Shown here piece by piece: positions 1 to 64,000 of a DNA stretch of 64,000 bases. Every line of letters starts with the position of its first letter. Within the stretch, counting starts at the first letter, position 1. The position numbers were made by a program, and so were the translations under genes. Source of the stretch: Forficula auricularia (lineage: Eukaryota > Arthropoda > Insecta > Dermaptera > Forficulidae); contig JALMQS010000816.1 in the NCBI GenBank assembly GCA_024734495.1, positions 8,005,481 to 8,069,480 of the forward strand, in the 5' to 3' direction. The notes under the pieces are model-generated. The model made no database searches, had not been told where the DNA came from, and saw only the letters and a program-made list of their open reading frames with translations.

Positions 1-109
1 AGAAGGATTTCCCAGTAATTGGAAGTCGTAGACTTTCAAAGCAACATTTAATGAACAAAGTCGATAGATGGTATCACAATTGAATTATTTTGTGATTAAG
101 GAAGGTGAT

Positions 110-290
110 ATTTTTCTAATAAAATAATTAAAGAGATATTATTAATTGCTAATGGCCCCAAAATTAAGAAAGGGGGAGGGTTCTTTCTTGAATAAATATT
201 AATTATTTTATTAAATATTGAATATAAGAGAGGGGTGGGTGTATGGTAAAGTCATGGATGGCTACATGAGATTATTTTTATCTCATATTG
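110..290. repeat. Dispersed repeat, copy 1 (second copy near 60.9 kb)
   Basis: This stretch aligns by eye with 60895-61080. Both carry a block reading roughly 'attattaattNctaatgg', a purine-rich stretch, then 'gtatggtaaagtcat' and 'ggatggc[t/c]acat'. A degenerate piece of the same end occurs near 19195-19240. The element type is not recognised, and no ORF or clear terminal repeat is visible. Confidence 0.6.
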
Positions 291-299
291 TGCTTTTAT

Positions 300-3200
300 A
301 CTTTTGTGAATTTAATTCTTGAAAATAGGAAATCAATACTTAGTTTTAAAGTGATATCTTGAATTATTATAAATCGAAGGATATTTGTTTCTAGATAGAT
401 AATTTTTATAAAATTGTAATTGAGTAAAAAAATGTCTTTTAGTTCGATGTCTGATTTTATACAATCGATCAGAAAGTTTTCAGGTAGAATAATTTATATT
501 AACTGAAAATTGAGTCATAAATAAAACAAAATAATTATTTTTCCGAAAAGCTTGAAATTGAGTTTCTAAATTTCAAAATTTAGAGGAAATGAGCCCTTTT
601 ATTCTTGAAAACCTTTTAAGCTTAGTCTCTAATTTTTCCAATGATATATATAGTCTGATGACGATGAGATAAATTTGGCGGAAAAATCAACTTGTTTTAT
701 TGAGAGAAATTCTATCAGCAGATACATTCACTTTATAAAAATTCCAAGGAAGTTTATGATTTAATAATTTCTGGTGCATAACAAGCCTTTCTTTGGACAG
801 TCCTGTGGTAGTATGTATAAAAAATATTTTTTATATTTAAAGCACTTAAAAAACCTTTCTCAAAAATATTGCCGATTCATTCAATTTGTCAATCGACTCT
901 TCGGACTGTATATTTTATGATAATATTGATGGGCAGTAATGGAAATAAAGTGCATAAATATCCAAAGTAAATTATTCACTTCAGATTTTTCAATAAGCTC
1001 TAAGGGTTTTTTTAATGAGTTAAAAAAAGTATGCCTTAGTTTAATTAATTTCTAATTTGGTCACACAGAAGAACAATTCCTAATCCAATTTTCGATAAAT
1101 GAGGGATTTCAGCTTTAAATTTTGATTTCAAAATTGGGATGCTGGTGAATTTAGTTTTATCAAAAAACAAACAAACTTAAACTTCCTAAGTGGTTGTTGG
1201 CACTACGCAGTCTCGTGGCCAAAAATATAACTAAACTACTCGGGTCAGCTGCACAACTATCATCATGCCGAGGATAATTTTTCAAAATTGAGATACCGAA
1301 GAATATTTAAATAAAGGACTCAATGTGTGTATATGGTAGTAAATAACAAACTAATAATCATATCTTGTTGGTTTGTTAGTTAATAATTTTCTTTATACAA
1401 TAAAAATTAGTTTTTATTTTGACCACTAGTCAGTGCTGTTTACCAACGGACAGATACCAATAACACCAATACGTATTATTATTTTTATTTCTTTTATTTT
1501 TATGATTTTAAGTAACAGGACACATATGTTACTTTTAACTAAACCCTATTTGACATTCATGTAGTTAACTGTCGTTAACTTTAAACTATTTTCATTGTGA
1601 GCCATTATCAAATTCCTTGGCAGAATAAGCCTCACAGGATATTTTCGCCTGAACCTGTATATAATTAATACCTACTTATAAATGAGAATAGCTCTACTGG
1701 GTTACATGTAGAGCAAGTTCAACATACATTCCAAGCCAATCTATCAAACGAATCGCCACAAATAATATCCTTATACGCTTTATTTATTAATATGAAGTCA
1801 TTTAATAATTTATTCATTTATTTGATTTTTGAAAATTTTCTGATCATTAAAACCCAGTAGGAATAATTAATTTAAACTGAAAACTTTTGTGGCTTTGGAC
1901 CAGAAGAATTTTCTAAAACCACTTTAGATTAATGATGATTTATTTTCATGTCAACCACGATAGCACGATTTTCTTTCGCGGCTTCCCTAATTATTCTGAT
2001 TTTGACTTTGCAATAAATCTTTGTGACAAGTTTCACACAAATAAGAGCAAAATTATTGTGAAAATTGCCTTGATTTAATATGAGACCCATGATATTTCAA
2101 AAAAAAAAAAAAATCGAAAATGACTTGCATCTGTGAAGAATTTTTAAAATCAATACATACGAAATAGGAAGATTAATCTTTGAAAAATTAAATGGTGTTT
2201 TGAAAAAATCTTGGGAATACAATTTTAATTATAAATTGAAAAAATGCTCATCTCGATATTTCACCAAACAATGCACACTAACAAGTATAGATGCCTTTTC
2301 TCTATTGAAAAATATTTTCGACGACAGGTTGTATAACTTGTCGGAGAACCATTTATAGAGAATGTACATGTACATAGATTGTACATGCTAGTAAATTTTT
2401 CTATTAATAACTGTTTGTACAATTTAAAATTTATTGATTAATTCTTCAAGTTATTATAATGTTTTTTATCGTTTACAAACTTAGAATTATTCATTTTGTT
2501 GTCATAATATTTATTTAAGGTAGTTGTTTCACCATATGCGTTTTCTTAGGATTTTTTGAAATTTAGAAAGATTATTATATAAATACTTCTGCATCGATTG
2601 GTGGTAAAACGAAATTTATAAACAATATAGTTCCGGAGATATTACATTTCAAAAGATAGAGTTTTTCAGACTCTTATACATTGAACTATATAGGATATGG
2701 GAAAGTTTACATATATTTTTAATTATACTTAAGAATCTCTTCTTACCAATGTTATAAAAAACTAAACCAACATTAAACAATAACTAATACATTTTTTAAG
2801 AAAATTTTAATTCATAATTACAACAGAGTTTCTGAGATAATAATTAATAATTAATGAAAAATATATAATTAAATATTTACACTAAAAACAACCTGGCAAC
2901 AACGCATGTATTTAACCTAAAAAGTGGATTAACTTTAGTACTTTTTGTCGTTTTTTCGCTTCACTCATTGTCGCAACAGCTTTCAATCGCTTATTAAGAA
3001 CTTTTTGTTTTAATAAATCGACCTTTATAATGTATTTTATCTGTCATTTCTATGATAAAAATATTCAAGCTCTGACAATGTTTCCAAATTTGTCAAACGA
3101 GCACGGGATTGGCTAGTAGTAGTACAAAAGCAGTAAAAGTTTTGGGCTTATGAATTATGAATCCTTATTGTCTGTTCTATATACTCTAGCATTAATTTTT

Positions 3201-3590
3201 GCTAGTATTGTCGCGAAACAACTGCCTAATGCTTTTATTTTATTGTTTATATATTTGTAATTGTTTATACGTATATGCCTAAAATACTGTTGTTGATCAG
3301 TACTTTTTTACTTTTTTCAGGTTTTGAATTTTATATTGCTCGTTTTTGGACGTTTTGGAGTTTTTATTGCACTTTTCAAGGTTTTACTGCACAAAAATCA
3401 GATCTTTATTTATTATCATTTATATTTTACCAAGAGAAAAATAGCTCCGAAAAGTGCCAGTTCATTTGGATTGACCCTCCTCAGTAGTCGATGAAACTAA
3501 GTGCCAAACTTGCTTTTCGGATAGTTAGCTTAACCTAAGCGAAACGACACTCTTCTGACATATTAATGATATGTGCTATGCAAGAAAAAT
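300..3590. other. AT-rich non-coding stretch, no gene seen
   Basis: No ORF of convincing length or composition was found. The longest, about 70 codons at 3275-3487, is a low-complexity hydrophobic/aromatic reading with no family resemblance and is not called. An A-run lies near 2099-2113. A segment at about 3570-3680 is repeated imperfectly at about 4420-4525 around the shared phrase 'gactgaataaaac'. Confidence 0.6.
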
Positions 3591-3796
3591 TTTACTAAAG
3601 TTATCAAAAAAAATTAAATGTAAAATTCTCATAGAGACTGAATAAAACGTAACATATGATCTTTGATTCTCGGCTTTAAATTTCTCAACAACAATTTGGA
3701 CAACAAATATAATTTTACTAGTGAAGATAGATTTTTAAAAAACAACATCTTTTTAAAAGATTGAAAACTACAGTGACATCATTTTATTATTGTAAT

Positions 3797-4037
3797 AAGA
3801 TATTTTGTAACTTTTAAGGAGTTAGGTGTTGGTTCTAGGTGAAACATTTTGATATAATAATAAAACTTGAACAAGATGCGAGGTAGGTTTCACAAAAAGA
3901 AATAAAACAAAATTGAGTTTTGGATTCGATATATTTCGGGTTGAGCGAATGAGAGAAATATATCGAATTCAAAACAGTTTTGTTTTATTTCTTTTTGTGA
4001 AACCTACCTCGCATCTTTTATTATTAAAGATATTTTG
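3797..4037 (+). mobile_element. Fold-back retroposon, family B (219 bp, 11-bp target duplication)
   Basis: The 11-mer aagatattttg occurs at 3797-3807 and 4027-4037, flanking a 219-bp insert. The insert starts with a unique head (ttttaaggag, then ggtgttggtt and ggtgaaac). It then folds back: about 70 bp starting agatgcgaggtaggtttcac is repeated in inverse orientation up to 4020. Two further copies with the same head and their own 12- and 13-bp duplications lie at 21213-21327 (minus) and 9730-9808. There is no ORF. Direct repeats of this length point to insertion by retroposition rather than cut-and-paste; the source element is unknown. Confidence 0.75.
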
Positions 4038-5340
4038 ATTCATTCCATTAATATTCTTAGTTTCTATGTGTTTATAGGTACTAATTGAATTACGTCATTA
4101 GCTGAAACTACTCAGATATACTTTTAACTTGGTAAAATTTAAATGATAATATCTATAATCAGTGCCCTTACTAGGCTGATCTCACAGGTGCCTCAACCCA
4201 GGGGTTCTGATAAAGCCCCTAGAGAGAAATGCCCATAATAAATAATTAATCAAATATTATAATAATAAAATTATTATTAATATTATATTTTTATTTTGTT
4301 TACTAGGGATACGTTTCTATTGGGTATGATAATTTTTATTATGGGTTAGTAGTGTTTGTGAGGGAGCCGAGTTTTATAATAAAATTAAATAAATAAAATT
4401 AAGTTCTTACGAAAAAAATGCATTACACTATGTGCTATACAAAGTTAACTCAAATTAAAATTCTCTTAATGACTGAATAAAACATATCTAATAAAATGTT
4501 TGATTCTCGGATTTGAATTTCTATATATTTAATTTAAAAAAATTTACATTAAGGACTAATTTCATTGAATTATTTAAATTAAATTCATTAACAGGGAGAA
4601 GGGAGTTTCAACCCTCTTGTACCTCCTTCCCATCTCTACGCCTCTGTTTTATTTAGATTTATAGGTAGATTTTCTCCTTTCTTCCTCACAACATTAAAAA
4701 AGAAGATAGACTTAAATGAGTATAAAGAACTTGAAACAAAGAACCAGCTCAGCGAATTCTGATAAAAAACATTTACAGAAAAAATTCTTCTATGACAACA
4801 ATTTAAAAACTTCTTTATACTTTGACCTGAATTCTTTTTTTTGTTCTGTAATTGAAAGTTTGAAATCAAGAGTCGAATAAACTCATATTAGCTAATACAA
4901 TAATGACTATCTAGGATAATTGACTCATTACTTTCTCTGTTAACTAAAATGGGTGGAATTGACCTTAACCGCAGACGACAAGGGATGGACGGTGGACAGG
5001 GTGGCGCCGAAAGCTGGAATTCGCCTGAGGGATACTAGCCATTTAATGGGTTGCCATCTATTACATCCATTATTTATATATATGCGGAGAAAGAACAAAA
5101 GATGACCTGCTGTTTCTCGCAATATCCTCTATCTGTGATTATGGACCTGTATTTCTGCTTTCATTCTAAATGAGAGGTGAATAAATTCAGATAAATATTT
5201 AATACATATTTATCAAGTAATAGGAGCTCTTTCAACAAAACAGGTCTATTTCATTTTCATACTTTGTATGAATTATCTTAAATATTTCTATGCATTGTTA
5301 TTCAACTATTCTAAAAGAACTATCTAAAATTCGCCCATTA
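4038..5340. other. Non-coding stretch
   Basis: AT-rich sequence with a moderately GC-richer patch at 4950-5060. The short minus-strand ORFs (4636-4869 and 4940-5122) have no recognisable domain and unremarkable composition, so they are not called as genes. Confidence 0.5.
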
Positions 5341-5354
5341 CAAGAAATAATTAT

Positions 5355-6330
5355 AAGATTCGATGGAAGGGAATAGTCAATGGAGGCCAAGAACCACAAA
5401 AAAGTGTAGGCAGACCCCAACTGAGATGGCGAGATGACATCCGAAAGAGAAGGGTGCGGGGGGAAAATTGGATGTTAACAGCCAGACAGGTCTATTCTCT
5501 AAGCAAAAAGTTAACTTTTAACAACCGAAATCAGCGTTAACACCTCCTTGCCTCAAATTGCTATTCTGTAAGCAAAACCTTTAACACCAAAGCGTTAATA
5601 TTTAGTCAAAAGTGTTAAAAATTAAAGTCATGCCAGAGGGTGCATTTAATATTTTACTGCCATATTTAATGCACAAACATGCCGTCTTTAAACAAAAAGT
5701 AAGTTATGATTTTGACAACTTTGAGATAAAAGCAACACATTTCAGATCCATTTGATCTGTGATTGTACGATAAAATTTATATTTGTTTTTTAGTAGTTCT
5801 TGGACTTCTCAGCTTTTTGCCTTCAAAAACTTTTGCTGTTAAAATACGATTTATTACAATTTTTAGGATATTTTTTTTTATTTTAGGAGTAATATTTATA
5901 CTTTCAGTTTTGAGACATCATAAAAAATTATCCTCTTCTAAATAATAATAATTTCAGAATTTAAAATTTTTTATTAAAAATAAATTAACCAAGCCAATTA
6001 GCTGTCAGATTCTAGATTGAGAATAACAAATCAAGTTTGTAATGCGCTTGCGCGAGAGGCAATCGAGGGGTGTAAAAACACGAACAAGTAGAAAACGTAG
6101 CTATCTTCATATGGATCGTTAACACCTGGTGTTAAAAAGTAAAATGTTAACGTAGCTGTTAAAGCTTGGATTAGGGGATATTAGACATTTTTTAACTCTG
6201 GTGTTATTACTTTGCTGCTAACGCCCAATTTAAGATGTTAAATTTTAACGTCTGTTTTTAGAGAATAGATCTGAGACGCAGGCATACCTATATGGAAACA
6301 GATGGAAGAGGCCTACATCCAAGAGTGGAT
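5355..6330 (+). pseudogene. C-terminal fragment of a non-LTR endonuclease/reverse transcriptase, split by an insertion
   Basis: The first part (about 5355-5490) contains the readings SVGRPQLRWRDDIRK and ENWMLTARQ. The second part (about 6290-6326) resumes with WKQMEEAYIQEWMATG and a stop. Together they match the conserved tail of insect endonuclease/reverse transcriptases (pattern GRPxxRWxDD, then W, then EAYxQxW). The join is interrupted by the DNA element at 5491-6269, and at least one frame change is needed in the first part, so it is dead. The catalytic RT core is absent. Downstream 'gaggaagaagaag' is typical of the 3' end of such elements. The family assignment rests on these motifs only. 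Confidence 0.75.
5491..6269. mobile_element. Non-autonomous DNA transposon with terminal and subterminal inverted repeats (779 bp)
   Basis: It begins TCTATTCTCTAAGCAAAAAG and ends with the inverse (revcomp TCTATTCTCTAAAAAC). It interrupts the RT tail precisely, so the insertion site is known from the reading frame on both sides. Motifs of the type GTTAAC, GTTAA and TTAAC recur about a dozen times within the outer 150 bp at each end, like transposase-binding subterminal repeats. A 60-codon ORF at 5763-5945 is hydrophobic and unrecognised, with no transposase resemblance. Target duplication is ambiguous because the terminus overlaps the flanking TCT. Superfamily not assigned. Confidence 0.75.
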
Positions 6331-7478
6331 GGCGACAGGCTGAGGAAGAAGAAGATGGAGGAAAAATTAATGTTATATGGCCACTATTGGCAAGGGGGAT
6401 AGAAATCTCTCTGAGACGAAATCTGCCTCAAAGAAGCTTGGATTTCCCCAATTCGTGTAGAGAAGTCTCTAAGTTCTCTTGCCATCCTGGGTAAAATTCA
6501 CGAACGACCCTTGCGCTTACTCAGTTTGGTGGCACTTCGGAGATACGTCTTTCCTGTTTCTTAATTTTATACGAACTACCGCGAGATATGTGCTCCGATG
6601 CTACACACAAAAGCTTGTAGCATCCGATTTGTTATTGCCCAACACTCCTTCGTGAATGGTCAAACAGGAGAAATTACGGAACTAGCTTATTCATAACACT
6701 TGAGCTTTTAGAGACAGAGACTTTCACCCCATTCAGGAGTTTTACAATTTTTAGTCCATTAAGAACTGAGTTCGCTCTTTCGTCTCTCCACCCTTCATTT
6801 AAATTTCATATTAATCCTGTATAAAACCACGAAGAGAAATTCGAGAAGGATGGTTGGGAGTAATGCGTTGACTGATTCCAACCTCATTTTATAAATTCAC
6901 AAATATATTCTTGCACCTCTTGGATGAATTAAAGAAAAGTTTGATATAGAATTATATATTCAAAATTTTAATTTCAATTTTCTGGCTTTTAAGTGAAGCT
7001 TGAATAACAACAAACCCATATTATCAAGTGTAATTTAACAATATAAAAAAATTTCGAAGAAAACGTCTAATGTGTAATCAAAATTATTTATGGTTTTTAA
7101 AATTTCTATTCATCCGAAAATATAAATGTCCAAATAACTCGCTAATTGACCTAAACCGAGAGAAAAACAGCGTGTTTTTCTTCTAAATTTAGACTAAGTG
7201 GGGAGATTTTGGGTGCCCACCTGTCAGCGGTTTTCCGTTCGCCCCGTAATGCCTCTTGCTTGATGGGTCATCTGTTGATAAGGTATCATCATTAACGACT
7301 TTGACATCGAATGACAATTATTAGAGCAGAAGTTTGTGTGCGGTGGGGCTGTGGGGGAAAGGTTAGAACTTTCAATTATGGAAGGGATCAAAACAGATGT
7401 TTAATTAAAACAATTATACGATTCATTATTATTATTTATACTTGTAATTAGAAAACAAAAAATTCTATCTTTTATATA
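6331..7478. other. Non-coding stretch
   Basis: No supported feature. Base composition is mixed, with somewhat GC-richer portions at 6400-6800 and 7200-7380, but no ORF, RNA gene or repeat boundary could be supported. Confidence 0.5.
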
Positions 7479-7870
7479 TTACTAGCTGCAAGGCCTTCGG
7501 TGGCCCTCTTGCTGGCCAGGGATCTACGTCCCCTGGACCCCACCCTCACACTCCGCCCGTAGTGTTAATAGTTTAGGAGTTATTTGATAATTTCCATTAG
7601 TGCGCTTCCCCAAACCACCAAATGGGGTCAAAATACCAAAACGTTATATAGCAATAAATTAAGTTAGAAGACATCTGATCCAAATATGAAATTTTATAAT
7701 AATCCCTTCAGCCGTTTTTACGTGAATCGTGAGCAACTTTTCGAGGAACCCACGGAAACATACAGACAGAAACACAATTTTGGTGATGGTGTTTTCGTTC
7801 ATAACTTTGCATGAAACTATATGCAACCAAAATTTCGCGTGATTTGGACCAATGTACAGACAAAACCTTA

Positions 7871-7905
<35 letters not shown>
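7479..7905 (+). mobile_element. RTE- or SINE-like 3' end with (AT)n tail
   Basis: The segment begins 'actagctgcaaggccttcgg', a GC hairpin with GGCC pairing around ttcggt, and passes through a conserved-looking 3' region ('cccttcagccgtttttacgtga', 'catacagacagaaacaca'). It ends in a pure (AT)n microsatellite at about 7877-7901. This layout is common at the 3' ends of insect RTE-type retroposons and their SINEs. The two short overlapping minus-strand ORFs here read through the microsatellite and are artefacts. Confidence 0.55.
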
Positions 7906-7906
<1 letters not shown>

Positions 7907-8767
7907 TATATGGTAGATGACAAATATTTAAATAAAAAAATCGCTGCCTGCCAATGAATGAACAAATGCATTTGTAAATCTAAAATAAGAGTGTACGAAC
8001 TTTGGAACATGTTTAGTGCTAAAAACAAATAAACAACATAGAAACTTCACTTATTTATACATAGTGATTCACAATGAGTGTAAAATACTTTGAGAATCTG
8101 TTGTTAGGGAGGTCATTTTAAGCGAAAATTGTTATGTGAACATACTCGTATAGTCTTATTTCATACTATATAGATTAGTCCAGATTAATTTGCAGCAACG
8201 CTGACGTAATGCCGCCGACAGGGAGCGCCGTCGGCATATTTGCGGCAAATTTGAAATATAATCGTAATTTGGACTCGAATTTCTGAAATGAAAGACTCCA
8301 ATTGATTTTAAATTAAGAAACATTAAATATATTGATAATTATTCCTCCTTCCCGCCCCCCCCCTCACCACTCAAAAATTAAATATTCAATTTGCTTTTCT
8401 TTGCGCACAGAAAGAGCGCACGCCCGAGTTTCTAATGGCAATACTGGAGCAGCCTGTCATACAAACAACACCTGATCTCTTTTAAATATTCGGAGCCTTA
8501 TATCGATTATCGATCCCAAATTTAAAAAAAAATGATATAATATAATTCTCCTCTTCACACGATCCCACTTATTTAAATAAATCTACATATTTCCACACAA
8601 AAAATATCACAATGCTGTAGATTATAGAAATAAGAAATATTCCCAGATTTATATCTAGATTCTGATTTCTGTAGCTGGGTCAGGACGAAAATGAGGCGAA
8701 ACTTTTAAGAGAGTATGTATTTTCGGGAGTTTACAGGTATACATTTGGAGTGTGGTTTTTTAAGAGG

Positions 8768-8875
8768 AATAAAATTTTGGACCGAGACGCAGTCCGCCAG
8801 GGCACCAGCCCGGAGGGCTGAGCTTCGAGGGCGTGCCGAAGGCACGCACGAAAAGCTCATTCTCTTATATAACTA
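8768..8875 (+). repeat. GC-rich double hairpin
   Basis: A GC-rich island in AT-rich surroundings. A small hairpin (AGCCC/GGGCT, loop GGA) near 8806-8819 is followed by a strong two-part hairpin at 8819-8859. The outer stem is TGAGCTT/AAGCTCA and the inner stem GGCGTGCC/GGCACGC closes on GAA. The 60-codon reading frame across it is not convincing. It may be the 5' part of a short retroposon like the one at 7479, or a structured RNA; no family recognised. Confidence 0.55.
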
Positions 8876-8944
8876 TAAATATCAAAATTTTATTTAAAAA
8901 TATGGAGAGACATTCAATATTTATTTAACAATAAGAACAACACA

Positions 8945-9505
8945 CAATTAATAATAACACTATTAAACAAAAATTTCTTCCATTAAACCTAACAATGAAT
9001 TCCATTAGTTTTTTACTCTGATTATCATTTAATTTCCCGATTTTTGACAACACCTCAGAGTTTTGAGATATTATCGGTTAAAATGATGAGAATGGCAATT
9101 TTGACCTATTTTCGAGTCCCGTTAAATATTAAACAGCAATATTTGAAATCAAAATATTTTGTTGGCGTAATAGAAAAAAGATTCCTCTTTGATTTTCAAA
9201 TTTCCACTTGTTTTAAGCTAAATTTGAACTCGAGTTATGGCTAAAAAACTAAAACTACGTGATTATAAAGGATAATAAACATAGTAGATAAAAACATGAG
9301 GTCTTAGTTTTTTAGTTATAACTCGAGTTCTAATTGATCTAAAAAACAATTAGTCATTTTGACCGATAATATCTCAAAACTCTGTTGTGTTGTAAAAAAT
9401 CGGAAAATTGCATGAGAATCAGGGTATAAAACACTTCGGATATTCATTGTTAGATTTACGGGGAGAAATTTTGTTTAATTTTTGTTAAGCAGTGTAATTA
9501 TGATA
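8945..9505. repeat. Long palindromic (fold-back) element
   Basis: The outer halves are inverse copies of each other. 'cagagttttgagatattatcgg' near 9057-9077 is mirrored at about 9362-9384, and flanking stretches such as 'cctaacaatgaa' and 'cccgatttttgacaacac' are mirrored by 'cattgttagatt' and 'gttgtaaaaaatcgg' on the right. The region is about 560 bp with divergent arms and no transposase. A non-autonomous DNA transposon is the simplest reading. No target duplication could be fixed. Confidence 0.6.
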
Positions 9506-9716
9506 AAATATTAATTCTCATAAACACCACTCAAAATGTATCTAGTTTTTAAGACCATATGAAAAATATTGAAACCTGCTGCTTTTTTTTGCATTTGAGT
9601 TGCAGCAGCCATCTCTTTTGCGACAACTGTTCACCTGTATTTATTTCAAGACTGTAAACTAGGTCCTTTAGGTAGCCCAAAGATGTTAACGTTCTTCTTT
9701 TGAATAACAATTAATA

Positions 9717-9821
9717 TTAATTATGTGTTAATAAATCTTAGGGAACGCGGTGTTGGTTGATAGTGAAACATTTTGTTAAATTATAATGAGTTAGAACTCA
9801 TTTATAATTTAATTATGTGTT
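9717..9821 (+). mobile_element. Fold-back retroposon, family B, short copy (79 bp, 13-bp target duplication)
   Basis: ttaattatgtgtt occurs exactly at 9717-9729 and 9809-9821. The 79-bp insert between them carries the family head (cttaggg, then ggtgttggtt and gtgaaacattttg) and closes with a small palindrome, aattataatgag inverted around ttagaa. It is the shortest of the three family B copies, so the head is the conserved part and the fold-back body varies. Confidence 0.7.
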
Positions 9822-10493
9822 GTTTCATTGTAAAATAAATAATAAATGTCTACCCATATTTCTAACAAATATTGATCAGCTCTAGTTCTATAGAGGATTG
9901 AAATAGGACCTATATTCATAGAACATTATTTTCCTTAAAATGACCTCCACAATAAATCCTTAATGATTTTATAAAGTATTTTACACTCGTTGTGAATCCC
10001 CCTGTATAAATAAGAAAATCATGTAGTTACTTGTTTGTTTGTTTTTAGCACTTGCATTTTAAAACTCGTACTAACGATTGGAATGAAACTTTTATTGACG
10101 TGTTCTGCATGTTCTCCTGAGTATACGCTATTTATGACACATTATATCAAAATGGGACTGAGCAATGATGACAAGACGATAAAGTTTAGTAAGTCGGGGC
10201 TACCAAGATTTTATTATTTTTCAAACATATTTTTCCAAGCAAAATATTGTTTTTTACTTAAGTTAAAAAAAAGATGCGTAGAAATTTACAAATTGTCAAA
10301 AAAATTTAGTTATCCTGTTTGGATAGAGAAGTTTCTCTTCAGAAACTGATTTCTTGGGGTCCCCTCTCTGTAAATGCACTACTGGTCTACACAGAGAAAA
10401 TGAGTCTAACAAATGTTAAAATTTTATAAATAAAAGTACATTTGCAGGTATTTCGACAAGAAATTAAAAAATCAAAGAATTTACATTGATTTG

Positions 10494-10531
10494 CTCAACG
10501 CTTCGCCAATTTATTTAGGCTTCATCAGGTG
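10494..10531 (-). ncRNA. Hammerhead-like motif (degenerate)
   Basis: On the minus strand: CTGATGA, an extra A, stem II GCC/GGC, then GAAGC where GAAAC is expected, followed by GTT. The core is complete except for that one substitution, which should impair catalysis. Helix I pairing is weak. It belongs to the hammerhead-bearing repeats listed elsewhere in the window. Confidence 0.5.
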
Positions 10532-10577
10532 TGTGTAAAAAAGCAAAAAAGAGAGTTTTAGAGAGATTAAATATATA

Positions 10578-10999
10578 TATGTTGCAGAAAAAGCCCGTTT
10601 TTAACAAGAACGTGTTCTTACAAGTTAAAAGGCGTTTCAATGAATACTTTTGTGGCAACTAGAGTTTACTGATGTTGGTTGAGTTTGGTTCAAAGGTCTA
10701 GAATCTTCATTTTTGACCTTGCGTCTCATTTTGAGTGTTTATTTTCAAAAAATTTTAAACGAAAATGTCAAAAATTACATCCTCTACAACTTTGCTTCTA
10801 ATTTTTGACATTTTCGTTTAAAATTTTTTGAAAATAAACACCCTAAATGAGGCCGAAGATCAAAAAATGAAGATTCTAGACCTTTGAACCAAACTCAACC
10901 AACATCAGTAAACTCTAGTTGTCATAAAGGTATTCAGTGGAACGCGTTTTAACTAGTAAGAATGCGTTCTTACTAAAAACGGGCTTTTACTGCGACATA
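10578..10999. mobile_element. Palindromic MITE, family C copy 1 (about 422 bp)
   Basis: The ends read TATGTTGCAG on the left and, inverted, TATGTCGCAGTAAAAGCCCG on the right. The arms are mirrored for most of the length: 'gttcttac', 'actagagtttactgatgttgg' and 'gtctagaatcttcat' all recur inverted. A second copy lies at 11854-12172. No ORF. Ends starting with TA fit a Tc1/mariner-type target but do not prove it. Confidence 0.7.
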
Positions 11000-11853
11000 T
11001 TTATACCAAATAAGTTACCTCATTTTCTCTCTCCTTCACACTCAATTAACAAAGGATATCAGATAAACATACATCAATGATTATAATTTTATTACAAGAC
11101 TATAAAATGATGTGGACATATATCCAAATCAAATCAATTCTTCCTAATTCTTTTCATTACATTCGACCGAGGGATGAACCGCGATTGGAATTTAGCGTAC
11201 AGGTCTTTGGAATTATGAGGAATTATTTTGGAATTCATTAGATAATGCCCCTTCATCTATTGTCTTCTACTTGGAAATGAAGGTGGAAGTGGATGTAGAT
11301 GTACACGATATTAGGTCGCGGTTAACCCCTCGCATTCGACTAATTCTTTCATCGTGAAAATGGTATTTTTTATACTTAGGCAATTTGGTCTTTTCATGTC
11401 CAAAATAGTTGTAAAAACCATTTTTAGGGGTGATCTCATACTAATTAATGATTGACTTATAAAAACTTTTTGAAATTTATTCCTGATGTTTAAAAAGATG
11501 CATGATAATTATTTATTTGTATATAGAATCGATAATTTTACTCGATTAATAGCAACTGAAAGACATTTTTGGAAAAGAAATTAACATGTTATGTGTAGTT
11601 ATGTTATATAAATTATAAAGCAACATTTCTGCATTTAGGCGCTGCAAATTCCTTTATTTGCTCATCCCATTTGTAAGTCCTCGTTAAATCACTATTAATG
11701 GAAAGAACTGATAAATTCGATTTTTCAACATTGTTATACTATATTTGTTTTCTATATACTCCATTTTAATTCGCAATACTGTCCATTGTCTTCATTGGTG
11801 GCTGGGAGGCCTTTATATCCACGGGGCTCAGGGCTGCAGCCCAAAAGCTCGCA

Positions 11854-12172
11854 TATGTTGCAGTAAAACCCGTTTTTAGTAAGAACGGGTTCTTACTAGT
11901 TAAAACGCGTTTCACTGAATACTTTTGTGGCAACTATAATTTACTGATGTTAGTTAAGTTTGGTCCAAAGAATCTTCATTTTTGACCTTCCGCCTCATTT
12001 TGGGTGTTCATTTTTAAAATGAGGGAGAAGGTAAACAATGAAGATTCTAGACCTTTGGACCAAACTCAACTAACATCAGTAAATTCTAGTTGACACAAAG
12101 ATATTCAGTGAAACGCGTTTTAACTAGTAAGAACCCTTCTTACTAAAAAACGGGTTTTTACTGCAATACATA
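11854..12172. mobile_element. Palindromic MITE, family C copy 2 (about 319 bp)
   Basis: Same terminal sequence (TATGTTGCAGTAAAACCCG, inverted at the right end) and the same inner mirrored blocks as the copy at 10578-10999, including 'gaagattctagacctttgg' and 'caaactcaac'. It lacks about 100 bp of the central palindrome. The two copies are less than 1 kb apart in the same region. Confidence 0.7.
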
Positions 12173-12289
12173 GGTATATATCCGCCCCTGCCCTCTCCGG
12201 AATACATCTGGGAATGATAATACCTTTCTTTATTGATTCTACGATTACGTATTAAGCAGCGGTTATCTCGTATTTAAACGAGTGGCAGA

Positions 12290-12665
12290 CCATTATTCTA
12301 TTTGGACGTGACCGGATTACTGCACTTCTTTTCCGATTCGATCCAGGGGGTGACGCCAATTGCTGGTTGGTCATTTGTCCTATTCAACAAGAGAAGTCGC
12401 AGGTTAATTACGCAGGTTGAGATGCCTCGCATGCGTGGGTCGTTAACTCGATCTCCTTTGTCTATCCATCTGATCGACAGGTTTCAGAGCATTTCATTTC
12501 TATCGACGGGTTCCAGGGCATTTCTTTGTCTGAAATTGGCACCTGTCCCGTCGCGTGACTCAGGTTTGCGTGCTACGTTCTACACCCACCATCATCTTAA
12601 GACTTTCGGCCCCGAGACCGGTCTGCAAGCTGATGTCCCCTCTCAGGTGCCCTCACTTCTGTAAT
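12290..12665 (+). other. GC-elevated island with an unrecognised 120-codon ORF
   Basis: This is one of the few stretches in the first 25 kb without AT-rich low complexity. An ATG-initiated frame at 12302-12664 runs uninterrupted for 120 codons. I see no signal peptide, domain motif or resemblance to a known family. No splice sites or promoter are evident. It could be an exon, a relic of an unknown element, or chance in higher-GC DNA. I do not assert that it is a gene. Confidence 0.3.
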
Positions 12666-13145
12666 TTCTTAAACAAATAACTAATCAATAATCCGGAGTT
12701 CGATTCCACCTGCCCACTTGAAGATGGTGATACTCTAAAGAAAGTACATCCATCCTAAGAAGTGATTTATGTTTAGTTAATAATGCATCCGACTTGTCTG
12801 TAAAGAGGTAATCAATAATAAAAGTGATTAGGATAATAAAACGATTAAACTGTAAACTTGATTTGCGAATTTAATAGAGTATTTATCTTGAAATTTTTTC
12901 ACTTCATATTTGCATATTCATGTGGACTGCCCTTCCAATCGTCTATCCTATGCAGTTCAATTCAATGAAATGCTGTATATTCTCTGAATACCTCTAGACA
13001 TTTATAATTTCATTTATGTAAAAAAAAAGTCATAAATTTATATATTTTTAAATGATCGATCATTAAGTAATGACAATTTTGCGATTCAAAATTGATATAC
13101 ACTGAACATCTTTAAAAGTTACAAAAAAAAAAATTGTTCTTTTCT
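12666..13145. other. Non-coding stretch
   Basis: AT-rich and featureless apart from short A-runs. A tRNA T-arm-like string near 12690 is not embedded in a tRNA fold. Confidence 0.5.
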
Positions 13146-13445
13146 CTAAGTTAAAAGTAATCTGACCAAAAACATAAATTTGAAAAAGGGGCAAGTTCGG
13201 TACAAACGACGAGGTTGTTGGCTTTCTCGACATAAGAGTTGAGATCTAAACAAGTACTAAGTTCCATAGGATTTCCTTAAATCCTAGCTATAAAAATGTA
13301 CAACGTTCTTCAATTGATTAAAAAAATTTTGTTACGTTTTTTGATATTAAATTTATAACTGGGCAGGTTATAATAGTCATTAAATTACGTTTAACGTTAT
13401 GATATTTAATACAAGCTTAAAATTTAACTTTGGTTATTCTTTTTA
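13146..13445 (+). repeat. Dispersed repeat, family D copy (related to 61.7 and 63.0 kb)
   Basis: Shared with 61690-62100 and, inverted, with 62870-63045: 'ccaaaaacataaat', 'ggccaagttcggtacaaacg'-type sequence, 'ctaagttccatag' and 'ttcttcaattgat' occur in the same order. This copy lacks the insert carried at 61.75-61.9 kb. No ORF. Confidence 0.65.
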
Positions 13446-14183
13446 TTTTCTCATTTATATTCATAGAAATAATGTGGAAGTATTCCAATGGCCTGTCTGG
13501 GTCCTGTGACTCTTTGAGAGCTTCTATCTCAGAGATGAAAAAAGTTAATATCATTTTGGAACTTCGAGGTGAAAGAAATCGATGCCGTTAATAGTTGAAA
13601 ACCGAATTTAGGACATAAAACCGGAAATTGTGGTCCCCAGGGGCCAAAAAGGGGCCACAAATCCTTTGGCCGGTACTTATGTACGTACCCCCGCCCCCGC
13701 GTTTTGCAACCAGAAATCTCAGAGCTACGAAATTTGAAACTTAAGCTCGATATAATATGCTAGAGTGATAACAGCAAGCTATTGGTTGAAATCAGAACAC
13801 CGGAAGTGGACATTTACATGAAAGATATATTATCTAAAAAACAGCAGTAACGATTCCAAATTGAATTTGACAGAGTTGCCGATAGAAATAGATTTAAATT
13901 TTTGGTTTATTGTAAATTTTATAGTTTATTATATTTAAATTGATTAGTCGAACAGATTCACTCTTAAGTGAGTTGGCTAGTTTACTTTTCCCTCGATTAT
14001 AACTGCAAAATTTACAGAGAGCGTACCGAGATTTGAAAAAGTTTTCACCATTTTCCTTTAAGTAATTTTTATTGAAATTAATATATTAAATTGCAAGTTT
14101 TTTTGCCGAGAGTAGCAGAATTTTTATATATTGAAGGAGACAATAAAAGAGTGTGTCTTCTGCTGGAATTATAAATTTTATTT

Positions 14184-14220
14184 ATATAGTTTCGAGGGCT
14201 TTGGCCTCTTCATCTGTCTA
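14184..14220 (-). ncRNA. Hammerhead motif, left arm of family A copy 1
   Basis: Minus strand: CAGATGA (U4 replaced by A), stem II GAGG/CCTC around CCAAAGC, then an intact GAAAC followed by TATA. The substitution in the CUGA box probably abolishes cleavage. Its partner on the right arm is at 14267-14325. Confidence 0.5.
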
Positions 14221-14266
14221 TTACATTCTGTTCTATTAACATTCATAAATTAATTCCTGTCAATCC

Positions 14267-14325
14267 ATTGTAATAGACTGATGAAGAGGGCAAAGCCCTC
14301 AAAACTATAGTCTCGTAATAAATAA
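14267..14325 (+). ncRNA. Type I hammerhead motif, right arm of family A copy 1
   Basis: CTGATGA, one extra A, a perfect five-pair stem II (GAGGG/CCCTC, loop CAAAG), then AAAAC in place of GAAAC, TATA and the cleavage triplet GTC. Helix I can form between the bases before CTGATGA and those after GTC (GA/TC, a bulged A, then TTGTAAT with GTAATAA, one mismatch). The G12 to A change makes activity doubtful. The fold otherwise fits the family. Confidence 0.6.
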
Positions 14326-14496
14326 ATAAAATTTATAATTCCAGCAGAAGACACACTCTTTTATTGTCTTCTTCAATATCGAAATTAATATATTCGATAA
14401 GCTGAATTAATGTAGCTTAAAAAATATTATAGGTGTCTAAAATTTATTTTCAAAACGTATTATATTAGGATATCAATGCTTTGTAGATTATTTAAT

Positions 14497-14642
14497 ATAA
14501 TTAATTAATATGCAAGGAAGTTAATTATTTGAGCCCTGAGGAAGTCAACAAAGCTGACGAAACGTTGTGAAAAATAAAAATTATTTGCATAAGATATTGT
14601 CTTTATTTCCCTACAACAACTTTATTAATAATTAATTAATAT
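14497..14642 (+). mobile_element. Minimal hammerhead retroposon (116 bp, 15-bp target duplication)
   Basis: The 15-mer ataattaattaatat occurs exactly at 14497-14511 and 14628-14642. The 116-bp insert holds a hammerhead core at 14535-14566 (CTGAGGA, extra A, stem II GTCA/TGAC with a 7-nt loop, GAAAC, GTT) and an AT-rich tail. No inverted duplication is present, so it looks like the simple form of the fold-back elements. The duplication is AT-rich, which tempers confidence, but its length and exactness are notable. Confidence 0.7.
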
Positions 14643-15284
14643 TGTTTTAAATATATTTAATTTGCCATGGTCAATTGGGCCCCCCCTCTTGCAAATTTCC
14701 TAGTTACGCCCGCCCCTCCGCTGGCTCTCAGGCAGACGCCAGTCAATGGGGATTTACCCACGCGTTCAAGTGCCTCGAATTAAATATTCAACTTATCTGG
14801 CTATTTCAGGTAAATATCACAATCTAATTAGCTACAAATTAACCACATATCCTTCTTACAAAGTGAATATTATTATTTTTTAAAAAATAACAAAAATATC
14901 GCTGAAATATTTTGTAATCCCGTGATTTCCTAGCTCCTACTGGTTTATTTAGATAAATGAAATCTCTTAAATAGAATTAATTCAAATAGAAATAGTATTA
15001 TACTATACAGGATATGGTAAAGAATTTAATTTTTGCATGAAAAAAGAGTTGTTTTTACAACAAAATTCGAAAATTACTTAGAGTGAATATCTTTATTATT
15101 AAGTATAATATTAAGAAAGTTTGAATTCACATAACCTCGGACAACTCTATAAATTGTAATTTTAATTTTTGATTTTAATTATATAATTGATATTTTATTA
15201 CTAGGTACGCCTGGGAGGCAGGCGAATCGCATGCCTGCCAGTTGGCTCTAATATTGGATTCAAACAAAATGATGTATATAGGTA

Positions 15285-15440
15285 TCTATATTTCTCGCTT
15301 AAATATGTCTAAAACATCTTAAGCATGATTTTTTGTCTGTCGGCATGTGTGTTTGTGAGTAACTCAAGAACGAAAAGTTTTAGAAAGTTATTTCTTGTAG
15401 CAGATAGTGTATATTTCTATGCGGAGAATTGAGGAGATTT
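15285..15440 (+). repeat. Retroposon-like 3' region, copy 1
   Basis: The phrases 'tgtctgtcggcatgtgtgtt', 'taactcaagaacgaaaag' and 'ttttagaaagtt' resemble the 3' untranslated region of insect non-LTR retroposons. A degenerate relative lies at about 18910-19050 ('ttaaaaacgaaaagtcttag'). No coding part is attached. Confidence 0.4.
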
Positions 15441-15749
15441 TGATCTCTTTAGTTTTAGAACTTCAATTTAAAAAATGCAAATAAAAATAATTTTTTTATT
15501 GATTTAATTTAGATTTTAAGTCGATATAATAATATAGGCATAAATGAACACTTTATATTTAAGTTTATTATTAATTTCTAGGGCGTCTCTAGCGTACCTA
15601 ATCTTGAAAAAGTTTTTATTTTTTTATTAATTAATAAATGTGTTGGTGATCGATTCATTAATTACAATTTGATCAAGGAAAATTACTAAAAAGTGCACGG
15701 ATATAATAATATGGATGCTGAATACGAGTCCAGACTTGTTTCAGAACAT

Positions 15750-16008
15750 TAGAGATTAATTAAAGGAATCGCAAAGAGTTGGACATGACTTTAAATTAAA
15801 TTAAATACAAGTTTTCATTAAATACGCCAAACGTTTCGTTGCTGTTTTGCAACTTCTTCAGTGGCTCATTTATTAAACTTATTTGTCTGGAGTTTTTCAA
15901 GAAGAAGTTGCAAAACAGCAACGAAACGTTTGGCGTATTAATGAAAACTTGTATTTAATTTAATTTAAAGTCATGTCCAACTCCCTACGACTCCTTTAAT
16001 TATTAATC
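15750..16008. mobile_element. Fold-back element with two hammerhead motifs
   Basis: The left arm (about 15750-15842) is repeated inverted at about 15911-16008, including 'aaagagttggacatgac', 'taaatacaagttttcatt' and 'gccaaacgtttcgttgctg'. The inner ends of both arms carry hammerheads pointing outward (minus at 15826-15865; plus at 15905-15940 with a damaged CUGA box). No target duplication was found, unlike the other fold-back retroposons here. Arm identity is high, suggesting a fairly young element. Confidence 0.75.
15826..15865 (-). ncRNA. Type I hammerhead ribozyme, complete by eye
   Basis: Minus strand: GCCA, CTGAAGA, extra A, stem II GTTGC/GCAAC (5 pairs, loop AAAACA), GAAAC, GTT, TGGC. 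Helix I is GCCA with TGGC, a perfect four-pair match flush with the core. The cleavage site would follow GTT. Stem III is only AC/GT, so self-cleavage would most plausibly need a dimer (double hammerhead). An extra A between A9 and stem II is known from a natural viroid hammerhead. Confidence 0.75.
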
Positions 16009-17462
16009 ATAGATACGAATAATGAAATATTATAGATTAATTTCTTCATTTCTATTATTCTAGAAATGGCCTTTTGCCTTTGGAACTTGGACTAAAACGA
16101 TTGTTTCTTTTTAATTCCCAAAAATCAGTATTTCAATAAATATGCTTAAATGTAAAATTATTATTAAAATAATATAAAAATTTTGAAGTCTGGGTACTTA
16201 TAAGAAAATTTTCAGTTGAAAATTTGAGAAATTAAAAACTTTTATCAAAAAATTATTCTACAATAAAAAAAAAATTAAAATTTTTCGATCATTATACTAA
16301 ATCAATATTTATTTAATATTCTACATTTTTGAAAATATTCAATAAATTTACAAAGCTTTTAATTTTCCACTCAAATCTAATTATTGCTCATATAAAATAT
16401 TCTAAGTACCTACAGTCTTTATATAACGAAATTATTCATTTTAGTTGGAATTAAAATCTTTTCAGATTAGATAGTAAATGGATTGGGATAATAATGGAAT
16501 TGGAATAATTATCGGAAAAGAGGTTTTTTTATTTAATTAGTTTTTCCTCTTATTAAGAACAAAGACTAAAAGATGATCAATGACAGTCGATGGTGGAGAA
16601 GTAATCTCCGGATTTGAAGCTCAAAAACAATGTATGCATAAACTCATGTAAAATAATCGGCTTTTCAGATTAGAATAATTGTCTTTACATGTATGGCTTT
16701 TACGAGTAAAAGATATGATAAGCCTTTCTCTTCTTATTTGAAAATTGTTAATATTTGATGAAATGGCATTTTTGCAATTATTAATTTTTGATTCTATTAA
16801 TATTAATTTCTTAAGAATTGGATAATCATGGTCAATATCGGAAAGAAAATGTTTTTATCAGAGTACAGAATTATTTCAGAACCGCTTTTTATACTTGAAA
16901 TATAAAATTATCGATTTCAGGGAATTTGAACCGATCGCTGTGTAGACACACACACACTCAGACAATCACATTCTTAATTTCTTCCAAAATATCAAATTAT
17001 TTATTAGTTTTATTAGAATCTTAACTTTCCAACTGATTTAATATAAAATTCATAGTAAAAAAAAAAATAATAAAACTTAAATATAGGTACGCACTATTTA
17101 TTCAAAACTATTTTAAATAATTTCAAGAGTATAATTATTTGATTTGAATTAAATAAAATAAATTTAAATTTTATTCTTAAAATACATATATCATGGCTTT
17201 AATTTTTTTTAACGCTCATGGATCGTCTATTCTATAATTTTAAATGTGTTAAATTGAAACATTTCTATAGAATATTCTATATCTACAGATATAAGAGTAT
17301 TTATTAATTAGATTTTATTTATTTTTTTCTAGTAAAGTATCCACTCGAGTGCTGGATTTATTTCTCCCTACGTAGTCCACTGCGAGGAGGCTCCTTAATT
17401 CGACCCACGAGGTATGTATCTAGATATTTAACATACTAATTGAATTTTCTAATTAAGTTTTC

Positions 17463-18026
17463 CAGTAGATCAGCGCTTCTTAAACATTTTTATTCGCTAC
17501 CCTAGATTGTATATCTATATGGAATTAACAAACATTTTTACTAGTAAATTATTATAAAGTAATTTATTTTAAAGCTAATCTTTGTTAAACATACGTATTA
17601 TATTCATTATATAATTTATTAAAACAACATAATTTAAATATTAATGAAATAAATGTGCTTGTTTCTTATTAGAAAAAGAATCAAATCTTGGTTGAATATT
17701 TAATACTCAGTGGAAATTAAAGCATCTTCAACATTTTTCAAATTTGATTGGTATTTTTATTTTATAATGCTGAGAACGTCATTTGGCATAAATATGTAGT
17801 ATAAAATGGAAAAAATATATTTGAGGCCATTTCAGAAATTGAAAATTCTCCCCTAATCTCAAGACAAAATTCTTTCAATGATGTACCATGATTTTTTTAA
17901 TTAATTTTTGGTCACTGCGCATTATAATTTTTTCATTGACATTGACGTTTTATGTTTTTGCGACCCCAAAATTTAGTTACCCAAAATGAGGTTTCAACCC
18001 ATAGTTTAAGAAGTACTGCATTAGAT
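17463..18026. mobile_element. hAT-type MITE (548 bp)
   Basis: It starts CAGCGCTTCTTAAAC at 17471 and ends with the inverse (revcomp CAGTACTTCTTAAAC) at 18018. The flanks are cagtagat (17463-17470) and cattagat (18019-18026), an 8-bp duplication with one difference. Terminal CAG/CTG and an 8-bp duplication are characteristic of hAT. The same family occurs at 45785-46646 with an exact duplication. It is AT-rich inside, without transposase sequence. Confidence 0.75.
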
Positions 18027-18164
18027 CAATTTACAAATTGTCAATAAACATATTGAAAATAATAATAAAACCCATAAAATTAAAAAAATAATCTTATTTC
18101 CTGAGGCTTTGGAGTGCTGGTTTTAAAAATTGCATTGGATAGACGATATCAGCTGTAGTTTTAA

Positions 18165-18595
18165 AAATGCATTTTATCAAATCTCTTAAAAATGCGATTT
18201 TTGCCTATATTAAAGGCGTATTGATTCAGAAATGTAAAACTTGAAATCAAAATATTTTGTTTTATTAATTTAAATGAAGCTTCATCGATCAATTACGATA
18301 TAACACCTGTTTTTAGCTCAATGAGAATTTGATTTATAGTAAAAACAAACAAACTACATAAAACTATTTTTTGAATGAGAAAAAAAAACATGAAAATACC
18401 GTATAGTTATAGTTTTTTTTTTAATTATTATTATAAAAAGGATTCTGTTTGAGGTAAAAACAACGTGTTATATTGGAAATGATGGACCAATTTTTTTTCA
18501 ATAAATAAAACTAAATATTTTGATTTCAAGTTTTACATTTCTGAATCAATACGCCTTTAAAATAGGCAAAAATCACCTTTTTCGAAGATCTAACC
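18165..18595. repeat. Palindromic element
   Basis: 'tgcctat', 'aaaggcgtattgattcagaa' and 'atgtaaaacttgaaatcaaa' near 18200-18258 are repeated inverted at about 18513-18575. Arms are roughly 90 bp around an AT-rich centre. No ORF, and target duplication not resolved. Confidence 0.65.
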
Positions 18596-18668
18596 AAATT
18601 TAAATAAAAAATAATGAAATTTTTTTAAGACTCGATAACATGCTTGCAGTTTCCTCGAATTAATTAAT

Positions 18669-18878
18669 TTATTAAATGTTAAATTGAAAATTGTTGTGCC
18701 GAGAGTAGCAGAATTTTTATATATTGAAGGAGACAATACAAGAGTATGTCTTCTGGTGGAATTATACATTTTATTTATAACGAGACTATAGTCTATAGTT
18801 TCGTTATAAATAAAATTCATAATTCCACTAGAAGACATACATACTCTTTTATTGTCTCCTTCAATTATTAAATGTTAA
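18669..18878 (+). mobile_element. Hammerhead fold-back retroposon, family A copy 2 (182 bp, 14-bp target duplication)
   Basis: ttattaaatgttaa occurs exactly at 18669-18682 and 18865-18878. The insert shares the head (gccgagagtagcagaatttt) and outer arm with the copy at 14.1 kb. The centre is collapsed: the two inverted arms meet within the 3' half of the hammerhead (GAAACTATAG against CTATAGTCTCG), and the CTGATGA box and stem II are missing from both arms. The short minus-strand ORF reading through here is an artefact. Confidence 0.75.
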
Positions 18879-19059
18879 TTTAAAACACACTTGTTCGATT
18901 TTCTTATTATTTTTTACTATAAAAACGGATTAAGCACTCTGTCAGTCCGTATTCAAATACTCACGTTAACTTAAAAACGAAAAGTCTTAGAAAGTTCGTT
19001 CCTGTGCTAAAATATTTGTATTTCCAATGTGAAGAAGTGACTAGATTTTGGTAAAAATC

Positions 19060-20440
19060 GTACCGAAAATTGACGGGCAGAGGGAGTTTTTTTTAATCTG
19101 AACCTTTTGTCTGATTTGGATCAAATTTTGCACAGTCAGCCTTTAAGGCCTTAGTGAACTATAATTCAAAAATTAACTTATTAAAATGACCAGGATGAGA
19201 TCTCAGGGTATGATAAAGTCATGAGATGGCCACATCACAAATTTTATAATTTATAGGTAAATTTAAAAGAATTAATTGTTATTTTACTTTTACTAACATA
19301 GAAAAACATAATATAAATATTAATCTAGTTTGAAAATTTTAGTTAATTTTTCAATTTTTAATATAATTTTTTTCTGTTTTATTTTCCATGGTGTTTCGTC
19401 CAACCCTTCTTCATGTCTTCTCGGCTTTATTCTACTCGTCACTTGAATCTGCACTTCATAGCTTCGCATTCAATATAAGTACAAAATCTTTTTTGACAAG
19501 CATGGCGTTTAATTTATTATATAGGCATCAAATACTTTAAAAAATTAGGGATTTTTTCAATAGGATGTTTTTTCTTTCAGCTTTCACCCTATAACTTTTA
19601 ATTTTAGATTAGAGATTTTATTAATAAAAACAAAATACCTAAATGAAATTAAATTTAACTTTTTAAATTTAAAATTGTTGTTCATAAATTTTTAGAATAA
19701 ATTTTTCATTATCATTTGATAAATTCATAGTAAAAATTATTCAATTTTTCTTTTTGCAAATCATATTTAAAATGATTAAATTAGTAAATTTTAAGAAAGA
19801 TTAAAATGACATAATCTAATAAATTATTTTATTCAAAATTTCTGGTATTCATTTTGGCCTTTTCATCATTTCATCATTAAAATTTTTAAATTAATAAACT
19901 TTTTTAAATTTTTACATAGAATTCAGTTTAATTATTTTTTTGAACTATTTTTCAAATTGAGATTTTTATTAGAAATTAAATTCAGATATGATAGCAAATG
20001 ATAGATTTACAGCATTTCCTTCAACCGTTATTGGATGGATCAACTGATCCAAAGGATCAAAGGAGGATGGATCTTCAGAGGGCGGATTTTTCTTCACAAA
20101 GTAAGACAATCTCCTTAGAATTGGTAGTTTTCTGGGTCTAAGATTATCGAATGTTCTTTTATTAGTCGTTAGGGCTTTCAGGTTCATCGCCTCTCCCTCC
20201 GTGGAATCCTCTACAAAACCACTACAAATGATTGCATGCCGTAATATTTAAGACTTATTATAAGCTCAAAGGGATAGAATTAGCAATAGGTGTATGAGGG
20301 TGTGGGGGGGATACGCCATGCCAACGTCAGGGATGCTAATCTTTTTTGAGATGTTTCTAGAGACAACCGTCTACGAGAACAGAGAGATGGCTTCTAGGTC
20401 TTCAGTAGGGGTCGTTGAAATTATACAAGGTGAATATTAA
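19060..20440. other. Non-coding stretch
   Basis: AT-rich. The minus-strand ORF at 19969-20187 (72 codons) has no recognisable domain. A short phrase shared with the 110-290 repeat lies at 19195-19240. Nothing else supportable. Confidence 0.5.
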
Positions 20441-21049
20441 TTAAGGTAAACCCCCCAGTAGTGGACCATGCGCTAGTAATGGACCTTTGGGCAGAAAAAG
20501 TTGATAAAATAATAATTTGTTACTTTTAGCAGCGTCAATTTTAAATGTATATTCAAGTTGTGATATCTAGCAACCAAGCTGTGTTGCTCGAACACGTGCT
20601 GTTCATCAATTTATTAAATTATTGACATTTATTTCGTAAGGTTCACTCTGGTGTGCTCTTTTCTAAACAATTTGGTTAAGGATTACTGACTGTCTCAATT
20701 GAAATATTAACCATTCACCATTTATTTAAATGTAAGTTTTTATATATTTATATTCTTAGAATAATAATCTAGCATAATAGTATAATTTTGGCTATAAAAC
20801 CTTATCGCAAAAGCTAGTGAAGGGGTGGTCCACTACTGGTTCTTAATATTAAAGATTTATCTAAAAATGGACCGGGACGGTCATTTCTAGATTAATTGAA
20901 ATTTATTATTTTTGCTATTTAAGTGTTAATTACGATGTTCCATTAGTCACAAAATTATGTGGATCTAGCAGTTTTAGTTTTAAATAAATAGTGAGTGGTA
21001 AGTATTTCAATTGGGACAGTCAGTATAATTGCCTAGTAACCTCTCCAAA

Positions 21050-21180
21050 TTAGCCGTTCGGAACCGGCGTTAAAAAGTAGGTCCCGTATATCTGTGTAAA
21101 ACAACTAAACACACTCAGCACAGTTATATGTGGAGAGGAGCCGACACCCGTTTCGGGTATGGCACTCAAAGAAGAAGAAG
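21050..21180 (+). mobile_element. 3' end of a non-LTR retroposon with GAA-repeat tail
   Basis: A higher-GC stretch containing 'gagccgacacccgtttcggg' and 'tatggcactcaaagaagaag' ends at 21180. This ending is typical of insect non-LTR elements with simple-repeat tails. Only about 120 bp remains, so it is heavily 5'-truncated. No duplication was found. Confidence 0.5.
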
Positions 21181-21200
21181 TCAGTAATCCTTAACCAAAC

Positions 21201-21339
21201 TCATTAGAAAAGTTATTGGATAAAAAATACTAGGTAGGTTCACATTAATGTGAAACCTACCAAGTATTTTTTATCCAATAATTAAAAAAGTTTTACCAAG
21301 TACCAACACCAAATTCCTTAAAAACTATCATTAGAAAAG
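21201..21339 (-). mobile_element. Fold-back retroposon, family B copy (115 bp, 12-bp target duplication)
   Basis: tcattagaaaag occurs exactly at 21201-21212 and 21328-21339. The 115-bp insert, read on the minus strand, has the family B head (tttttaaggaat, then ggtgttggtac and ggtaaaac) followed by a palindrome centred on 'ttcacattaatgtgaa'. The inverted arm at about 20655-20690 preserves the uninterrupted sequence, giving an internal empty site. That is strong evidence for a genuine insertion and for the duplication. Confidence 0.8.
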
Positions 21340-21650
21340 AGCACACCAGAGTAAACCTTACGACACGTTTCATAAAAATGTCAACGAGCAAATCAAGAAA
21401 TTTAATTGACGTCCCTGAGATAAACTTATTTAATTAATTTGTATTTATTAAACAATAAGTTGATAATTAATTAATTAGATTGTTTTTAAATTATTTAATA
21501 TCCTATTTTACCATATTTACCATATCCTTAATTATCCTTAGCCAAGTTAAATGTCTGGATAAAGATTAATTAATGATGGTCTATTACTAGTGCTATGCAT
21601 GGTCTATTACTAGGTTTTAGATGGTCCACTACTAGCTCCAAACATTAAGA

Positions 21651-23980
21651 TGGTTTTATATTTCTTTAATTTAAATATCTTATCATATCAGTTTTTAATT
21701 AAGAAATATCAGCAAATAATATAAAACTTCAAACAGAAGTTTCAGGTAAATATGAAAATTCTACACTGAAAACAAAGAAAAATTGTTCTTAAATGGTCCA
21801 TAAAATTTTTTGAATTTCATTGAAAAGATTGAGGTTGTCATCTGCTTAATGCAAATAAATATTTCTCTATATAAATAAATACATATCTTTAATAAAAAAC
21901 AATCTTCAAACGTTTATGAAAATTTCGGACAGGAAATATTTACAATTTACAAGCATAAATATTCATTTAGAACAAAAATTCCGAATGTACCATGCTTGAA
22001 TCTAGCTATTCAACTAACCTGAGACACAATTCTGACTTTTCTAATTCTAAAATTTTAGATAAAGAACGGAATTTAGAAATTTTGATAGGATCGAAATTTT
22101 AAACAGCAAAAATGGACAAAAGATCTGATAGGGACTGTTTATCTAATATTCATCAAAATTTTTAAGGAAAAATATTTTTTTCGTAATTATATGTATATAC
22201 CTATATATTATATATTTATTCAAGGTAATTTAATCACCAAGACAATTTGTATCAATGTCTACTTTTCAAAATATATATTTATTTAGTGTTGCTTTACATA
22301 TCTTGATTTCATATTCCTAGGTACTTATATTATTTAATGGAAAAGAATTTAAAAATATAAATTTATGCTTATTAAAATGTTATGATTTTAATTTTTTGAT
22401 ATTCGGCCGTTCTAATACAGTCGTACACTTTCGATTTGCGACTAAATCCGTGGAACACTTGTGAATTGCTTACGGAACTCCAGTGCACCGCGGAACTAGA
22501 CAGTTAATTCTTTGATGGCTGTTGATATCGAAAAAACAAGAGAGTAATATGAACAATTTTAAGTGCATTATTTCATTATTAACTATCATGATCAAAACAA
22601 TTTTGATCATAATTGTGAAATGTTGTCATCATTTATTTGAAGTTCTTCGGGTTTGACTGAATCTTCTTAATTAAATTCAAGGTATCTCTGTTAAGTTCTT
22701 CAATTTTATTTTATGAATCCTGATTCATACTACGATTGCATTTTAAAGTCACGTGGTGTGTTTCAGTCACACCATATTTCGTTTATTAACATTAAATTAC
22801 TTATATCTGTATGATATATTTCTCTAAAATAATGCAGAAATTTAAGAAAAAAAACTTTCTCACCGAAAAAACATTTTTCTTGAAATCAATTTATCTTCTT
22901 TATTTTAATCCTCGTTGATCTTTCGTAATATATTATACCTTACTAATTTCATTTATTCAAAAAATTTATAAAAGACCAAGTGAAAAAAAAACGAGACTCA
23001 ACATTCAACGTTGGTTATAATTCATGGGTTTCTTTTTCTGCCAGTGAATCTGGTTTAATTGTTTCAGAATTTTTCGCCTCGTCCCATGACGTCCTGTCCA
23101 TGTAAAGCTCATTACTAAACCTAGAGCCTCCTTCCATATATCGATAATAAAATGCAAGCATCCGATAAATATGCTCTTTCCTCTGCTTACAAACATTGTT
23201 TGTTAATGAACACAACCATTATTATGATATCAAGAATGCCTCTTTTGTCTCCTATTTAATGTTATTCGAGCTCTCTTCAAATGAATTCAAGTCATTATTC
23301 TAATTATATCATAAAAAATAACAAACAAGAACAAAAAGTAGGTACTATTTCCTTTTATTAAGAGATAAATAGCTTAATTTCATGGACTGTGCTCTTGAAG
23401 AGGTGCGCGTGTCTGTCTTTTCGCCATTTCAAGATACAACTAATTGAATTTGAAATGCTAATGTGTCGCCTACCAGAGAAAAGTCCTGATTGCAAGAAAT
23501 GGCCCAAGATTCACTAGAAAAGATCCAGCCCAATTAAGATGCGTCGGGCGTGTGAATGCATTCGAAGAGATTTGTCAATCCTCTTTGGCGATCCGTGAGG
23601 TTTTCACTGCGTGTGTATTCATTGGTAGTCGATGTAGGTTTCGTTTTTTACACTTTCCAACATAATTATCGTAATTAAAATGTTCGGTTAGAGAACAAAT
23701 GTTGGGACGTATAAAGAGACACGCATACCGAACAAACAGAGAGCAGTAAAAAAACTACGAGATTTGTCCAACAATCAAACAGAACGGTTGGGCAGCTAAT
23801 CATGCATAACATATTAAAAATCTAAATGAAAGTTATTATTTTTATGAACCGATTTACCATCTGTTGTAATAGGGAAGCGAGATAAAACAATACAGAAAGG
23901 GAGGGTGGAATAAAATATTTTTATTATATTATTTTTATATAAAAAAAATCAATTTTAATTTTTGTACATAATAACATTAC
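21651..23980. other. Non-coding stretch
   Basis: AT-rich. Two overlapping minus-strand frames at 23005-23215 and other small ORFs show no recognisable motif. A short GC-richer patch at 22430-22510 contains 'cagtgcaccgcggaacta', which resembles a hAT terminus but has no partner end. Confidence 0.5.
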
Positions 23981-24087
23981 AGACGTGGGCAAATGTGGCT
24001 CTTTGGGCTCCCACAATCTGGACTTCTTAAACAACAAGGACTCTTGTCATCTTTTACAAGTAGGTACATACGAAGATGACACTTCAA

Positions 24088-24582
24088 AGCATGGGTCCAC
24101 AAACTTTTTAGAGATAGAGTCACATGTGAACATTGAAAACTATGGGAGGGGGCTAATATAACATATTATACGGAAACCCATATATACCCATCATTGCGTC
24201 TGCCCAACACTATTCCTGTTACAACTTGTCTTATGTTATATGTATAAGTAATGCATGTATCAATCCGCTCTAAACCATTAGAGTTATTTACTTAGATAGT
24301 GTCTGGACTTTCTGAGTGCTTTTCAACCGTTTCTTTAATTATAAACAATAAATTCTAATTAATTACTACCTATAATTAATGATATATGTCATGATATGTG
24401 TAAATTTCAAAGATTTTCTAAAAAAAATTTCGGGGTCATAAATGGGTTTAATACACTATTATATGGCATTACTATTTAATATTGTGAATATTTGTGAATT
24501 AATTCTGTAGTAGCTGTGGGCCGGTTGGAAAATTTGAAGAGCCCGATTTGGCTTGCGGGCCGTAATTTGGAGACCCCTGGTT
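24088..24582. mobile_element. Possible hAT MITE, ends only
   Basis: 'catgggtccacaaactttt' at 24088 and the inverse-type end 'gtaatttggagacccctgg' near 24580 resemble the CAGGGGTC(T/C)CCAAAC ends of hAT elements. The arms match only loosely and the flanks (cttcaaag, gtttagct) do not form a convincing 8-bp duplication. It may instead be two fragments. Confidence 0.35.
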
Positions 24583-24843
24583 TAGCTGGTAAAAGCATCG
24601 TTTCCAGACTTATGTTTATATGAAGTTTTCCTTTATTTTGATCTATATCAACCGTCCTTAAATTATCTCCGCGTATTATAGATACATTCTGTATATGTAT
24701 TTTGTATTACCTTTTAATTTCTATATTTTTTTATATCTATTAATTTGTATATTAATTTATTTTACATGTTTGTTGTTTTTCATGATAAATCACGTAAAAG
24801 AAAATAAACTTACAGGACCCTTGCTACCTAAATAGCCTCAATA

Positions 24844-24880
24844 TGCCAGACGTTTCGTCACTTTATTCATGACTAACAGT
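24844..24880 (-). ncRNA. Hammerhead remnant
   Basis: Minus strand: CTGTTA in place of the CTGANGA box, stem II GTCA/TGAC, GAAAC, GTC and TGG. The 3' half is intact and the 5' box has decayed. Listed because it belongs to the same dispersed family. Confidence 0.35.
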
Positions 24881-24899
24881 ATATAATTTAAGTTAAATT

Positions 24900-26600
24900 A
24901 TTTTAAAGTTAATAAAAAGCATTTTCATATGATATTAAATTTTTGGGTTTTTACCTTCTCATCTAACGCATGAAAAATACAGAAACTATGTATTCAAACT
25001 CTCATAGCTTTAATATGGGGAACTCTTTAATTATTAATGAGCTGGAATTTGGAACCGAAATTTATGTTAATAACCAGATGTGTTTTCAATTTAAAATTTG
25101 TACATCAAACTGTTAGCTGATAAAAATTTGAGAAATCTCCAGGATTTTCATTCAGGAAAAGAGCTTATCTTATTAGTATTTAATATTTGTTTATCAATTA
25201 AGAATTTTATAAAGTCATAAAGAATTTATGAGTTGATTTCCGGACTCGTCAAATCCTACTGTGAATCGATGATTGCATTTTTATTTAAATTATAGTCGAT
25301 TGAGTTGCTTCTTTTTTATAGCTCCCTTGAGTGAGGGTCAAAATGAAAAAAAGATAAATTTCACTGAATTAACACCGGACAAAAGATTTAAGCTGAAATA
25401 TAACAAAAATCCTTTTAAATTATGGTGTTGAAAAAATTTTACAAGTTGGCGGCGAGTACTTTATTAACCTTATTCTAATCCTCCTACAAGAATTCTTGGT
25501 CGAAATAAAATGAGATAAATGTCAAATTATGGCCTAGAAAAGAGTGTAACTGCCCCTGGGGGCGGAGCTAGGACGGGTTGTGGGCTTTGCCCCGGGGCCA
25601 CCCAGTGGGTCGATCAGCCTCGTTAAAATATTTAGACAAAAATCATATACGAGTGGAAAGTATTCGGAAAATGCGCGTTGGAAGAAATCGGATGGTGAAT
25701 CGGATGATGGCTTTTTTGACTCGAGGCAATGACATCTGGCTGCCAATCTGAAGACAATTTATCCTCCACCACCACCACCGCCACCGCCGCCAGCCAATTC
25801 ACACACCACGATGATAAACGGATAAAATTTGTTCCAAGATGCCAACTTAAAATAATTGTAATGATAATAATTCTCTAGAAGAATAAAAAACTGTCTCGGA
25901 CATTCTTATTAGTTTAATGATATCACTAATTTGACATAGGCTGACTAACAAGCCTCGCACTAGGATCGCCTCAAGTGAAGCTACATAACAAATCTATAAA
26001 TAATTAGCGAGATATTTTTATAGAGTAGTTAAATAATATACTGCCATATATCACATGCAGAAATGCAATTAGAGAGGTAAGCAACTAAAGAAAACCATTG
26101 AAGCAAAACAGTAAACTCATTAGGAAAAGTAAAAGGTTGGCTATTTGGTTAAAGAATTCAATCAATTATTTTAGAATAAATTATTGGTAATTGATGGAAA
26201 AATAAATTTCGATGAGATGAGAGACATTGGTGGATTTGTAACTACACACATTTATGACCATCTGATATAGGATTATCCGAAATCGCATTGTAAATTAAAT
26301 TTATTGAAACAATCGACAAAAGTTTTCCTATTATTATAATTGTGCACCTTAGCTTTTATTTAAGAGCTACGTTTAACGACAAAAACAAAGATAAAAGCAT
26401 CCACAAAAACAATGAGAAATGTCTTTCTTTTATTTCTTATGTGATAAATAATAAGCCACCAAATATTTCTTAATAAATTAAAAAAATATATATAACAACT
26501 GAGAAATACTTTTTCTAAGTGCTATAAAATACTATAATGCTAAAAGTGCTTCAAAAAGAGCACAAATTTTCTGCACACTCTATTTATACTCATGTTTAGA
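24900..26600. other. Non-coding stretch with a (CCA/CCG) microsatellite
   Basis: Mostly AT-rich. A short trinucleotide tract (ccaccaccaccaccg, then cgccgcc) lies at about 25767-25794. A GC-rich phrase at 25550-25620 gives a 70-codon minus-strand ORF that is not convincing. Confidence 0.5.
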
Positions 26601-26790
26601 GAGCAGTGACGTAAGAAGTATTTTGTCCTGGGGGTCTCAGGGACGCGCCAAGTCCCTTTTGCGCCGTCGTACGAAATTCTGATTGGCGCCTTGGGTCATC
26701 CAAAAGTGACGCCTAGATGTCAACACTGTATAATGTTTGCATGTGACGTCATTTAATTTTGTTTTAGTAGAAGGTAGTACAATATTTAGC

Positions 26791-27709
26791 ATGGATAGGT
26801 ATACACTTCAAAACGTGTTTAGATTATTCAAACTTATTATGAAAAATAGCCGTTCTTTGAAAATTGTCAATCGCAAAATTTGTGATTTTTTCATTGTAAA
26901 TAATTGGCCAAATCAATCAGCAAAATTGTTGTATCTGGAGTGATGAAAATCCTCGTATTATTCAAAGTTAGTGTTTGGTGTGCATTTTGGGCAAAGATAA
27001 TCATTGGGCCGTATTTTTCCGAAGATGGTGTAGGAAATGCTGTTACTGTAAATGCTGAGGGATACCAATCAATGTTGAGTGACTTTTTATGGTGACAATT
27101 GAGTCATGCTCTGGCCTCTATTTCCAGCAAGACGGTGCCACATGTCTCAAAAACTAGAGAAAACGTTACGTTATTAAACGGATACTTACTGAGCGAGCAG
27201 CCCCGCGAGGCTGCCTCGGGCGTTTGTTGCAGAACCGTCCTGAGTGAACGCAGGAAACGACCAGGGGCGCATTTGAGCATTCACAAAAACGGACAACCGA
27301 GGCAGCCTCAGACGAGGCAACGGGCACTTTTGCCTTGAGCGAGGCACCTACTGACCGACCAGACATTTGCCTCAAGGGGCTGGCCTCGCAAGGCAAATCC
27401 TCAGTCAGTATCCGGCTATTGAAATCAAAATTTCCTCAGCGTGTAATTTCACGAAATGCAGATTTCAATTCGCCTCCAAGGTCATGTGATTTAACACCAG
27501 TAGGTTTCTTTTTGTGGGGTTTTTCGAAAAGTTGTGTGAATGCCAACAAGACACAGACAGTTAATGATCTAAAGAACAACATTCAAGTTGCAATTCGTGA
27601 AATAACTCCAGCGACATATCGAAAAGTCATTGAAAATTTCGATATTCGAATTGATGCCTGTAGACGTAGTCGGGGTGGACATTTGAATCACATTCGATTT
27701 TGCCTATAA
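26791..27709 (+). pseudogene. Mariner-like (Tc1/mariner superfamily) transposase, broken
   Basis: The N-terminus (MDRYTLQNVFRLFKL, with a NNWPN segment) matches the helix-turn-helix start of insect mariner-like transposases. A large part of the middle is missing. The catalytic region resumes near 26967 (VSVWCAFW, IIGPYFSEDG), then LYFQQDGAT at about 27115-27142 with the second catalytic D. The C-terminus (PPRSCDLTPVGFFLWG, then VIENF) runs to a stop at 27709. The third catalytic D of the TPxD motif is replaced by G. Stops, frame changes, the central deletion and the MITE at 27179-27414 make it non-functional. Intact relatives are about 350 residues. Confidence 0.85.
27170..27423. mobile_element. 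GC-rich MITE inserted in the mariner relic (236 bp)
   Basis: The insert at 27179-27414 begins CGGATACTTACTGAG and ends with the inverse (revcomp CGGATACTGACTGAG). The flanks gttattaaa (27170-27178) and gctattgaa (27415-27423) agree at 7 of 9 bases. Removing one copy restores the transposase reading from VTLL into KSKFPQRV. Internal repeats around 'gaggctgcctcg' and 'gcctcgcaaggc' give it a GC content far above its surroundings. No coding capacity. An 8-9-bp duplication fits several DNA superfamilies (hAT, Merlin, MULE). Confidence 0.8.
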
Positions 27710-28370
27710 TTGTAATATATCATACTTTAAAAAAAAAAAACTTGAAAAAATTGCAAACAGTTTGTGTTTTGTTAAAAAAACATGTAGGCGCTATTTTTGG
27801 GAGACACTTATTATATAGTAAAGTAATAAGAGTGAATTTAAAAAGAAGCGATCAGAGGAGGGGGGAAAGCATCATCAGACATAATCATGTTCAAACCTGT
27901 CACAGCACGCTTGCTGTTTGCCATTATCAGCCAGCATCAGTCCGTTCTTTAAGAGTCACACCTCGCTTAATGGGAGCCCCTGCTAGTTAGACAACTTAAT
28001 TGGCAGATCAGTTAAGGGTATGTAAACCAGGCAGGCGATCGCAATACTTCATATTATATTCTATAATCTATATCATTTCATTATCAATTATCAATCCATT
28101 ACATGATGCGGATATATATATATGTGTAAAAAAGCCCCAATCCATTTCCGCGTTTTTACTTTATCCAATGCGAAGCAGATAAACTATTGAATTCAAATGG
28201 TCCTCGGATAAAAATTACGAAACCCATGGGCTCAACCTAAGTCACAAATTGTAGTATTCTTTTAGGTTCAATTTATGCATGTGACGGTTTTCAAAAATTA
28301 CATCTCGCCCAGAGGCCAAAAAGTGCGATTTTTCATTTAGTCTGTGCGCCTGCGCATGTATGGATGTTTG
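27710..28370. other. Non-coding stretch
   Basis: The transposase stop is followed by A-rich sequence. Small ORFs at 27700-28182 lack any recognisable feature. Part of this may be the 3' flank of the mariner element, but no terminal repeat could be paired. Confidence 0.45.
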
Positions 28371-28800
28371 GATTCCTTTTTAACCGACTTTGTTTTGTCC
28401 ACGATTTTTCCCACACCGTTCAACCGATTTAAATGAAATTGAAAACCTGCCATTACTTTAACAAATGAAGCGCTGATTAGTTTTTAGTACATATCGGCCC
28501 ATAAACATTAGTACTTTATTCCAGTACTTTTTTAATTTTTTCTAAATATCTTGAAAATTAATATACTAATTGAGGTTATATAAAGTTTTTAGTAAAATTA
28601 TATTTTTAAAGTACTTTACCCTAGAATAAGATAGTAGTTTTTTAAAATTCTTTAAAATTTGTTAATTTTATCGGTATATTATAATATAGCTCATGGTCAA
28701 TGGTCGCCTGCTGGCGCGGCTAAGAGCCTTGGCGCCGATCTTGCACATACCATATGGACGGCGCATCCCTGGGGGGCCTAATACGCACACACACATATTT
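28370..28800 (+). repeat. Retroposon-like repeat ('ttttaaccgactttg' type)
   Basis: 'tttttaaccgactttgtttt' and 'ccgttcaaccgatttaaatga' resemble the 3' repeat modules seen in many insect genomes, and distantly the ACCGACTTC elements at 40, 45, 47.7 and 62 kb. A GC-richer patch at 28700-28780 follows. Boundaries uncertain. Confidence 0.35.
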
Positions 28801-30170
28801 ATATAGGTTTTTAACTTGAAACTCGAACTTTTCCATATCAATTTCAGGATTTTAAAAATCAAAATCAGACTTTTCAAATCAAATTCAGAATTTATTAATA
28901 AAATAAACAACAGTTGAAAAAATAGAAAAAAGTTATAGTTAAGAAAAAGTTTTAATTTAATTTAACTCTCAGGAAACGTTTTCAGGTAAAAAGCTAAAAT
29001 TTTCAATCATCTATTTTTGATTGGCAGTGCAACAAAGTTAAAAATTATTGTTGGTTAATTTGTCAATGATAAATTAGAGTTATCCACTCTGGGACCTGAC
29101 ATTCACACTGACTTATCATATATTTAAAAGAATTCAAATTACAAGAAGCTAATGGAGAGAAGGAAACCATCAAGTTGAAACGAAATAGAAAGGACTATTA
29201 AGCAACTAACTTTTATGGAGCTAAATGAATAATTAATAATATATTTTTTCCTGACAGAATAGAATTTAAATACACCGGGACTCGCATTAACAGGATCGTA
29301 TTTCTTCGGCGAACCCTTAAATCTCAAGGCGAACACTTTAAAAGAGCCGCGGCATAATTATTCAGCGTTGTTTAACTATCTTACGCTTGTTTTATGATTC
29401 AACTGGATGTAGAAATTGAAATTTTCAAAAAAATTTCATTAAAATACCATCTCAAGATAGATATTTTGAAAAAGTATGAGGAGATGAGGAGCTATAAGTA
29501 GCTGCATTTTTACTTTATGCTTTATTAACGAAATGAAAAATTGTTCTGCTTCCATAACTAATTTAATTTTTTATAATAAATTGAAAATTGATTTTTTTCT
29601 TTAATAATATTTTATTAATCGACGATTTCTATTTGGTAAGTAAATATTACTATTAAATAGAAGTTTCTCTTTACAGTTCAAGTGTGCTGGCTGATGAAGC
29701 GCGAGAGACTCATTTGCAGGAATCTAAGTTCATTATTTTATTATTTACTATTCACGATGAAAAACATAGCCTTTTATGAGGCTAATCGTAAAATAATATC
29801 GGGCCAATTATTCTTATCGTAAATAAAATAAATAGCACCATTTTTTACGAAGCTTCAGTTAAATAGATTAAAAAATTCAAATAATTCACTCCACAACATT
29901 AAAATATGTATATACTGGTAGTAAAATTAGTTCTTAGTTTTTTTAAATACTTACATCTAAACTAATAAAAAAATAAATATCGTATGTCTTATACACCCCT
30001 TACACGGTAGATAAGTCCAGGAGAAAACGAGTAATTCAAAACCGTGCAAAACGAGACAGAGCATGCATAACATATAAAAATGGAGGATAGGTTCAACTAA
30101 ATTCATAACCGTGTAAATTGAAACAAAGGATATTACTTAAATAGAAAAAGTAAACTGAAATCGTGTGAAT
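28800..30170. other. Non-coding stretch
   Basis: AT-rich, with no ORF or paired repeat worth calling. Confidence 0.5.
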
Positions 30171-31180
30171 CAAAGGAAGCGATCACATATTTAAAAAGAA
30201 TGAAAGAAAGTGTTTATAATATAAGAAGATAGCATTTTATTAAAGAATTTTGGGGTTTAAATGAAATTTTATGAAAACATCGAGTTTTTCGCTTCGGAAG
30301 CTATTCGACTAGAAAAGTTTTATTTTTTTCTCATTAAATATTTGTTCAAATCTATTGAAATTTCATATCTATGTGTTGTTTTATTTTGTCTTTTATATCA
30401 AATAATTTTTTTAGAATATTTACATTTTTAAGGGTAGTTTATTTGAAGTCTAATTTGAAAAAACGCTAATTACTCCTTTGAAATCATTTTTAAAAATATG
30501 AAATAATTAAATATTATAAAACAATTAATTATTAATAATTATATCTAATTTTGAACGAAATCGATTAAGTATTTTTTGAGAAAATGGTCAAAAACCTCTA
30601 AAAACGACGTTTTAGAGAGCACGATAACTTAAAAATAAGCATTGACAAAAAAAGATGACTTTTTCATATGAAACTAAACATTGACTTGTGACATGGAGGT
30701 GAATTTTAAAATGCTTCTAAAACGCCGTTTTCTTGGTTTTAGACCATTTTGTCAAAAAGTACTCTATTGATTTCGTTCAAATTTGAATCTAATTGTTAAT
30801 AATTAATTGTTTTATAATATTTATTAATTTCATATTATTAAAAATTATTTCAAATTAGTTATTAGTTTTTTCAAATAAGGCTTCAAATAAACTACCATCT
30901 AAAATGCAAATTTCCTAATAATAATTATTTTATATAAAAGATAAATGAAAATAACACTCAGATATGAAATTTCAATAGATTTGAATAAATACGTAATGAG
31001 AAAAAAAATAAAATTCTGTCCATTTATAGTTGATTCGCATCCGGAGAGAAGAAATTGAATCTTTTCATACATTGTCTTTTAAACTACAAAACTCTTAATC
31101 AAAATGTTATTTTCTTATATTAGAATGATATTGTGCACCTTAAAATAGATGAAAATGATAAAATAAGATCGCTTTTTTCT
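30170..31180. repeat. About 1-kb imperfect palindrome, family E
   Basis: The left half (about 30176-30600) is mirrored by the right half (about 30740-31180). 'attgaaatttcatatct', 'ttatttgaagtctaatttg' and 'tcgattaagtattttttgag' all recur inverted. The right half is repeated directly at about 57760-58790, where it is interrupted by the TTAA element at 58197-58701. The present copy therefore shows the empty site. No ORF. Confidence 0.7.
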
Positions 31181-31239
31181 CATTTATAATTCGTTTGGTC
31201 TGTTATCGAGAGGCTCCGCGACGCAAGACTGAGAGCGGG

Positions 31240-31830
31240 AATAAAAGTTGATTGTCACAGGTTTAGCCAAAAAATTTTGGGATATTAAATGAATCAAACC
31301 TTTACCAGAACAAAGTCGGTCAAAAAGTGATAATTCGTGAATATATATTTAAAATCTTCGTCTATCTTCTAAATTATTGGTCGTAGGGAAATTAATTATA
31401 TAAGATTTTTTATAGTACATTTAAATCCTAAAAATTGTTTCATCTAACTTTTTTTGGAGGTGACTTACTTTTGCTTCTATAAGAGATCAAATTTGAAATG
31501 AAACATATATTTCACTATTTTTACCTAACACTTTGAAATACGCAACTTTGTATAATGACCTTTGTTAAAGTAAATTCAATTTTTTCGAATCGGAAAAAGT
31601 GAAATTTGGTTGATGACACCGATTTCGCTAAAAATCTTTGGGATATTAAAGGGAACAACCCTTTGCCGAAACCTAAAATATATTTGAAAAATCATATTTA
31701 TTTTTACAAAAAAAAAAATTAATGAATTTAAATTTAAAAACTTCGTCTATTAATTAATGACAATTTTTTGAAAATCTTTTACAAAGTTTTTAAAATTTAA
31801 AATATAAAAAATTAGGTAGGTTTCACTTCG
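31240..31830. repeat. Imperfect direct repeat (about 350-bp period)
   Basis: 'ttgggatattaaatgaa', followed by 'gaaca' and 'cttcgtctat', near 31280-31370 recurs as 'ttgggatattaaaggga' and 'cttcgtctat' near 31640-31760. Two degenerate units without a recognisable source. Confidence 0.4.
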
Positions 31831-31846
31831 TCTATGCTCTAAATCA

Positions 31847-32075
31847 GTGGTCGCCAACATTTTTGTATCTAAGACCACATTCTAGAATATCTGTTGGGCA
31901 GCGGGCAGCATTTATTTTTTCAATGCAAATTAATTTATACATGGACATACAATTAAAAAGTTGGGTAGCGAAAAAATTTGTTTTCATGAAACAAAAAAAT
32001 AAATGAAATTTTATTTGAAATTCTCTGAAGGCAAATTCGAAATCTTACTCGAAGATATAGTCTACAAAATCTCAT
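31847..32075 (+). mobile_element. hAT-like terminus without partner
   Basis: 'cagtggtcgccaacattttt' at 31847 is a typical hAT-type terminal repeat. No matching right end was found before the piggyBac relic begins, so this may be a fragment or its right end may lie beyond the nested block. Confidence 0.35.
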
Positions 32076-32230
32076 TTAACCCTAGTCTGATCCTTGCGTA
32101 GAAAACTACGCAGATCCGATTTTGATTTCATTTTTTATTTAAATCGTTTAACTTAGGCTCATGAAACTTCATGACTTTTATTTTGTTATCATATTATATA
32201 TATCCTCTGCTGAATAAAAAACTCCCAATT

Positions 32231-32275
32231 ATGGAAAACGTTTCGGCTTTAATTAAATAATGCCATTATCAGTTC
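32231..32275 (-). ncRNA. Hammerhead-like motif in the piggyBac left arm
   Basis: Minus strand: CTGATAA (G8 replaced by A), T, stem II GGC/GCC around an AT-rich loop, GAAAC, GTT. Followed downstream by 'tcccaattatgg'-type sequence similar to the element at 43.7-44.1 kb, so a hammerhead retroposon appears to have landed in the piggyBac arm. Probably inactive. Confidence 0.45.
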
Positions 32276-32720
32276 CTAAGAGCTGAAAAAAGCGATAGAG
32301 CACACATGTAAAAATACAATAAAATTTTTCACAAAAAATCCAAAGTTGTTAATTACAAAATTATATCTTACAGTATTAGCGACACAATTAATTTTATAAA
32401 TAAATTGTCCGCAGGCAGAGTTGTTATGGATTTTATCATAATATACAAAATTATATGAATTATAAAATGGTACATAAATCTTGGTGTGCTCTCACTCGAT
32501 ATGCGCAACGTCTCAAGTACAAATGCAGCAAATTTTCATTTATTCAATTAATAATAACATTATGAGGACATTGATCCTAATTAGATCTAACTAGAATCTT
32601 AGGACAACAAGATTTGCAAGAGCTCGTGTTTATTATTTCAAAGATACTTTTTTGCTTTTCTTTCCATCTTCTATTGAAAATTTGATTTTGAAACATTCAA
32701 ACGCATTTGCGAAGGCATAC

Positions 32721-33383
32721 TGGTGATTCAGGAGCGGACCCCCATTCATTTAATGGGCAACTTCGTTGCCAAGTTTGTTCTTCTTTTATAGGATGATTAA
32801 AGCCTTCCACGGTTGGCAGCCTGGAGACTGGCTCTGAGACGTTGCTAATCTCAGGTCCGCTGCCAGTCAGCCTCAGAGGCGACAATTTGCTCAGGCAGTA
32901 GAGAAGGAGCTGAAGTCTTGAGCAGACCTGCGGACCGCCTACGCAATACTCTCTACTTTCGCCATCTTTCGCTTGCTTTCTTTCACTCAGCCTTCATCTT
33001 CTTTCAGAGCTTATCGAAGCGATTCATAATTACATTTTTTATATATATATTTTATATAACTTCTACCTTGAAAGGTCAGGAATTATCCTTGCCAGCAAGT
33101 ATTCTTTTCTTAATATTTTATTACAAGATATTTTCTTTTAAAAAATATCTCATATTTTTTACATCTAATTTATTTTAACTATATTAAACGTGCCTGGCAG
33201 GTTTAACCCTTGAACCATATTTTCTATTTTATATTTATATTTTTAATTATTTTTTCTATGAATAAATAGTTTTTTTAACTTAATTATTTTTTCTTCAACC
33301 CAGAGTGTTCATAGCCATTTACACCTGACCAATTTAGATTATAGGGCTCTCTTAAAGTCACATAAAGCCCTTAAATCCCAACA
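32721..33383 (+). repeat. 5' LTR
   Basis: 663 bp, matching 37625-38291 almost base for base from 'attcatttaatgggcaactt' to 'cttaaatcccaaca'. The first bases differ (TGGTGATTC against TGTAATGATAT). A TATA-rich stretch (atatatatattttatataac) near 33040 and AATAAA-like sequence near 33260 are candidates for promoter and polyadenylation signals. The 86-codon ORF at 32918-33178 is repeated in the other LTR and is not thought to be a gene. Confidence 0.88.
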
Positions 33384-33408
33384 TGGAGGTCCCACACCGA
33401 GATTTGAA
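33384..33408 (+). promoter_or_regulatory. Primer binding site, complementary to tRNA-Gln 3' end
   Basis: Directly after the LTR terminal CA, 'tggaggtcccac' followed by 'cgagatttg' complements the 3' acceptor and T-arm of the metazoan tRNA-Gln sequence as I recall it. Two extra bases (ac) interrupt the match. The position, with no spacer, is as expected for a minus-strand primer site. Confidence 0.7.
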
Positions 33409-33564
33409 AGGCCCTAAGGAGGGTGAAGGGTATAATTGAGTGAGAGAAAGTCTTTTGTTTTTCGTTTAATTTTTATTTTTTTAGTGAATTTTTTCATTAA
33501 ATTTTCCTTGAGAAAAGAAATTAATTCTTTTTAATTTTTTTAGAGAACCATCAGACTTTTTACA

Positions 33565-34665
33565 ATGCCAGGAGACACAGAATTAATAGAAGGTCAGGAA
33601 CCATTGGCGCATTCCACCAGGTTGGAAATACAAGCCGAACCAATCAACCAGGCACAGATAGCAACGGCCACTGCTGAATTCCCAAGCCTTTCATCAGATA
33701 GCGGTCCGGGAGTGCAGCCGCAGACACCGGTGAGTACTGCACCGTTTGACATGGCGCAAATGATGGCACTAATAGAGAGAATGAACGAGAGACAGATGGA
33801 ACAAATGGGAGAATTGAATAGAATGAGTAGAGACAATAAGGAACAAATGGGAGAAATGCGCAGGGACATGGGCAGTAACAGTAGAGAAATAAAAGGTGAT
33901 CTTGGTGGTAAAATGGATAGCGTCAAAGAGGAAATAAATGATAGAATGGATAGAGTAGCAGGTAACAATAGGGAATTAAATTATAAAATAGACGGGATGA
34001 ATCAGAGCATTCATGATAAAATTGAGGGCGTGAACAGGAAAATAGAGGAAATTATTAGGAAAATGGACGACCGGTGTATAAGGCTGGGTATAAGGATAAG
34101 GGAGCATGCCGTAACGGCAATCGAAATAGGCACATCTGGGGAAATATGGGAAACCACAGATGAAATCATTATAGAAAGCCCAAGAATAGAGACGGCGGTT
34201 GCAGTCTGTGACCAGGATGGGTTACAAATGTTCCAGGATGAAGTAGAAGTATTCTACACCGAATTTCACCATCCTGAAGTAATCCAAAATCCCCCAGCTG
34301 AAAAACTGGTTAAATTCCCCTTAGAGTTTGTAGAGGTAAAACCCCCTATCAAGTATCAAAAACAAGGATTGAGGGAGATCCTTGAGCTGGTCCGGGGCGA
34401 GATACTTTTAATTAGTAAAGTAGTTGAGCCCGGAAGATCAAACAAATCGTTTGTAGCTCACGGTATTAAATTTACCGTGCTAACAAAATTCGACAAACTT
34501 TCGCAATCCCTATATCATAAATTCTTTTTGCAATACGTAGTGCCCTTCCGCGTGGCAGAAATATGCCCCGGGGGCACCGATGTATTAGAAGCTATCCATG
34601 GTAAGAAGCATGGTGTGTTCAATACTCGGTTATTGAAACGGTTTTATAATAGCCCGGAACAGTGA
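33565..34665 (+). CDS. Gag-like / truncated Pol fusion ORF of the LTR element
   Basis: 366 codons starting at ATG 33565, 181 bp after the primer site. Residues about 62-172 are rich in Met, Glu, Asp, Arg and Asn with heptad-like spacing (MAQMMALIERMNERQMEQMG, then repeated KIDGM/KIEGV units) and probably form a coiled coil, as in insect retrotransposon Gag proteins. The C-terminus (residues about 305-366: LSQSLYHKFFLQY, PFRVAEI, VFNTRLLKRFY) matches the SH3/chromo-like tail at the end of gypsy-type Pol, just after integrase. The middle is unassigned. Protease, RT, RNase H and integrase core are absent, so an in-frame deletion seems to have fused the ends. No zinc knuckle is visible. Any encoded product would be a structural Gag derivative; function unproven. 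Confidence 0.75.
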   Translation: MPGDTELIEGQEPLAHSTRLEIQAEPINQAQIATATAEFPSLSSDSGPGVQPQTPVSTAPFDMAQMMALIERMNERQMEQMGELNRMSRDNKEQMGEMRRDMGSNSREIKGDLGGKMDSVKEEINDRMDRVAGNNRELNYKIDGMNQSIHDKIEGVNRKIEEIIRKMDDRCIRLGIRIREHAVTAIEIGTSGEIWETTDEIIIESPRIETAVAVCDQDGLQMFQDEVEVFYTEFHHPEVIQNPPAEKLVKFPLEFVEVKPPIKYQKQGLREILELVRGEILLISKVVEPGRSNKSFVAHGIKFTVLTKFDKLSQSLYHKFFLQYVVPFRVAEICPGGTDVLEAIHGKKHGVFNTRLLKRFYNSPEQ

Positions 34666-37624
34666 TTAAAAAAGCTAATCACAAACTATGTGTTAATTCC
34701 ACATAGGGGCTTGTTCCAGTTGAATTCTATCTCTTAATTTTCCCCCCTCACCTTTTAGTTCTTTTCATATTTTTTCCTTTTATTTTATTATTTTTTGTTG
34801 TAAATAGTTGTATATTTTTTTGTAAATTTTTTTGTAAATTTTCTTATTAATTTATTTCATTAAATTTCTTATCAAAATGAGAAAATTTCATTGGTCTGTC
34901 TGTCTATTCAGTAAATTATTTAAGTCCGTCGGGAAGTCCAATCATTTTTTTATTATGAAACAAAGAAATTCTTTCTTTTGCTAAAGTCGTTTTGTCTTAA
35001 TTAAAGTAATTTTTCTTAAAATTGTCATTTAATTAGAGTAATAATTGTTGCATTTAAAATCAATTAAGTTTTTTTATCTAATCTTGAAATAGTTCGAAAA
35101 TAAAATTTAAAATCTGTCTGTCATTAAATTATTAAAATCATTGAAATTCCGCTAAATAATTTTGTCAATTAAGTCCGATAAGTCTTCTTAATTATTTTTT
35201 TGATTAAATTTGAAATCATTTAATAGTAATTATTATCGCTAATAGATCATTAGCATCGATTAATTAGAGAGGCAAATCTATAGATAAAAAGATAATCCTT
35301 AATCCTCTCTCTCTTAATCGTTTTGTAAATTCAATTTAAATTGATTATTAGTTCAATTTGATTTGATTTGGCGTTAATTATTTAAAAACACAATCTATTT
35401 TTAAAATGATTTTGTTTGTTTTTTTTAGTCTGTCGGTCTGTCTAAAATGAAATTTCTTGTCTTTTTATTTTTTTATTAAATAATAATTATTTGCTACCTG
35501 GTCTGGCAAATCAGTTATTTGCTATTGACTTTGATTAAGCAGAAAAATAGCGATTCGGTGTGTAAACCCCCCCCCCCCCCCCACCAATCTTCAGCAATGA
35601 GATTTGCAAAGAGTAATTCTAGTTACTGTCAACCACTCTCATATTTGAACCGGCGTTTTGTTCACGCTTGAAGCCATTTATTTCTTTATTGTCCTTGGGT
35701 TCAGAGTCTCCTATACATTTTTCTCTCTGCTCTTTCTCATTGGAATCAATTATAATTAGCATTTATTTTTTTGGTATTAATGCGAATAAATCATAACACG
35801 GACCCACTAGGTTATTTTCTGATGATAAAATTTATTGGTTATTTTTTTATATATATAAATATTATCCAACCTTTGGCCATTGCCTAAGTTCAATGTCGAG
35901 TTTTTTTACTGACCCTATTATGTCGCAATTACTCGAACTTAAATGGAATTTTAAATTTTCTTATTCAGAAATTACTATTAGGAAAATTTATTTTTTTACC
36001 GTTATTCTTTGCGATCATTCTCTATGATCTATTAATAGGTGAACTCTGTTCCTTAATTTGTAACAGGAAGGTCCTTTATTCGGTATTTTCTATCGATAGA
36101 ATTTTTTTATGGTTAGTTTATTCACCATTCTCTCTGACCTTTGAGTTTTTTTATTCTATTACCTGTAATAGTAACCTGATTTTTTTATCAATAAAGTTTG
36201 TTTACATCCTATGGGCAATTTTTTAGTTCTCTAAGTGCCAAAAACCGATTGCCTGTCAAAAGTGAGTGCAAGGTCTGGGCCCTATCTGGAGAATTGTTTT
36301 GTTGCCTAGTGGCTTGTTGTGGTCTGTGACTGGTTTGTATGTTTGTTATAATGGTAAAATGTAAAGCCCTTGAGGCCCATTGAATTGTTTTTGTGAGAAG
36401 ACCTTAAGCGCCGATGGTCGCGAATAATTATTTTTTTAATTATTGTTTTATTTTATTTTTTAGTTTTTTTATATATTCTTATATGAATGTCTAAGCCGCG
36501 TAAAAAACGCGTGAGAGTATCGTGATGATGGTCGGCGGTCTGGTCGAGGACTCAGAGGAAGAATGCCCTGAGGATCCTTGTCGGCTGGACCTAAGTAGTA
36601 TAATGTTGCAGTTGCCCAAACATTAATTTTTTTGTTAATTTAATTTTTTTATTTTTCAGTCAAAGCCAATTTTGGTCCCTTCGTAAAAATGTAGAGAAAC
36701 ATTGGGGGCTCATGCTGTGTGTCTGATGTGGACGTGGCTGGACTTTGAAGCCAGTTCTGACGGACCTACCTCTGCGGTCGTCTGTCACAGGCTTATGTTG
36801 GATTGTGAGATTTTTTGTATTAATTTCCCCCCCCCTTTTTTGAATTAATTACTGTGTGGCAGGTTTAATGGGCGGCTAAGTCCGCGGGGCATAGACCCAT
36901 GTTTTTCTTGAGGAATGAGCCGACGGCTACCCACCGATGCAATTTCCGGACAATTGGGAGCGGGCCATTCACTCTAAGAAGTGAGCCAGGCTGTGTGCCT
37001 GATGGTAGTAGTTTGTAGAGGAATGAGCCGACGGTGACCCGCCGAGGCAATTCCCGGACAATCGGGCACGGGCCATTCCCTCTATGTGTTGAGCCGGGCT
37101 GTGTGCCCGATGTATTGTAAGTTTCTTAAGAATTGGGTTGGATGGAAGACGTTGGGGTTGGCCACCACGGGGTCTGAAACGGCTGCCCAGCATCCCCTCC
37201 GGCTCCCATTTAACCGCGACTTGTTCAGAGGACAGCTAGTAACCGCTTTGAAGGTTTCAGAGGCCTCAAGGTAGGACAAAGCGCTCTGAACAGTCATTAA
37301 ATTTCCCCTTGTAAGCAAATAATCTCTCACTCCCACGTTACAGCCGTGGCGGTGCGCTCGCCTTGGTTTGTCCCGATGTTACTGGAAGATCAGGAAAGCT
37401 TCGTTCCTGTCTGACACCCAGACATGGACATCCAATGCCTATGCATTTATTTGTTTATTTTTTTATTTTTATACTTTAATTGTAATTCTAGCATCAGTAC
37501 AGTAAATTCATGGTAACAGTATACTGTGCGGGTGCTGGCCGATGATGTTCGGTCCTGGAGTCAGAGGCATTAAACTTGTCACCTTCTTAAGTGGTTCCAA
37601 TTTTAATGTTTCTGGCCGGGGGGA
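34666..37624 (+). other. Long non-coding 3' internal region of the LTR element
   Basis: About 3 kb between the ORF stop and the 3' LTR without a credible gene. The first half is AT-rich with T-runs and 'gtctgtctgtc'-like phrases. A C16 run lies at 35567-35582. The second half (36500-37440) is GC-richer. No env-like ORF or membrane-anchored frame was recognised. Short frames on both strands at 36865-37336 are not convincing. Confidence 0.6.
36913..37128 (+). repeat. Imperfect tandem duplication, 108-bp period
   Basis: 'gaatgagccgacgg' at 36913 and 37021 start two units. Each continues with 'gcaatttccggacaat' (or ttcccggacaat), 'cgggccatt' and 'ctgtgtgcc(t/c)gatg'. A shorter phrase, 'gctgtgtgtctgatg', lies upstream at 36711. 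Part of the LTR element interior. Confidence 0.7.
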
Positions 37625-38291
37625 TGTAATGATATAAGGGGCAGACCCCCCCCATTCATTTAATGGGCAACTTCGTTGCCAAGTTTGTTCTTCTTTTATA
37701 GGATGATTAAAGCCTTCCACGGTTGGCAGCCTGGAGACTGGCTCTGAGCGTTGCTAATCTCAGGTCCGCTGCCAGTCAGCCTAGAGGCGACAATTTGCTC
37801 AGGCAGTAGAGAAGGAGCTGAAGTCTTGAGCAGACCTGCGGACCGCCTACGCAATACTCTCTACTTTCGCCATCTTTCGCTTGCTTTCTTTCACTCAGCC
37901 TTCATCTTCTTTCAGAGCTTATCGAAGCGATTCATAATTACATTTTTTATATATATATTTTATATAACTTCTACCTTGAAAGGTCAGGAATTATCCTTGC
38001 CAGCAAGTATTCTTTTCTTAATATTTTATTACAAGATATTTTCTTTTAAAAAATATCTCATATTTTTTACATCTAATTTATTTTAACTATATTAAACGTG
38101 CCTGGCAGGTTTAACCCTTGAACCATATTTTCTATTTTATATTTATATTTTTAATTATTTTTTCTATGAATAAATAGTTTTTTTAACTTAATTATTTTTT
38201 CTTCAACCCAGAGTGTTCATAGCCATTTACACCTGACCAATTTAGATTATAGGGCTCTCCTAAAGACGCATAAAGTCCTTAAATCCCAACA
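37625..38291 (+). repeat. 3' LTR
   Basis: 667 bp, starting TGTAATGAT after the purine tract gggggga and ending CCCAACA before the target duplication ATAC. It differs from the 5' LTR by a few substitutions and small indels (for example a C-run of 8 instead of 5 near 37645, and agcgttg for agacgttg). Confidence 0.88.
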
Positions 38292-38319
38292 ATACTTCGG
38301 AGAAAACACAATCGAAATC

Positions 38320-39040
38320 GTCTCAAATTTATTGCATACATATCTTGCTGTACTTATTTTATCTGGTGTTTACAGGTAAATTGTTAAAGTTTTCTTTTTA
38401 TTTCTAAATGAATTTCATGAATCTTTTTTTATTCTAATAGATCTATAAACGAATCTCTTGATTTATTCGACAGTGAATATGGGCGGTCAGTTTTTAGAGA
38501 AATAGTGTCAATGAAACATTCATATATATGATATTTTGGTTCGATGATGTCATTAGCAGAGGCCAACAAAAATCTCTTGACAAGTTTGAACCGATAAGTG
38601 AATTATTTGAGAAATGGTCAGACATTTTATCGAACTTCTATAATCCATCTGCATGTGTGACTGTCGACGAACAATTGCTTGGTTTTCGTGGTAGATGGAT
38701 GATTCGTCAGTATATGCCATCAAAACCAGAAAAACTAAGCGTAATTAAATATATTTCATATGTTTAATCAAGAATTATGTTCTTTTTTAATTTCTTGAAG
38801 TACCTATTTGTTTTAATAAAAAAAAATTCCCTCTAAATATTTTGTTTTATGAATGAATTGGCACCCCCCCCCCCTCTGAACATTTTCTGGCTACGCCACT
38901 GCTTACAATGGTTGGAACAATGAGAAAAAATAAACGAAGTATTCCACCAAAACTTATGGAATATAAAAAAGTTCCATTGTCTCAGTCTACATTTGCATTT
39001 ACAGAAAATACAACACTTGTTTCGTATGTTGGAAGGAAAT
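38320..39040 (+). pseudogene. piggyBac transposase fragments (deleted, with an intron)
   Basis: Exon 1 reads LAVLILSGVY up to a splice donor gtaaat at about 38374. A 70-bp AT-rich intron ends ttctaatag near 38441, and the frame resumes RSINESLDLFDSEYGRSVFR. After a frame change, 38528-38767 reads FDDVISRGQQ, LDKFEPISELFEKW, then VTVDEQLLGFRGR, containing the first catalytic aspartate, and PSKPEK. A second piece at 38905-39040 reads TMVGTMRKNKRSIPPK and TLVSYVGRK, the conserved GTxRKNKREIP block. The part between, with the remaining catalytic aspartates, is lost. The LTR element cuts the exon upstream of LAVLIL. The gene cannot be functional. Confidence 0.85.
38835..38903 (-). mobile_element. 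hAT-like end between the two piggyBac fragments
   Basis: Reading on the minus strand from 38903: CAGTGGCGTAGCCAG, then a G-rich run (C-run on the plus strand at 38863-38874). This is a frequent hAT terminus. It sits where the piggyBac coding sequence is interrupted, so an insertion followed by deletion may explain the missing middle. No partner end was found. Confidence 0.45.
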
Positions 39041-39219
39041 AAATATCTAAAATATAATAATAAAAATTGTTTATGAATCTATTTCACAATTTAATTCAAA
39101 TTCCTTTAAAATATTTTAAGAAAAAAACATAATTTGAAACAAAATACATTGAAATTCCATATGCGTAGATTTCTACGCAAGGATAACATTTGTTATTTTT
39201 TTTAAGGATCAGATGAGGG

Positions 39220-39756
39220 TTAAGGAGGTTCTTTCGCGACAATCCACACAAAAAGTTTTAGCCTTGTAACCACACTTTAAATATGAACGGAACTAAAATT
39301 TTAGGTTATGTTATTTTAACGTGAATGTACCACTCACACTACGAAATCTCTATATGGATACACAGATACTTGCCGGATCGTTTCCAAGCCATTGATCTTA
39401 TATCCCTTCCACTAAAAATAGTCGCCCAAATATGTAGTTTTTTTTTTATCAAAACTAAGAGGTAAATAATTTCAATTTTTTTTTAAGTTACTCCGAATAT
39501 ATTATTCTAATAAATATTAGTTTTTCATCAAGATGGTGAAAGTCCTTCAATGAAAAAAAATAAAATAATGATCATTTTCCTCTCTTTTCCCAATCTACCA
39601 TATGTAAAAAATATCATTTTTAATTGCAATTATTTCATGTTTGGTGTGGTAAATCGTCTTCAAATTTTAACAGTGTCATTATTATGCTTTTAACGACTTA
39701 TATTCCAAGTTTCAAAGACTTCTTGAATTTTTGCATTTGTGAAAGAACTACCTTAA
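39220..39756. mobile_element. TTAA-flanked MITE, copy 1 (529 bp)
   Basis: TTAA at 39220-39223 and 39753-39756 flank inverted ends GGAGGTTCTTTC and, inverted, GGTAGTTCTTTC. A homologous element lies at 58197-58701. The left TTAA is the same tetranucleotide that bounds the piggyBac relic on its right, so the two elements abut through one target site. No ORF. TTAA targeting suggests mobilisation by a piggyBac-type transposase. Confidence 0.8.
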
Positions 39757-40125
39757 GGGCTCTTGGGCCCAATAGTTAAATCAAACAGTGAATTTGTTTT
39801 TCAAGAAGAGTTGTCAAACTAGTCTGTCATTTCTTTCGGAGTAAGAAAAGTCATGTGAATGTTTCACACCAGCTGGATTTAAATTTCTTTAATCAGAAAC
39901 GCCTGTCTATTGATATAAAGAATTGATTTAATAGGATTAAAGGAAAGAAAACATAGGTTGGAATTTATTTATGGATGTGGTTCTCCCCTGAATCTATCGG
40001 ATGGCTAAAATATCTATTCATATTTTAAGCATTAAGGACAAAACAGAACATTTAAAATTGTTTTTAATTTATTTCAATCAGAGTAATGGTTAACCACAAA
40101 AGAATAAAAAATAAAAATAAATAAA
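39757..40125. other. Non-coding stretch
   Basis: AT-rich, no supported feature. Confidence 0.5.
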
Positions 40126-40129
40126 ACAA

Positions 40130-41088
40130 ACTTCAAAAAAATTAAATGCAACAAATAAAATAATAAGAACGCAAAAATAAAATAAAATACACTAAAAGGC
40201 ATGAAATAATTATATAATTTAGTTACAGCTAAACGACGAAAATATTAACATGAAATTACTTTTTGAAGTCGGTGCCAAACAAACTATACCTATAAGCGAG
40301 CGTACCCGCCAAACGTACTAAGTAAGATCCCTCGAGTGCGATTCATAAAATGTATATGTTTGGCACCGACTTCAAAAAGTAATTTCATGTTAATATTTCG
40401 TCGTTTAGTTGTTAACTAAATTATATAATTATTTTATACCTTTTAGTGTGTTTTATTTTATTTTTGCGTTCTTATTATTTAATTTGTTGCATTTAATTTT
40501 TTTGAAGTCGATTTTATTTTTTTTTATAAAAATTATTTTTATTTTTCTCTTTTTAGTGATGTTATTAATAGTGACTTAATATAATACCTTGCATGCATCT
40601 CGTAAGAGAAAGCGTCGGGCGAATGAATCAGAAAATGATAATAAAATTCAATTCATAAATATAGAAATTTTCTCGAAACGTTTGCGGGTTTTAAATGAAT
40701 GTTTTAAGATTTTTTTATAAAAGATTTTATTTATTATAATTTCCATTATTTGGTCATAGAATTGGAGATTTACGTTATTTCGTCATTGATCATATCTTCA
40801 GAAGTTGACCAAATTAATATGGTACCACCCCTAAGGTACCCTCTTTCCAATACAAAAAGAATCATTAAAATCGGTTCATAAACAAAGAAGTTATGCCTGA
40901 ACGAACATATCAAAAAAGGTCCAATACCAATGAAAAACAAAAACGGGACCAATCGGAAGCTAGACTGAACCCAATACAAAAAAAAATCATCAAAATCGGT
41001 TCACAATTGGCGGAGATATGAGGTAACATAGACACAAAAAAAAAATCAGTCGAATTGAGAACTTCCTCCTTTTTTGAAGTCGGTTAAA
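40130..41088 (-). mobile_element. ACCGACTTC repeat, copy 1
   Basis: Two modules. A palindrome (about 40130-40510) has arms that both carry 'tttttgaagtcggtgccaaa' and 'taacatgaaattact' and meet near 40320. A second module (about 40511-41088) ends 'ttttttgaagtcggttaaaa'. In the second module a minus-strand frame (40770-40979) reads WVQSSFRL, FVYEPI and ILIWS, also found in the copy at 48.1-48.3 kb. Repeats of this sequence type are widespread in insects; I cannot assign a superfamily. Confidence 0.7.
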
Positions 41089-41605
41089 AATATAGATTAA
41101 TATTCTTCTTTTTTATGCTGTGTTGCTATAATGTTATTGCATCCTCGAATTTAACAAGAAAATTAAAACAAAAAAAAAACGAAATTATATTGAAATAATT
41201 TTCAAAAAATATACTGAAGTTGTACTACCAGAGACAGTTACTCAAACTAAAGTAGAAGGGAACCGGTCGCGTTAAGACGCTAGAGCGCCTTCAGCAGTAA
41301 GCATAATAATCATTAATTTAAGCCGATTCGAGTTACCGACTTGTTGATATTTGTATAAATTGTTACACTCCAATCTAATTTAAATAATATAACAAGGTAA
41401 TTTGATTCGTAAAAATAGTTGAATTTATTTTCAGAACATTTCTTCAGTGGCATTGCTTGTTTTAGAATTATATACATCAACTATCTAGATTTTCAGTAAA
41501 TAAAATAAAAATTTAATCAAAATACTTTGAAATTATATTCTACATTTTATTCTCGAATTATGTAGCTACATTAAAATTAATATCCCTCTCGTAAGCTGCT
41601 AACTT
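41089..41605. other. Non-coding stretch
   Basis: AT-rich. A short GC-richer phrase at 41260-41310 is unassigned. Confidence 0.5.
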
Positions 41606-41609
41606 TTAC

Positions 41610-42255
41610 AGGGTGGGGCATAAAGATCTACCACATTTTGAAGAAGTATAAAAAAATGAAAAAATTTAAATAGAAAAAAACTGAATATATTTTTGAAAAG
41701 AACATAAAAAAATATATATTTTTTTAATGTGTTTTAAACATTATATCAGACGAGAAAAAGGAGGGGGGGGGCAAAAATGAAAATTATAGCCCTTTCGACC
41801 AAACTCAACCAAATTTTGTATACATATTCTGTAGACCCCCAGAAGGCCTCTAGAAATGCAAAAACTCACCACCCGAAATGGGGGGGGGGAGCGTAAAAAA
41901 TGAAAATTCTAGCCCTTTCGACCAGTTTTTGCATTTCTAGCCTTCTGGGGTATATAAAATATGTATATAAAATTTTGTTGAGTTTGGTCAAAAGTCATTT
42001 TTGACGCTCGCCCCCATTTTGGGTGCTTAGTTTTTGCATTTCTAGCCTTTTAGGGGCTCACAAAATATGTATACAAAATTTGCTTGAGTGTGGTCGAAAG
42101 GGCTAGAATTTTCATTTTTGACCCTCCCCCCTTTTTTTGTCTGATAATATTTAAAACACATTAAAAAAAAAATTATGTTCTTTTTCAAAAATATATTCAG
42201 TTTTTTTCTAGTTAATTTTTTTTATACCTTTTCAAAATGTGCTATCTGGCTAGAC
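41610..42255. mobile_element. Palindromic MITE, family F (about 645 bp)
   Basis: The outer arms mirror each other: 'ctaccacattttgaagaag', 'actgaatatatttttgaaaa' and 'cacattttga' near 41625-41700 recur inverted at 42180-42250. Inside are G-runs (41762-41770, 41881-41890), three or four copies of 'ttctagccctttcgacca' and 'catttctagccttctgggg' in both orientations. The inner phrases resemble those of family C at 10.6 and 11.85 kb. No ORF. Confidence 0.7.
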
Positions 42256-42524
42256 TACTTAATTAGGCAATAATCAGACACGTAATCTAGAATTTAAGTT
42301 TTATTAATTATGACTAAAAAATAAAGTAACGAGAAAATTATTTGTTTGTTTTTTTTTTCAAAACTTTATTCTAATTTATTTGCACGAAATTTTCTCTGGA
42401 GAGAGACGGACTGGTAGAACTTTTAACTGAAAGTAATGGAAGGCAGTTCAGGGGAACCCACGGAAAGTAAAAATTAACACATGTCGAAATAAAGTGTAAT
42501 TTATTGGAATCCTTCCACCTTTCC

Positions 42525-42575
42525 CTTCAAACCGACGTTTCGGAGGATTCTTCCCTCCTTCTTCAGGGTTTCAAG
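42525..42575 (-). ncRNA. Type I hammerhead ribozyme, complete by eye
   Basis: Minus strand: CTTGAAACC, CTGAAGA, extra A, stem II GGAGG/CCTCC (5 pairs, loop of 7), GAAAC, GTC, GGTTTGAAG. Helix I pairs CTTGAAACC with GGTTTGAAG (8 of 9). The core is consensus and the cleavage triplet is the canonical GTC. Stem III is the minimal AC/GT, so a dimeric form is likely. It is one of the best candidates in the window. Confidence 0.8.
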
Positions 42576-43650
42576 GGGTCAATGAAGGAAACAAATAAAA
42601 TGCTTCCTTCCTCTCTCCGCAGCAGTGTATAAAACTTTTTTCTTCCTTAGCAGAAGCATAGAAAAACAATTTTTTCCCTTCTTTTTCTTAATTAATATTT
42701 TTTTAGTTTTTAAAATTTCACAAAAACGACTTGATTTATTTTAATAAATGTGTGCGAACACGAGTACCTATACTAGGTCTACAAAAATATAATTTTTGAA
42801 AATTATTTTTTATGAGACATTAATTATTTTTAACAAAGTTTATTATATTTTAAATAACATAAAGAAATCAAAGTGAAAAATCGTCTAACATGCATTCTAT
42901 AATGAGAATACATCCCTTGTAGGAAATGAGAAACAAATGCTGCCTCGTTTTTTTGAACTCTATATGGTGAATATACAATCATACTTGAAAGATAAAAAGT
43001 AAACCAGTTTTAGGTATTTTACATAGATGAAATAATTGCTTCCATTGAGGTCATTTATTAGTACCATATCTTAAGGGCTAGACATCTGCCGGTCCAGTTT
43101 CGTAGTTAAGTGGCCTTTGATCCTCCCTGGGCTTCTCAGTCCAGTCGATTATCATTTTCTTAGACGGATCTGATTAGCTCGTATCCAGTCTTCACCTGTG
43201 TCGACAGTTTGGTCAGAGCGGTGCCCATTAGGGCTTCGAATTCGGAACCCTCACTCCTAATGATGCAATATTGTTTTGTAAATTATAATCTTTCATGTTT
43301 CATAATATTTATTTAAACATTAATCAAACAAGTTATTAATCTACATTTTACAAGGTTGAGTCAGAGACATATGGCTGAGGAAATCAGCAAGACTTTTTTT
43401 AATTAATCTCTGATTCCCAATTTACACCTCCTCCACATTGACGATCTCATCCCAGTCTTTAATCTTGTTTCTCTTTTAATGTAACGATTGATTGTATTTG
43501 CTTCCTACTCTATTTTAATTATATTTTAAGCCGATTTCATGTGAGGTTAAAATATTATGTTCAATAGCTATTGAAAGATCAAGTTAGGATTTATTTATTC
43601 ATTTTTTCAACGGATAATAGTCTCAATTTACAAAATTGTAAAATTATAAC
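42576..43650. other. Non-coding stretch
   Basis: A GC-richer patch at 43070-43260 has no convincing reading frame. The rest is AT-rich. Confidence 0.45.
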
Positions 43651-43755
43651 CCTACAATACTCATGTTGTTAGCGTTCGTGTCTGTGATGAAACTGTATTA
43701 GATGAAGGAGGAGGTATTAGCCAAATTTGGATTCGCTGAGTTCAATAAAACACTC

Positions 43756-43804
43756 TGAATAAAACGTTCCGGCCTAAATTTATTTGGCCATCTTCAGTTA
43801 ATTG
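43756..43804 (-). ncRNA. Hammerhead motif, left arm
   Basis: Minus strand: CTGAAGA, extra T, stem II GGCC/GGCC around an AT-rich loop, GGAAC in place of GAAAC, GTT. Helix I is short (about three pairs). The one core substitution may reduce activity. Confidence 0.55.
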
Positions 43805-43992
43805 GGAGTTATACACAAAATGGGGAACACATATGTGATCGAACCAAAACTTAAAAATAAAAATGGTAGCTTCATGTAAATGTATAACGTGTCTGCGCCC
43901 CACGTTATAAATTTACATGAAGCAACCATTTTTATTTTTGTGAAGTCTTGGTACGATCAAATATGTGTACCGCATTTTGTGTATAACTCCCA

Positions 43993-44036
43993 ATTAACTT
44001 GAAGATCGCCAAATAAATCAGGCCGAAAATGCTTAT
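43993..44036 (+). ncRNA. Hammerhead motif, right arm (decayed)
   Basis: Plus strand: CTTGAAGA, stem II with one mismatch (CGCC against GGCC), GAAAA, then TGC. It mirrors the left-arm motif but has lost the GAAAC and GTH boxes. Confidence 0.4.
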
Positions 44037-44163
44037 TATTCAGGGTGTTTTATTGAACCCAACCATCCAACTTTTGGCTGATATCTCCTCCTTCATCTAC
44101 TACAATACTCATTACATACATCAACATCATATATTACATAATTATACATCAGCATTACATTAA

Positions 44164-44830
44164 TTATTTATAAACAAGTGTGAGCTTCTTAAATAAAGCC
44201 GCTACCTTATTAATTTCCAAAGAAAATTCCTGATGGTTAACCAATTTTTGTGCTAACTCATTGTAACAATGACAGAGTCTAAAGAGAGGATTTCTTTCAG
44301 AATGTCTACTAGTAGGCATCTCTGGATAGAATGGCATTATACTTCTTAATACATAATTAGGGCTATAGGTATACAGGAAAGAGATCAGCAAGCTCTGTAC
44401 ATTTCACTTGATCCGATATAATTTTATACACAAATATACAATCAGAGGCGATCATACAGGAATTAACATAAGCTAGACAGAAAGAATCAGCAGCAAGAGT
44501 GTAGTCATGATTAAATCTTGACATTGGATTATCAGTAAGTGATGCTAACTTTCTTAGAACTTTGTGCTGAACTTTCTCTACCCCTCACATTCGGTCTCCA
44601 AATAGCAGATGCATACATAAGAATTGATTTGGTTAGAGTTATATATAAGTATTTAATGACATCAGGATTTTTGAATGACTTAATGCTACGAGATATAAAA
44701 CCCCAACTCTGATTAGCCGTACCCACCACATACTTGAGTGTGCTCTTTAAATGTGAGTTTGGAATCGAAAATAACTCCAAGGTCTTTAATAGAGTTAACT
44801 CTAATACAGGTAGTGCCATATAAATATTAA
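44164..44830 (-). pseudogene. Non-LTR (jockey-like) reverse transcriptase, C-terminal fragment
   Basis: The upstream frame (44532-44819, minus) reads SHLKSTLKYV, ANQSWGFISRS, KYLYITLTKSILMYASAIWRP, which matches the region after the RT catalytic core in jockey-type elements (LGFI, then LYxxLxxSxLEYAS). Frames are broken after RESSAQ. The downstream frame (44164-44391) continues LRSIMPFYPEMP and ends KKLTLVYK with a stop. The YADD core and N-terminus are missing, and the frames do not connect, so it is a dead, 5'-truncated copy. Confidence 0.75.
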
Positions 44831-44896
44831 TTAAAAAAAAATCAATTGGGATTTAGTAAGAACGCAGGCGAAGCTGCAGCTGGGGCTGGAGTACAT

Positions 44897-45600
44897 TTTT
44901 AACCGACTTCAAAAAAGGAGGAGGTTCTCTATTCGACTTAATTTTTTTGTGTGCCTATGTTACCTCATATCTCCGCCAATTGTGAACCGATTTTGAAATT
45001 TTTTTTGCATTGGGTTCAGCCTACCTTCGCATTGGTCCTATTATTTTTTCATAGGTATTAGACCTTTTTTATTAGGTTATTTTAGACCTAACTTCTTTGT
45101 TTATGAACCGATTTCGATGTTTCTTTTTTTATCCGATATGGGGTGTCTTAGGGATGGTGTCATATTAATTTGATCAAGTTCTGATGATATCATCACTATT
45201 AATAACATCACTAAAAAGAGAACAATAAAAATAATTTTTAAGAAAAAATAAAAACCGATTTCAAAAAATTAAATGCAACAAATAAAATACACTAAAAGGT
45301 ATAAAATAATTATTATCTTATTTAGTTACAACTAAACGACGAAATATTAAGATGAAATTACTTTTTGAAGTTGGTGCCAAACATATACCTTTTATGAATC
45401 GCACTCGACGGATCTTACTTAGTACGTTTGGCGGGTACGCTCGCTTATAGGTATAGTTTGTTTGGTACCGACTTCAAAAAGTAATTTCATTTTAATATTT
45501 CGTCGTTTAGTTGTAACTAAATAAGATAATAATTATTTTATACCTTTTAGTGTATTTTATTTGTTGCATTTAATTTTTTGAAGTCGGTTTTTTTATTTTT
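44897..45600 (+). mobile_element. ACCGACTTC repeat, copy 2
   Basis: Starts 'ttaaccgacttcaaaaaagg' and ends 'tttttgaagtcggttttttt'. Same two modules as the 40-kb copy in the opposite orientation, with the palindromic module on the right (about 45255-45590). Confidence 0.7.
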
Positions 45601-45949
45601 CTTAAAAATTATTTTTTTAATTCACCAGATTTTTTTGTTATTCATGCTTAGAAATATCCGCAAGATGGATAAAATCAATTTGAAGTAGTATTGTTTTCTG
45701 TCTGTGTTTGTTTACACTATGTTTTCTAACACTTGATGAAATGCCATTTCACGAATCACATTGAAAATTTATATTCCTCTACAACAGCGCTTCATAAACT
45801 TTTTTCATTTGCGACCCCATTTTGACCGATCACATATTATATAGTACTTATAAACCATCATTTTTATTAGCAAATCTTAAATAAATTTATAGTGAAACAA
45901 ATTTTTATCAACATACCTATTATAATAATTGTATCATTTATTAAAACTA

Positions 45950-45996
45950 CATAATTTGAAGAAGGAGGAAAAAAGGCTCCGAAACGTCTGCTTATG
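45950..45996 (+). ncRNA. Hammerhead motif inside the hAT MITE
   Basis: TTGAAGA (C3 replaced by T), stem II GGAG/CTCC, GAAAC, GTC. Downstream 'gaataaaaaagat', continuing beyond the 46.0-kb insertion with 'cttttttt' and 'ttggattgtctcatc', matches the flank of the 56.1-kb hammerhead, so both belong to one subfamily. Confidence 0.55.
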
Positions 45997-46299
45997 AATA
46001 AAAAAGATAAATTAAAAGTTTCTTTTTGCCGAGAGTAGCAGATTTTTATAAATTGAAGGAGACAATAAAAGAGCGTGTCTTCTGCTGGAATTATACATTT
46101 TTAATTTATTTATAATGAGACTATAGTTCCGAGATCTTTGTCCTCTTCATCAGTCTATTACAAATGATTCACAGGAATTAATATATGTAAGTGGGTAAAG
46201 GCAAAGGTCTCGAAACTAAAGTCTCGTTATAAATAAATTAAAAAATTTATAATTCCAGCAGAAGACACACTCTTTTGTTGTCTCCTTCAATAAAAAGAT
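45997..46299 (+). mobile_element. Hammerhead fold-back retroposon, family A copy 3 (about 280 bp)
   Basis: Flanked by aataaaaaagat (45997-46008) and aataaaaagat (46289-46299), an 11-bp duplication with one A-run length difference. The head (tttttgccgagagtagcag) and arms ('cttctgctggaattatac' mirrored by 'ataattccagcagaagacac') match the copies at 14.1 and 18.7 kb. The left arm carries the best-preserved hammerhead of the family (46108-46165). Confidence 0.75.
46108..46165 (-). ncRNA. Type I hammerhead ribozyme with extended helix I
   Basis: Minus strand: ATTTGTAAT, bulged A, GA, CTGATGA, extra A, stem II GAG/CTC, GGAAC, TATA, GTC, TC, ATTATAAAT. Helix I forms 11 pairs (one G-U) with a single bulge. 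Stem III is AC/GT with a TATA loop. The only departure from the core consensus is GGAAC for GAAAC. Confidence 0.7.
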
Positions 46300-46654
46300 C
46301 TTTTTTTGAATTTTGGATTGTCTCATCAATATCCACTCAATAATTTATTAGACAATTATTAAATATAATAAATGGATCTGCTTGTTTCTTATTAAATAAA
46401 TAGTCAAATAGGAGCTCATCATCTTGATTTTGATTTTATAATCGCCAATGCTGAAAACGTCGCTTCACATAAATAATTAAACATATCTAATACAAAATGT
46501 CAATTTCACAAAAATTCAATGATCAATAATAATATACTTAGAATTCACTAAATATTAATTTTTGGCCGTTGACCATTATAATTTTTTCATTGTCATTGTT
46601 ACCCTATGTTTTAAATGGGGCGCGACCCATAGTTTAAAAAGCACTGCTCTACAA

Positions 46655-47229
46655 AATAGGAAATATATTTAATCTACCTATGTTGTTAAAAAGTAATTGT
46701 TTAAAAACTATGAACTAGAAAAAACGTAAAATGTAAGTTTTACTTCCTGGTGTTTTTACTTCTTTTAGTTGATAATAATATTTGTTTTATCAAATATAAA
46801 AATTTTCAATTGTTTTTGAATACATTAAAACGCCTACTCCATAACTTTCTGTTAATGTGACTACTTCATTTTATAAGATTAAAGATAAGCATAATTAAAT
46901 GATTAGATATATCAATCAATTCTAGACAATTTACATAAAAGTAAGACAATAAATAATTAATTGTAAATAAATTATAAAACCTTCAAAGTAATTACTCCCA
47001 TTTAATGAATTATCTACTTTTATTTTATATGTAAAATATAATAAAGTATATTAGTTTTATTGGTTGTATTTCATTCAATTAAATTATTTTCAGCTTCAAT
47101 TCACTAGTTTAATAAAATAGATTGGTAGATTTCAAAAGGGAGTTTCTAATCAAATGGAAGAGTTGTTTTTCAGAGTTAGTCTACATTTTTTAAGGACAGC
47201 ACAACATTGTATTCTTGTGGCCTTCAGAT
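46655..47229. other. Non-coding stretch
   Basis: AT-rich with nothing supportable. Confidence 0.5.
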
Positions 47230-49325
47230 TCTAAAGATGACCCCTATACTATAAATATACTATATAATTAATCTTATGAAAACCAAATGGTATAACCTTA
47301 ATATGCTTAATATTTAATCTAATAAAACTATATTTAATAGAACTAATAATTACTAAGATATACAGAAGTTTTTTGTTTACATTTTTTAAACAACCGTAAA
47401 CAACCAAGATAAAGAAGTGGTATTTTGGAGTTTAATTTGATTGTTCTACAAGATTTTCTAAGTTAAACAATCATTCCAGCTCCAAACTCGGGTTAATTTT
47501 CAATCAAATTTTATAAATAAAGTGTCATTTTATTCACAATAATATACTTAACATTTCAAATAATAAAACCATATTTAATAGAAACAATAATTACTGAGAT
47601 ATAGAGAATTTTCGTTAACAAAATATCGTTCATGTCAATTCGCAAATCAGTTATATGTCCTTAATTATTAAAGTTATCAAATTGCATTTTATATACAAAA
47701 ATGTTCTACATATTATAGGGAACAAAAAATTTTTAAGAAAAAAATAAAAACCGACTTCAAAAAATTAAATACAACAAATAAAATACACTAAAAGGTATAA
47801 AATAATTATTATCTTATTTAGTTACAACTAAACGACGAAATATTAACACGAAATTACTTTTTGAAGTCGGTGCCAAACATATACCTTTTATGAATCGCAC
47901 TCGACGGATCTTACTTAGTACGTTTGGAGGATATGCTCGCTTATAGGTATAGTTTGTTTGGTACCGAATTCAAAAAGTAATTTCGTGTTAATATTTCGTC
48001 GTTTAGTTCTAACTAAATAAGATAATAATTATTTTATACCTTTTAGTGTATTTTATTTGTTGCATTTAATTTTTTGAAGTCGGTTTTTATTTTTTCTTAA
48101 AATTTTTTATTTTTCTCTTTTTAGTGATGTTATTAATAGTGATCATATCATCAGAACTTGACCAAATTAATATGACACCATCCCTAAGACACCCCCTTTC
48201 GGATAAAAAAAGAACCATCGAAATCGGTTCATAAACAAAGAGGTTAGGTCTAAACAAACCTAATAAAAAAGGTCTAATACCTATGAAAAAAAAATCGAAA
48301 AAAAATGGGGCCAATCGGAAGCTAGACTGGACCCAATGCAAAAAAAATTTTCAAAATCGGTTGACAATTGGCGGAGATATGAGGTAACATAGGCACAAAA
48401 AAAAAAAAAAAAAAAAAAAAAATTCAGTCGAATAGAGAACCTCCTCCTTTTTTGAAGTCGGTTAAAAATAAAACCTTATTTTTGAAAATCAAACCGTAAA
48501 CAACCAAGATAAAGTGTATTTTGAAGTTTAATTTTATTGTACTACAAGATTTTTTAAGTTACAGCTCGTAACCTAAAGTGTCATTTTATTCATAATAATA
48601 AGCTAAACATTTTATATAATAAAACCATATTTAATAGAAACAATAATTAGTGAGATATAGAGAGTTTTTGTCAAAATATCATTCATGTCAATTCGCAAAT
48701 CAGTTATATGTCATTAATTATTAAATTTATCAAATTACATTTAATATACAAAAATGTTCATCATTTTATAGACCACAAAATAACACCTTCTTTTTGGAAA
48801 ATCCACCAGTAAACAACCAAAGAAAGTGGTGTTTTGGAGTTTTAATTTGATTGTTCTAGAAAATTTTCCAAGTTACAGCTCCTAACTCAGTTAATTTTCA
48901 ACCAAATTTTACAAATAAAGTGTCATTTTATTCACAATAATATACTTAACATTTCATATAATAAAACCATATTTAATAGAAACAACAATTACTGAGATAA
49001 AAAGAGTTTTCGTCAAAATTTCGTTCATGTCAATTCGCAAATCAGTTATATCTCTATAATTATTAAATTTATCAAATTACATTTCATATACAAAAATGTT
49101 CACAATTTTATAGGAAACAAAATAACACTTTATTTTTGAAAATCAACCCTTAAATAAGCAAGATAAAATGGTATTTTGGAGTTTAATTTTATTGTTCTAC
49201 AGATTTTCTAAGTTACTGCTCCTTACTCGGTTAATTTTCAACCAAATTTTAAATAAGGTGTCGTTTTATTCACAATAATAGGCTTAACATTTCATATAAT
49301 AAAACCATATTTAATAGTTCCAATA
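47230..49325. repeat. Tandem satellite, about 340-bp monomer, interrupted
   Basis: 'aataaaaccatatttaatag' recurs near 47563, 48619, 48960 and 49299, with the preceding 'aacattt' at 47550, 48606, 48948 and 49286 giving a 338-342-bp spacing. Each unit also holds 'catgtcaattcgcaaatcag' and 'gtaaacaaccaa'-type phrases. A degenerate or shorter unit lies at 47280-47550. The third interval is enlarged by the ACCGACTTC element at 47728-48468. Confidence 0.8.
47728..48468 (-). mobile_element. ACCGACTTC repeat, copy 3, inserted in the satellite
   Basis: Begins 'aatttttaagaaaaaaataa' then 'aaaccgacttc', and ends 'ttttttgaagtcggttaaaa'. It interrupts a satellite monomer, so both ends can be read against intact neighbours. 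The minus-strand frame at 48087-48341 shares WVQSSFRL, FVYEPI and ILIWS with copy 1. A pure A-run of 26 bases lies at 48397-48422. Confidence 0.75.
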
Positions 49326-49590
49326 ATAAAAATAATAAACCTCTGTAGCATAATTACATCTAATTAATTAATTGTTTAATCATTTGTTTTGCTTCAATAT
49401 TTTATTTATTATTTATTTGTATATTTTAAAAAGTAAATAAAGCTAAATCTACACTTTTTCTATATATTAATTTTTGTCGGAGATGTTGATCGATGTGGAT
49501 TGAAAATTAGGCCATACATCTAACTCTTTGGATGTCCAGACCAATATACTCTCTGAAAATAAAAAAAGACACTTTAAAATGAAAATATTC

Positions 49591-49797
49591 ATTGTAATTA
49601 ATTTGTATCGAACGAACTAAGAAATGTTAAACAAATTTGTAAAGGAGGATGAATTGTGGGCAGCAAGCCCGAAGTCACCGTTAGAAATAAAGTTGACAAA
49701 GAATGTAGGTATATGCATCTTGTATGAAAAATGTACATCTGTAATTATAATTGTATAATAAAGAATTTCTTATCTTATCTTATTGTAATTAATTTGT
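49591..49797 (+). mobile_element. Short retroposon (175 bp) with 16-bp target duplication
   Basis: attgtaattaatttgt occurs exactly at 49591-49606 and 49782-49797. The insert ends 'aataaagaatttcttatctt' plus a TTATC-type simple tail, as in jockey/CR1-type elements and the SINEs that use them. It is either a heavily 5'-truncated non-LTR copy or a SINE; no tRNA-like promoter boxes were recognised. Confidence 0.8.
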
Positions 49798-49899
49798 GTA
49801 AATAAAATTCAAAATAAAAAATTTGAAAAACAAATAATATTTTAATTGAATCTTGATATGTTTTTAGGCAATTGCTTAAAAAATCACTTTTGAGGATAT

Positions 49900-50090
49900 A
49901 TTTCTATTAAATTATATATTATATTTCTATATATTTTATATATTTTATTTATATATTTTATTTTATTTATATTTTATTTATATTTTATTTATTTATTTTC
50001 TATATATTTTATTTATATTTCTATTATATTTCTATATATTTCTATTATTATATATTTCTTTCTATTTCTATTTCTTTTCTCTTTCTTTTA
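49900..50090. repeat. Low-complexity TATTT/TTTCTA tract
   Basis: About 190 bp of degenerate tattt, tttcta and ttatat repeats grading into a ctttctt tract. No other content. Confidence 0.75.
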
Positions 50091-50099
50091 AAATCGGAT

Positions 50100-53000
50100 A
50101 TCTTCAAATATAAATCTTTTATCAAAAAATTGTTACGAATAAAACTTCAAGCCAACATAATTTCCTAGGAAATGAGACATGATTGAGGTTTCTAGGATGA
50201 ACGGATTATATTTTATGAAAGAAAAACTGCGATTTTTGCAAAAATTGGTGTGTTTCGATGAGATTCGGCACAGGCTTATGCAGTTCAAATAAAAAGAAAC
50301 TTCATTTATGAGTGTTTTAACATCAAATGAAAAAAAAATGAGAGGTCATACGTAAAAAAAAAAACGGAACAAATACGGGACCCTAATGGAAATTTTTCGA
50401 TCAAAGTTGACTGGAATTGAACGTTTTATATCTACATCAACGTCAGTAGACTTTTTTGTGATTAAATAGAAAACTTATTGTAGGATTACTATGCTAATAT
50501 ATAATCTATTTCTCTCATCCGACCATTGACTATTTATCAGTGAAAACTCACGTTCACAGCTAACATTGTGACTTGGAATAGAGAATACGTAACTGCATAA
50601 ACGAACAAATTATGTTTTTTGTTCTAAATATTTAACTTTTTCATTTTTCTAGGCAGCTCTGAGATTTTTAACTATCTTAATTAGCAACAATTTCTATCTT
50701 TATATTATATCATTAATATGTATATCAGAATTGGTTGTAGAATACATCTTCAGAGGGGGAAATTACATTCTTTAATGATTCCAAACATGTCGAGAGGTAG
50801 GTATATCTCACATCCCATTCCGGCACTTGTTCTTCCGGGGGGGGGGTCAATCCTCAAAGAAAATAAGACAGACGTTTTTTGATCATTATTTTCTTCAATG
50901 AAGGCTGATCGCATTCATTATCTGAAGAACATTTTCTTCCGTCCTTATTATCGGTATCCAAAACACCCATGATAACGTTTCATTTTATTTATTCAAAATC
51001 AAATGAAAACGAAGAAAAATAAGAGAAGAGAGAAAAAACAGATTCGACTAACAAATAAAATATTAAAGTAAAATAAAGAGAAGACTTGGACTTTAATAGC
51101 TTAGAAATGCGGCCACTGCTCAAGCTAGAATGAAGTCACTAAATTATTTTCATATAAAAAATACAAAAGTTCCATAAATTTTGACTCTATTAATACACAA
51201 TAAATAAACAATATCATATCAAAGGGGAGAGTGCAATGCAGTAGTGCAAGCGTTAGCAATTGGGGCCTACCGACAAAAAACATATCATATTTCAAAATCT
51301 ATGCTTATTAAAAAAAATAATAAATAATAAATAAATAATAACAATAAATGTTTTAGGGCATTATCGCTCCTCTAAATACTGGAAGCTGGAATTTAATTGC
51401 AATTCACTGAATGCTCCAGGCTCCTTATCTTATTCTATAGAAGCAAATCTATTCTTGAATATATTTGAATCGATTGAATTTCCAATAACCTTTTACCGGC
51501 CGGCATGATCCATTCCCACTACCTATTTATTTATTTAAATTGTTTTAATAAATATGCGCCCGATAATATTTATTGTTCGCTTGAAGCAATTCATTTATAT
51601 TTGCTAATAACATAAATAATAGTTTCAATTATGTCCAAAGTTAAAATAAGCCACCATGACTGATTGCAATAACGGATCAAAAATACAATACCAATATTCG
51701 GTATTTTTAAAACGTTGTTTCGGAATACCGGCATTAGAAATTTTTCAAAAAGGTACAAAAGCGGAGTTGTTTCTTTGACATATTTATTAGTTTTATACAA
51801 AATATTCTTCAACTATAAAAATATAAACAATTTTGTTATGTACTAATCATATTACCTATTATTGGTAACTGAAAATTGCAGATACGCCAACTGGTGGTTA
51901 AAGCTTGAACTCTCTCAATTGGGTCTTCTGACAACTTATTGATCAGTGTTTAAATGGCATATAAACAAAAACCAAACCTATTTATTAAATAATATTCTTT
52001 GATTATGCATATTACATTTGTGACAGCAACCCAATACGTTAGTTTCAATTTCTACCACCGTTCTTACCATTTATCAATAATAATGCTGGAGAATTTGTTA
52101 GTTTTTACCTATGTATGTTCTATTTTGATTTAAACGCTTTTTTCCCTGGAAATACTAATTCGCTTTAAAAAATTCTACACCTTTATCAAATAAGTATATT
52201 GAGTCCTTCAAAAAGTATAAATTCCGAATCTAATTAAGGGAGAGGAGTAAATTAGTCGTGTCGCAAATAAACAATATTTTAAATGTTCATATTTTGGACA
52301 TGCCAAGTTGCAGAGCTTTACACTTTGAAACTTAAGATGACTAGAAGTACCCCATGCCTTTGATTGAAATTATCGAATGGGAAGTACCTACCTATTTACT
52401 CTAAGCGTGTTTTGGCTTATTTCCGGTTTTTCCACAACGGCATGGAGATACCATAATTGAAGTAATGTGAAAGAAGAAAATTGGTATGATGATTTAAAAT
52501 AAAAGAGAAATGAGAGTCTTGTGGTGCCATACGATTTGGTTTAGATTTATAATAATTTACTATCAATTCAAAAATATATGGGCTTATTGCAAGACATTTT
52601 GAGGGGCTGCAGCCTAATTAATTATACTGGATGTTAAATTTTACTACTTTGAAGTTTACCATTTCCTGATCTAAAAACCATTCACACATTCTTGTCTTTA
52701 TCACTTGGTTTCAAATGAGCTATGAACAATTGAATCAAATTGGCAAACGTGTTTAATGTAGGTACTTTAAATGAATTTTAACATAACATTACAAAAAACT
52801 TCATTTTTTATTGTATTTAATATAGTTTATTATAAAAGTTGATATTTAATGTATCTAATACAGTTGTAAGAAAATAAATTAAAATAAATAAAGTAGTCGT
52901 TTTCTTTTCTGAAGGTAAATAAACCACCCACATGGACCATAATGTGGAATACGTCCTGGGAGGTCTAATGGCTATTCATACATTATATACATATTTATTC

Positions 53001-53450
53001 TAGATCTAGATCTACCTTATTTTAAATGGTTCATTTTGTTTTATTACGTTTTTCTTTGTACCTTGTAGCAAACGCCTATGGCTCTGTATTTTTTTCCTTT
53101 ATATAATGTTCTTATTTCTTTATCTGTAGTAAGTGTGGTGAACAGCTGCTTGATCTCTTTCTCTTCTTTAATTTAAAAATATTCACTTAGATAATGAGAT
53201 TACTGTCGGGTGGTTTATAATTATACTATTTATTGAAATAAAGGATAATTACTTTCTAATTATATAATAAGCGAACAATTTGATTTAGTTTTTTGTTGTG
53301 TGTTTATTTTATAATTGTTAATAAGTAATGTTTAATAAAATTAGAAATATAATAATATATGTAGATAAGATTAGGCCCGTAACCGGGAGAAGGGGGTGCA
53401 GCTACGTCCGAAATGTCTCATCATATCTTATAGGTATTTTCGATTTGATA
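50100..53450. other. Non-coding stretch
   Basis: AT-rich. 50150-50250 resembles, inverted, part of the palindrome at 56.8-56.9 kb ('tttctaggatgaacgg', 'aactgcgattttt'). A G-run lies at 50838-50847. No convincing ORF; the minus-strand frame at 51591-51812 has no recognisable motif. Confidence 0.5.
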
Positions 53451-53454
53451 GAAA

Positions 53455-54450
53455 ATTTATTATTTTTTTATTTTTTATTTTTTTTATGAAAATGATGAGA
53501 GAAGGAGTTACACCAAAAAGGTGCAACCCCTAAAGGCCTGGGTTGGCCCCTCCATCGTGAAAAAGAAGAAGAAATGAATTTTATGGGCTGGGCGAGGGTC
53601 GAAGGTATCGTGGATACGGGTCTTAAATAGCTGAAGGTTATAAGTCACGGGAAAGATGGTGGCAGGGTGCGAGTTCCAGTCTCTGGAGGTCATAGGGATA
53701 AAAGAGTTGGCGAAAGCGCTTGTTCGACTTTTATCCAATTTGACAGCGAAGGGTTGCTGAGCGTTCGAAAACCGCGTGTTTCTCGTAAAGAGGGCTTTAG
53801 GGGGGATAATTGATTTCAGCTCGACTGAACAGACACCGTGATAGTATCTGTAGTACAGGGAAAGGGCAGAAACGGTTCTTCGGAGAGCCAGGGAGTCGAG
53901 TGAGTTGGTTAGAGCCGGGTCTCCTATTAGTTTAATTGCTCGCTTCTGAATCGCATCCAGTGTAGCAAGAGAATGCTTGGAGGCACGCCTCCACAGATGA
54001 GAGCCATATTCGAGACAGGGACGAATTTGAGCCTTATACAGTATAAGAAGTTGACTGGGAGTATAACAGCGTCTAGACCCAAATAGGAGACCAAGCTTGC
54101 GCGCTGCAGCTTTAGCAGTGGTTGAGATATGGTCATTCCATGAAAGGTCAGACCCTAGAGTTGCGTCTAGCATTGAAATTTTATCCCTGAATTCTAGTGA
54201 GTTTGAGTCGAATGATATGTTTGGGAGGTTTCTGTCGACGCGCCTAAAAATAAGGCAACACTGAGTTTTCACTGCATTGAAGTTAATTAAGTTTTGGGAT
54301 CCCCAGTTTTTAAGTTTGCATAAGTCTAAATTAATTGAGGAGGCAATGTCTGCACGGTTTTTATGCGATGCAGGGGCGTTGTGTACGAGTGCTGTCATCT
54401 GCGTAACAATGTACCGGATTGGAGGAGCAAGTAATTATTTATCTCGAAAT
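53455..54450 (-). mobile_element. 5'-truncated jockey/CR1-like non-LTR retrotransposon
   Basis: The element reads on the minus strand from about 54450 to an A-rich tail at about 53455-53486. It holds the ORF 53508-54398 and the tail of the RT catalytic box. Similarity stops just upstream of the YADD motif, the expected result of incomplete reverse transcription. The final coding bases contain 'ggttgcacctttttggtgta', a phrase also found (as gttgtaccttcttggtgcaa) near 61870, so a second 3' fragment of a related element may lie there. Confidence 0.75.
53508..54398 (-). pseudogene. Reverse transcriptase C-terminal region of the jockey/CR1-like element
   Basis: A 296-codon frame. Residues 14-60 read KNRADIASSINLDL, LKNWGSQNLINFNAVKTQCC. 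Residues 80-150 read SDLSWNDHI, AKAAARKLGLLF, LLILYKAQIRPCLEYGSHLW. Later come LDAIQKRAIKLIGDP and LYYRYYHG. This is the conserved post-catalytic (thumb and connection) region of jockey/CR1-type RTs. The catalytic YADDS sits immediately upstream in a different frame (about 54398-54415), so a one-base change separates it. The N-terminal endonuclease and fingers/palm are missing. It cannot encode an active enzyme. Confidence 0.82.
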
Positions 54451-54479
54451 AGAAATATTTTTTCCAAAAAATGAAAAAT

Positions 54480-55286
54480 TTTATATTTTGCTTATAAGTA
54501 GGTATAAGTGTAAAGTTACATACCTAAATATATAAAGTAAAGTCGGAAGATGGCAGCCATCCCACTAATAAATACAAGCTATACTTTAACAATTTTTGGG
54601 TGTGAGTAGTTGTTTAAAAACAGCTTAAGTAGTAAAATCATTTCTAGCTACAATCTGGGGGCACGGCACGACATGGCAGTGCCCCAGCCAAGGTCTAATC
54701 GAGCAAGGGGGTGCAGAGTGGGAAATTCAGAAATTTAGGGCGCCAAAAGTCCGAAATATAAAATTCTACAAACGATACAATGATACTCGAATCTTGTCAA
54801 TCAATATCCAAGGCATCCAGTTTTGTGCCGTGGTGACGATCTTCACGATAGTCGATTGCTACAGTGATGTCTTTCAAAAGTGGGCCTTGTCTCATACGAG
54901 CCGGTTGCAAGATTATGAGTAATGTTTGCTATTCGGCCGCGTGGGTGGTACTATGGTTTTCTGTTTCAAAAAATATTGTCAGAAACGGATTCAGGAGGAT
55001 TAAAAACATATATTTTCATATCAAACACGAGATTTTTGAAAATATTCAGGTGTGCCCTTCAGTGAGTAATTTTTAAAAATTGAGTCAAAAATGACATGAA
55101 AAATGGACTCAGCGCTATGGAATACCCCATGTGACAAGTTTCAGAATCTTTGCGTCCTAAAATTTCTAAAATTACCACTGTAGGGCGTGCACTGCCAGAC
55201 TACCCTTTACAGGAAGCAACTTAGAGCCATTTTGACCCCTCTGTAACTTCGCACTGGAATCCTTAAACATGACTGAAATTTTTTCC
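54480..55286. other. Non-coding stretch
   Basis: AT-rich with a GC-richer patch at 54640-54730 and another at 55110-55260. No supported ORF (54864-55076 has no recognisable feature). Confidence 0.45.
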
Positions 55287-55526
55287 TCAATACTTAGTGA
55301 TGAGCAAAGCAAGACCAAGACCAAGACTGCGAGACCAAGACTTTGCTTTCCTCATCACTAATATTAATACTCAAAAACAAAATAATAATAATAATATTTT
55401 TCTTAAAAGTGATCAGGACTTTCTAAACACCTAGAAGACTTTACAAACACCCTCTGCCTATATTAATTAGTGATGAGCAGAATTGGTCTTGGTCTTGGTC
55501 TTGCTTTGCTCATCACTATCAATACT
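55287..55526. mobile_element. hAT-type MITE (224 bp) with exact 8-bp duplication
   Basis: tcaatact at 55287-55294 and 55519-55526 flanks an element starting TAGTGATGAGCAAAGCAAGA and ending with its inverse. The ends are rich in repeated 'gaccaa' units (gaccaagaccaagac), which recur inside. No coding capacity. Confidence 0.82.
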
Positions 55527-56092
55527 AGACCGTAAGCTTAACTAAATTACGAAATTTGATGTTTCTATTGGTTATACGTTATACCATCCAAGTTAGAAGA
55601 AGTCAAAATGAGGCTTTTTCGTCACTGATGATTCGTCAAAATTCTAGAGTATTCCGCTGATCATATAATGCTGAAATTTTGCATAATGATAGAGTTTGGA
55701 GTATAAATAAAAGGGAAAAAATGAAAAGCCGAAACTTTCCCTTCTTCAAAATCTAAAATGAAGGAGTGAAATATAAATTGTCTTTTTTCGCCACCCAGGT
55801 CCTTCAATATATAAAATTACATGTAAATAGAGCACTAGAATATTGAAGTAGAAGAATTATTTTCTGAATTTGCCAGTATTTGAGATTACTTGAGAAGAGT
55901 AACTTTGGACTCGATAGCAATGCCAAGACAATTTTATTTCTGTGATATTAGATCTTAGATTCAAAATTTCTCTTTAAAAAATAAAATATATTTTTTTCTA
56001 TTTCCAATACAACAAAAATAACTCGAAATTTTATAAAATAGTTTAGAATCTTAATGACGAGAAATATTAGAGTTTATTTCCTTCACTGACCT

Positions 56093-56142
56093 TTCAAAAC
56101 CCTGAAGAAGGGGCTATAAACCTCCGAAACGTCGGCTTTGAA
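56093..56142 (+). ncRNA. Type I hammerhead ribozyme, complete by eye
   Basis: TTCAAAACC, CTGAAGA, extra A, stem II GGGG/CTCC (one G-U, loop of 8), GAAAC, GTC, GGCTTTGAA. Helix I pairs 8 of 9. The downstream A-rich stretch and 'ccttggactgccccac' match the flank of the 45.97-kb motif. Not part of a fold-back here. Confidence 0.78.
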
Positions 56143-56319
56143 TAAAAAAAGATAATTATTATTATCTCTCTTTTTTGAACCTTGGACTGCCCCACAAAAT
56201 CCATTCAATTCACTTTCCAGTCTTTCTTCAAAAACTACTTCAATCGTAATTATTTTTTTATTTTTTTATTCGGTTTTTATAGTCCAGTCAAATTGTACAC
56301 AAATGAGCCCCTATGGTGA

Positions 56320-57045
56320 AAGTTTTGGGGTAGTTCTGATTTTTTGCATATATATGTTTTTGGGGCGCTGAATCTAAATCTGAGGTTTCCCACCAAAATT
56401 TCGTGACGCAACATTGTAGAAAATGCAAAAAAAATGTGAAAATTTTCATTTTTTGGCGGTTTTTTGCTTATAATATAACTCGAAAACTATCAACTTTTCG
56501 TAAATAACATTACTATTCAAAATTAAAGGGCATAAAATTTCCTACAAATTTCACTATTTAGGTTTTTTCTTAGACCAACCGTTCGGGCTCAAATGCAAAA
56601 ACCAATTTTTCGACCTCGGCAGCCCCAAATAATCGCACTTTTTTCGTTTTTTTCCCCATGAAAGAGGACGTTTTCGACAAAGACTAGTCTATACATTTTT
56701 AAACTAGATTATATTTGCGACAATTCAAACAAAGTTTCATCTTAACTGGATAAATGGTAATCCATGCAGCAATGACGTTGAATTTTTGAAGAACTATATT
56801 TTTTTTTTCAAAAAATCGCAGTTTCTCTCCATAAAATGAAAACCACTCATCCTAGAAACTTGATTCCTATCTCATTCTATAGAAAACTTTATAGACTTGA
56901 ACGTTTACTTGCACAACTTTTTTATAAAAGTCTTAGATTTATAGATATCCAGCATTTTTCATGACATGGTGGGAGACCTCAGATTTGGATTCAGCATACA
57001 CATGCAAAAAATCGGAACTACCCCAAAACTTTCCTGAAAAGAACA
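56320..57045. repeat. Palindromic element (about 725 bp)
   Basis: 'aagttttggggtagttctga' with 'tttttgcata' near 56325-56352 is mirrored by 'cggaactaccccaaaacttt' near 57014-57034. 'aaatctgaggtttcccacca' is likewise mirrored near 56970. The centre shares phrases with 50.15-50.25 kb. No ORF. Confidence 0.65.
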
Positions 57046-57548
57046 CACTTTGTGGACTATTTGTAATTTATGTTTTTTGTATATCTAACCTAAACTGTCA
57101 TAATAATATTTTTAATAAACAGAATGTATTTAATATTGAAATAATTGCGAAAATAAATTAACGCAATTAAAAAAAAATAGTGAGTTCGTATCTCACTCTT
57201 ATTTTGTTCTCTGTTAAAAGGAAAAAAGAAAGAAAAAGCGAAACAGGCCTTCGAGCAAGTGAACTGAGCAGCTTCAGGCGCCGGCTCACAACAGAAATAA
57301 AAATATATTCTCAATTAGCAAAGCAACATCATTTTTATGATATTTTTGCTGAATTAATTAGTCTCTCGGATAAAATATTATAGCCATAGACGTAAGTTTC
57401 CCGATAAAAATATAAAAGACCATTTTAAGAGACCAGTTGGTAAAAATTTTAATTTCATAAGTTATGAAAAATAAATAAAAGATGTAAACAAAACACAAAG
57501 AAAAAAGATTGAAAATAATTTTTCATAAGATAGGAATGTTCTTTAACA
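57046..57548. other. Non-coding stretch
   Basis: AT-rich. Short frames on both strands around 57180-57383 are unconvincing. Confidence 0.45.
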
Positions 57549-57740
57549 GAAGTTCTCAAACTGTGCGGCGCAGCGCTCCGAGAAGCCGCGGCCTTTCATA
57601 GGTGCGCCGCGAGGCTAACTAGACAAAAAACAAAGCGAGAAGCTAAAAATTTATTTATTATTCATGTTTATCTCTTACTAACAATTAGACATTCATAAAC
57701 ATAAAGAATTTCACTTTGACACCCTCGAAAAAAACTGAAA
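57549..57740 (+). mobile_element. hAT-like terminus with GC-rich start
   Basis: 'cagaagttctcaaactgtgc', then ggcgcagcgctccgag and 'gtgcgccgcgaggc', resembles hAT terminal regions. No matching right end was found. It lies just before the second copy of the family E palindrome half. Confidence 0.4.
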
Positions 57741-57759
57741 TGTATACAAAGATCGTTTT

Positions 57760-58790
57760 CGGGGTTTTCGACCATTTTCTCAAAAAAGTACTCATTCAAT
57801 TTCGTTCAAAATAAAATATAATTAATAATAATTAATGGTTTTATAATATCTATTAATTTCATATTTTTAAAAAATGATTTCAAACGAGTAATTAGCATTT
57901 CTTTCAAATTAGACTTCAAATAAACTACCATTAAAAATAAAAATTTACTAATAATAATTATTTGATATAAAAAATGAAAGAAAATATTCCATATGAAATT
58001 TCAATACACTTAATTGAATGTGTGATTAGGAAAAAAATAAAACATTTTAGCATTTCTAGCCGACTCGCTGTCATAGAGAAGAAAGTGAATGTTTTCATAA
58101 CATTTAATTTAAACTACGAAATTCTTAATTGAAATGATATTTTCTAATATTAGAAAAATACTGTGAACCTTCAGTTACATGAAAACGATAAATTAAGGTA
58201 GTTCTTTTGCGACAATCTACATAAAAAGTTCTAGCCTCGTAACCACTCCATACATATGAACGGTGCTAAAATTTTAGGTTATGTTTTTTAACGTGACTCT
58301 ACTTCTCACACTACTATATCCTCTTTATGAAGCCATTGATCTTATGTCCCCTTCACTGAAAATAATCGCCCAAATATGTTTTTTTTTATTTCTTATCAAA
58401 ACTACGAGGTAAATAATTTCAATTTTTTTTTTTAAGTTACTCCGAATATATTATTCTAACAAATATTAGTTTTTCTTTAAGATGGTGAAAGTCCTTCAAT
58501 GAAAAAAAAATAAAATAATGATCATTTTCCCACCCTTTCCCAATATACCATATTTAAAAATTTCATTTTTAATTGCAATTATTTCATGTTTGGTTAGGTA
58601 AATCGTCTTCAAATTTTAACAGTGTGTTTATTATTCTTTTAATGACTTATATTCCAAATTTTGAAGACTTCATGAACTTTTGCATTTGTGAAAGAACTAC
58701 CTTAAGATTGTTTTCTTTCTCATTTATAATTCTTTTTGTCTGTTTTATTAAGAGGCTGGGTCGCAAGCACATTGTTGTTTTATATTCATT
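57760..58790. repeat. Family E repeat, second copy (one arm), interrupted
   Basis: Matches the right half of the 30.17-31.18-kb palindrome from 'aaaagtactcattcaatttc' to 'tctgttttattaagaggctg', apart from the 505-bp TTAA element. Only one arm is present here. Confidence 0.65.
58193..58705. mobile_element. TTAA-flanked MITE, copy 2 (505 bp)
   Basis: TTAA at 58193-58196 and 58702-58705. Ends GGTAGTTCTTTT and, inverted, GGTAGTTCTTTC. The paralogous family E copy at 31.16 kb lacks the element and reads straight through (gataaaataagatcg), an internal empty site. Homologous to 39224-39752 over its whole length. The ORF at 58573-58875 spans the element edge and is an artefact. Confidence 0.82.
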
Positions 58791-60100
58791 TCATAAAGTA
58801 ACTTTTTCTTTTTTTCAAATTTATTTAAATTCCATTGATAAAGGGAGAAACTCTCCCGAAAATTTGGTATTTTAGTAAAGGTTTGAAGATTGTTTTTTAT
58901 AAAGATTTATATTTATTTATATATCAATATAGTTTTTCTATATAATAGTTCATCTATCTCAAGTATCCAAATTCTTTAAGATGAAAGGAGTAATCCATTA
59001 AGAAAACAAATGAATGTGTGGAGACCCTCTCCACTGCTGCGCTCAAGGTAACTTTATTGAGATAACAACTTGTTCTTGAAAATCGTGGAGTTCCATCAAT
59101 GTCTGTCTTCCCTTTAAAGTCTATCTAGTAGAGAAGCCGCAAATAGAAAAATGTATAGCTTAAGAGACAATTCCAAGGCTTCTAGCCAAGGGGGTTATCT
59201 CAAGTGTCCCCCATCACAATGGCTACTTAGAGGGGTCTTAATGGACCTGTAGCTCATTGCTACGCGCAGATCGCTGATCTGCAGACGGTGGGAAGGATGC
59301 CCGAGGCCCCAAGTCTTTACTGACGGCGATTAATTGCTTGTTTAAGTCACCACAACTGCTTTTTCAATCCAACGCAAAAACTAACATTAATACTATATAT
59401 ATTAAAAATATAAATATATTTTTTTAATATATTTTATGTTTAACAGAGAGGATAGTAAAATCTTTTTATTTAATTGAACAGTTAGCTATCATTCAAACAT
59501 AAAGAATAATAATCTTAAGTTCAATTAAATTGAAAGTAATTGATAAATATTGAAAAAAATTCTATTACAGGAAAATAATTCTCGAGATCTCTTATTAAAT
59601 CATTAATTAATCTTTCTGGTTTAAAGTTAATGAAATAAGCATTATTTATAGAATTACTAATAAAAGTTCTTTATTTACGAGATGTTCAATAAGCTACAAT
59701 CACAATTAAATAAAATAAAAAATAAATATTTAAATAGGTACAAATAAAGACTTTTTGCCTTTTATTTGTGAATCCTACATAGAAATTTATATTTTAAATT
59801 TTTTATTTACTTCATCATACAGGGGTATGGTCAAGTATTGTAATAGAGTGCATGAAAAATTGGTTATTTTGCTTAGTTTTTTTCGAAATATCTCAAATAT
59901 GGCTAAAATTATTTTGAATAAAAAAATTGGGCAAAACCATGGCATTTTAATCTACAAAAAAGTCCTAATAAGTGATTATCGAAAAAAATATATATTTTTC
60001 GAGATAATAACAGTTTTGTCAAAATGTCTGTTAGTACGTTAGTGCGCTACCAAATTTTTGTGGACGCACTAGCTCAAAAAGTAATGTGAATATCAAAACG
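58791..60100. other. Non-coding stretch
   Basis: Mostly AT-rich. 59030-59350 is GC-richer ('gatctgcagacggtgggaag', 'cccgaggccccaagtc') without a reading frame or RNA fold that I recognise. The ORF at 59755-60042 has no recognisable domain. Confidence 0.45.
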
Positions 60101-60169
60101 AAATTTCACATGTAGTTTTGGTGCATTGAGATTAAGAACTGATTAGATTTCGGTTGAAATCAATCACAA

Positions 60170-60900
60170 AACTAAGGGGGAGAGGGGTAAAAATTAAAAT
60201 TATAATTTTTTTAAGCTAAAAAAAACTAGAAATATGAAGTATACCATAAAATGAACCTATACTAAAAAAAAAGAGTTATTATTTTTTCTGGGGCCAAATT
60301 TGGGGGGGGGGGTTTATAAAATATTTATACTATCAATATAAGTTTTAGAGCCTTTTATGGAAGACGAAAATTTGCACATGAACCCTATATACGACCTTGT
60401 GAAAATTAATCGCTATGGGAAATTGTGGGGGGGGGGGGGGGGGATATTTTGAGAATGCTCTAGTAGCACAATGTTTCAAACTATATAGTAACTATATAGT
60501 GTCTATATAGCCCCTATATATTTGCTATGTAGTTTGAAACATTGTGCTACTAGGGTGTTAATATATTCCTAGATATGGAAATCGACCCCAAAATTAAGGG
60601 GGAAAGGGGTCAAAATTAAAATTATAAGTTTTTAAATTTAAAAAAAAAAACTAGAAAAAATTAAATATACGATAAAATGAACCTATGCTAAAAAAAGAGT
60701 TACTATTTTTTTCTGAAGCCAAAATTAGGGGTTCAAAAAATATTATCCTATCAATATAAGTTTTAGAGCCTTTAATGGAAGTCGAAATTTTGTACATGAA
60801 CCCTATATACGACCTTATGAAAATTACTCGATATGTGAAATTGGGGGGGGGGGGGGGTCAAAAATATTTTCAAACAAAAATCGAAGAAATGTGATATTTC
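60170..60900. repeat. Two direct repeat units (about 420 bp) with long poly-G tracts
   Basis: 'aaaattaaaattataa', 'aaaatgaacctat', 'aagttttagagcctttNatgg' and 'catgaaccctatatacgacc' occur in the same order in both units. Each unit ends in a G-run: G17 at 60427-60443 and G15 at 60843-60857, with G11 at 60302-60312. The first unit carries the 94-bp palindrome at 60460-60553. The sequence leads into the repeat shared with 110-290. Confidence 0.75.
60460..60553. repeat. 94-bp perfect-ended palindrome
   Basis: Begins CTAGTAGCACAATGTTTCAA and ends with its exact inverse. The centre has 'tatatag' repeats. It is present in only one of the two surrounding direct repeat units, so it looks like a small insertion. 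No duplication is evident. Confidence 0.65.
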
Positions 60901-61080
60901 TAATAAAATAGTCATATAATTAAAAGCAGATATTATTAATTTCTAATGGGTCCAAACTTAAGAGGGAAGGGGGTTCTTTCGTAAATAATTATAAATTATT
61001 TTAATTCAATATTAAATATAAGAAAGAGGACCCAGGTGTATGGTAAAGTCATTTGGATGGCCACATCAGTTTATTTATTT
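60895..61080. repeat. Dispersed repeat, copy 2 (first copy at 110-290)
   Basis: Aligns with the window start from 'tttctaataaaat' to 'gtatggtaaagtcat' and 'ggatggccacatca'. It immediately follows the poly-G repeat units, which may be part of the same larger element. Confidence 0.6.
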
Positions 61081-61689
61081 TATTAATATGTTTCATCTAG
61101 AACCCGCACCATTCTCCCTTAACAAAATTCATAATTAAATGATTATTTTTGCAATCATTATAAAATATTCATTAGTTAACTTGATCATAGAACAGCAATT
61201 TATAAACATTTTTTATCTATATATCGTAATTGTTTTAATTTTATTTCAGTTAAAATATTTTTTTTAAAGTATTTTAGTAATTAAATTAATTAAAAGAAGA
61301 AAACATCGAAAAAGTTAAATAAATCATAACAAATAGGAAGCGAAAGATTGCATTTGATCACTGCTAATGTTAATTATAGGAAAATCAAAATTGCTGGAAG
61401 CGGCTTGCCGTAAGCTAAAAGAACGATTGATTAACATATAAATTCTGCCAGTGCGGTAGTAATTTATCGTGGCATGTCATCAATTGTGGACTAATACATG
61501 AACGGTTGGAGATTTGTACGCACGGACAGCACAGGAGGCGCTTAGCACGGATGACAGACCGTTAGAAGCAAAGATCCACGCCTCGTGCCTGGTCATTAGC
61601 TAGATTCTCAGCTAACAGTCCCTAGTGGGAACTGCGTGGGAAATTTAGGTATTCGATTGGCACTAAAGAACTGAATAATTATTATCAAA
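61081..61689. other. Non-coding stretch
   Basis: AT-rich, with a GC-richer patch at 61500-61650. No feature recognised. Confidence 0.45.
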
Positions 61690-63045
61690 TAACTTGATTT
61701 GTCCAAAAACATAAATGTGAAAAAAGGGCCAAGTTCGGTACAAACGCCTTTGTCGACAAAAGATCAATCTTTCAAAGACCAGCATCCACAGATACCTTCG
61801 GCTGCTATCCAATCCCTAAATCTCCCCTTATCTTCACGTTACAAGGGTCCACCACGGACTACAGAGGTTGTACCTTCTTGGTGCAACTTCTTCTTGTATC
61901 AATATCATTATAAAAGAGTTGATATCTAATCAGGTACTAAGTTCCATAGCAGTTGCTTAAATCATAGCTATAGGGATGTTCAACGTTCTTCAATTGATTT
62001 AAAAGAAAATTTGTTACGTTCTTTGATGAACTTGGAAAGTTATAATAGTCAATAACTGATGATATTTAATACAAGTTTAAAATTTAGCTTTTCTAGTTGT
62101 TCTATTTTATTAACCGACTTCAAAAAAGGAGGAGGTTCTCTATTCGACTGAATTTTTTTTTGTGTCTATGTTACCTCATATCTCCGCCAATTGAGAACCG
62201 AATTTGAAAAATTTGTTTGCATTGGGTTCAGTCTACCTTCCGATTGGCCCCATTTTTTTTCATTGGTATTAGACCTTTTTTGTTAGCTTTGTTCAGGCCT
62301 AACTTCTTTGTTTATTAACCGATTTCGATGTTTCTTTTTTATTGGAAAGGGGGTATCTTAGGGATCGTGCCATATTAATTTGGTCAAGTTCTGATGATAT
62401 GATCACGATTAATAATATCACTAAAAGAGAAAATAAAAATAATTTTTAAGAAAAAATAAAACCGACTTCAAAAAGTTAAATGCAACAAATAAAATACCAT
62501 AAAAGATATAAAATAATTATTATCTTATTTAGTTACAACTAAACGACGAAATATTAACATGAAATTACTTTCTGAAGTCGGTGCCAAACAAACTATACCT
62601 ATAAGCGAGCGTACCTGCCAAACATACTAAGTAAGATCCGTCGAGTGCGAATCATAAAAGGTATATTGTTTGGCACCGACTTCAAAAAGTAATTCCATGT
62701 TAATATTTCGTCGTTTAGATGTATATATAAATGATAATATTTTATTACTTTTATATTTTATTTGTTGCATTTAATCATTTTGAAATCGGTTTTATTTTTT
62801 CTTAAAAATTATACTACAAACAATTTAGTTGGATATAAAACTTGCCAAGTTATAAATTATATATCAAAGAACATAACAAATTTACTTTTAAATCAATTGA
62901 AGATCGTTGTTCATCCCTTTAGCTTTGATTTAAGCAACTGCTATGGAACTTAGTATCAGTTTAGATATCAACTCTTTTGACGGAGTAGCCGTTTGTACCG
63001 AACTTGGCCCTTTTTCACATTTATGTTTTTGGACAGATATCATTA
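61690..63045. mobile_element. Fold-back element, family D, with a nested ACCGACTTC repeat
   Basis: The left arm ('ccaaaaacataaatgtgaaa', 'ggccaagttcggtacaaacg', 'agagttgatatcta', 'actaagttccatagcagttg', 'ttcttcaattgatttaaaag') is mirrored at about 62870-63045. The left arm additionally holds about 170 bp (61750-61910) containing a probable non-LTR 3' end ('gttgtaccttcttggtgcaa'). The ORF at 61699-61929 runs through this junction and is not considered a gene. The loop is filled by the ACCGACTTC element. Confidence 0.75.
62110..62812 (+). mobile_element. ACCGACTTC repeat, copy 4
   Basis: Starts 'ttaaccgacttcaaaaaagg' and ends 'ggttttattttttcttaaaa'. Both modules are present, the palindromic one at about 62460-62800. 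Nested in the loop of the family D fold-back. Confidence 0.7.
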
Positions 63046-63095
63046 ATTTTTGCAAAGTTTTATCGTTTAATTTATCTAAATAATTACATATAAAC

Positions 63096-63562
63096 ATTTA
63101 TATTAATAGAGTATTTTAGTGTTTAGGAGTGAGAAATTAATATAATTTATCTTTTTATGATTAGCTCCTTCGTATTAATAATAGAAAATTTTGAAATGGA
63201 TAAATAAAATTTAATAAATGTTCATGTTGAATTATTTATTATTGTAAATTACTAGTTTCACCATTGTTTGGCTCATCAGACCTATTTACATTTTTTGTTT
63301 ATAATTTTTTTTTGGTTGAACAATACATTTCACTGGGAAATCACAGATAACATATCACAATAGATCAGTTTTTATTCATTCATGACGGACCAGTTCCAGA
63401 AAGAATACATTCGACGAGAGACAGTCCAAGAGAAACTAGTAACTTACAATAATAAATAATTCAACATGAACATTTATTAAATTTCATTTATCCATTTCAA
63501 AATTTTCTATTATTAATACGAAGGAGCTAAACATAAAAAGATAAATTATATTTATATTAATA
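63096..63562 (+). mobile_element. Hammerhead fold-back retroposon (441 bp, 13-bp target duplication)
   Basis: atttatattaata occurs exactly at 63096-63108 and 63550-63562. The insert has a short head (gagtattttagtgtttagga). Next comes a left arm of about 125 bp ('gctccttcgtattaataata', 'aatgttcatgttgaattatt') ending in a complete minus-strand hammerhead. After a loop of about 150 bp comes the inverted arm, which keeps only the 3' half of the hammerhead (GAAACTAGTA). Same plan as the elements at 14.1 and 43.7 kb. Confidence 0.82.
63243..63290 (-). ncRNA. Type I hammerhead ribozyme, full consensus core
   Basis: Minus strand: TGTAAAT, AGGT, CTGATGA, stem II GCCA/TGGT (loop AACAA), GAAAC, TA, GTA, ATTTACA. 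Helix I has seven perfect pairs (TGTAAAT with ATTTACA) with the AGGT bases on one side. Stem III is AC/GT with a two-base loop. There is no extra base after A9. This is the closest match to textbook hammerheads in the window. Confidence 0.82.
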
Positions 63563-63614
63563 ATTATTAAATATTTCTCATAAAAGATTTGTTAAAAACC
63601 CGGTCGGTTTTTCA

Positions 63615-63885
63615 TAAATTTAACCCCTTCATTTCGGGCCCCGAAAAAGAAAAAGGTTCGATTTTTCAATTTTCTCCTTTATTAATGTGCCAAGCTTTAC
63701 CAGTATGCCAAATTTCAGCATTCTAGCTTGATTGAATTTTCACTATATGTTAATTAAGCCTAAAATAAATTTCACCCCTACATTTTAGGCCCTGAAAAAG
63801 AAAAAGTTTCACTTTTTCGATTTTTTTCCTTTAATTTTAGCCCAAACTCTACCAGTATGCCAAATTTCAACATTTTAGGATCAGC
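63615..63885. repeat. Two tandem units, 152-bp period
   Basis: 'taccagtatgccaaatttca' occurs at 63698 and 63850. Each unit also contains 'cggNcccNgaaaaagaaaaa'-type sequence, 'tcgattttt' and 'cattNtag'. Tandem 3'-UTR-like repeats of this kind are often seen at the ends of retroposons. Continues to near the window end. Confidence 0.65.
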
Positions 63886-64000
63886 GGAAGTACCTACTTT
63901 AGGTTTTTGATATGTCAGTCAGTGTTAAAAATGGCACTTTTCAGAGCTTAATAATTCAACAACTATAATAGATTTATTCATGAAATTTGGGATTCCAAAT

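Follow-up and report, generated by a model that had tools for sequence, protein, structure and literature searches.

The window, a stretch of 64,000 nucleotides from Forficula auricularia, contains fifteen listed sites that resemble the core of type I hammerhead ribozymes, CUGANGA ... GAAA ... UH. As read from the sequences, the core is exact at five of them (14.55, 15.85, 42.55, 56.1 and 63.27 kb), carries a single change at six (10.5, 14.3, 32.25, 43.78, 45.97 and 46.14 kb) and is broken at the other four (14.2, 15.92, 24.85 and 44.0 kb). The sequence-only reading had listed all fifteen together; the sites do exist, but they are not comparable with each other. Nor are they independent, because four pairs of sites (14.2/14.3, 15.85/15.92, 43.78/44.0 and 46.14/~46.2 kb) represent the two arms of single insertions; the partner near 46.2 kb is a broken motif that was absent from the earlier list. 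The coordinates of the hammerheads, of six head-to-head inverted insertions and of one single short insertion are collected below.

Hammerhead motifs and associated insertions in the window. Controls for target duplications were random positions of the window; the brackets were set after the sequences had been seen, so that these P values are optimistic.
Feature	Positions	Strand	Remarks
Family A minimal hammerhead	42534..42566	-	exact core, extra A, ACGT helix III, long helix I
Family A minimal hammerhead	56102..56133	+	exact core, extra A, one G-U pair in stem II; 83% identity to the 42.55 kb copy over 71 nt
Family A hammerhead	45956..45988	+	C3 -> T; directly adjoins the family B insertion at 46.0-46.3 kb
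Family B head-to-head inverted insertion	14074..14394	.	arms 14225-14128 and 14269-14379; left tail ~40 nt; 14-bp target duplication (14074-14087, 14381-14394), P 0.01
Hammerheads of 14074..14394	14183-14216; 14278-14312	-; +	first broken
Family B inverted insertion	18669..18878	.	5' half of hammerhead missing; shared arms begin within the helix III palindrome region (18791 and 18793); left tail ~40 nt; 14-bp target duplication (18669-18682, 18865-18878), 0/300 controls
Family B inverted insertion	45997..46301	.	arms 46140-46040 and 46202-46301; left tail ~43 nt; target duplication weak, P 0.10
Hammerhead of 45997..46301	46119-46153	-	
Family C inverted insertion	15757..16002	.	target duplication borderline, P 0.05
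Family C hammerheads	15830-15861; from 15901	-; +	first intact; second 5'-truncated
Family D inverted insertion	43679..44120	.	broken hammerhead copy near 44.0 kb (+); target duplication not found, P 0.54
Family D hammerhead	43763-43797	-	extra T, GGAA
Family F inverted insertion	63096..63562	.	arms 63259-63136 and 63432-63555; left tail ~33 nt; 13-bp target duplication, 0/300 controls
Family F hammerhead	63250-63279	-	ACTAGT helix III, extra base missing
Single short insertion	14497..14642	+	116 nt (14512-14627), hammerhead 14536-14566; 15-bp target duplication, P 0.003
Single hammerhead	32237..32272	-	G8 -> A, extra T, 4-bp helix I (borderline)
Degenerate hammerhead	10497..10528	-	GAAG, helix III palindrome lost, helix I missing

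The plain pattern CTGANGA-N6-30-GAAAC matches the window five times, compared to a mean of 0.52 in shuffled sequence, and none of 100 shuffles reached five matches. A strict descriptor (CTGANGA, 0-1 nt, a stem II of at least three Watson-Crick pairs, GAAACGTH) was run against 60 dinucleotide block shuffles. It found three exact sites against a shuffle mean of 0.00, and seven sites with at most one core mismatch against a mean of 0.05 and a maximum of 1; allowing two mismatches gave a weaker gain, with eight sites against 0.73 (maximum 4). Despite its exact core, the site at 56.1 kb falls outside these counts, because one of its stem II pairs is G-U. Comparison with shuffled sequence, which the sequence-only reading had proposed, therefore bears out its claim of an excess at these places, most clearly with structure required. 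The density that it called unusual is so with respect to chance, but PMC7761336 reports thousands of minimal type I hammerheads, usually without helix III, for many metazoan genomes. That the motifs arose by chance in AT-rich DNA is extremely improbable in our view. The plain core is expected about 0.5 times per window and four of the fifteen sites are broken, as chance would allow; however, neither the seven structured sites nor the covariation of stem II (P 0.0002, see below) is compatible with it. Moreover, a pattern broader than those used for families A and B occurs twice in the window and matches 31 stretches, eight of them with a stem II, in a prokaryote collection of 257 billion bases, a rough comparison as base composition differs; all 31 were taken as chance matches. 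Chance is refuted for the core set, a refutation that does not extend to the most degenerate motifs (10.5 kb, for example). Pattern scans gave no matches for relatives of family A in a genome contig collection, or of family B in a viral contig collection.

Stem II is formed by paired strands, as in type I hammerheads. Across eight sequence groups, represented by one site per family (eight of the 12 sites tabulated in the analysis), 22 of 24 stem II pairs are maintained, compared to a permuted mean of 8.2 (P 0.0002). Pairing was counted directly, since a MAFFT alignment had moved the ACTATAGT site at 14.3 kb by one column. Sequence groups unlike each other share a covarying ribozyme core. Several subfamilies, as read from the sequence, are supported over one satellite. 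Helix I was compared with random window positions for 13 entries, 12 of which could be scored (44.0 kb was not placeable). In P values uncorrected for the 12 tests, it is clear at 15.85 and 42.55 kb (P 0.0007 each) and at 56.1 kb (P 0.006), borderline at 32.25 and 63.27 kb (P 0.06), and unsupported at the remaining seven sites (P at least 0.13), so that the complementary helix I earlier claimed for at least five sites shrinks to three clear cases and two borderline ones. Helix III is reduced to a palindrome at ten of the 12 tabulated sites: seven ACGT, two ACTATAGT and one ACTAGT. The ACGT sites came from a pattern that favours ACGT, whereas the other three did not. An absent or self-complementary helix III characterizes the minimal dimer-type hammerheads of Penelope-like retroelements (PLEs), and by this analogy the palindromes resemble hammerheads that cleave as dimers. 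In addition, 11 of the 12 sites share an extra base between A9 and stem II (nine A, two T), as had been noticed from the sequence; it is missing at 63.27 kb. Unconstrained folding of the 42.55 kb site gives helix I, an open core and stem II, and at 56.1 kb even the monomer slightly prefers another fold. In RNA cofolding of eight sites, helix III pairs only for 63.27 and 14.3 kb; as an intermolecular helix III together with an intramolecular helix I is a pseudoknot, cofolding cannot properly test a double hammerhead.

Rfam covariance models, proposed earlier as a check, returned no hammerhead in the window either at gathering score or at E up to 10, and none in 42480-42620 searched alone. This is a weak negative. 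In a control set of 12 viral-contig loci, none got an Rfam hammerhead at gathering score, and seven of them pair in all three stems and carry the extra base; the models missed all seven. One of these (L019) gave only an out-of-register type II match of 16.2 bits against a cutoff of 37. As complete hammerheads bearing that extra base escape the models in viral contigs too, the Rfam result was not used for exclusion. The sequence-only reading had found real ribozyme motifs that the Rfam models leave unreported. Altogether, the hammerhead cluster is real, but of an already known kind.

Analysis of the insertions argues for PLEs as the carriers, as suggested before. PLEs occur with their pLTRs in inverted and/or direct arrangement, and six pairs here are head to head; direct tandem pairs were not seen in the window. 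A one-sided tail, optional in PLEs and 30-40 bp long there, measures ~33-43 nt in four of the six pairs, and target duplications of 13-15 bp, also a PLE feature, flank four of the seven insertions tested, being weak, borderline or absent in the rest. PLEs encode an RT of their own type, often together with a GIY-YIG endonuclease; neither frame was recognised in the window by a short-pattern scan and by a Pfam search with four ORFs, so that PLE membership rests on this anatomy. The pattern scan gave three isolated one-mismatch matches (one RT5, two RT6), which were discounted, and Pfam, run on four of the eight ORFs of at least 110 aa, gave no retroelement family and weak sub-cutoff matches for one ORF. 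Separately, a LINE-like ORF at 53508-54434 has 86 relatives.

Six insertions are inverted repeats in a window with many others (46 pairs), and the arms of families C and D are almost equal, with neither a convincing target duplication nor a one-sided tail found, all of which would suit fold-back or MITE-like DNA transposons that hold the motif in their arms by descent or chance. We consider such carriers very improbable, since four pairs have a one-sided tail, target duplications are 13-15 bp where found, the 14.5 kb copy is single and non-inverted with a 15-bp duplication, and groups unlike in sequence have the same covarying ribozyme core. Animal non-LTR retrozymes, which are small, non-autonomous and spread by way of circular RNAs, are scarcely a better candidate. 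PMC7229834 describes them as short, non-coding repeats low in GC that carry type I hammerheads, as seen here, and that may use PLE machinery; those of amphibians have a weak helix III and work better as dimers, and therefore a dimer-type helix III does not point to PLEs alone. However, the same source describes them as tandem repeats of 150-450 bp, whereas the motif copies here are single or inverted and no motif falls within any of the 26 tandem-repeat rows, which leaves the retrozyme suggestion of the sequence-only reading unsupported. We propose, with a probability of about 0.85, that several PLE families left these short insertions, most of them inverted head to head, and that the motifs close to their 5' ends are minimal dimer-type type I hammerheads. 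The two motifs in tandem that characterize minimal dimer-type elements were not found in the window, hence the copies are called relics of such elements; with none in tandem and most cores changed, they are probably inert. The window thereby provides a worked anatomy of small PLE-like insertions.

In the cycle that we propose for these PLE relics, the element would be transcribed as a tandem, and two hammerhead copies, each bringing stem II and, where intact, helix I, would pair via the self-complementary ACGU-type helix III and cleave after GUH, perhaps helped by a PLE protein. A PLE enzyme would nick AT-rich DNA, and cDNA synthesis would start ~60-140 nt downstream of the ribozyme and halt early; a second copy would then be joined head to head, and the 13-15 bp target duplication would arise. 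Further analysis of the inversion junctions revealed that the shared arms start 8, 10, 22, 30 and 44 nt upstream of the predicted cut in five of the six inverted insertions, 117 nt upstream in the sixth, and at the cut in none; at 18.79 kb, it is the helix III palindrome where the two arms join. Insertions that start at the ribozyme cut were considered and rejected, since all six pairs and the single 14.5 kb copy start upstream of it. The junctions tend to lie inside the ribozyme, which the assignment as PLE relics does not explain. A tentative and rather unlikely explanation is that PLE reverse transcription turns around at the ribozyme fold, whose helix III is self-complementary: cDNA would stop within the hammerhead or a little upstream of it and re-prime there, giving head-to-head inversions. 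This agrees with uncleaved RNA serving as the in vitro template for the Anolis element, as described in PMC11167929, and the role of the hammerhead in PLEs is called a mystery in PMC7761336. If true, the hammerhead has a role in cDNA synthesis besides RNA cleavage. The junction pattern suggests asking genome-wide whether the ribozyme shapes cDNA ends, and not only RNA ends.

Minimal type I hammerheads of PLEs were reportedly described by Cervera and de la Pena in 2014 and by Lunse, Weinberg and Breaker in 2017, the latter with dimer cleavage in the title. De la Pena and Flores are said to have reported in 2001 a viroid hammerhead with an extra core nucleotide, lying after A9; the motifs here share one extra core base with it and differ in the viroid source. 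According to PMC10085705, known alignments contain one or two inserted nucleotides next to CUGAnGA. Among published minimal PLE hammerheads (PMC7761336, PMC11167929), some of the metazoan ones map to PLE pseudo-LTRs (PMC7761336). The published motifs have in common with the window the type I order, a missing or palindromic helix III and many dispersed copies, and by the descriptions given there nothing is clearly different; the 63.27 kb site is without the extra base. In the Anolis carolinensis Poseidon element PAc, the hammerhead lies where pLTR and ORF meet, and stem II begins with the start codon (PMC11167929). Similarly, the extra T at 43.78 and 32.25 kb makes an ATG at the start of stem II, whereas nine of the 12 tabulated sites carry an A in that place, hence no ATG, and no ORF was recognised in the window. 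Counted from the ORF start in Anolis, the cut is at 26 bp and RT starts at 111-118 bp, hence 85-92 nt past the cut (PMC11167929); this distance is similar to the 61-141 nt past the predicted cut at which the insertions here end. The Penelope families of Adineta vaga, as described in PMC3846280, differ in having target duplications of 8-10 bp, compared to 13-15 bp here, and a coding region, none being recognised in the window. The tail reported for one of them is 31 bp, and that of D. virilis Penelope is 30-40 bp by the account in PMC11167929. Like the insertions here, the Adineta families show head-to-head inverted pLTRs of which one bears a tail, as well as target duplications and palindromes at the inversion junctions (PMC3846280).

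The hammerhead-like motifs in the window are real and structured. The plain core pattern has five matches compared to a shuffle mean of 0.52, and none of 100 shuffles reached at least five. A strict descriptor, which combines the core with a stem II of at least 3 Watson-Crick base pairs and GAAACGTH, found three exact sites against 0 in 60 dinucleotide block shuffles, and seven against 0.05 when at most one core mismatch was allowed; allowing two leaves a moderate surplus (8 vs 0.73). The excess over shuffled sequence that the sequence-only reading anticipated is thus borne out. Of its roughly fifteen hammerhead-like places in 64 kb, fewer are intact: judged by reading, the core is exact at five, changed once at six and broken at four (14.2, 15.92, 24.85 and 44.0 kb). 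That AT-rich DNA produced these motifs by chance is extremely improbable; a pattern in the style of family A (the sequence group of 42.55, 56.1 and 45.97 kb), present twice in the window, matches 31 stretches of a 257-billion-base prokaryote collection, eight of them with stem II, a rough comparison as the compositions differ.

Stem II varies in sequence between groups, whereas its pairing is kept. With one site per family (8 of the 12 tabulated), 22 of 24 pairs past the first are Watson-Crick, compared to 8.2 with permuted 3' strands (P 0.0002). Eleven of 12 sites open stem II with a G-C pair; 63.27 kb has G-T there instead. Helix I, previously proposed for at least five sites, is clear at three (42.55, 15.85 and 56.1 kb), borderline at 32.25 and 63.27 kb, and unsupported at the remaining seven of the 12 sites scored for it. 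In unconstrained minimum-energy folds, 42.55 and 15.85 kb form helix I and stem II and keep the core open, and 56.1 kb slightly favours a different structure. Helix III reads ACGT, with H17 directly next, at seven of 12 sites, ACTATAGT at 14.3 and 46.14 kb and ACTAGT at 63.27 kb, and its sequence is gone at 10.5 and 14.2 kb. All three forms are self-complementary, and ACTATAGT and ACTAGT are more telling than ACGT because the search favoured the latter.

The Rfam covariance check suggested earlier gave no hammerhead match anywhere in the window. This negative is weak evidence, since Rfam also missed complete extra-base hammerheads in viral contigs. A pattern scan of those contigs yielded 67 loci with 68 motifs, 21 of which have a stem II of at least three pairs; in 15 of the 21 (11 distinct sequences, G-U pairs allowed), stem III and helix I also form (L003, L019, L023, L027, L031, L032, L034, L036, L039, L041, L043, L054, L059, L060 and L061). 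At gathering score, Rfam found no hammerhead in 12 viral-contig loci tested, seven of them among the complete ones, and at L019 it gave nothing but an out-of-register type II match. Complete hammerheads with an extra base thus exist outside the window; there the base between A9 and stem II is T, and its frequency is not readable from a scan whose pattern demanded it. In the window, exactly one base fills this gap at all seven strict-descriptor sites with at most one mismatch, in line with the insertion first noted in most motifs. At 43.78 and 32.25 kb the extra T, with A9 before it and the leading G of stem II after it, spells ATG; in an Anolis Penelope-like element the ORF begins where stem II begins (PMC11167929), and the position of a start codon may explain the extra base. 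Below their cutoffs, Rfam microRNA precursor models match three palindromic insertions, most likely through the long hairpin shape alone; MIR6288 scores highest, with 54.1 bits against a cutoff of 74.

Head-to-head inverted pairs make up six of the insertions; their hammerheads lie within the arms or at the arm start, and aligned arm identity is 88-97%. An arm similarity search placed three of these pairs in a single family (B), of which the 18.79 kb copy lost the 5' half of its ribozyme. In each family B copy, and in that at 63 kb, one arm extends past the other as a tail of ~33-43 nt. Target duplications occur at four of the seven insertions tested, with P values that are optimistic as the brackets were placed after the sequences were inspected. 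Beyond the predicted cut, the insertions extend a further 61-141 nt.

Features of the window (P values for target duplications are optimistic)
Feature	Position	Target duplication	Remarks
Inverted pair, family B	14.1-14.4 kb	14 bp, P 0.01
Inverted pair, family B	18.7-18.9 kb	14 bp, 0 of 300 controls
Inverted pair, family B	46.0-46.3 kb	weak, P 0.10
Inverted pair, family C	15.8-16.0 kb	borderline, P 0.05
Inverted pair, family D	43.7-44.1 kb	none, P 0.54
Inverted pair, family F	63.1-63.6 kb	13 bp, 0 of 300 controls
Single copy	14.5 kb	15 bp, P 0.003
Plain core matches	14536+, 15833-, 42537-, 56102+, 63255-
Sub-cutoff microRNA-model matches	14192-14302, 15822-15938, 43832-43963
Family A hammerhead plus family B inverted relic	45956-46301		family B relic starts directly after the family A hammerhead; probably nested
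Two related inverted-repeat elements (I10, I11, I21, I22)	10572-12180		hammerhead-like relic just outside, at 10.5 kb
Direct repeats (D4, D19)	32739-33174 / 37649-38082		4.9 kb apart; identical in two listed blocks, 300 and 100 nt
373-aa ORF	33544-34665		between the direct repeats
108-bp tandem repeat	36910-37112		1.9 copies; GC 59%, unlike the AT-rich window
LINE-like ORF end, 308 aa	53508-54434 (-)		86 relatives, 12 with RVT_1 domain, mainly short ENA contigs

As carriers, the sequence-only reading named Penelope-like elements (PLEs) or retrozymes; the anatomy of the insertions favours the former. Amphibian retrozymes likewise have a weak helix III and act as dimers (PMC7229834), so helix III alone is not decisive, but animal retrozymes are described there as tandem repeats of 150-450 bp, and none of the 26 tandem-repeat rows of the window covers a motif, which leaves retrozymes quite unlikely. 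Double hammerheads, whose examples include Penelope-like retrotransposons, are described as requiring a palindrome in the stem III loop and, in eukaryotes, also a tandem arrangement (PMC6466107). The window copies have the palindrome without the tandem arrangement, and for the latter reason we call them relics. No PLE protein was recognised in the window by a short-pattern scan or among four ORFs compared with Pfam. The RT/GIY-YIG scan gave three isolated one-mismatch matches (one RT5, two RT6), discounted because no further domain motif lies nearby; four of the eight ORFs of at least 110 aa matched no retroelement family in Pfam, three lacking any match and one matching weakly below cutoffs. 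Separately, the stretch 32739-38082, bounded by direct repeats and enclosing the tandem repeat, is perhaps a recent LTR retrotransposon.

Measured upstream from the predicted cut, the shared arms of the six pairs start at 44, 8, 22, 30, 117 and 10 nt, none at the cut itself, and the 14.5 kb single copy at 55 nt. In five of six pairs the start lies inside the ribozyme or just upstream of it, a pattern biased in that five of six were noticed through their hammerheads; all three family B copies found by similarity show a junction in or near the ribozyme, and the arms of the 18.79 kb pair join at the helix III palindrome. This may mean that the hammerhead fold stops and turns the reverse transcriptase, a reading of low probability.

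Altogether, we consider the motifs, with a probability of roughly 85%, to be minimal dimer-type hammerheads of a known kind, carried by what appear to be relics from several Penelope-like families. Motifs of this type are said to number in the thousands in many metazoan genomes, with a role described as unknown (PMC7761336). The insertions resemble Penelope in their inverted arms, one-sided tails and target duplications: Penelope has direct and inverted pseudo-LTRs (pLTRs), one of two inverted pLTRs may bear a 31 bp tail, its target duplications measure 8-10 bp and palindromes occur at its inversion junctions (PMC3846280), and its 5' truncation has been described (PMC8969392). The distance from cut to insertion end is in line with the 85-92 nt between the cut and the start of reverse transcription in the Anolis PLE (PMC11167929).
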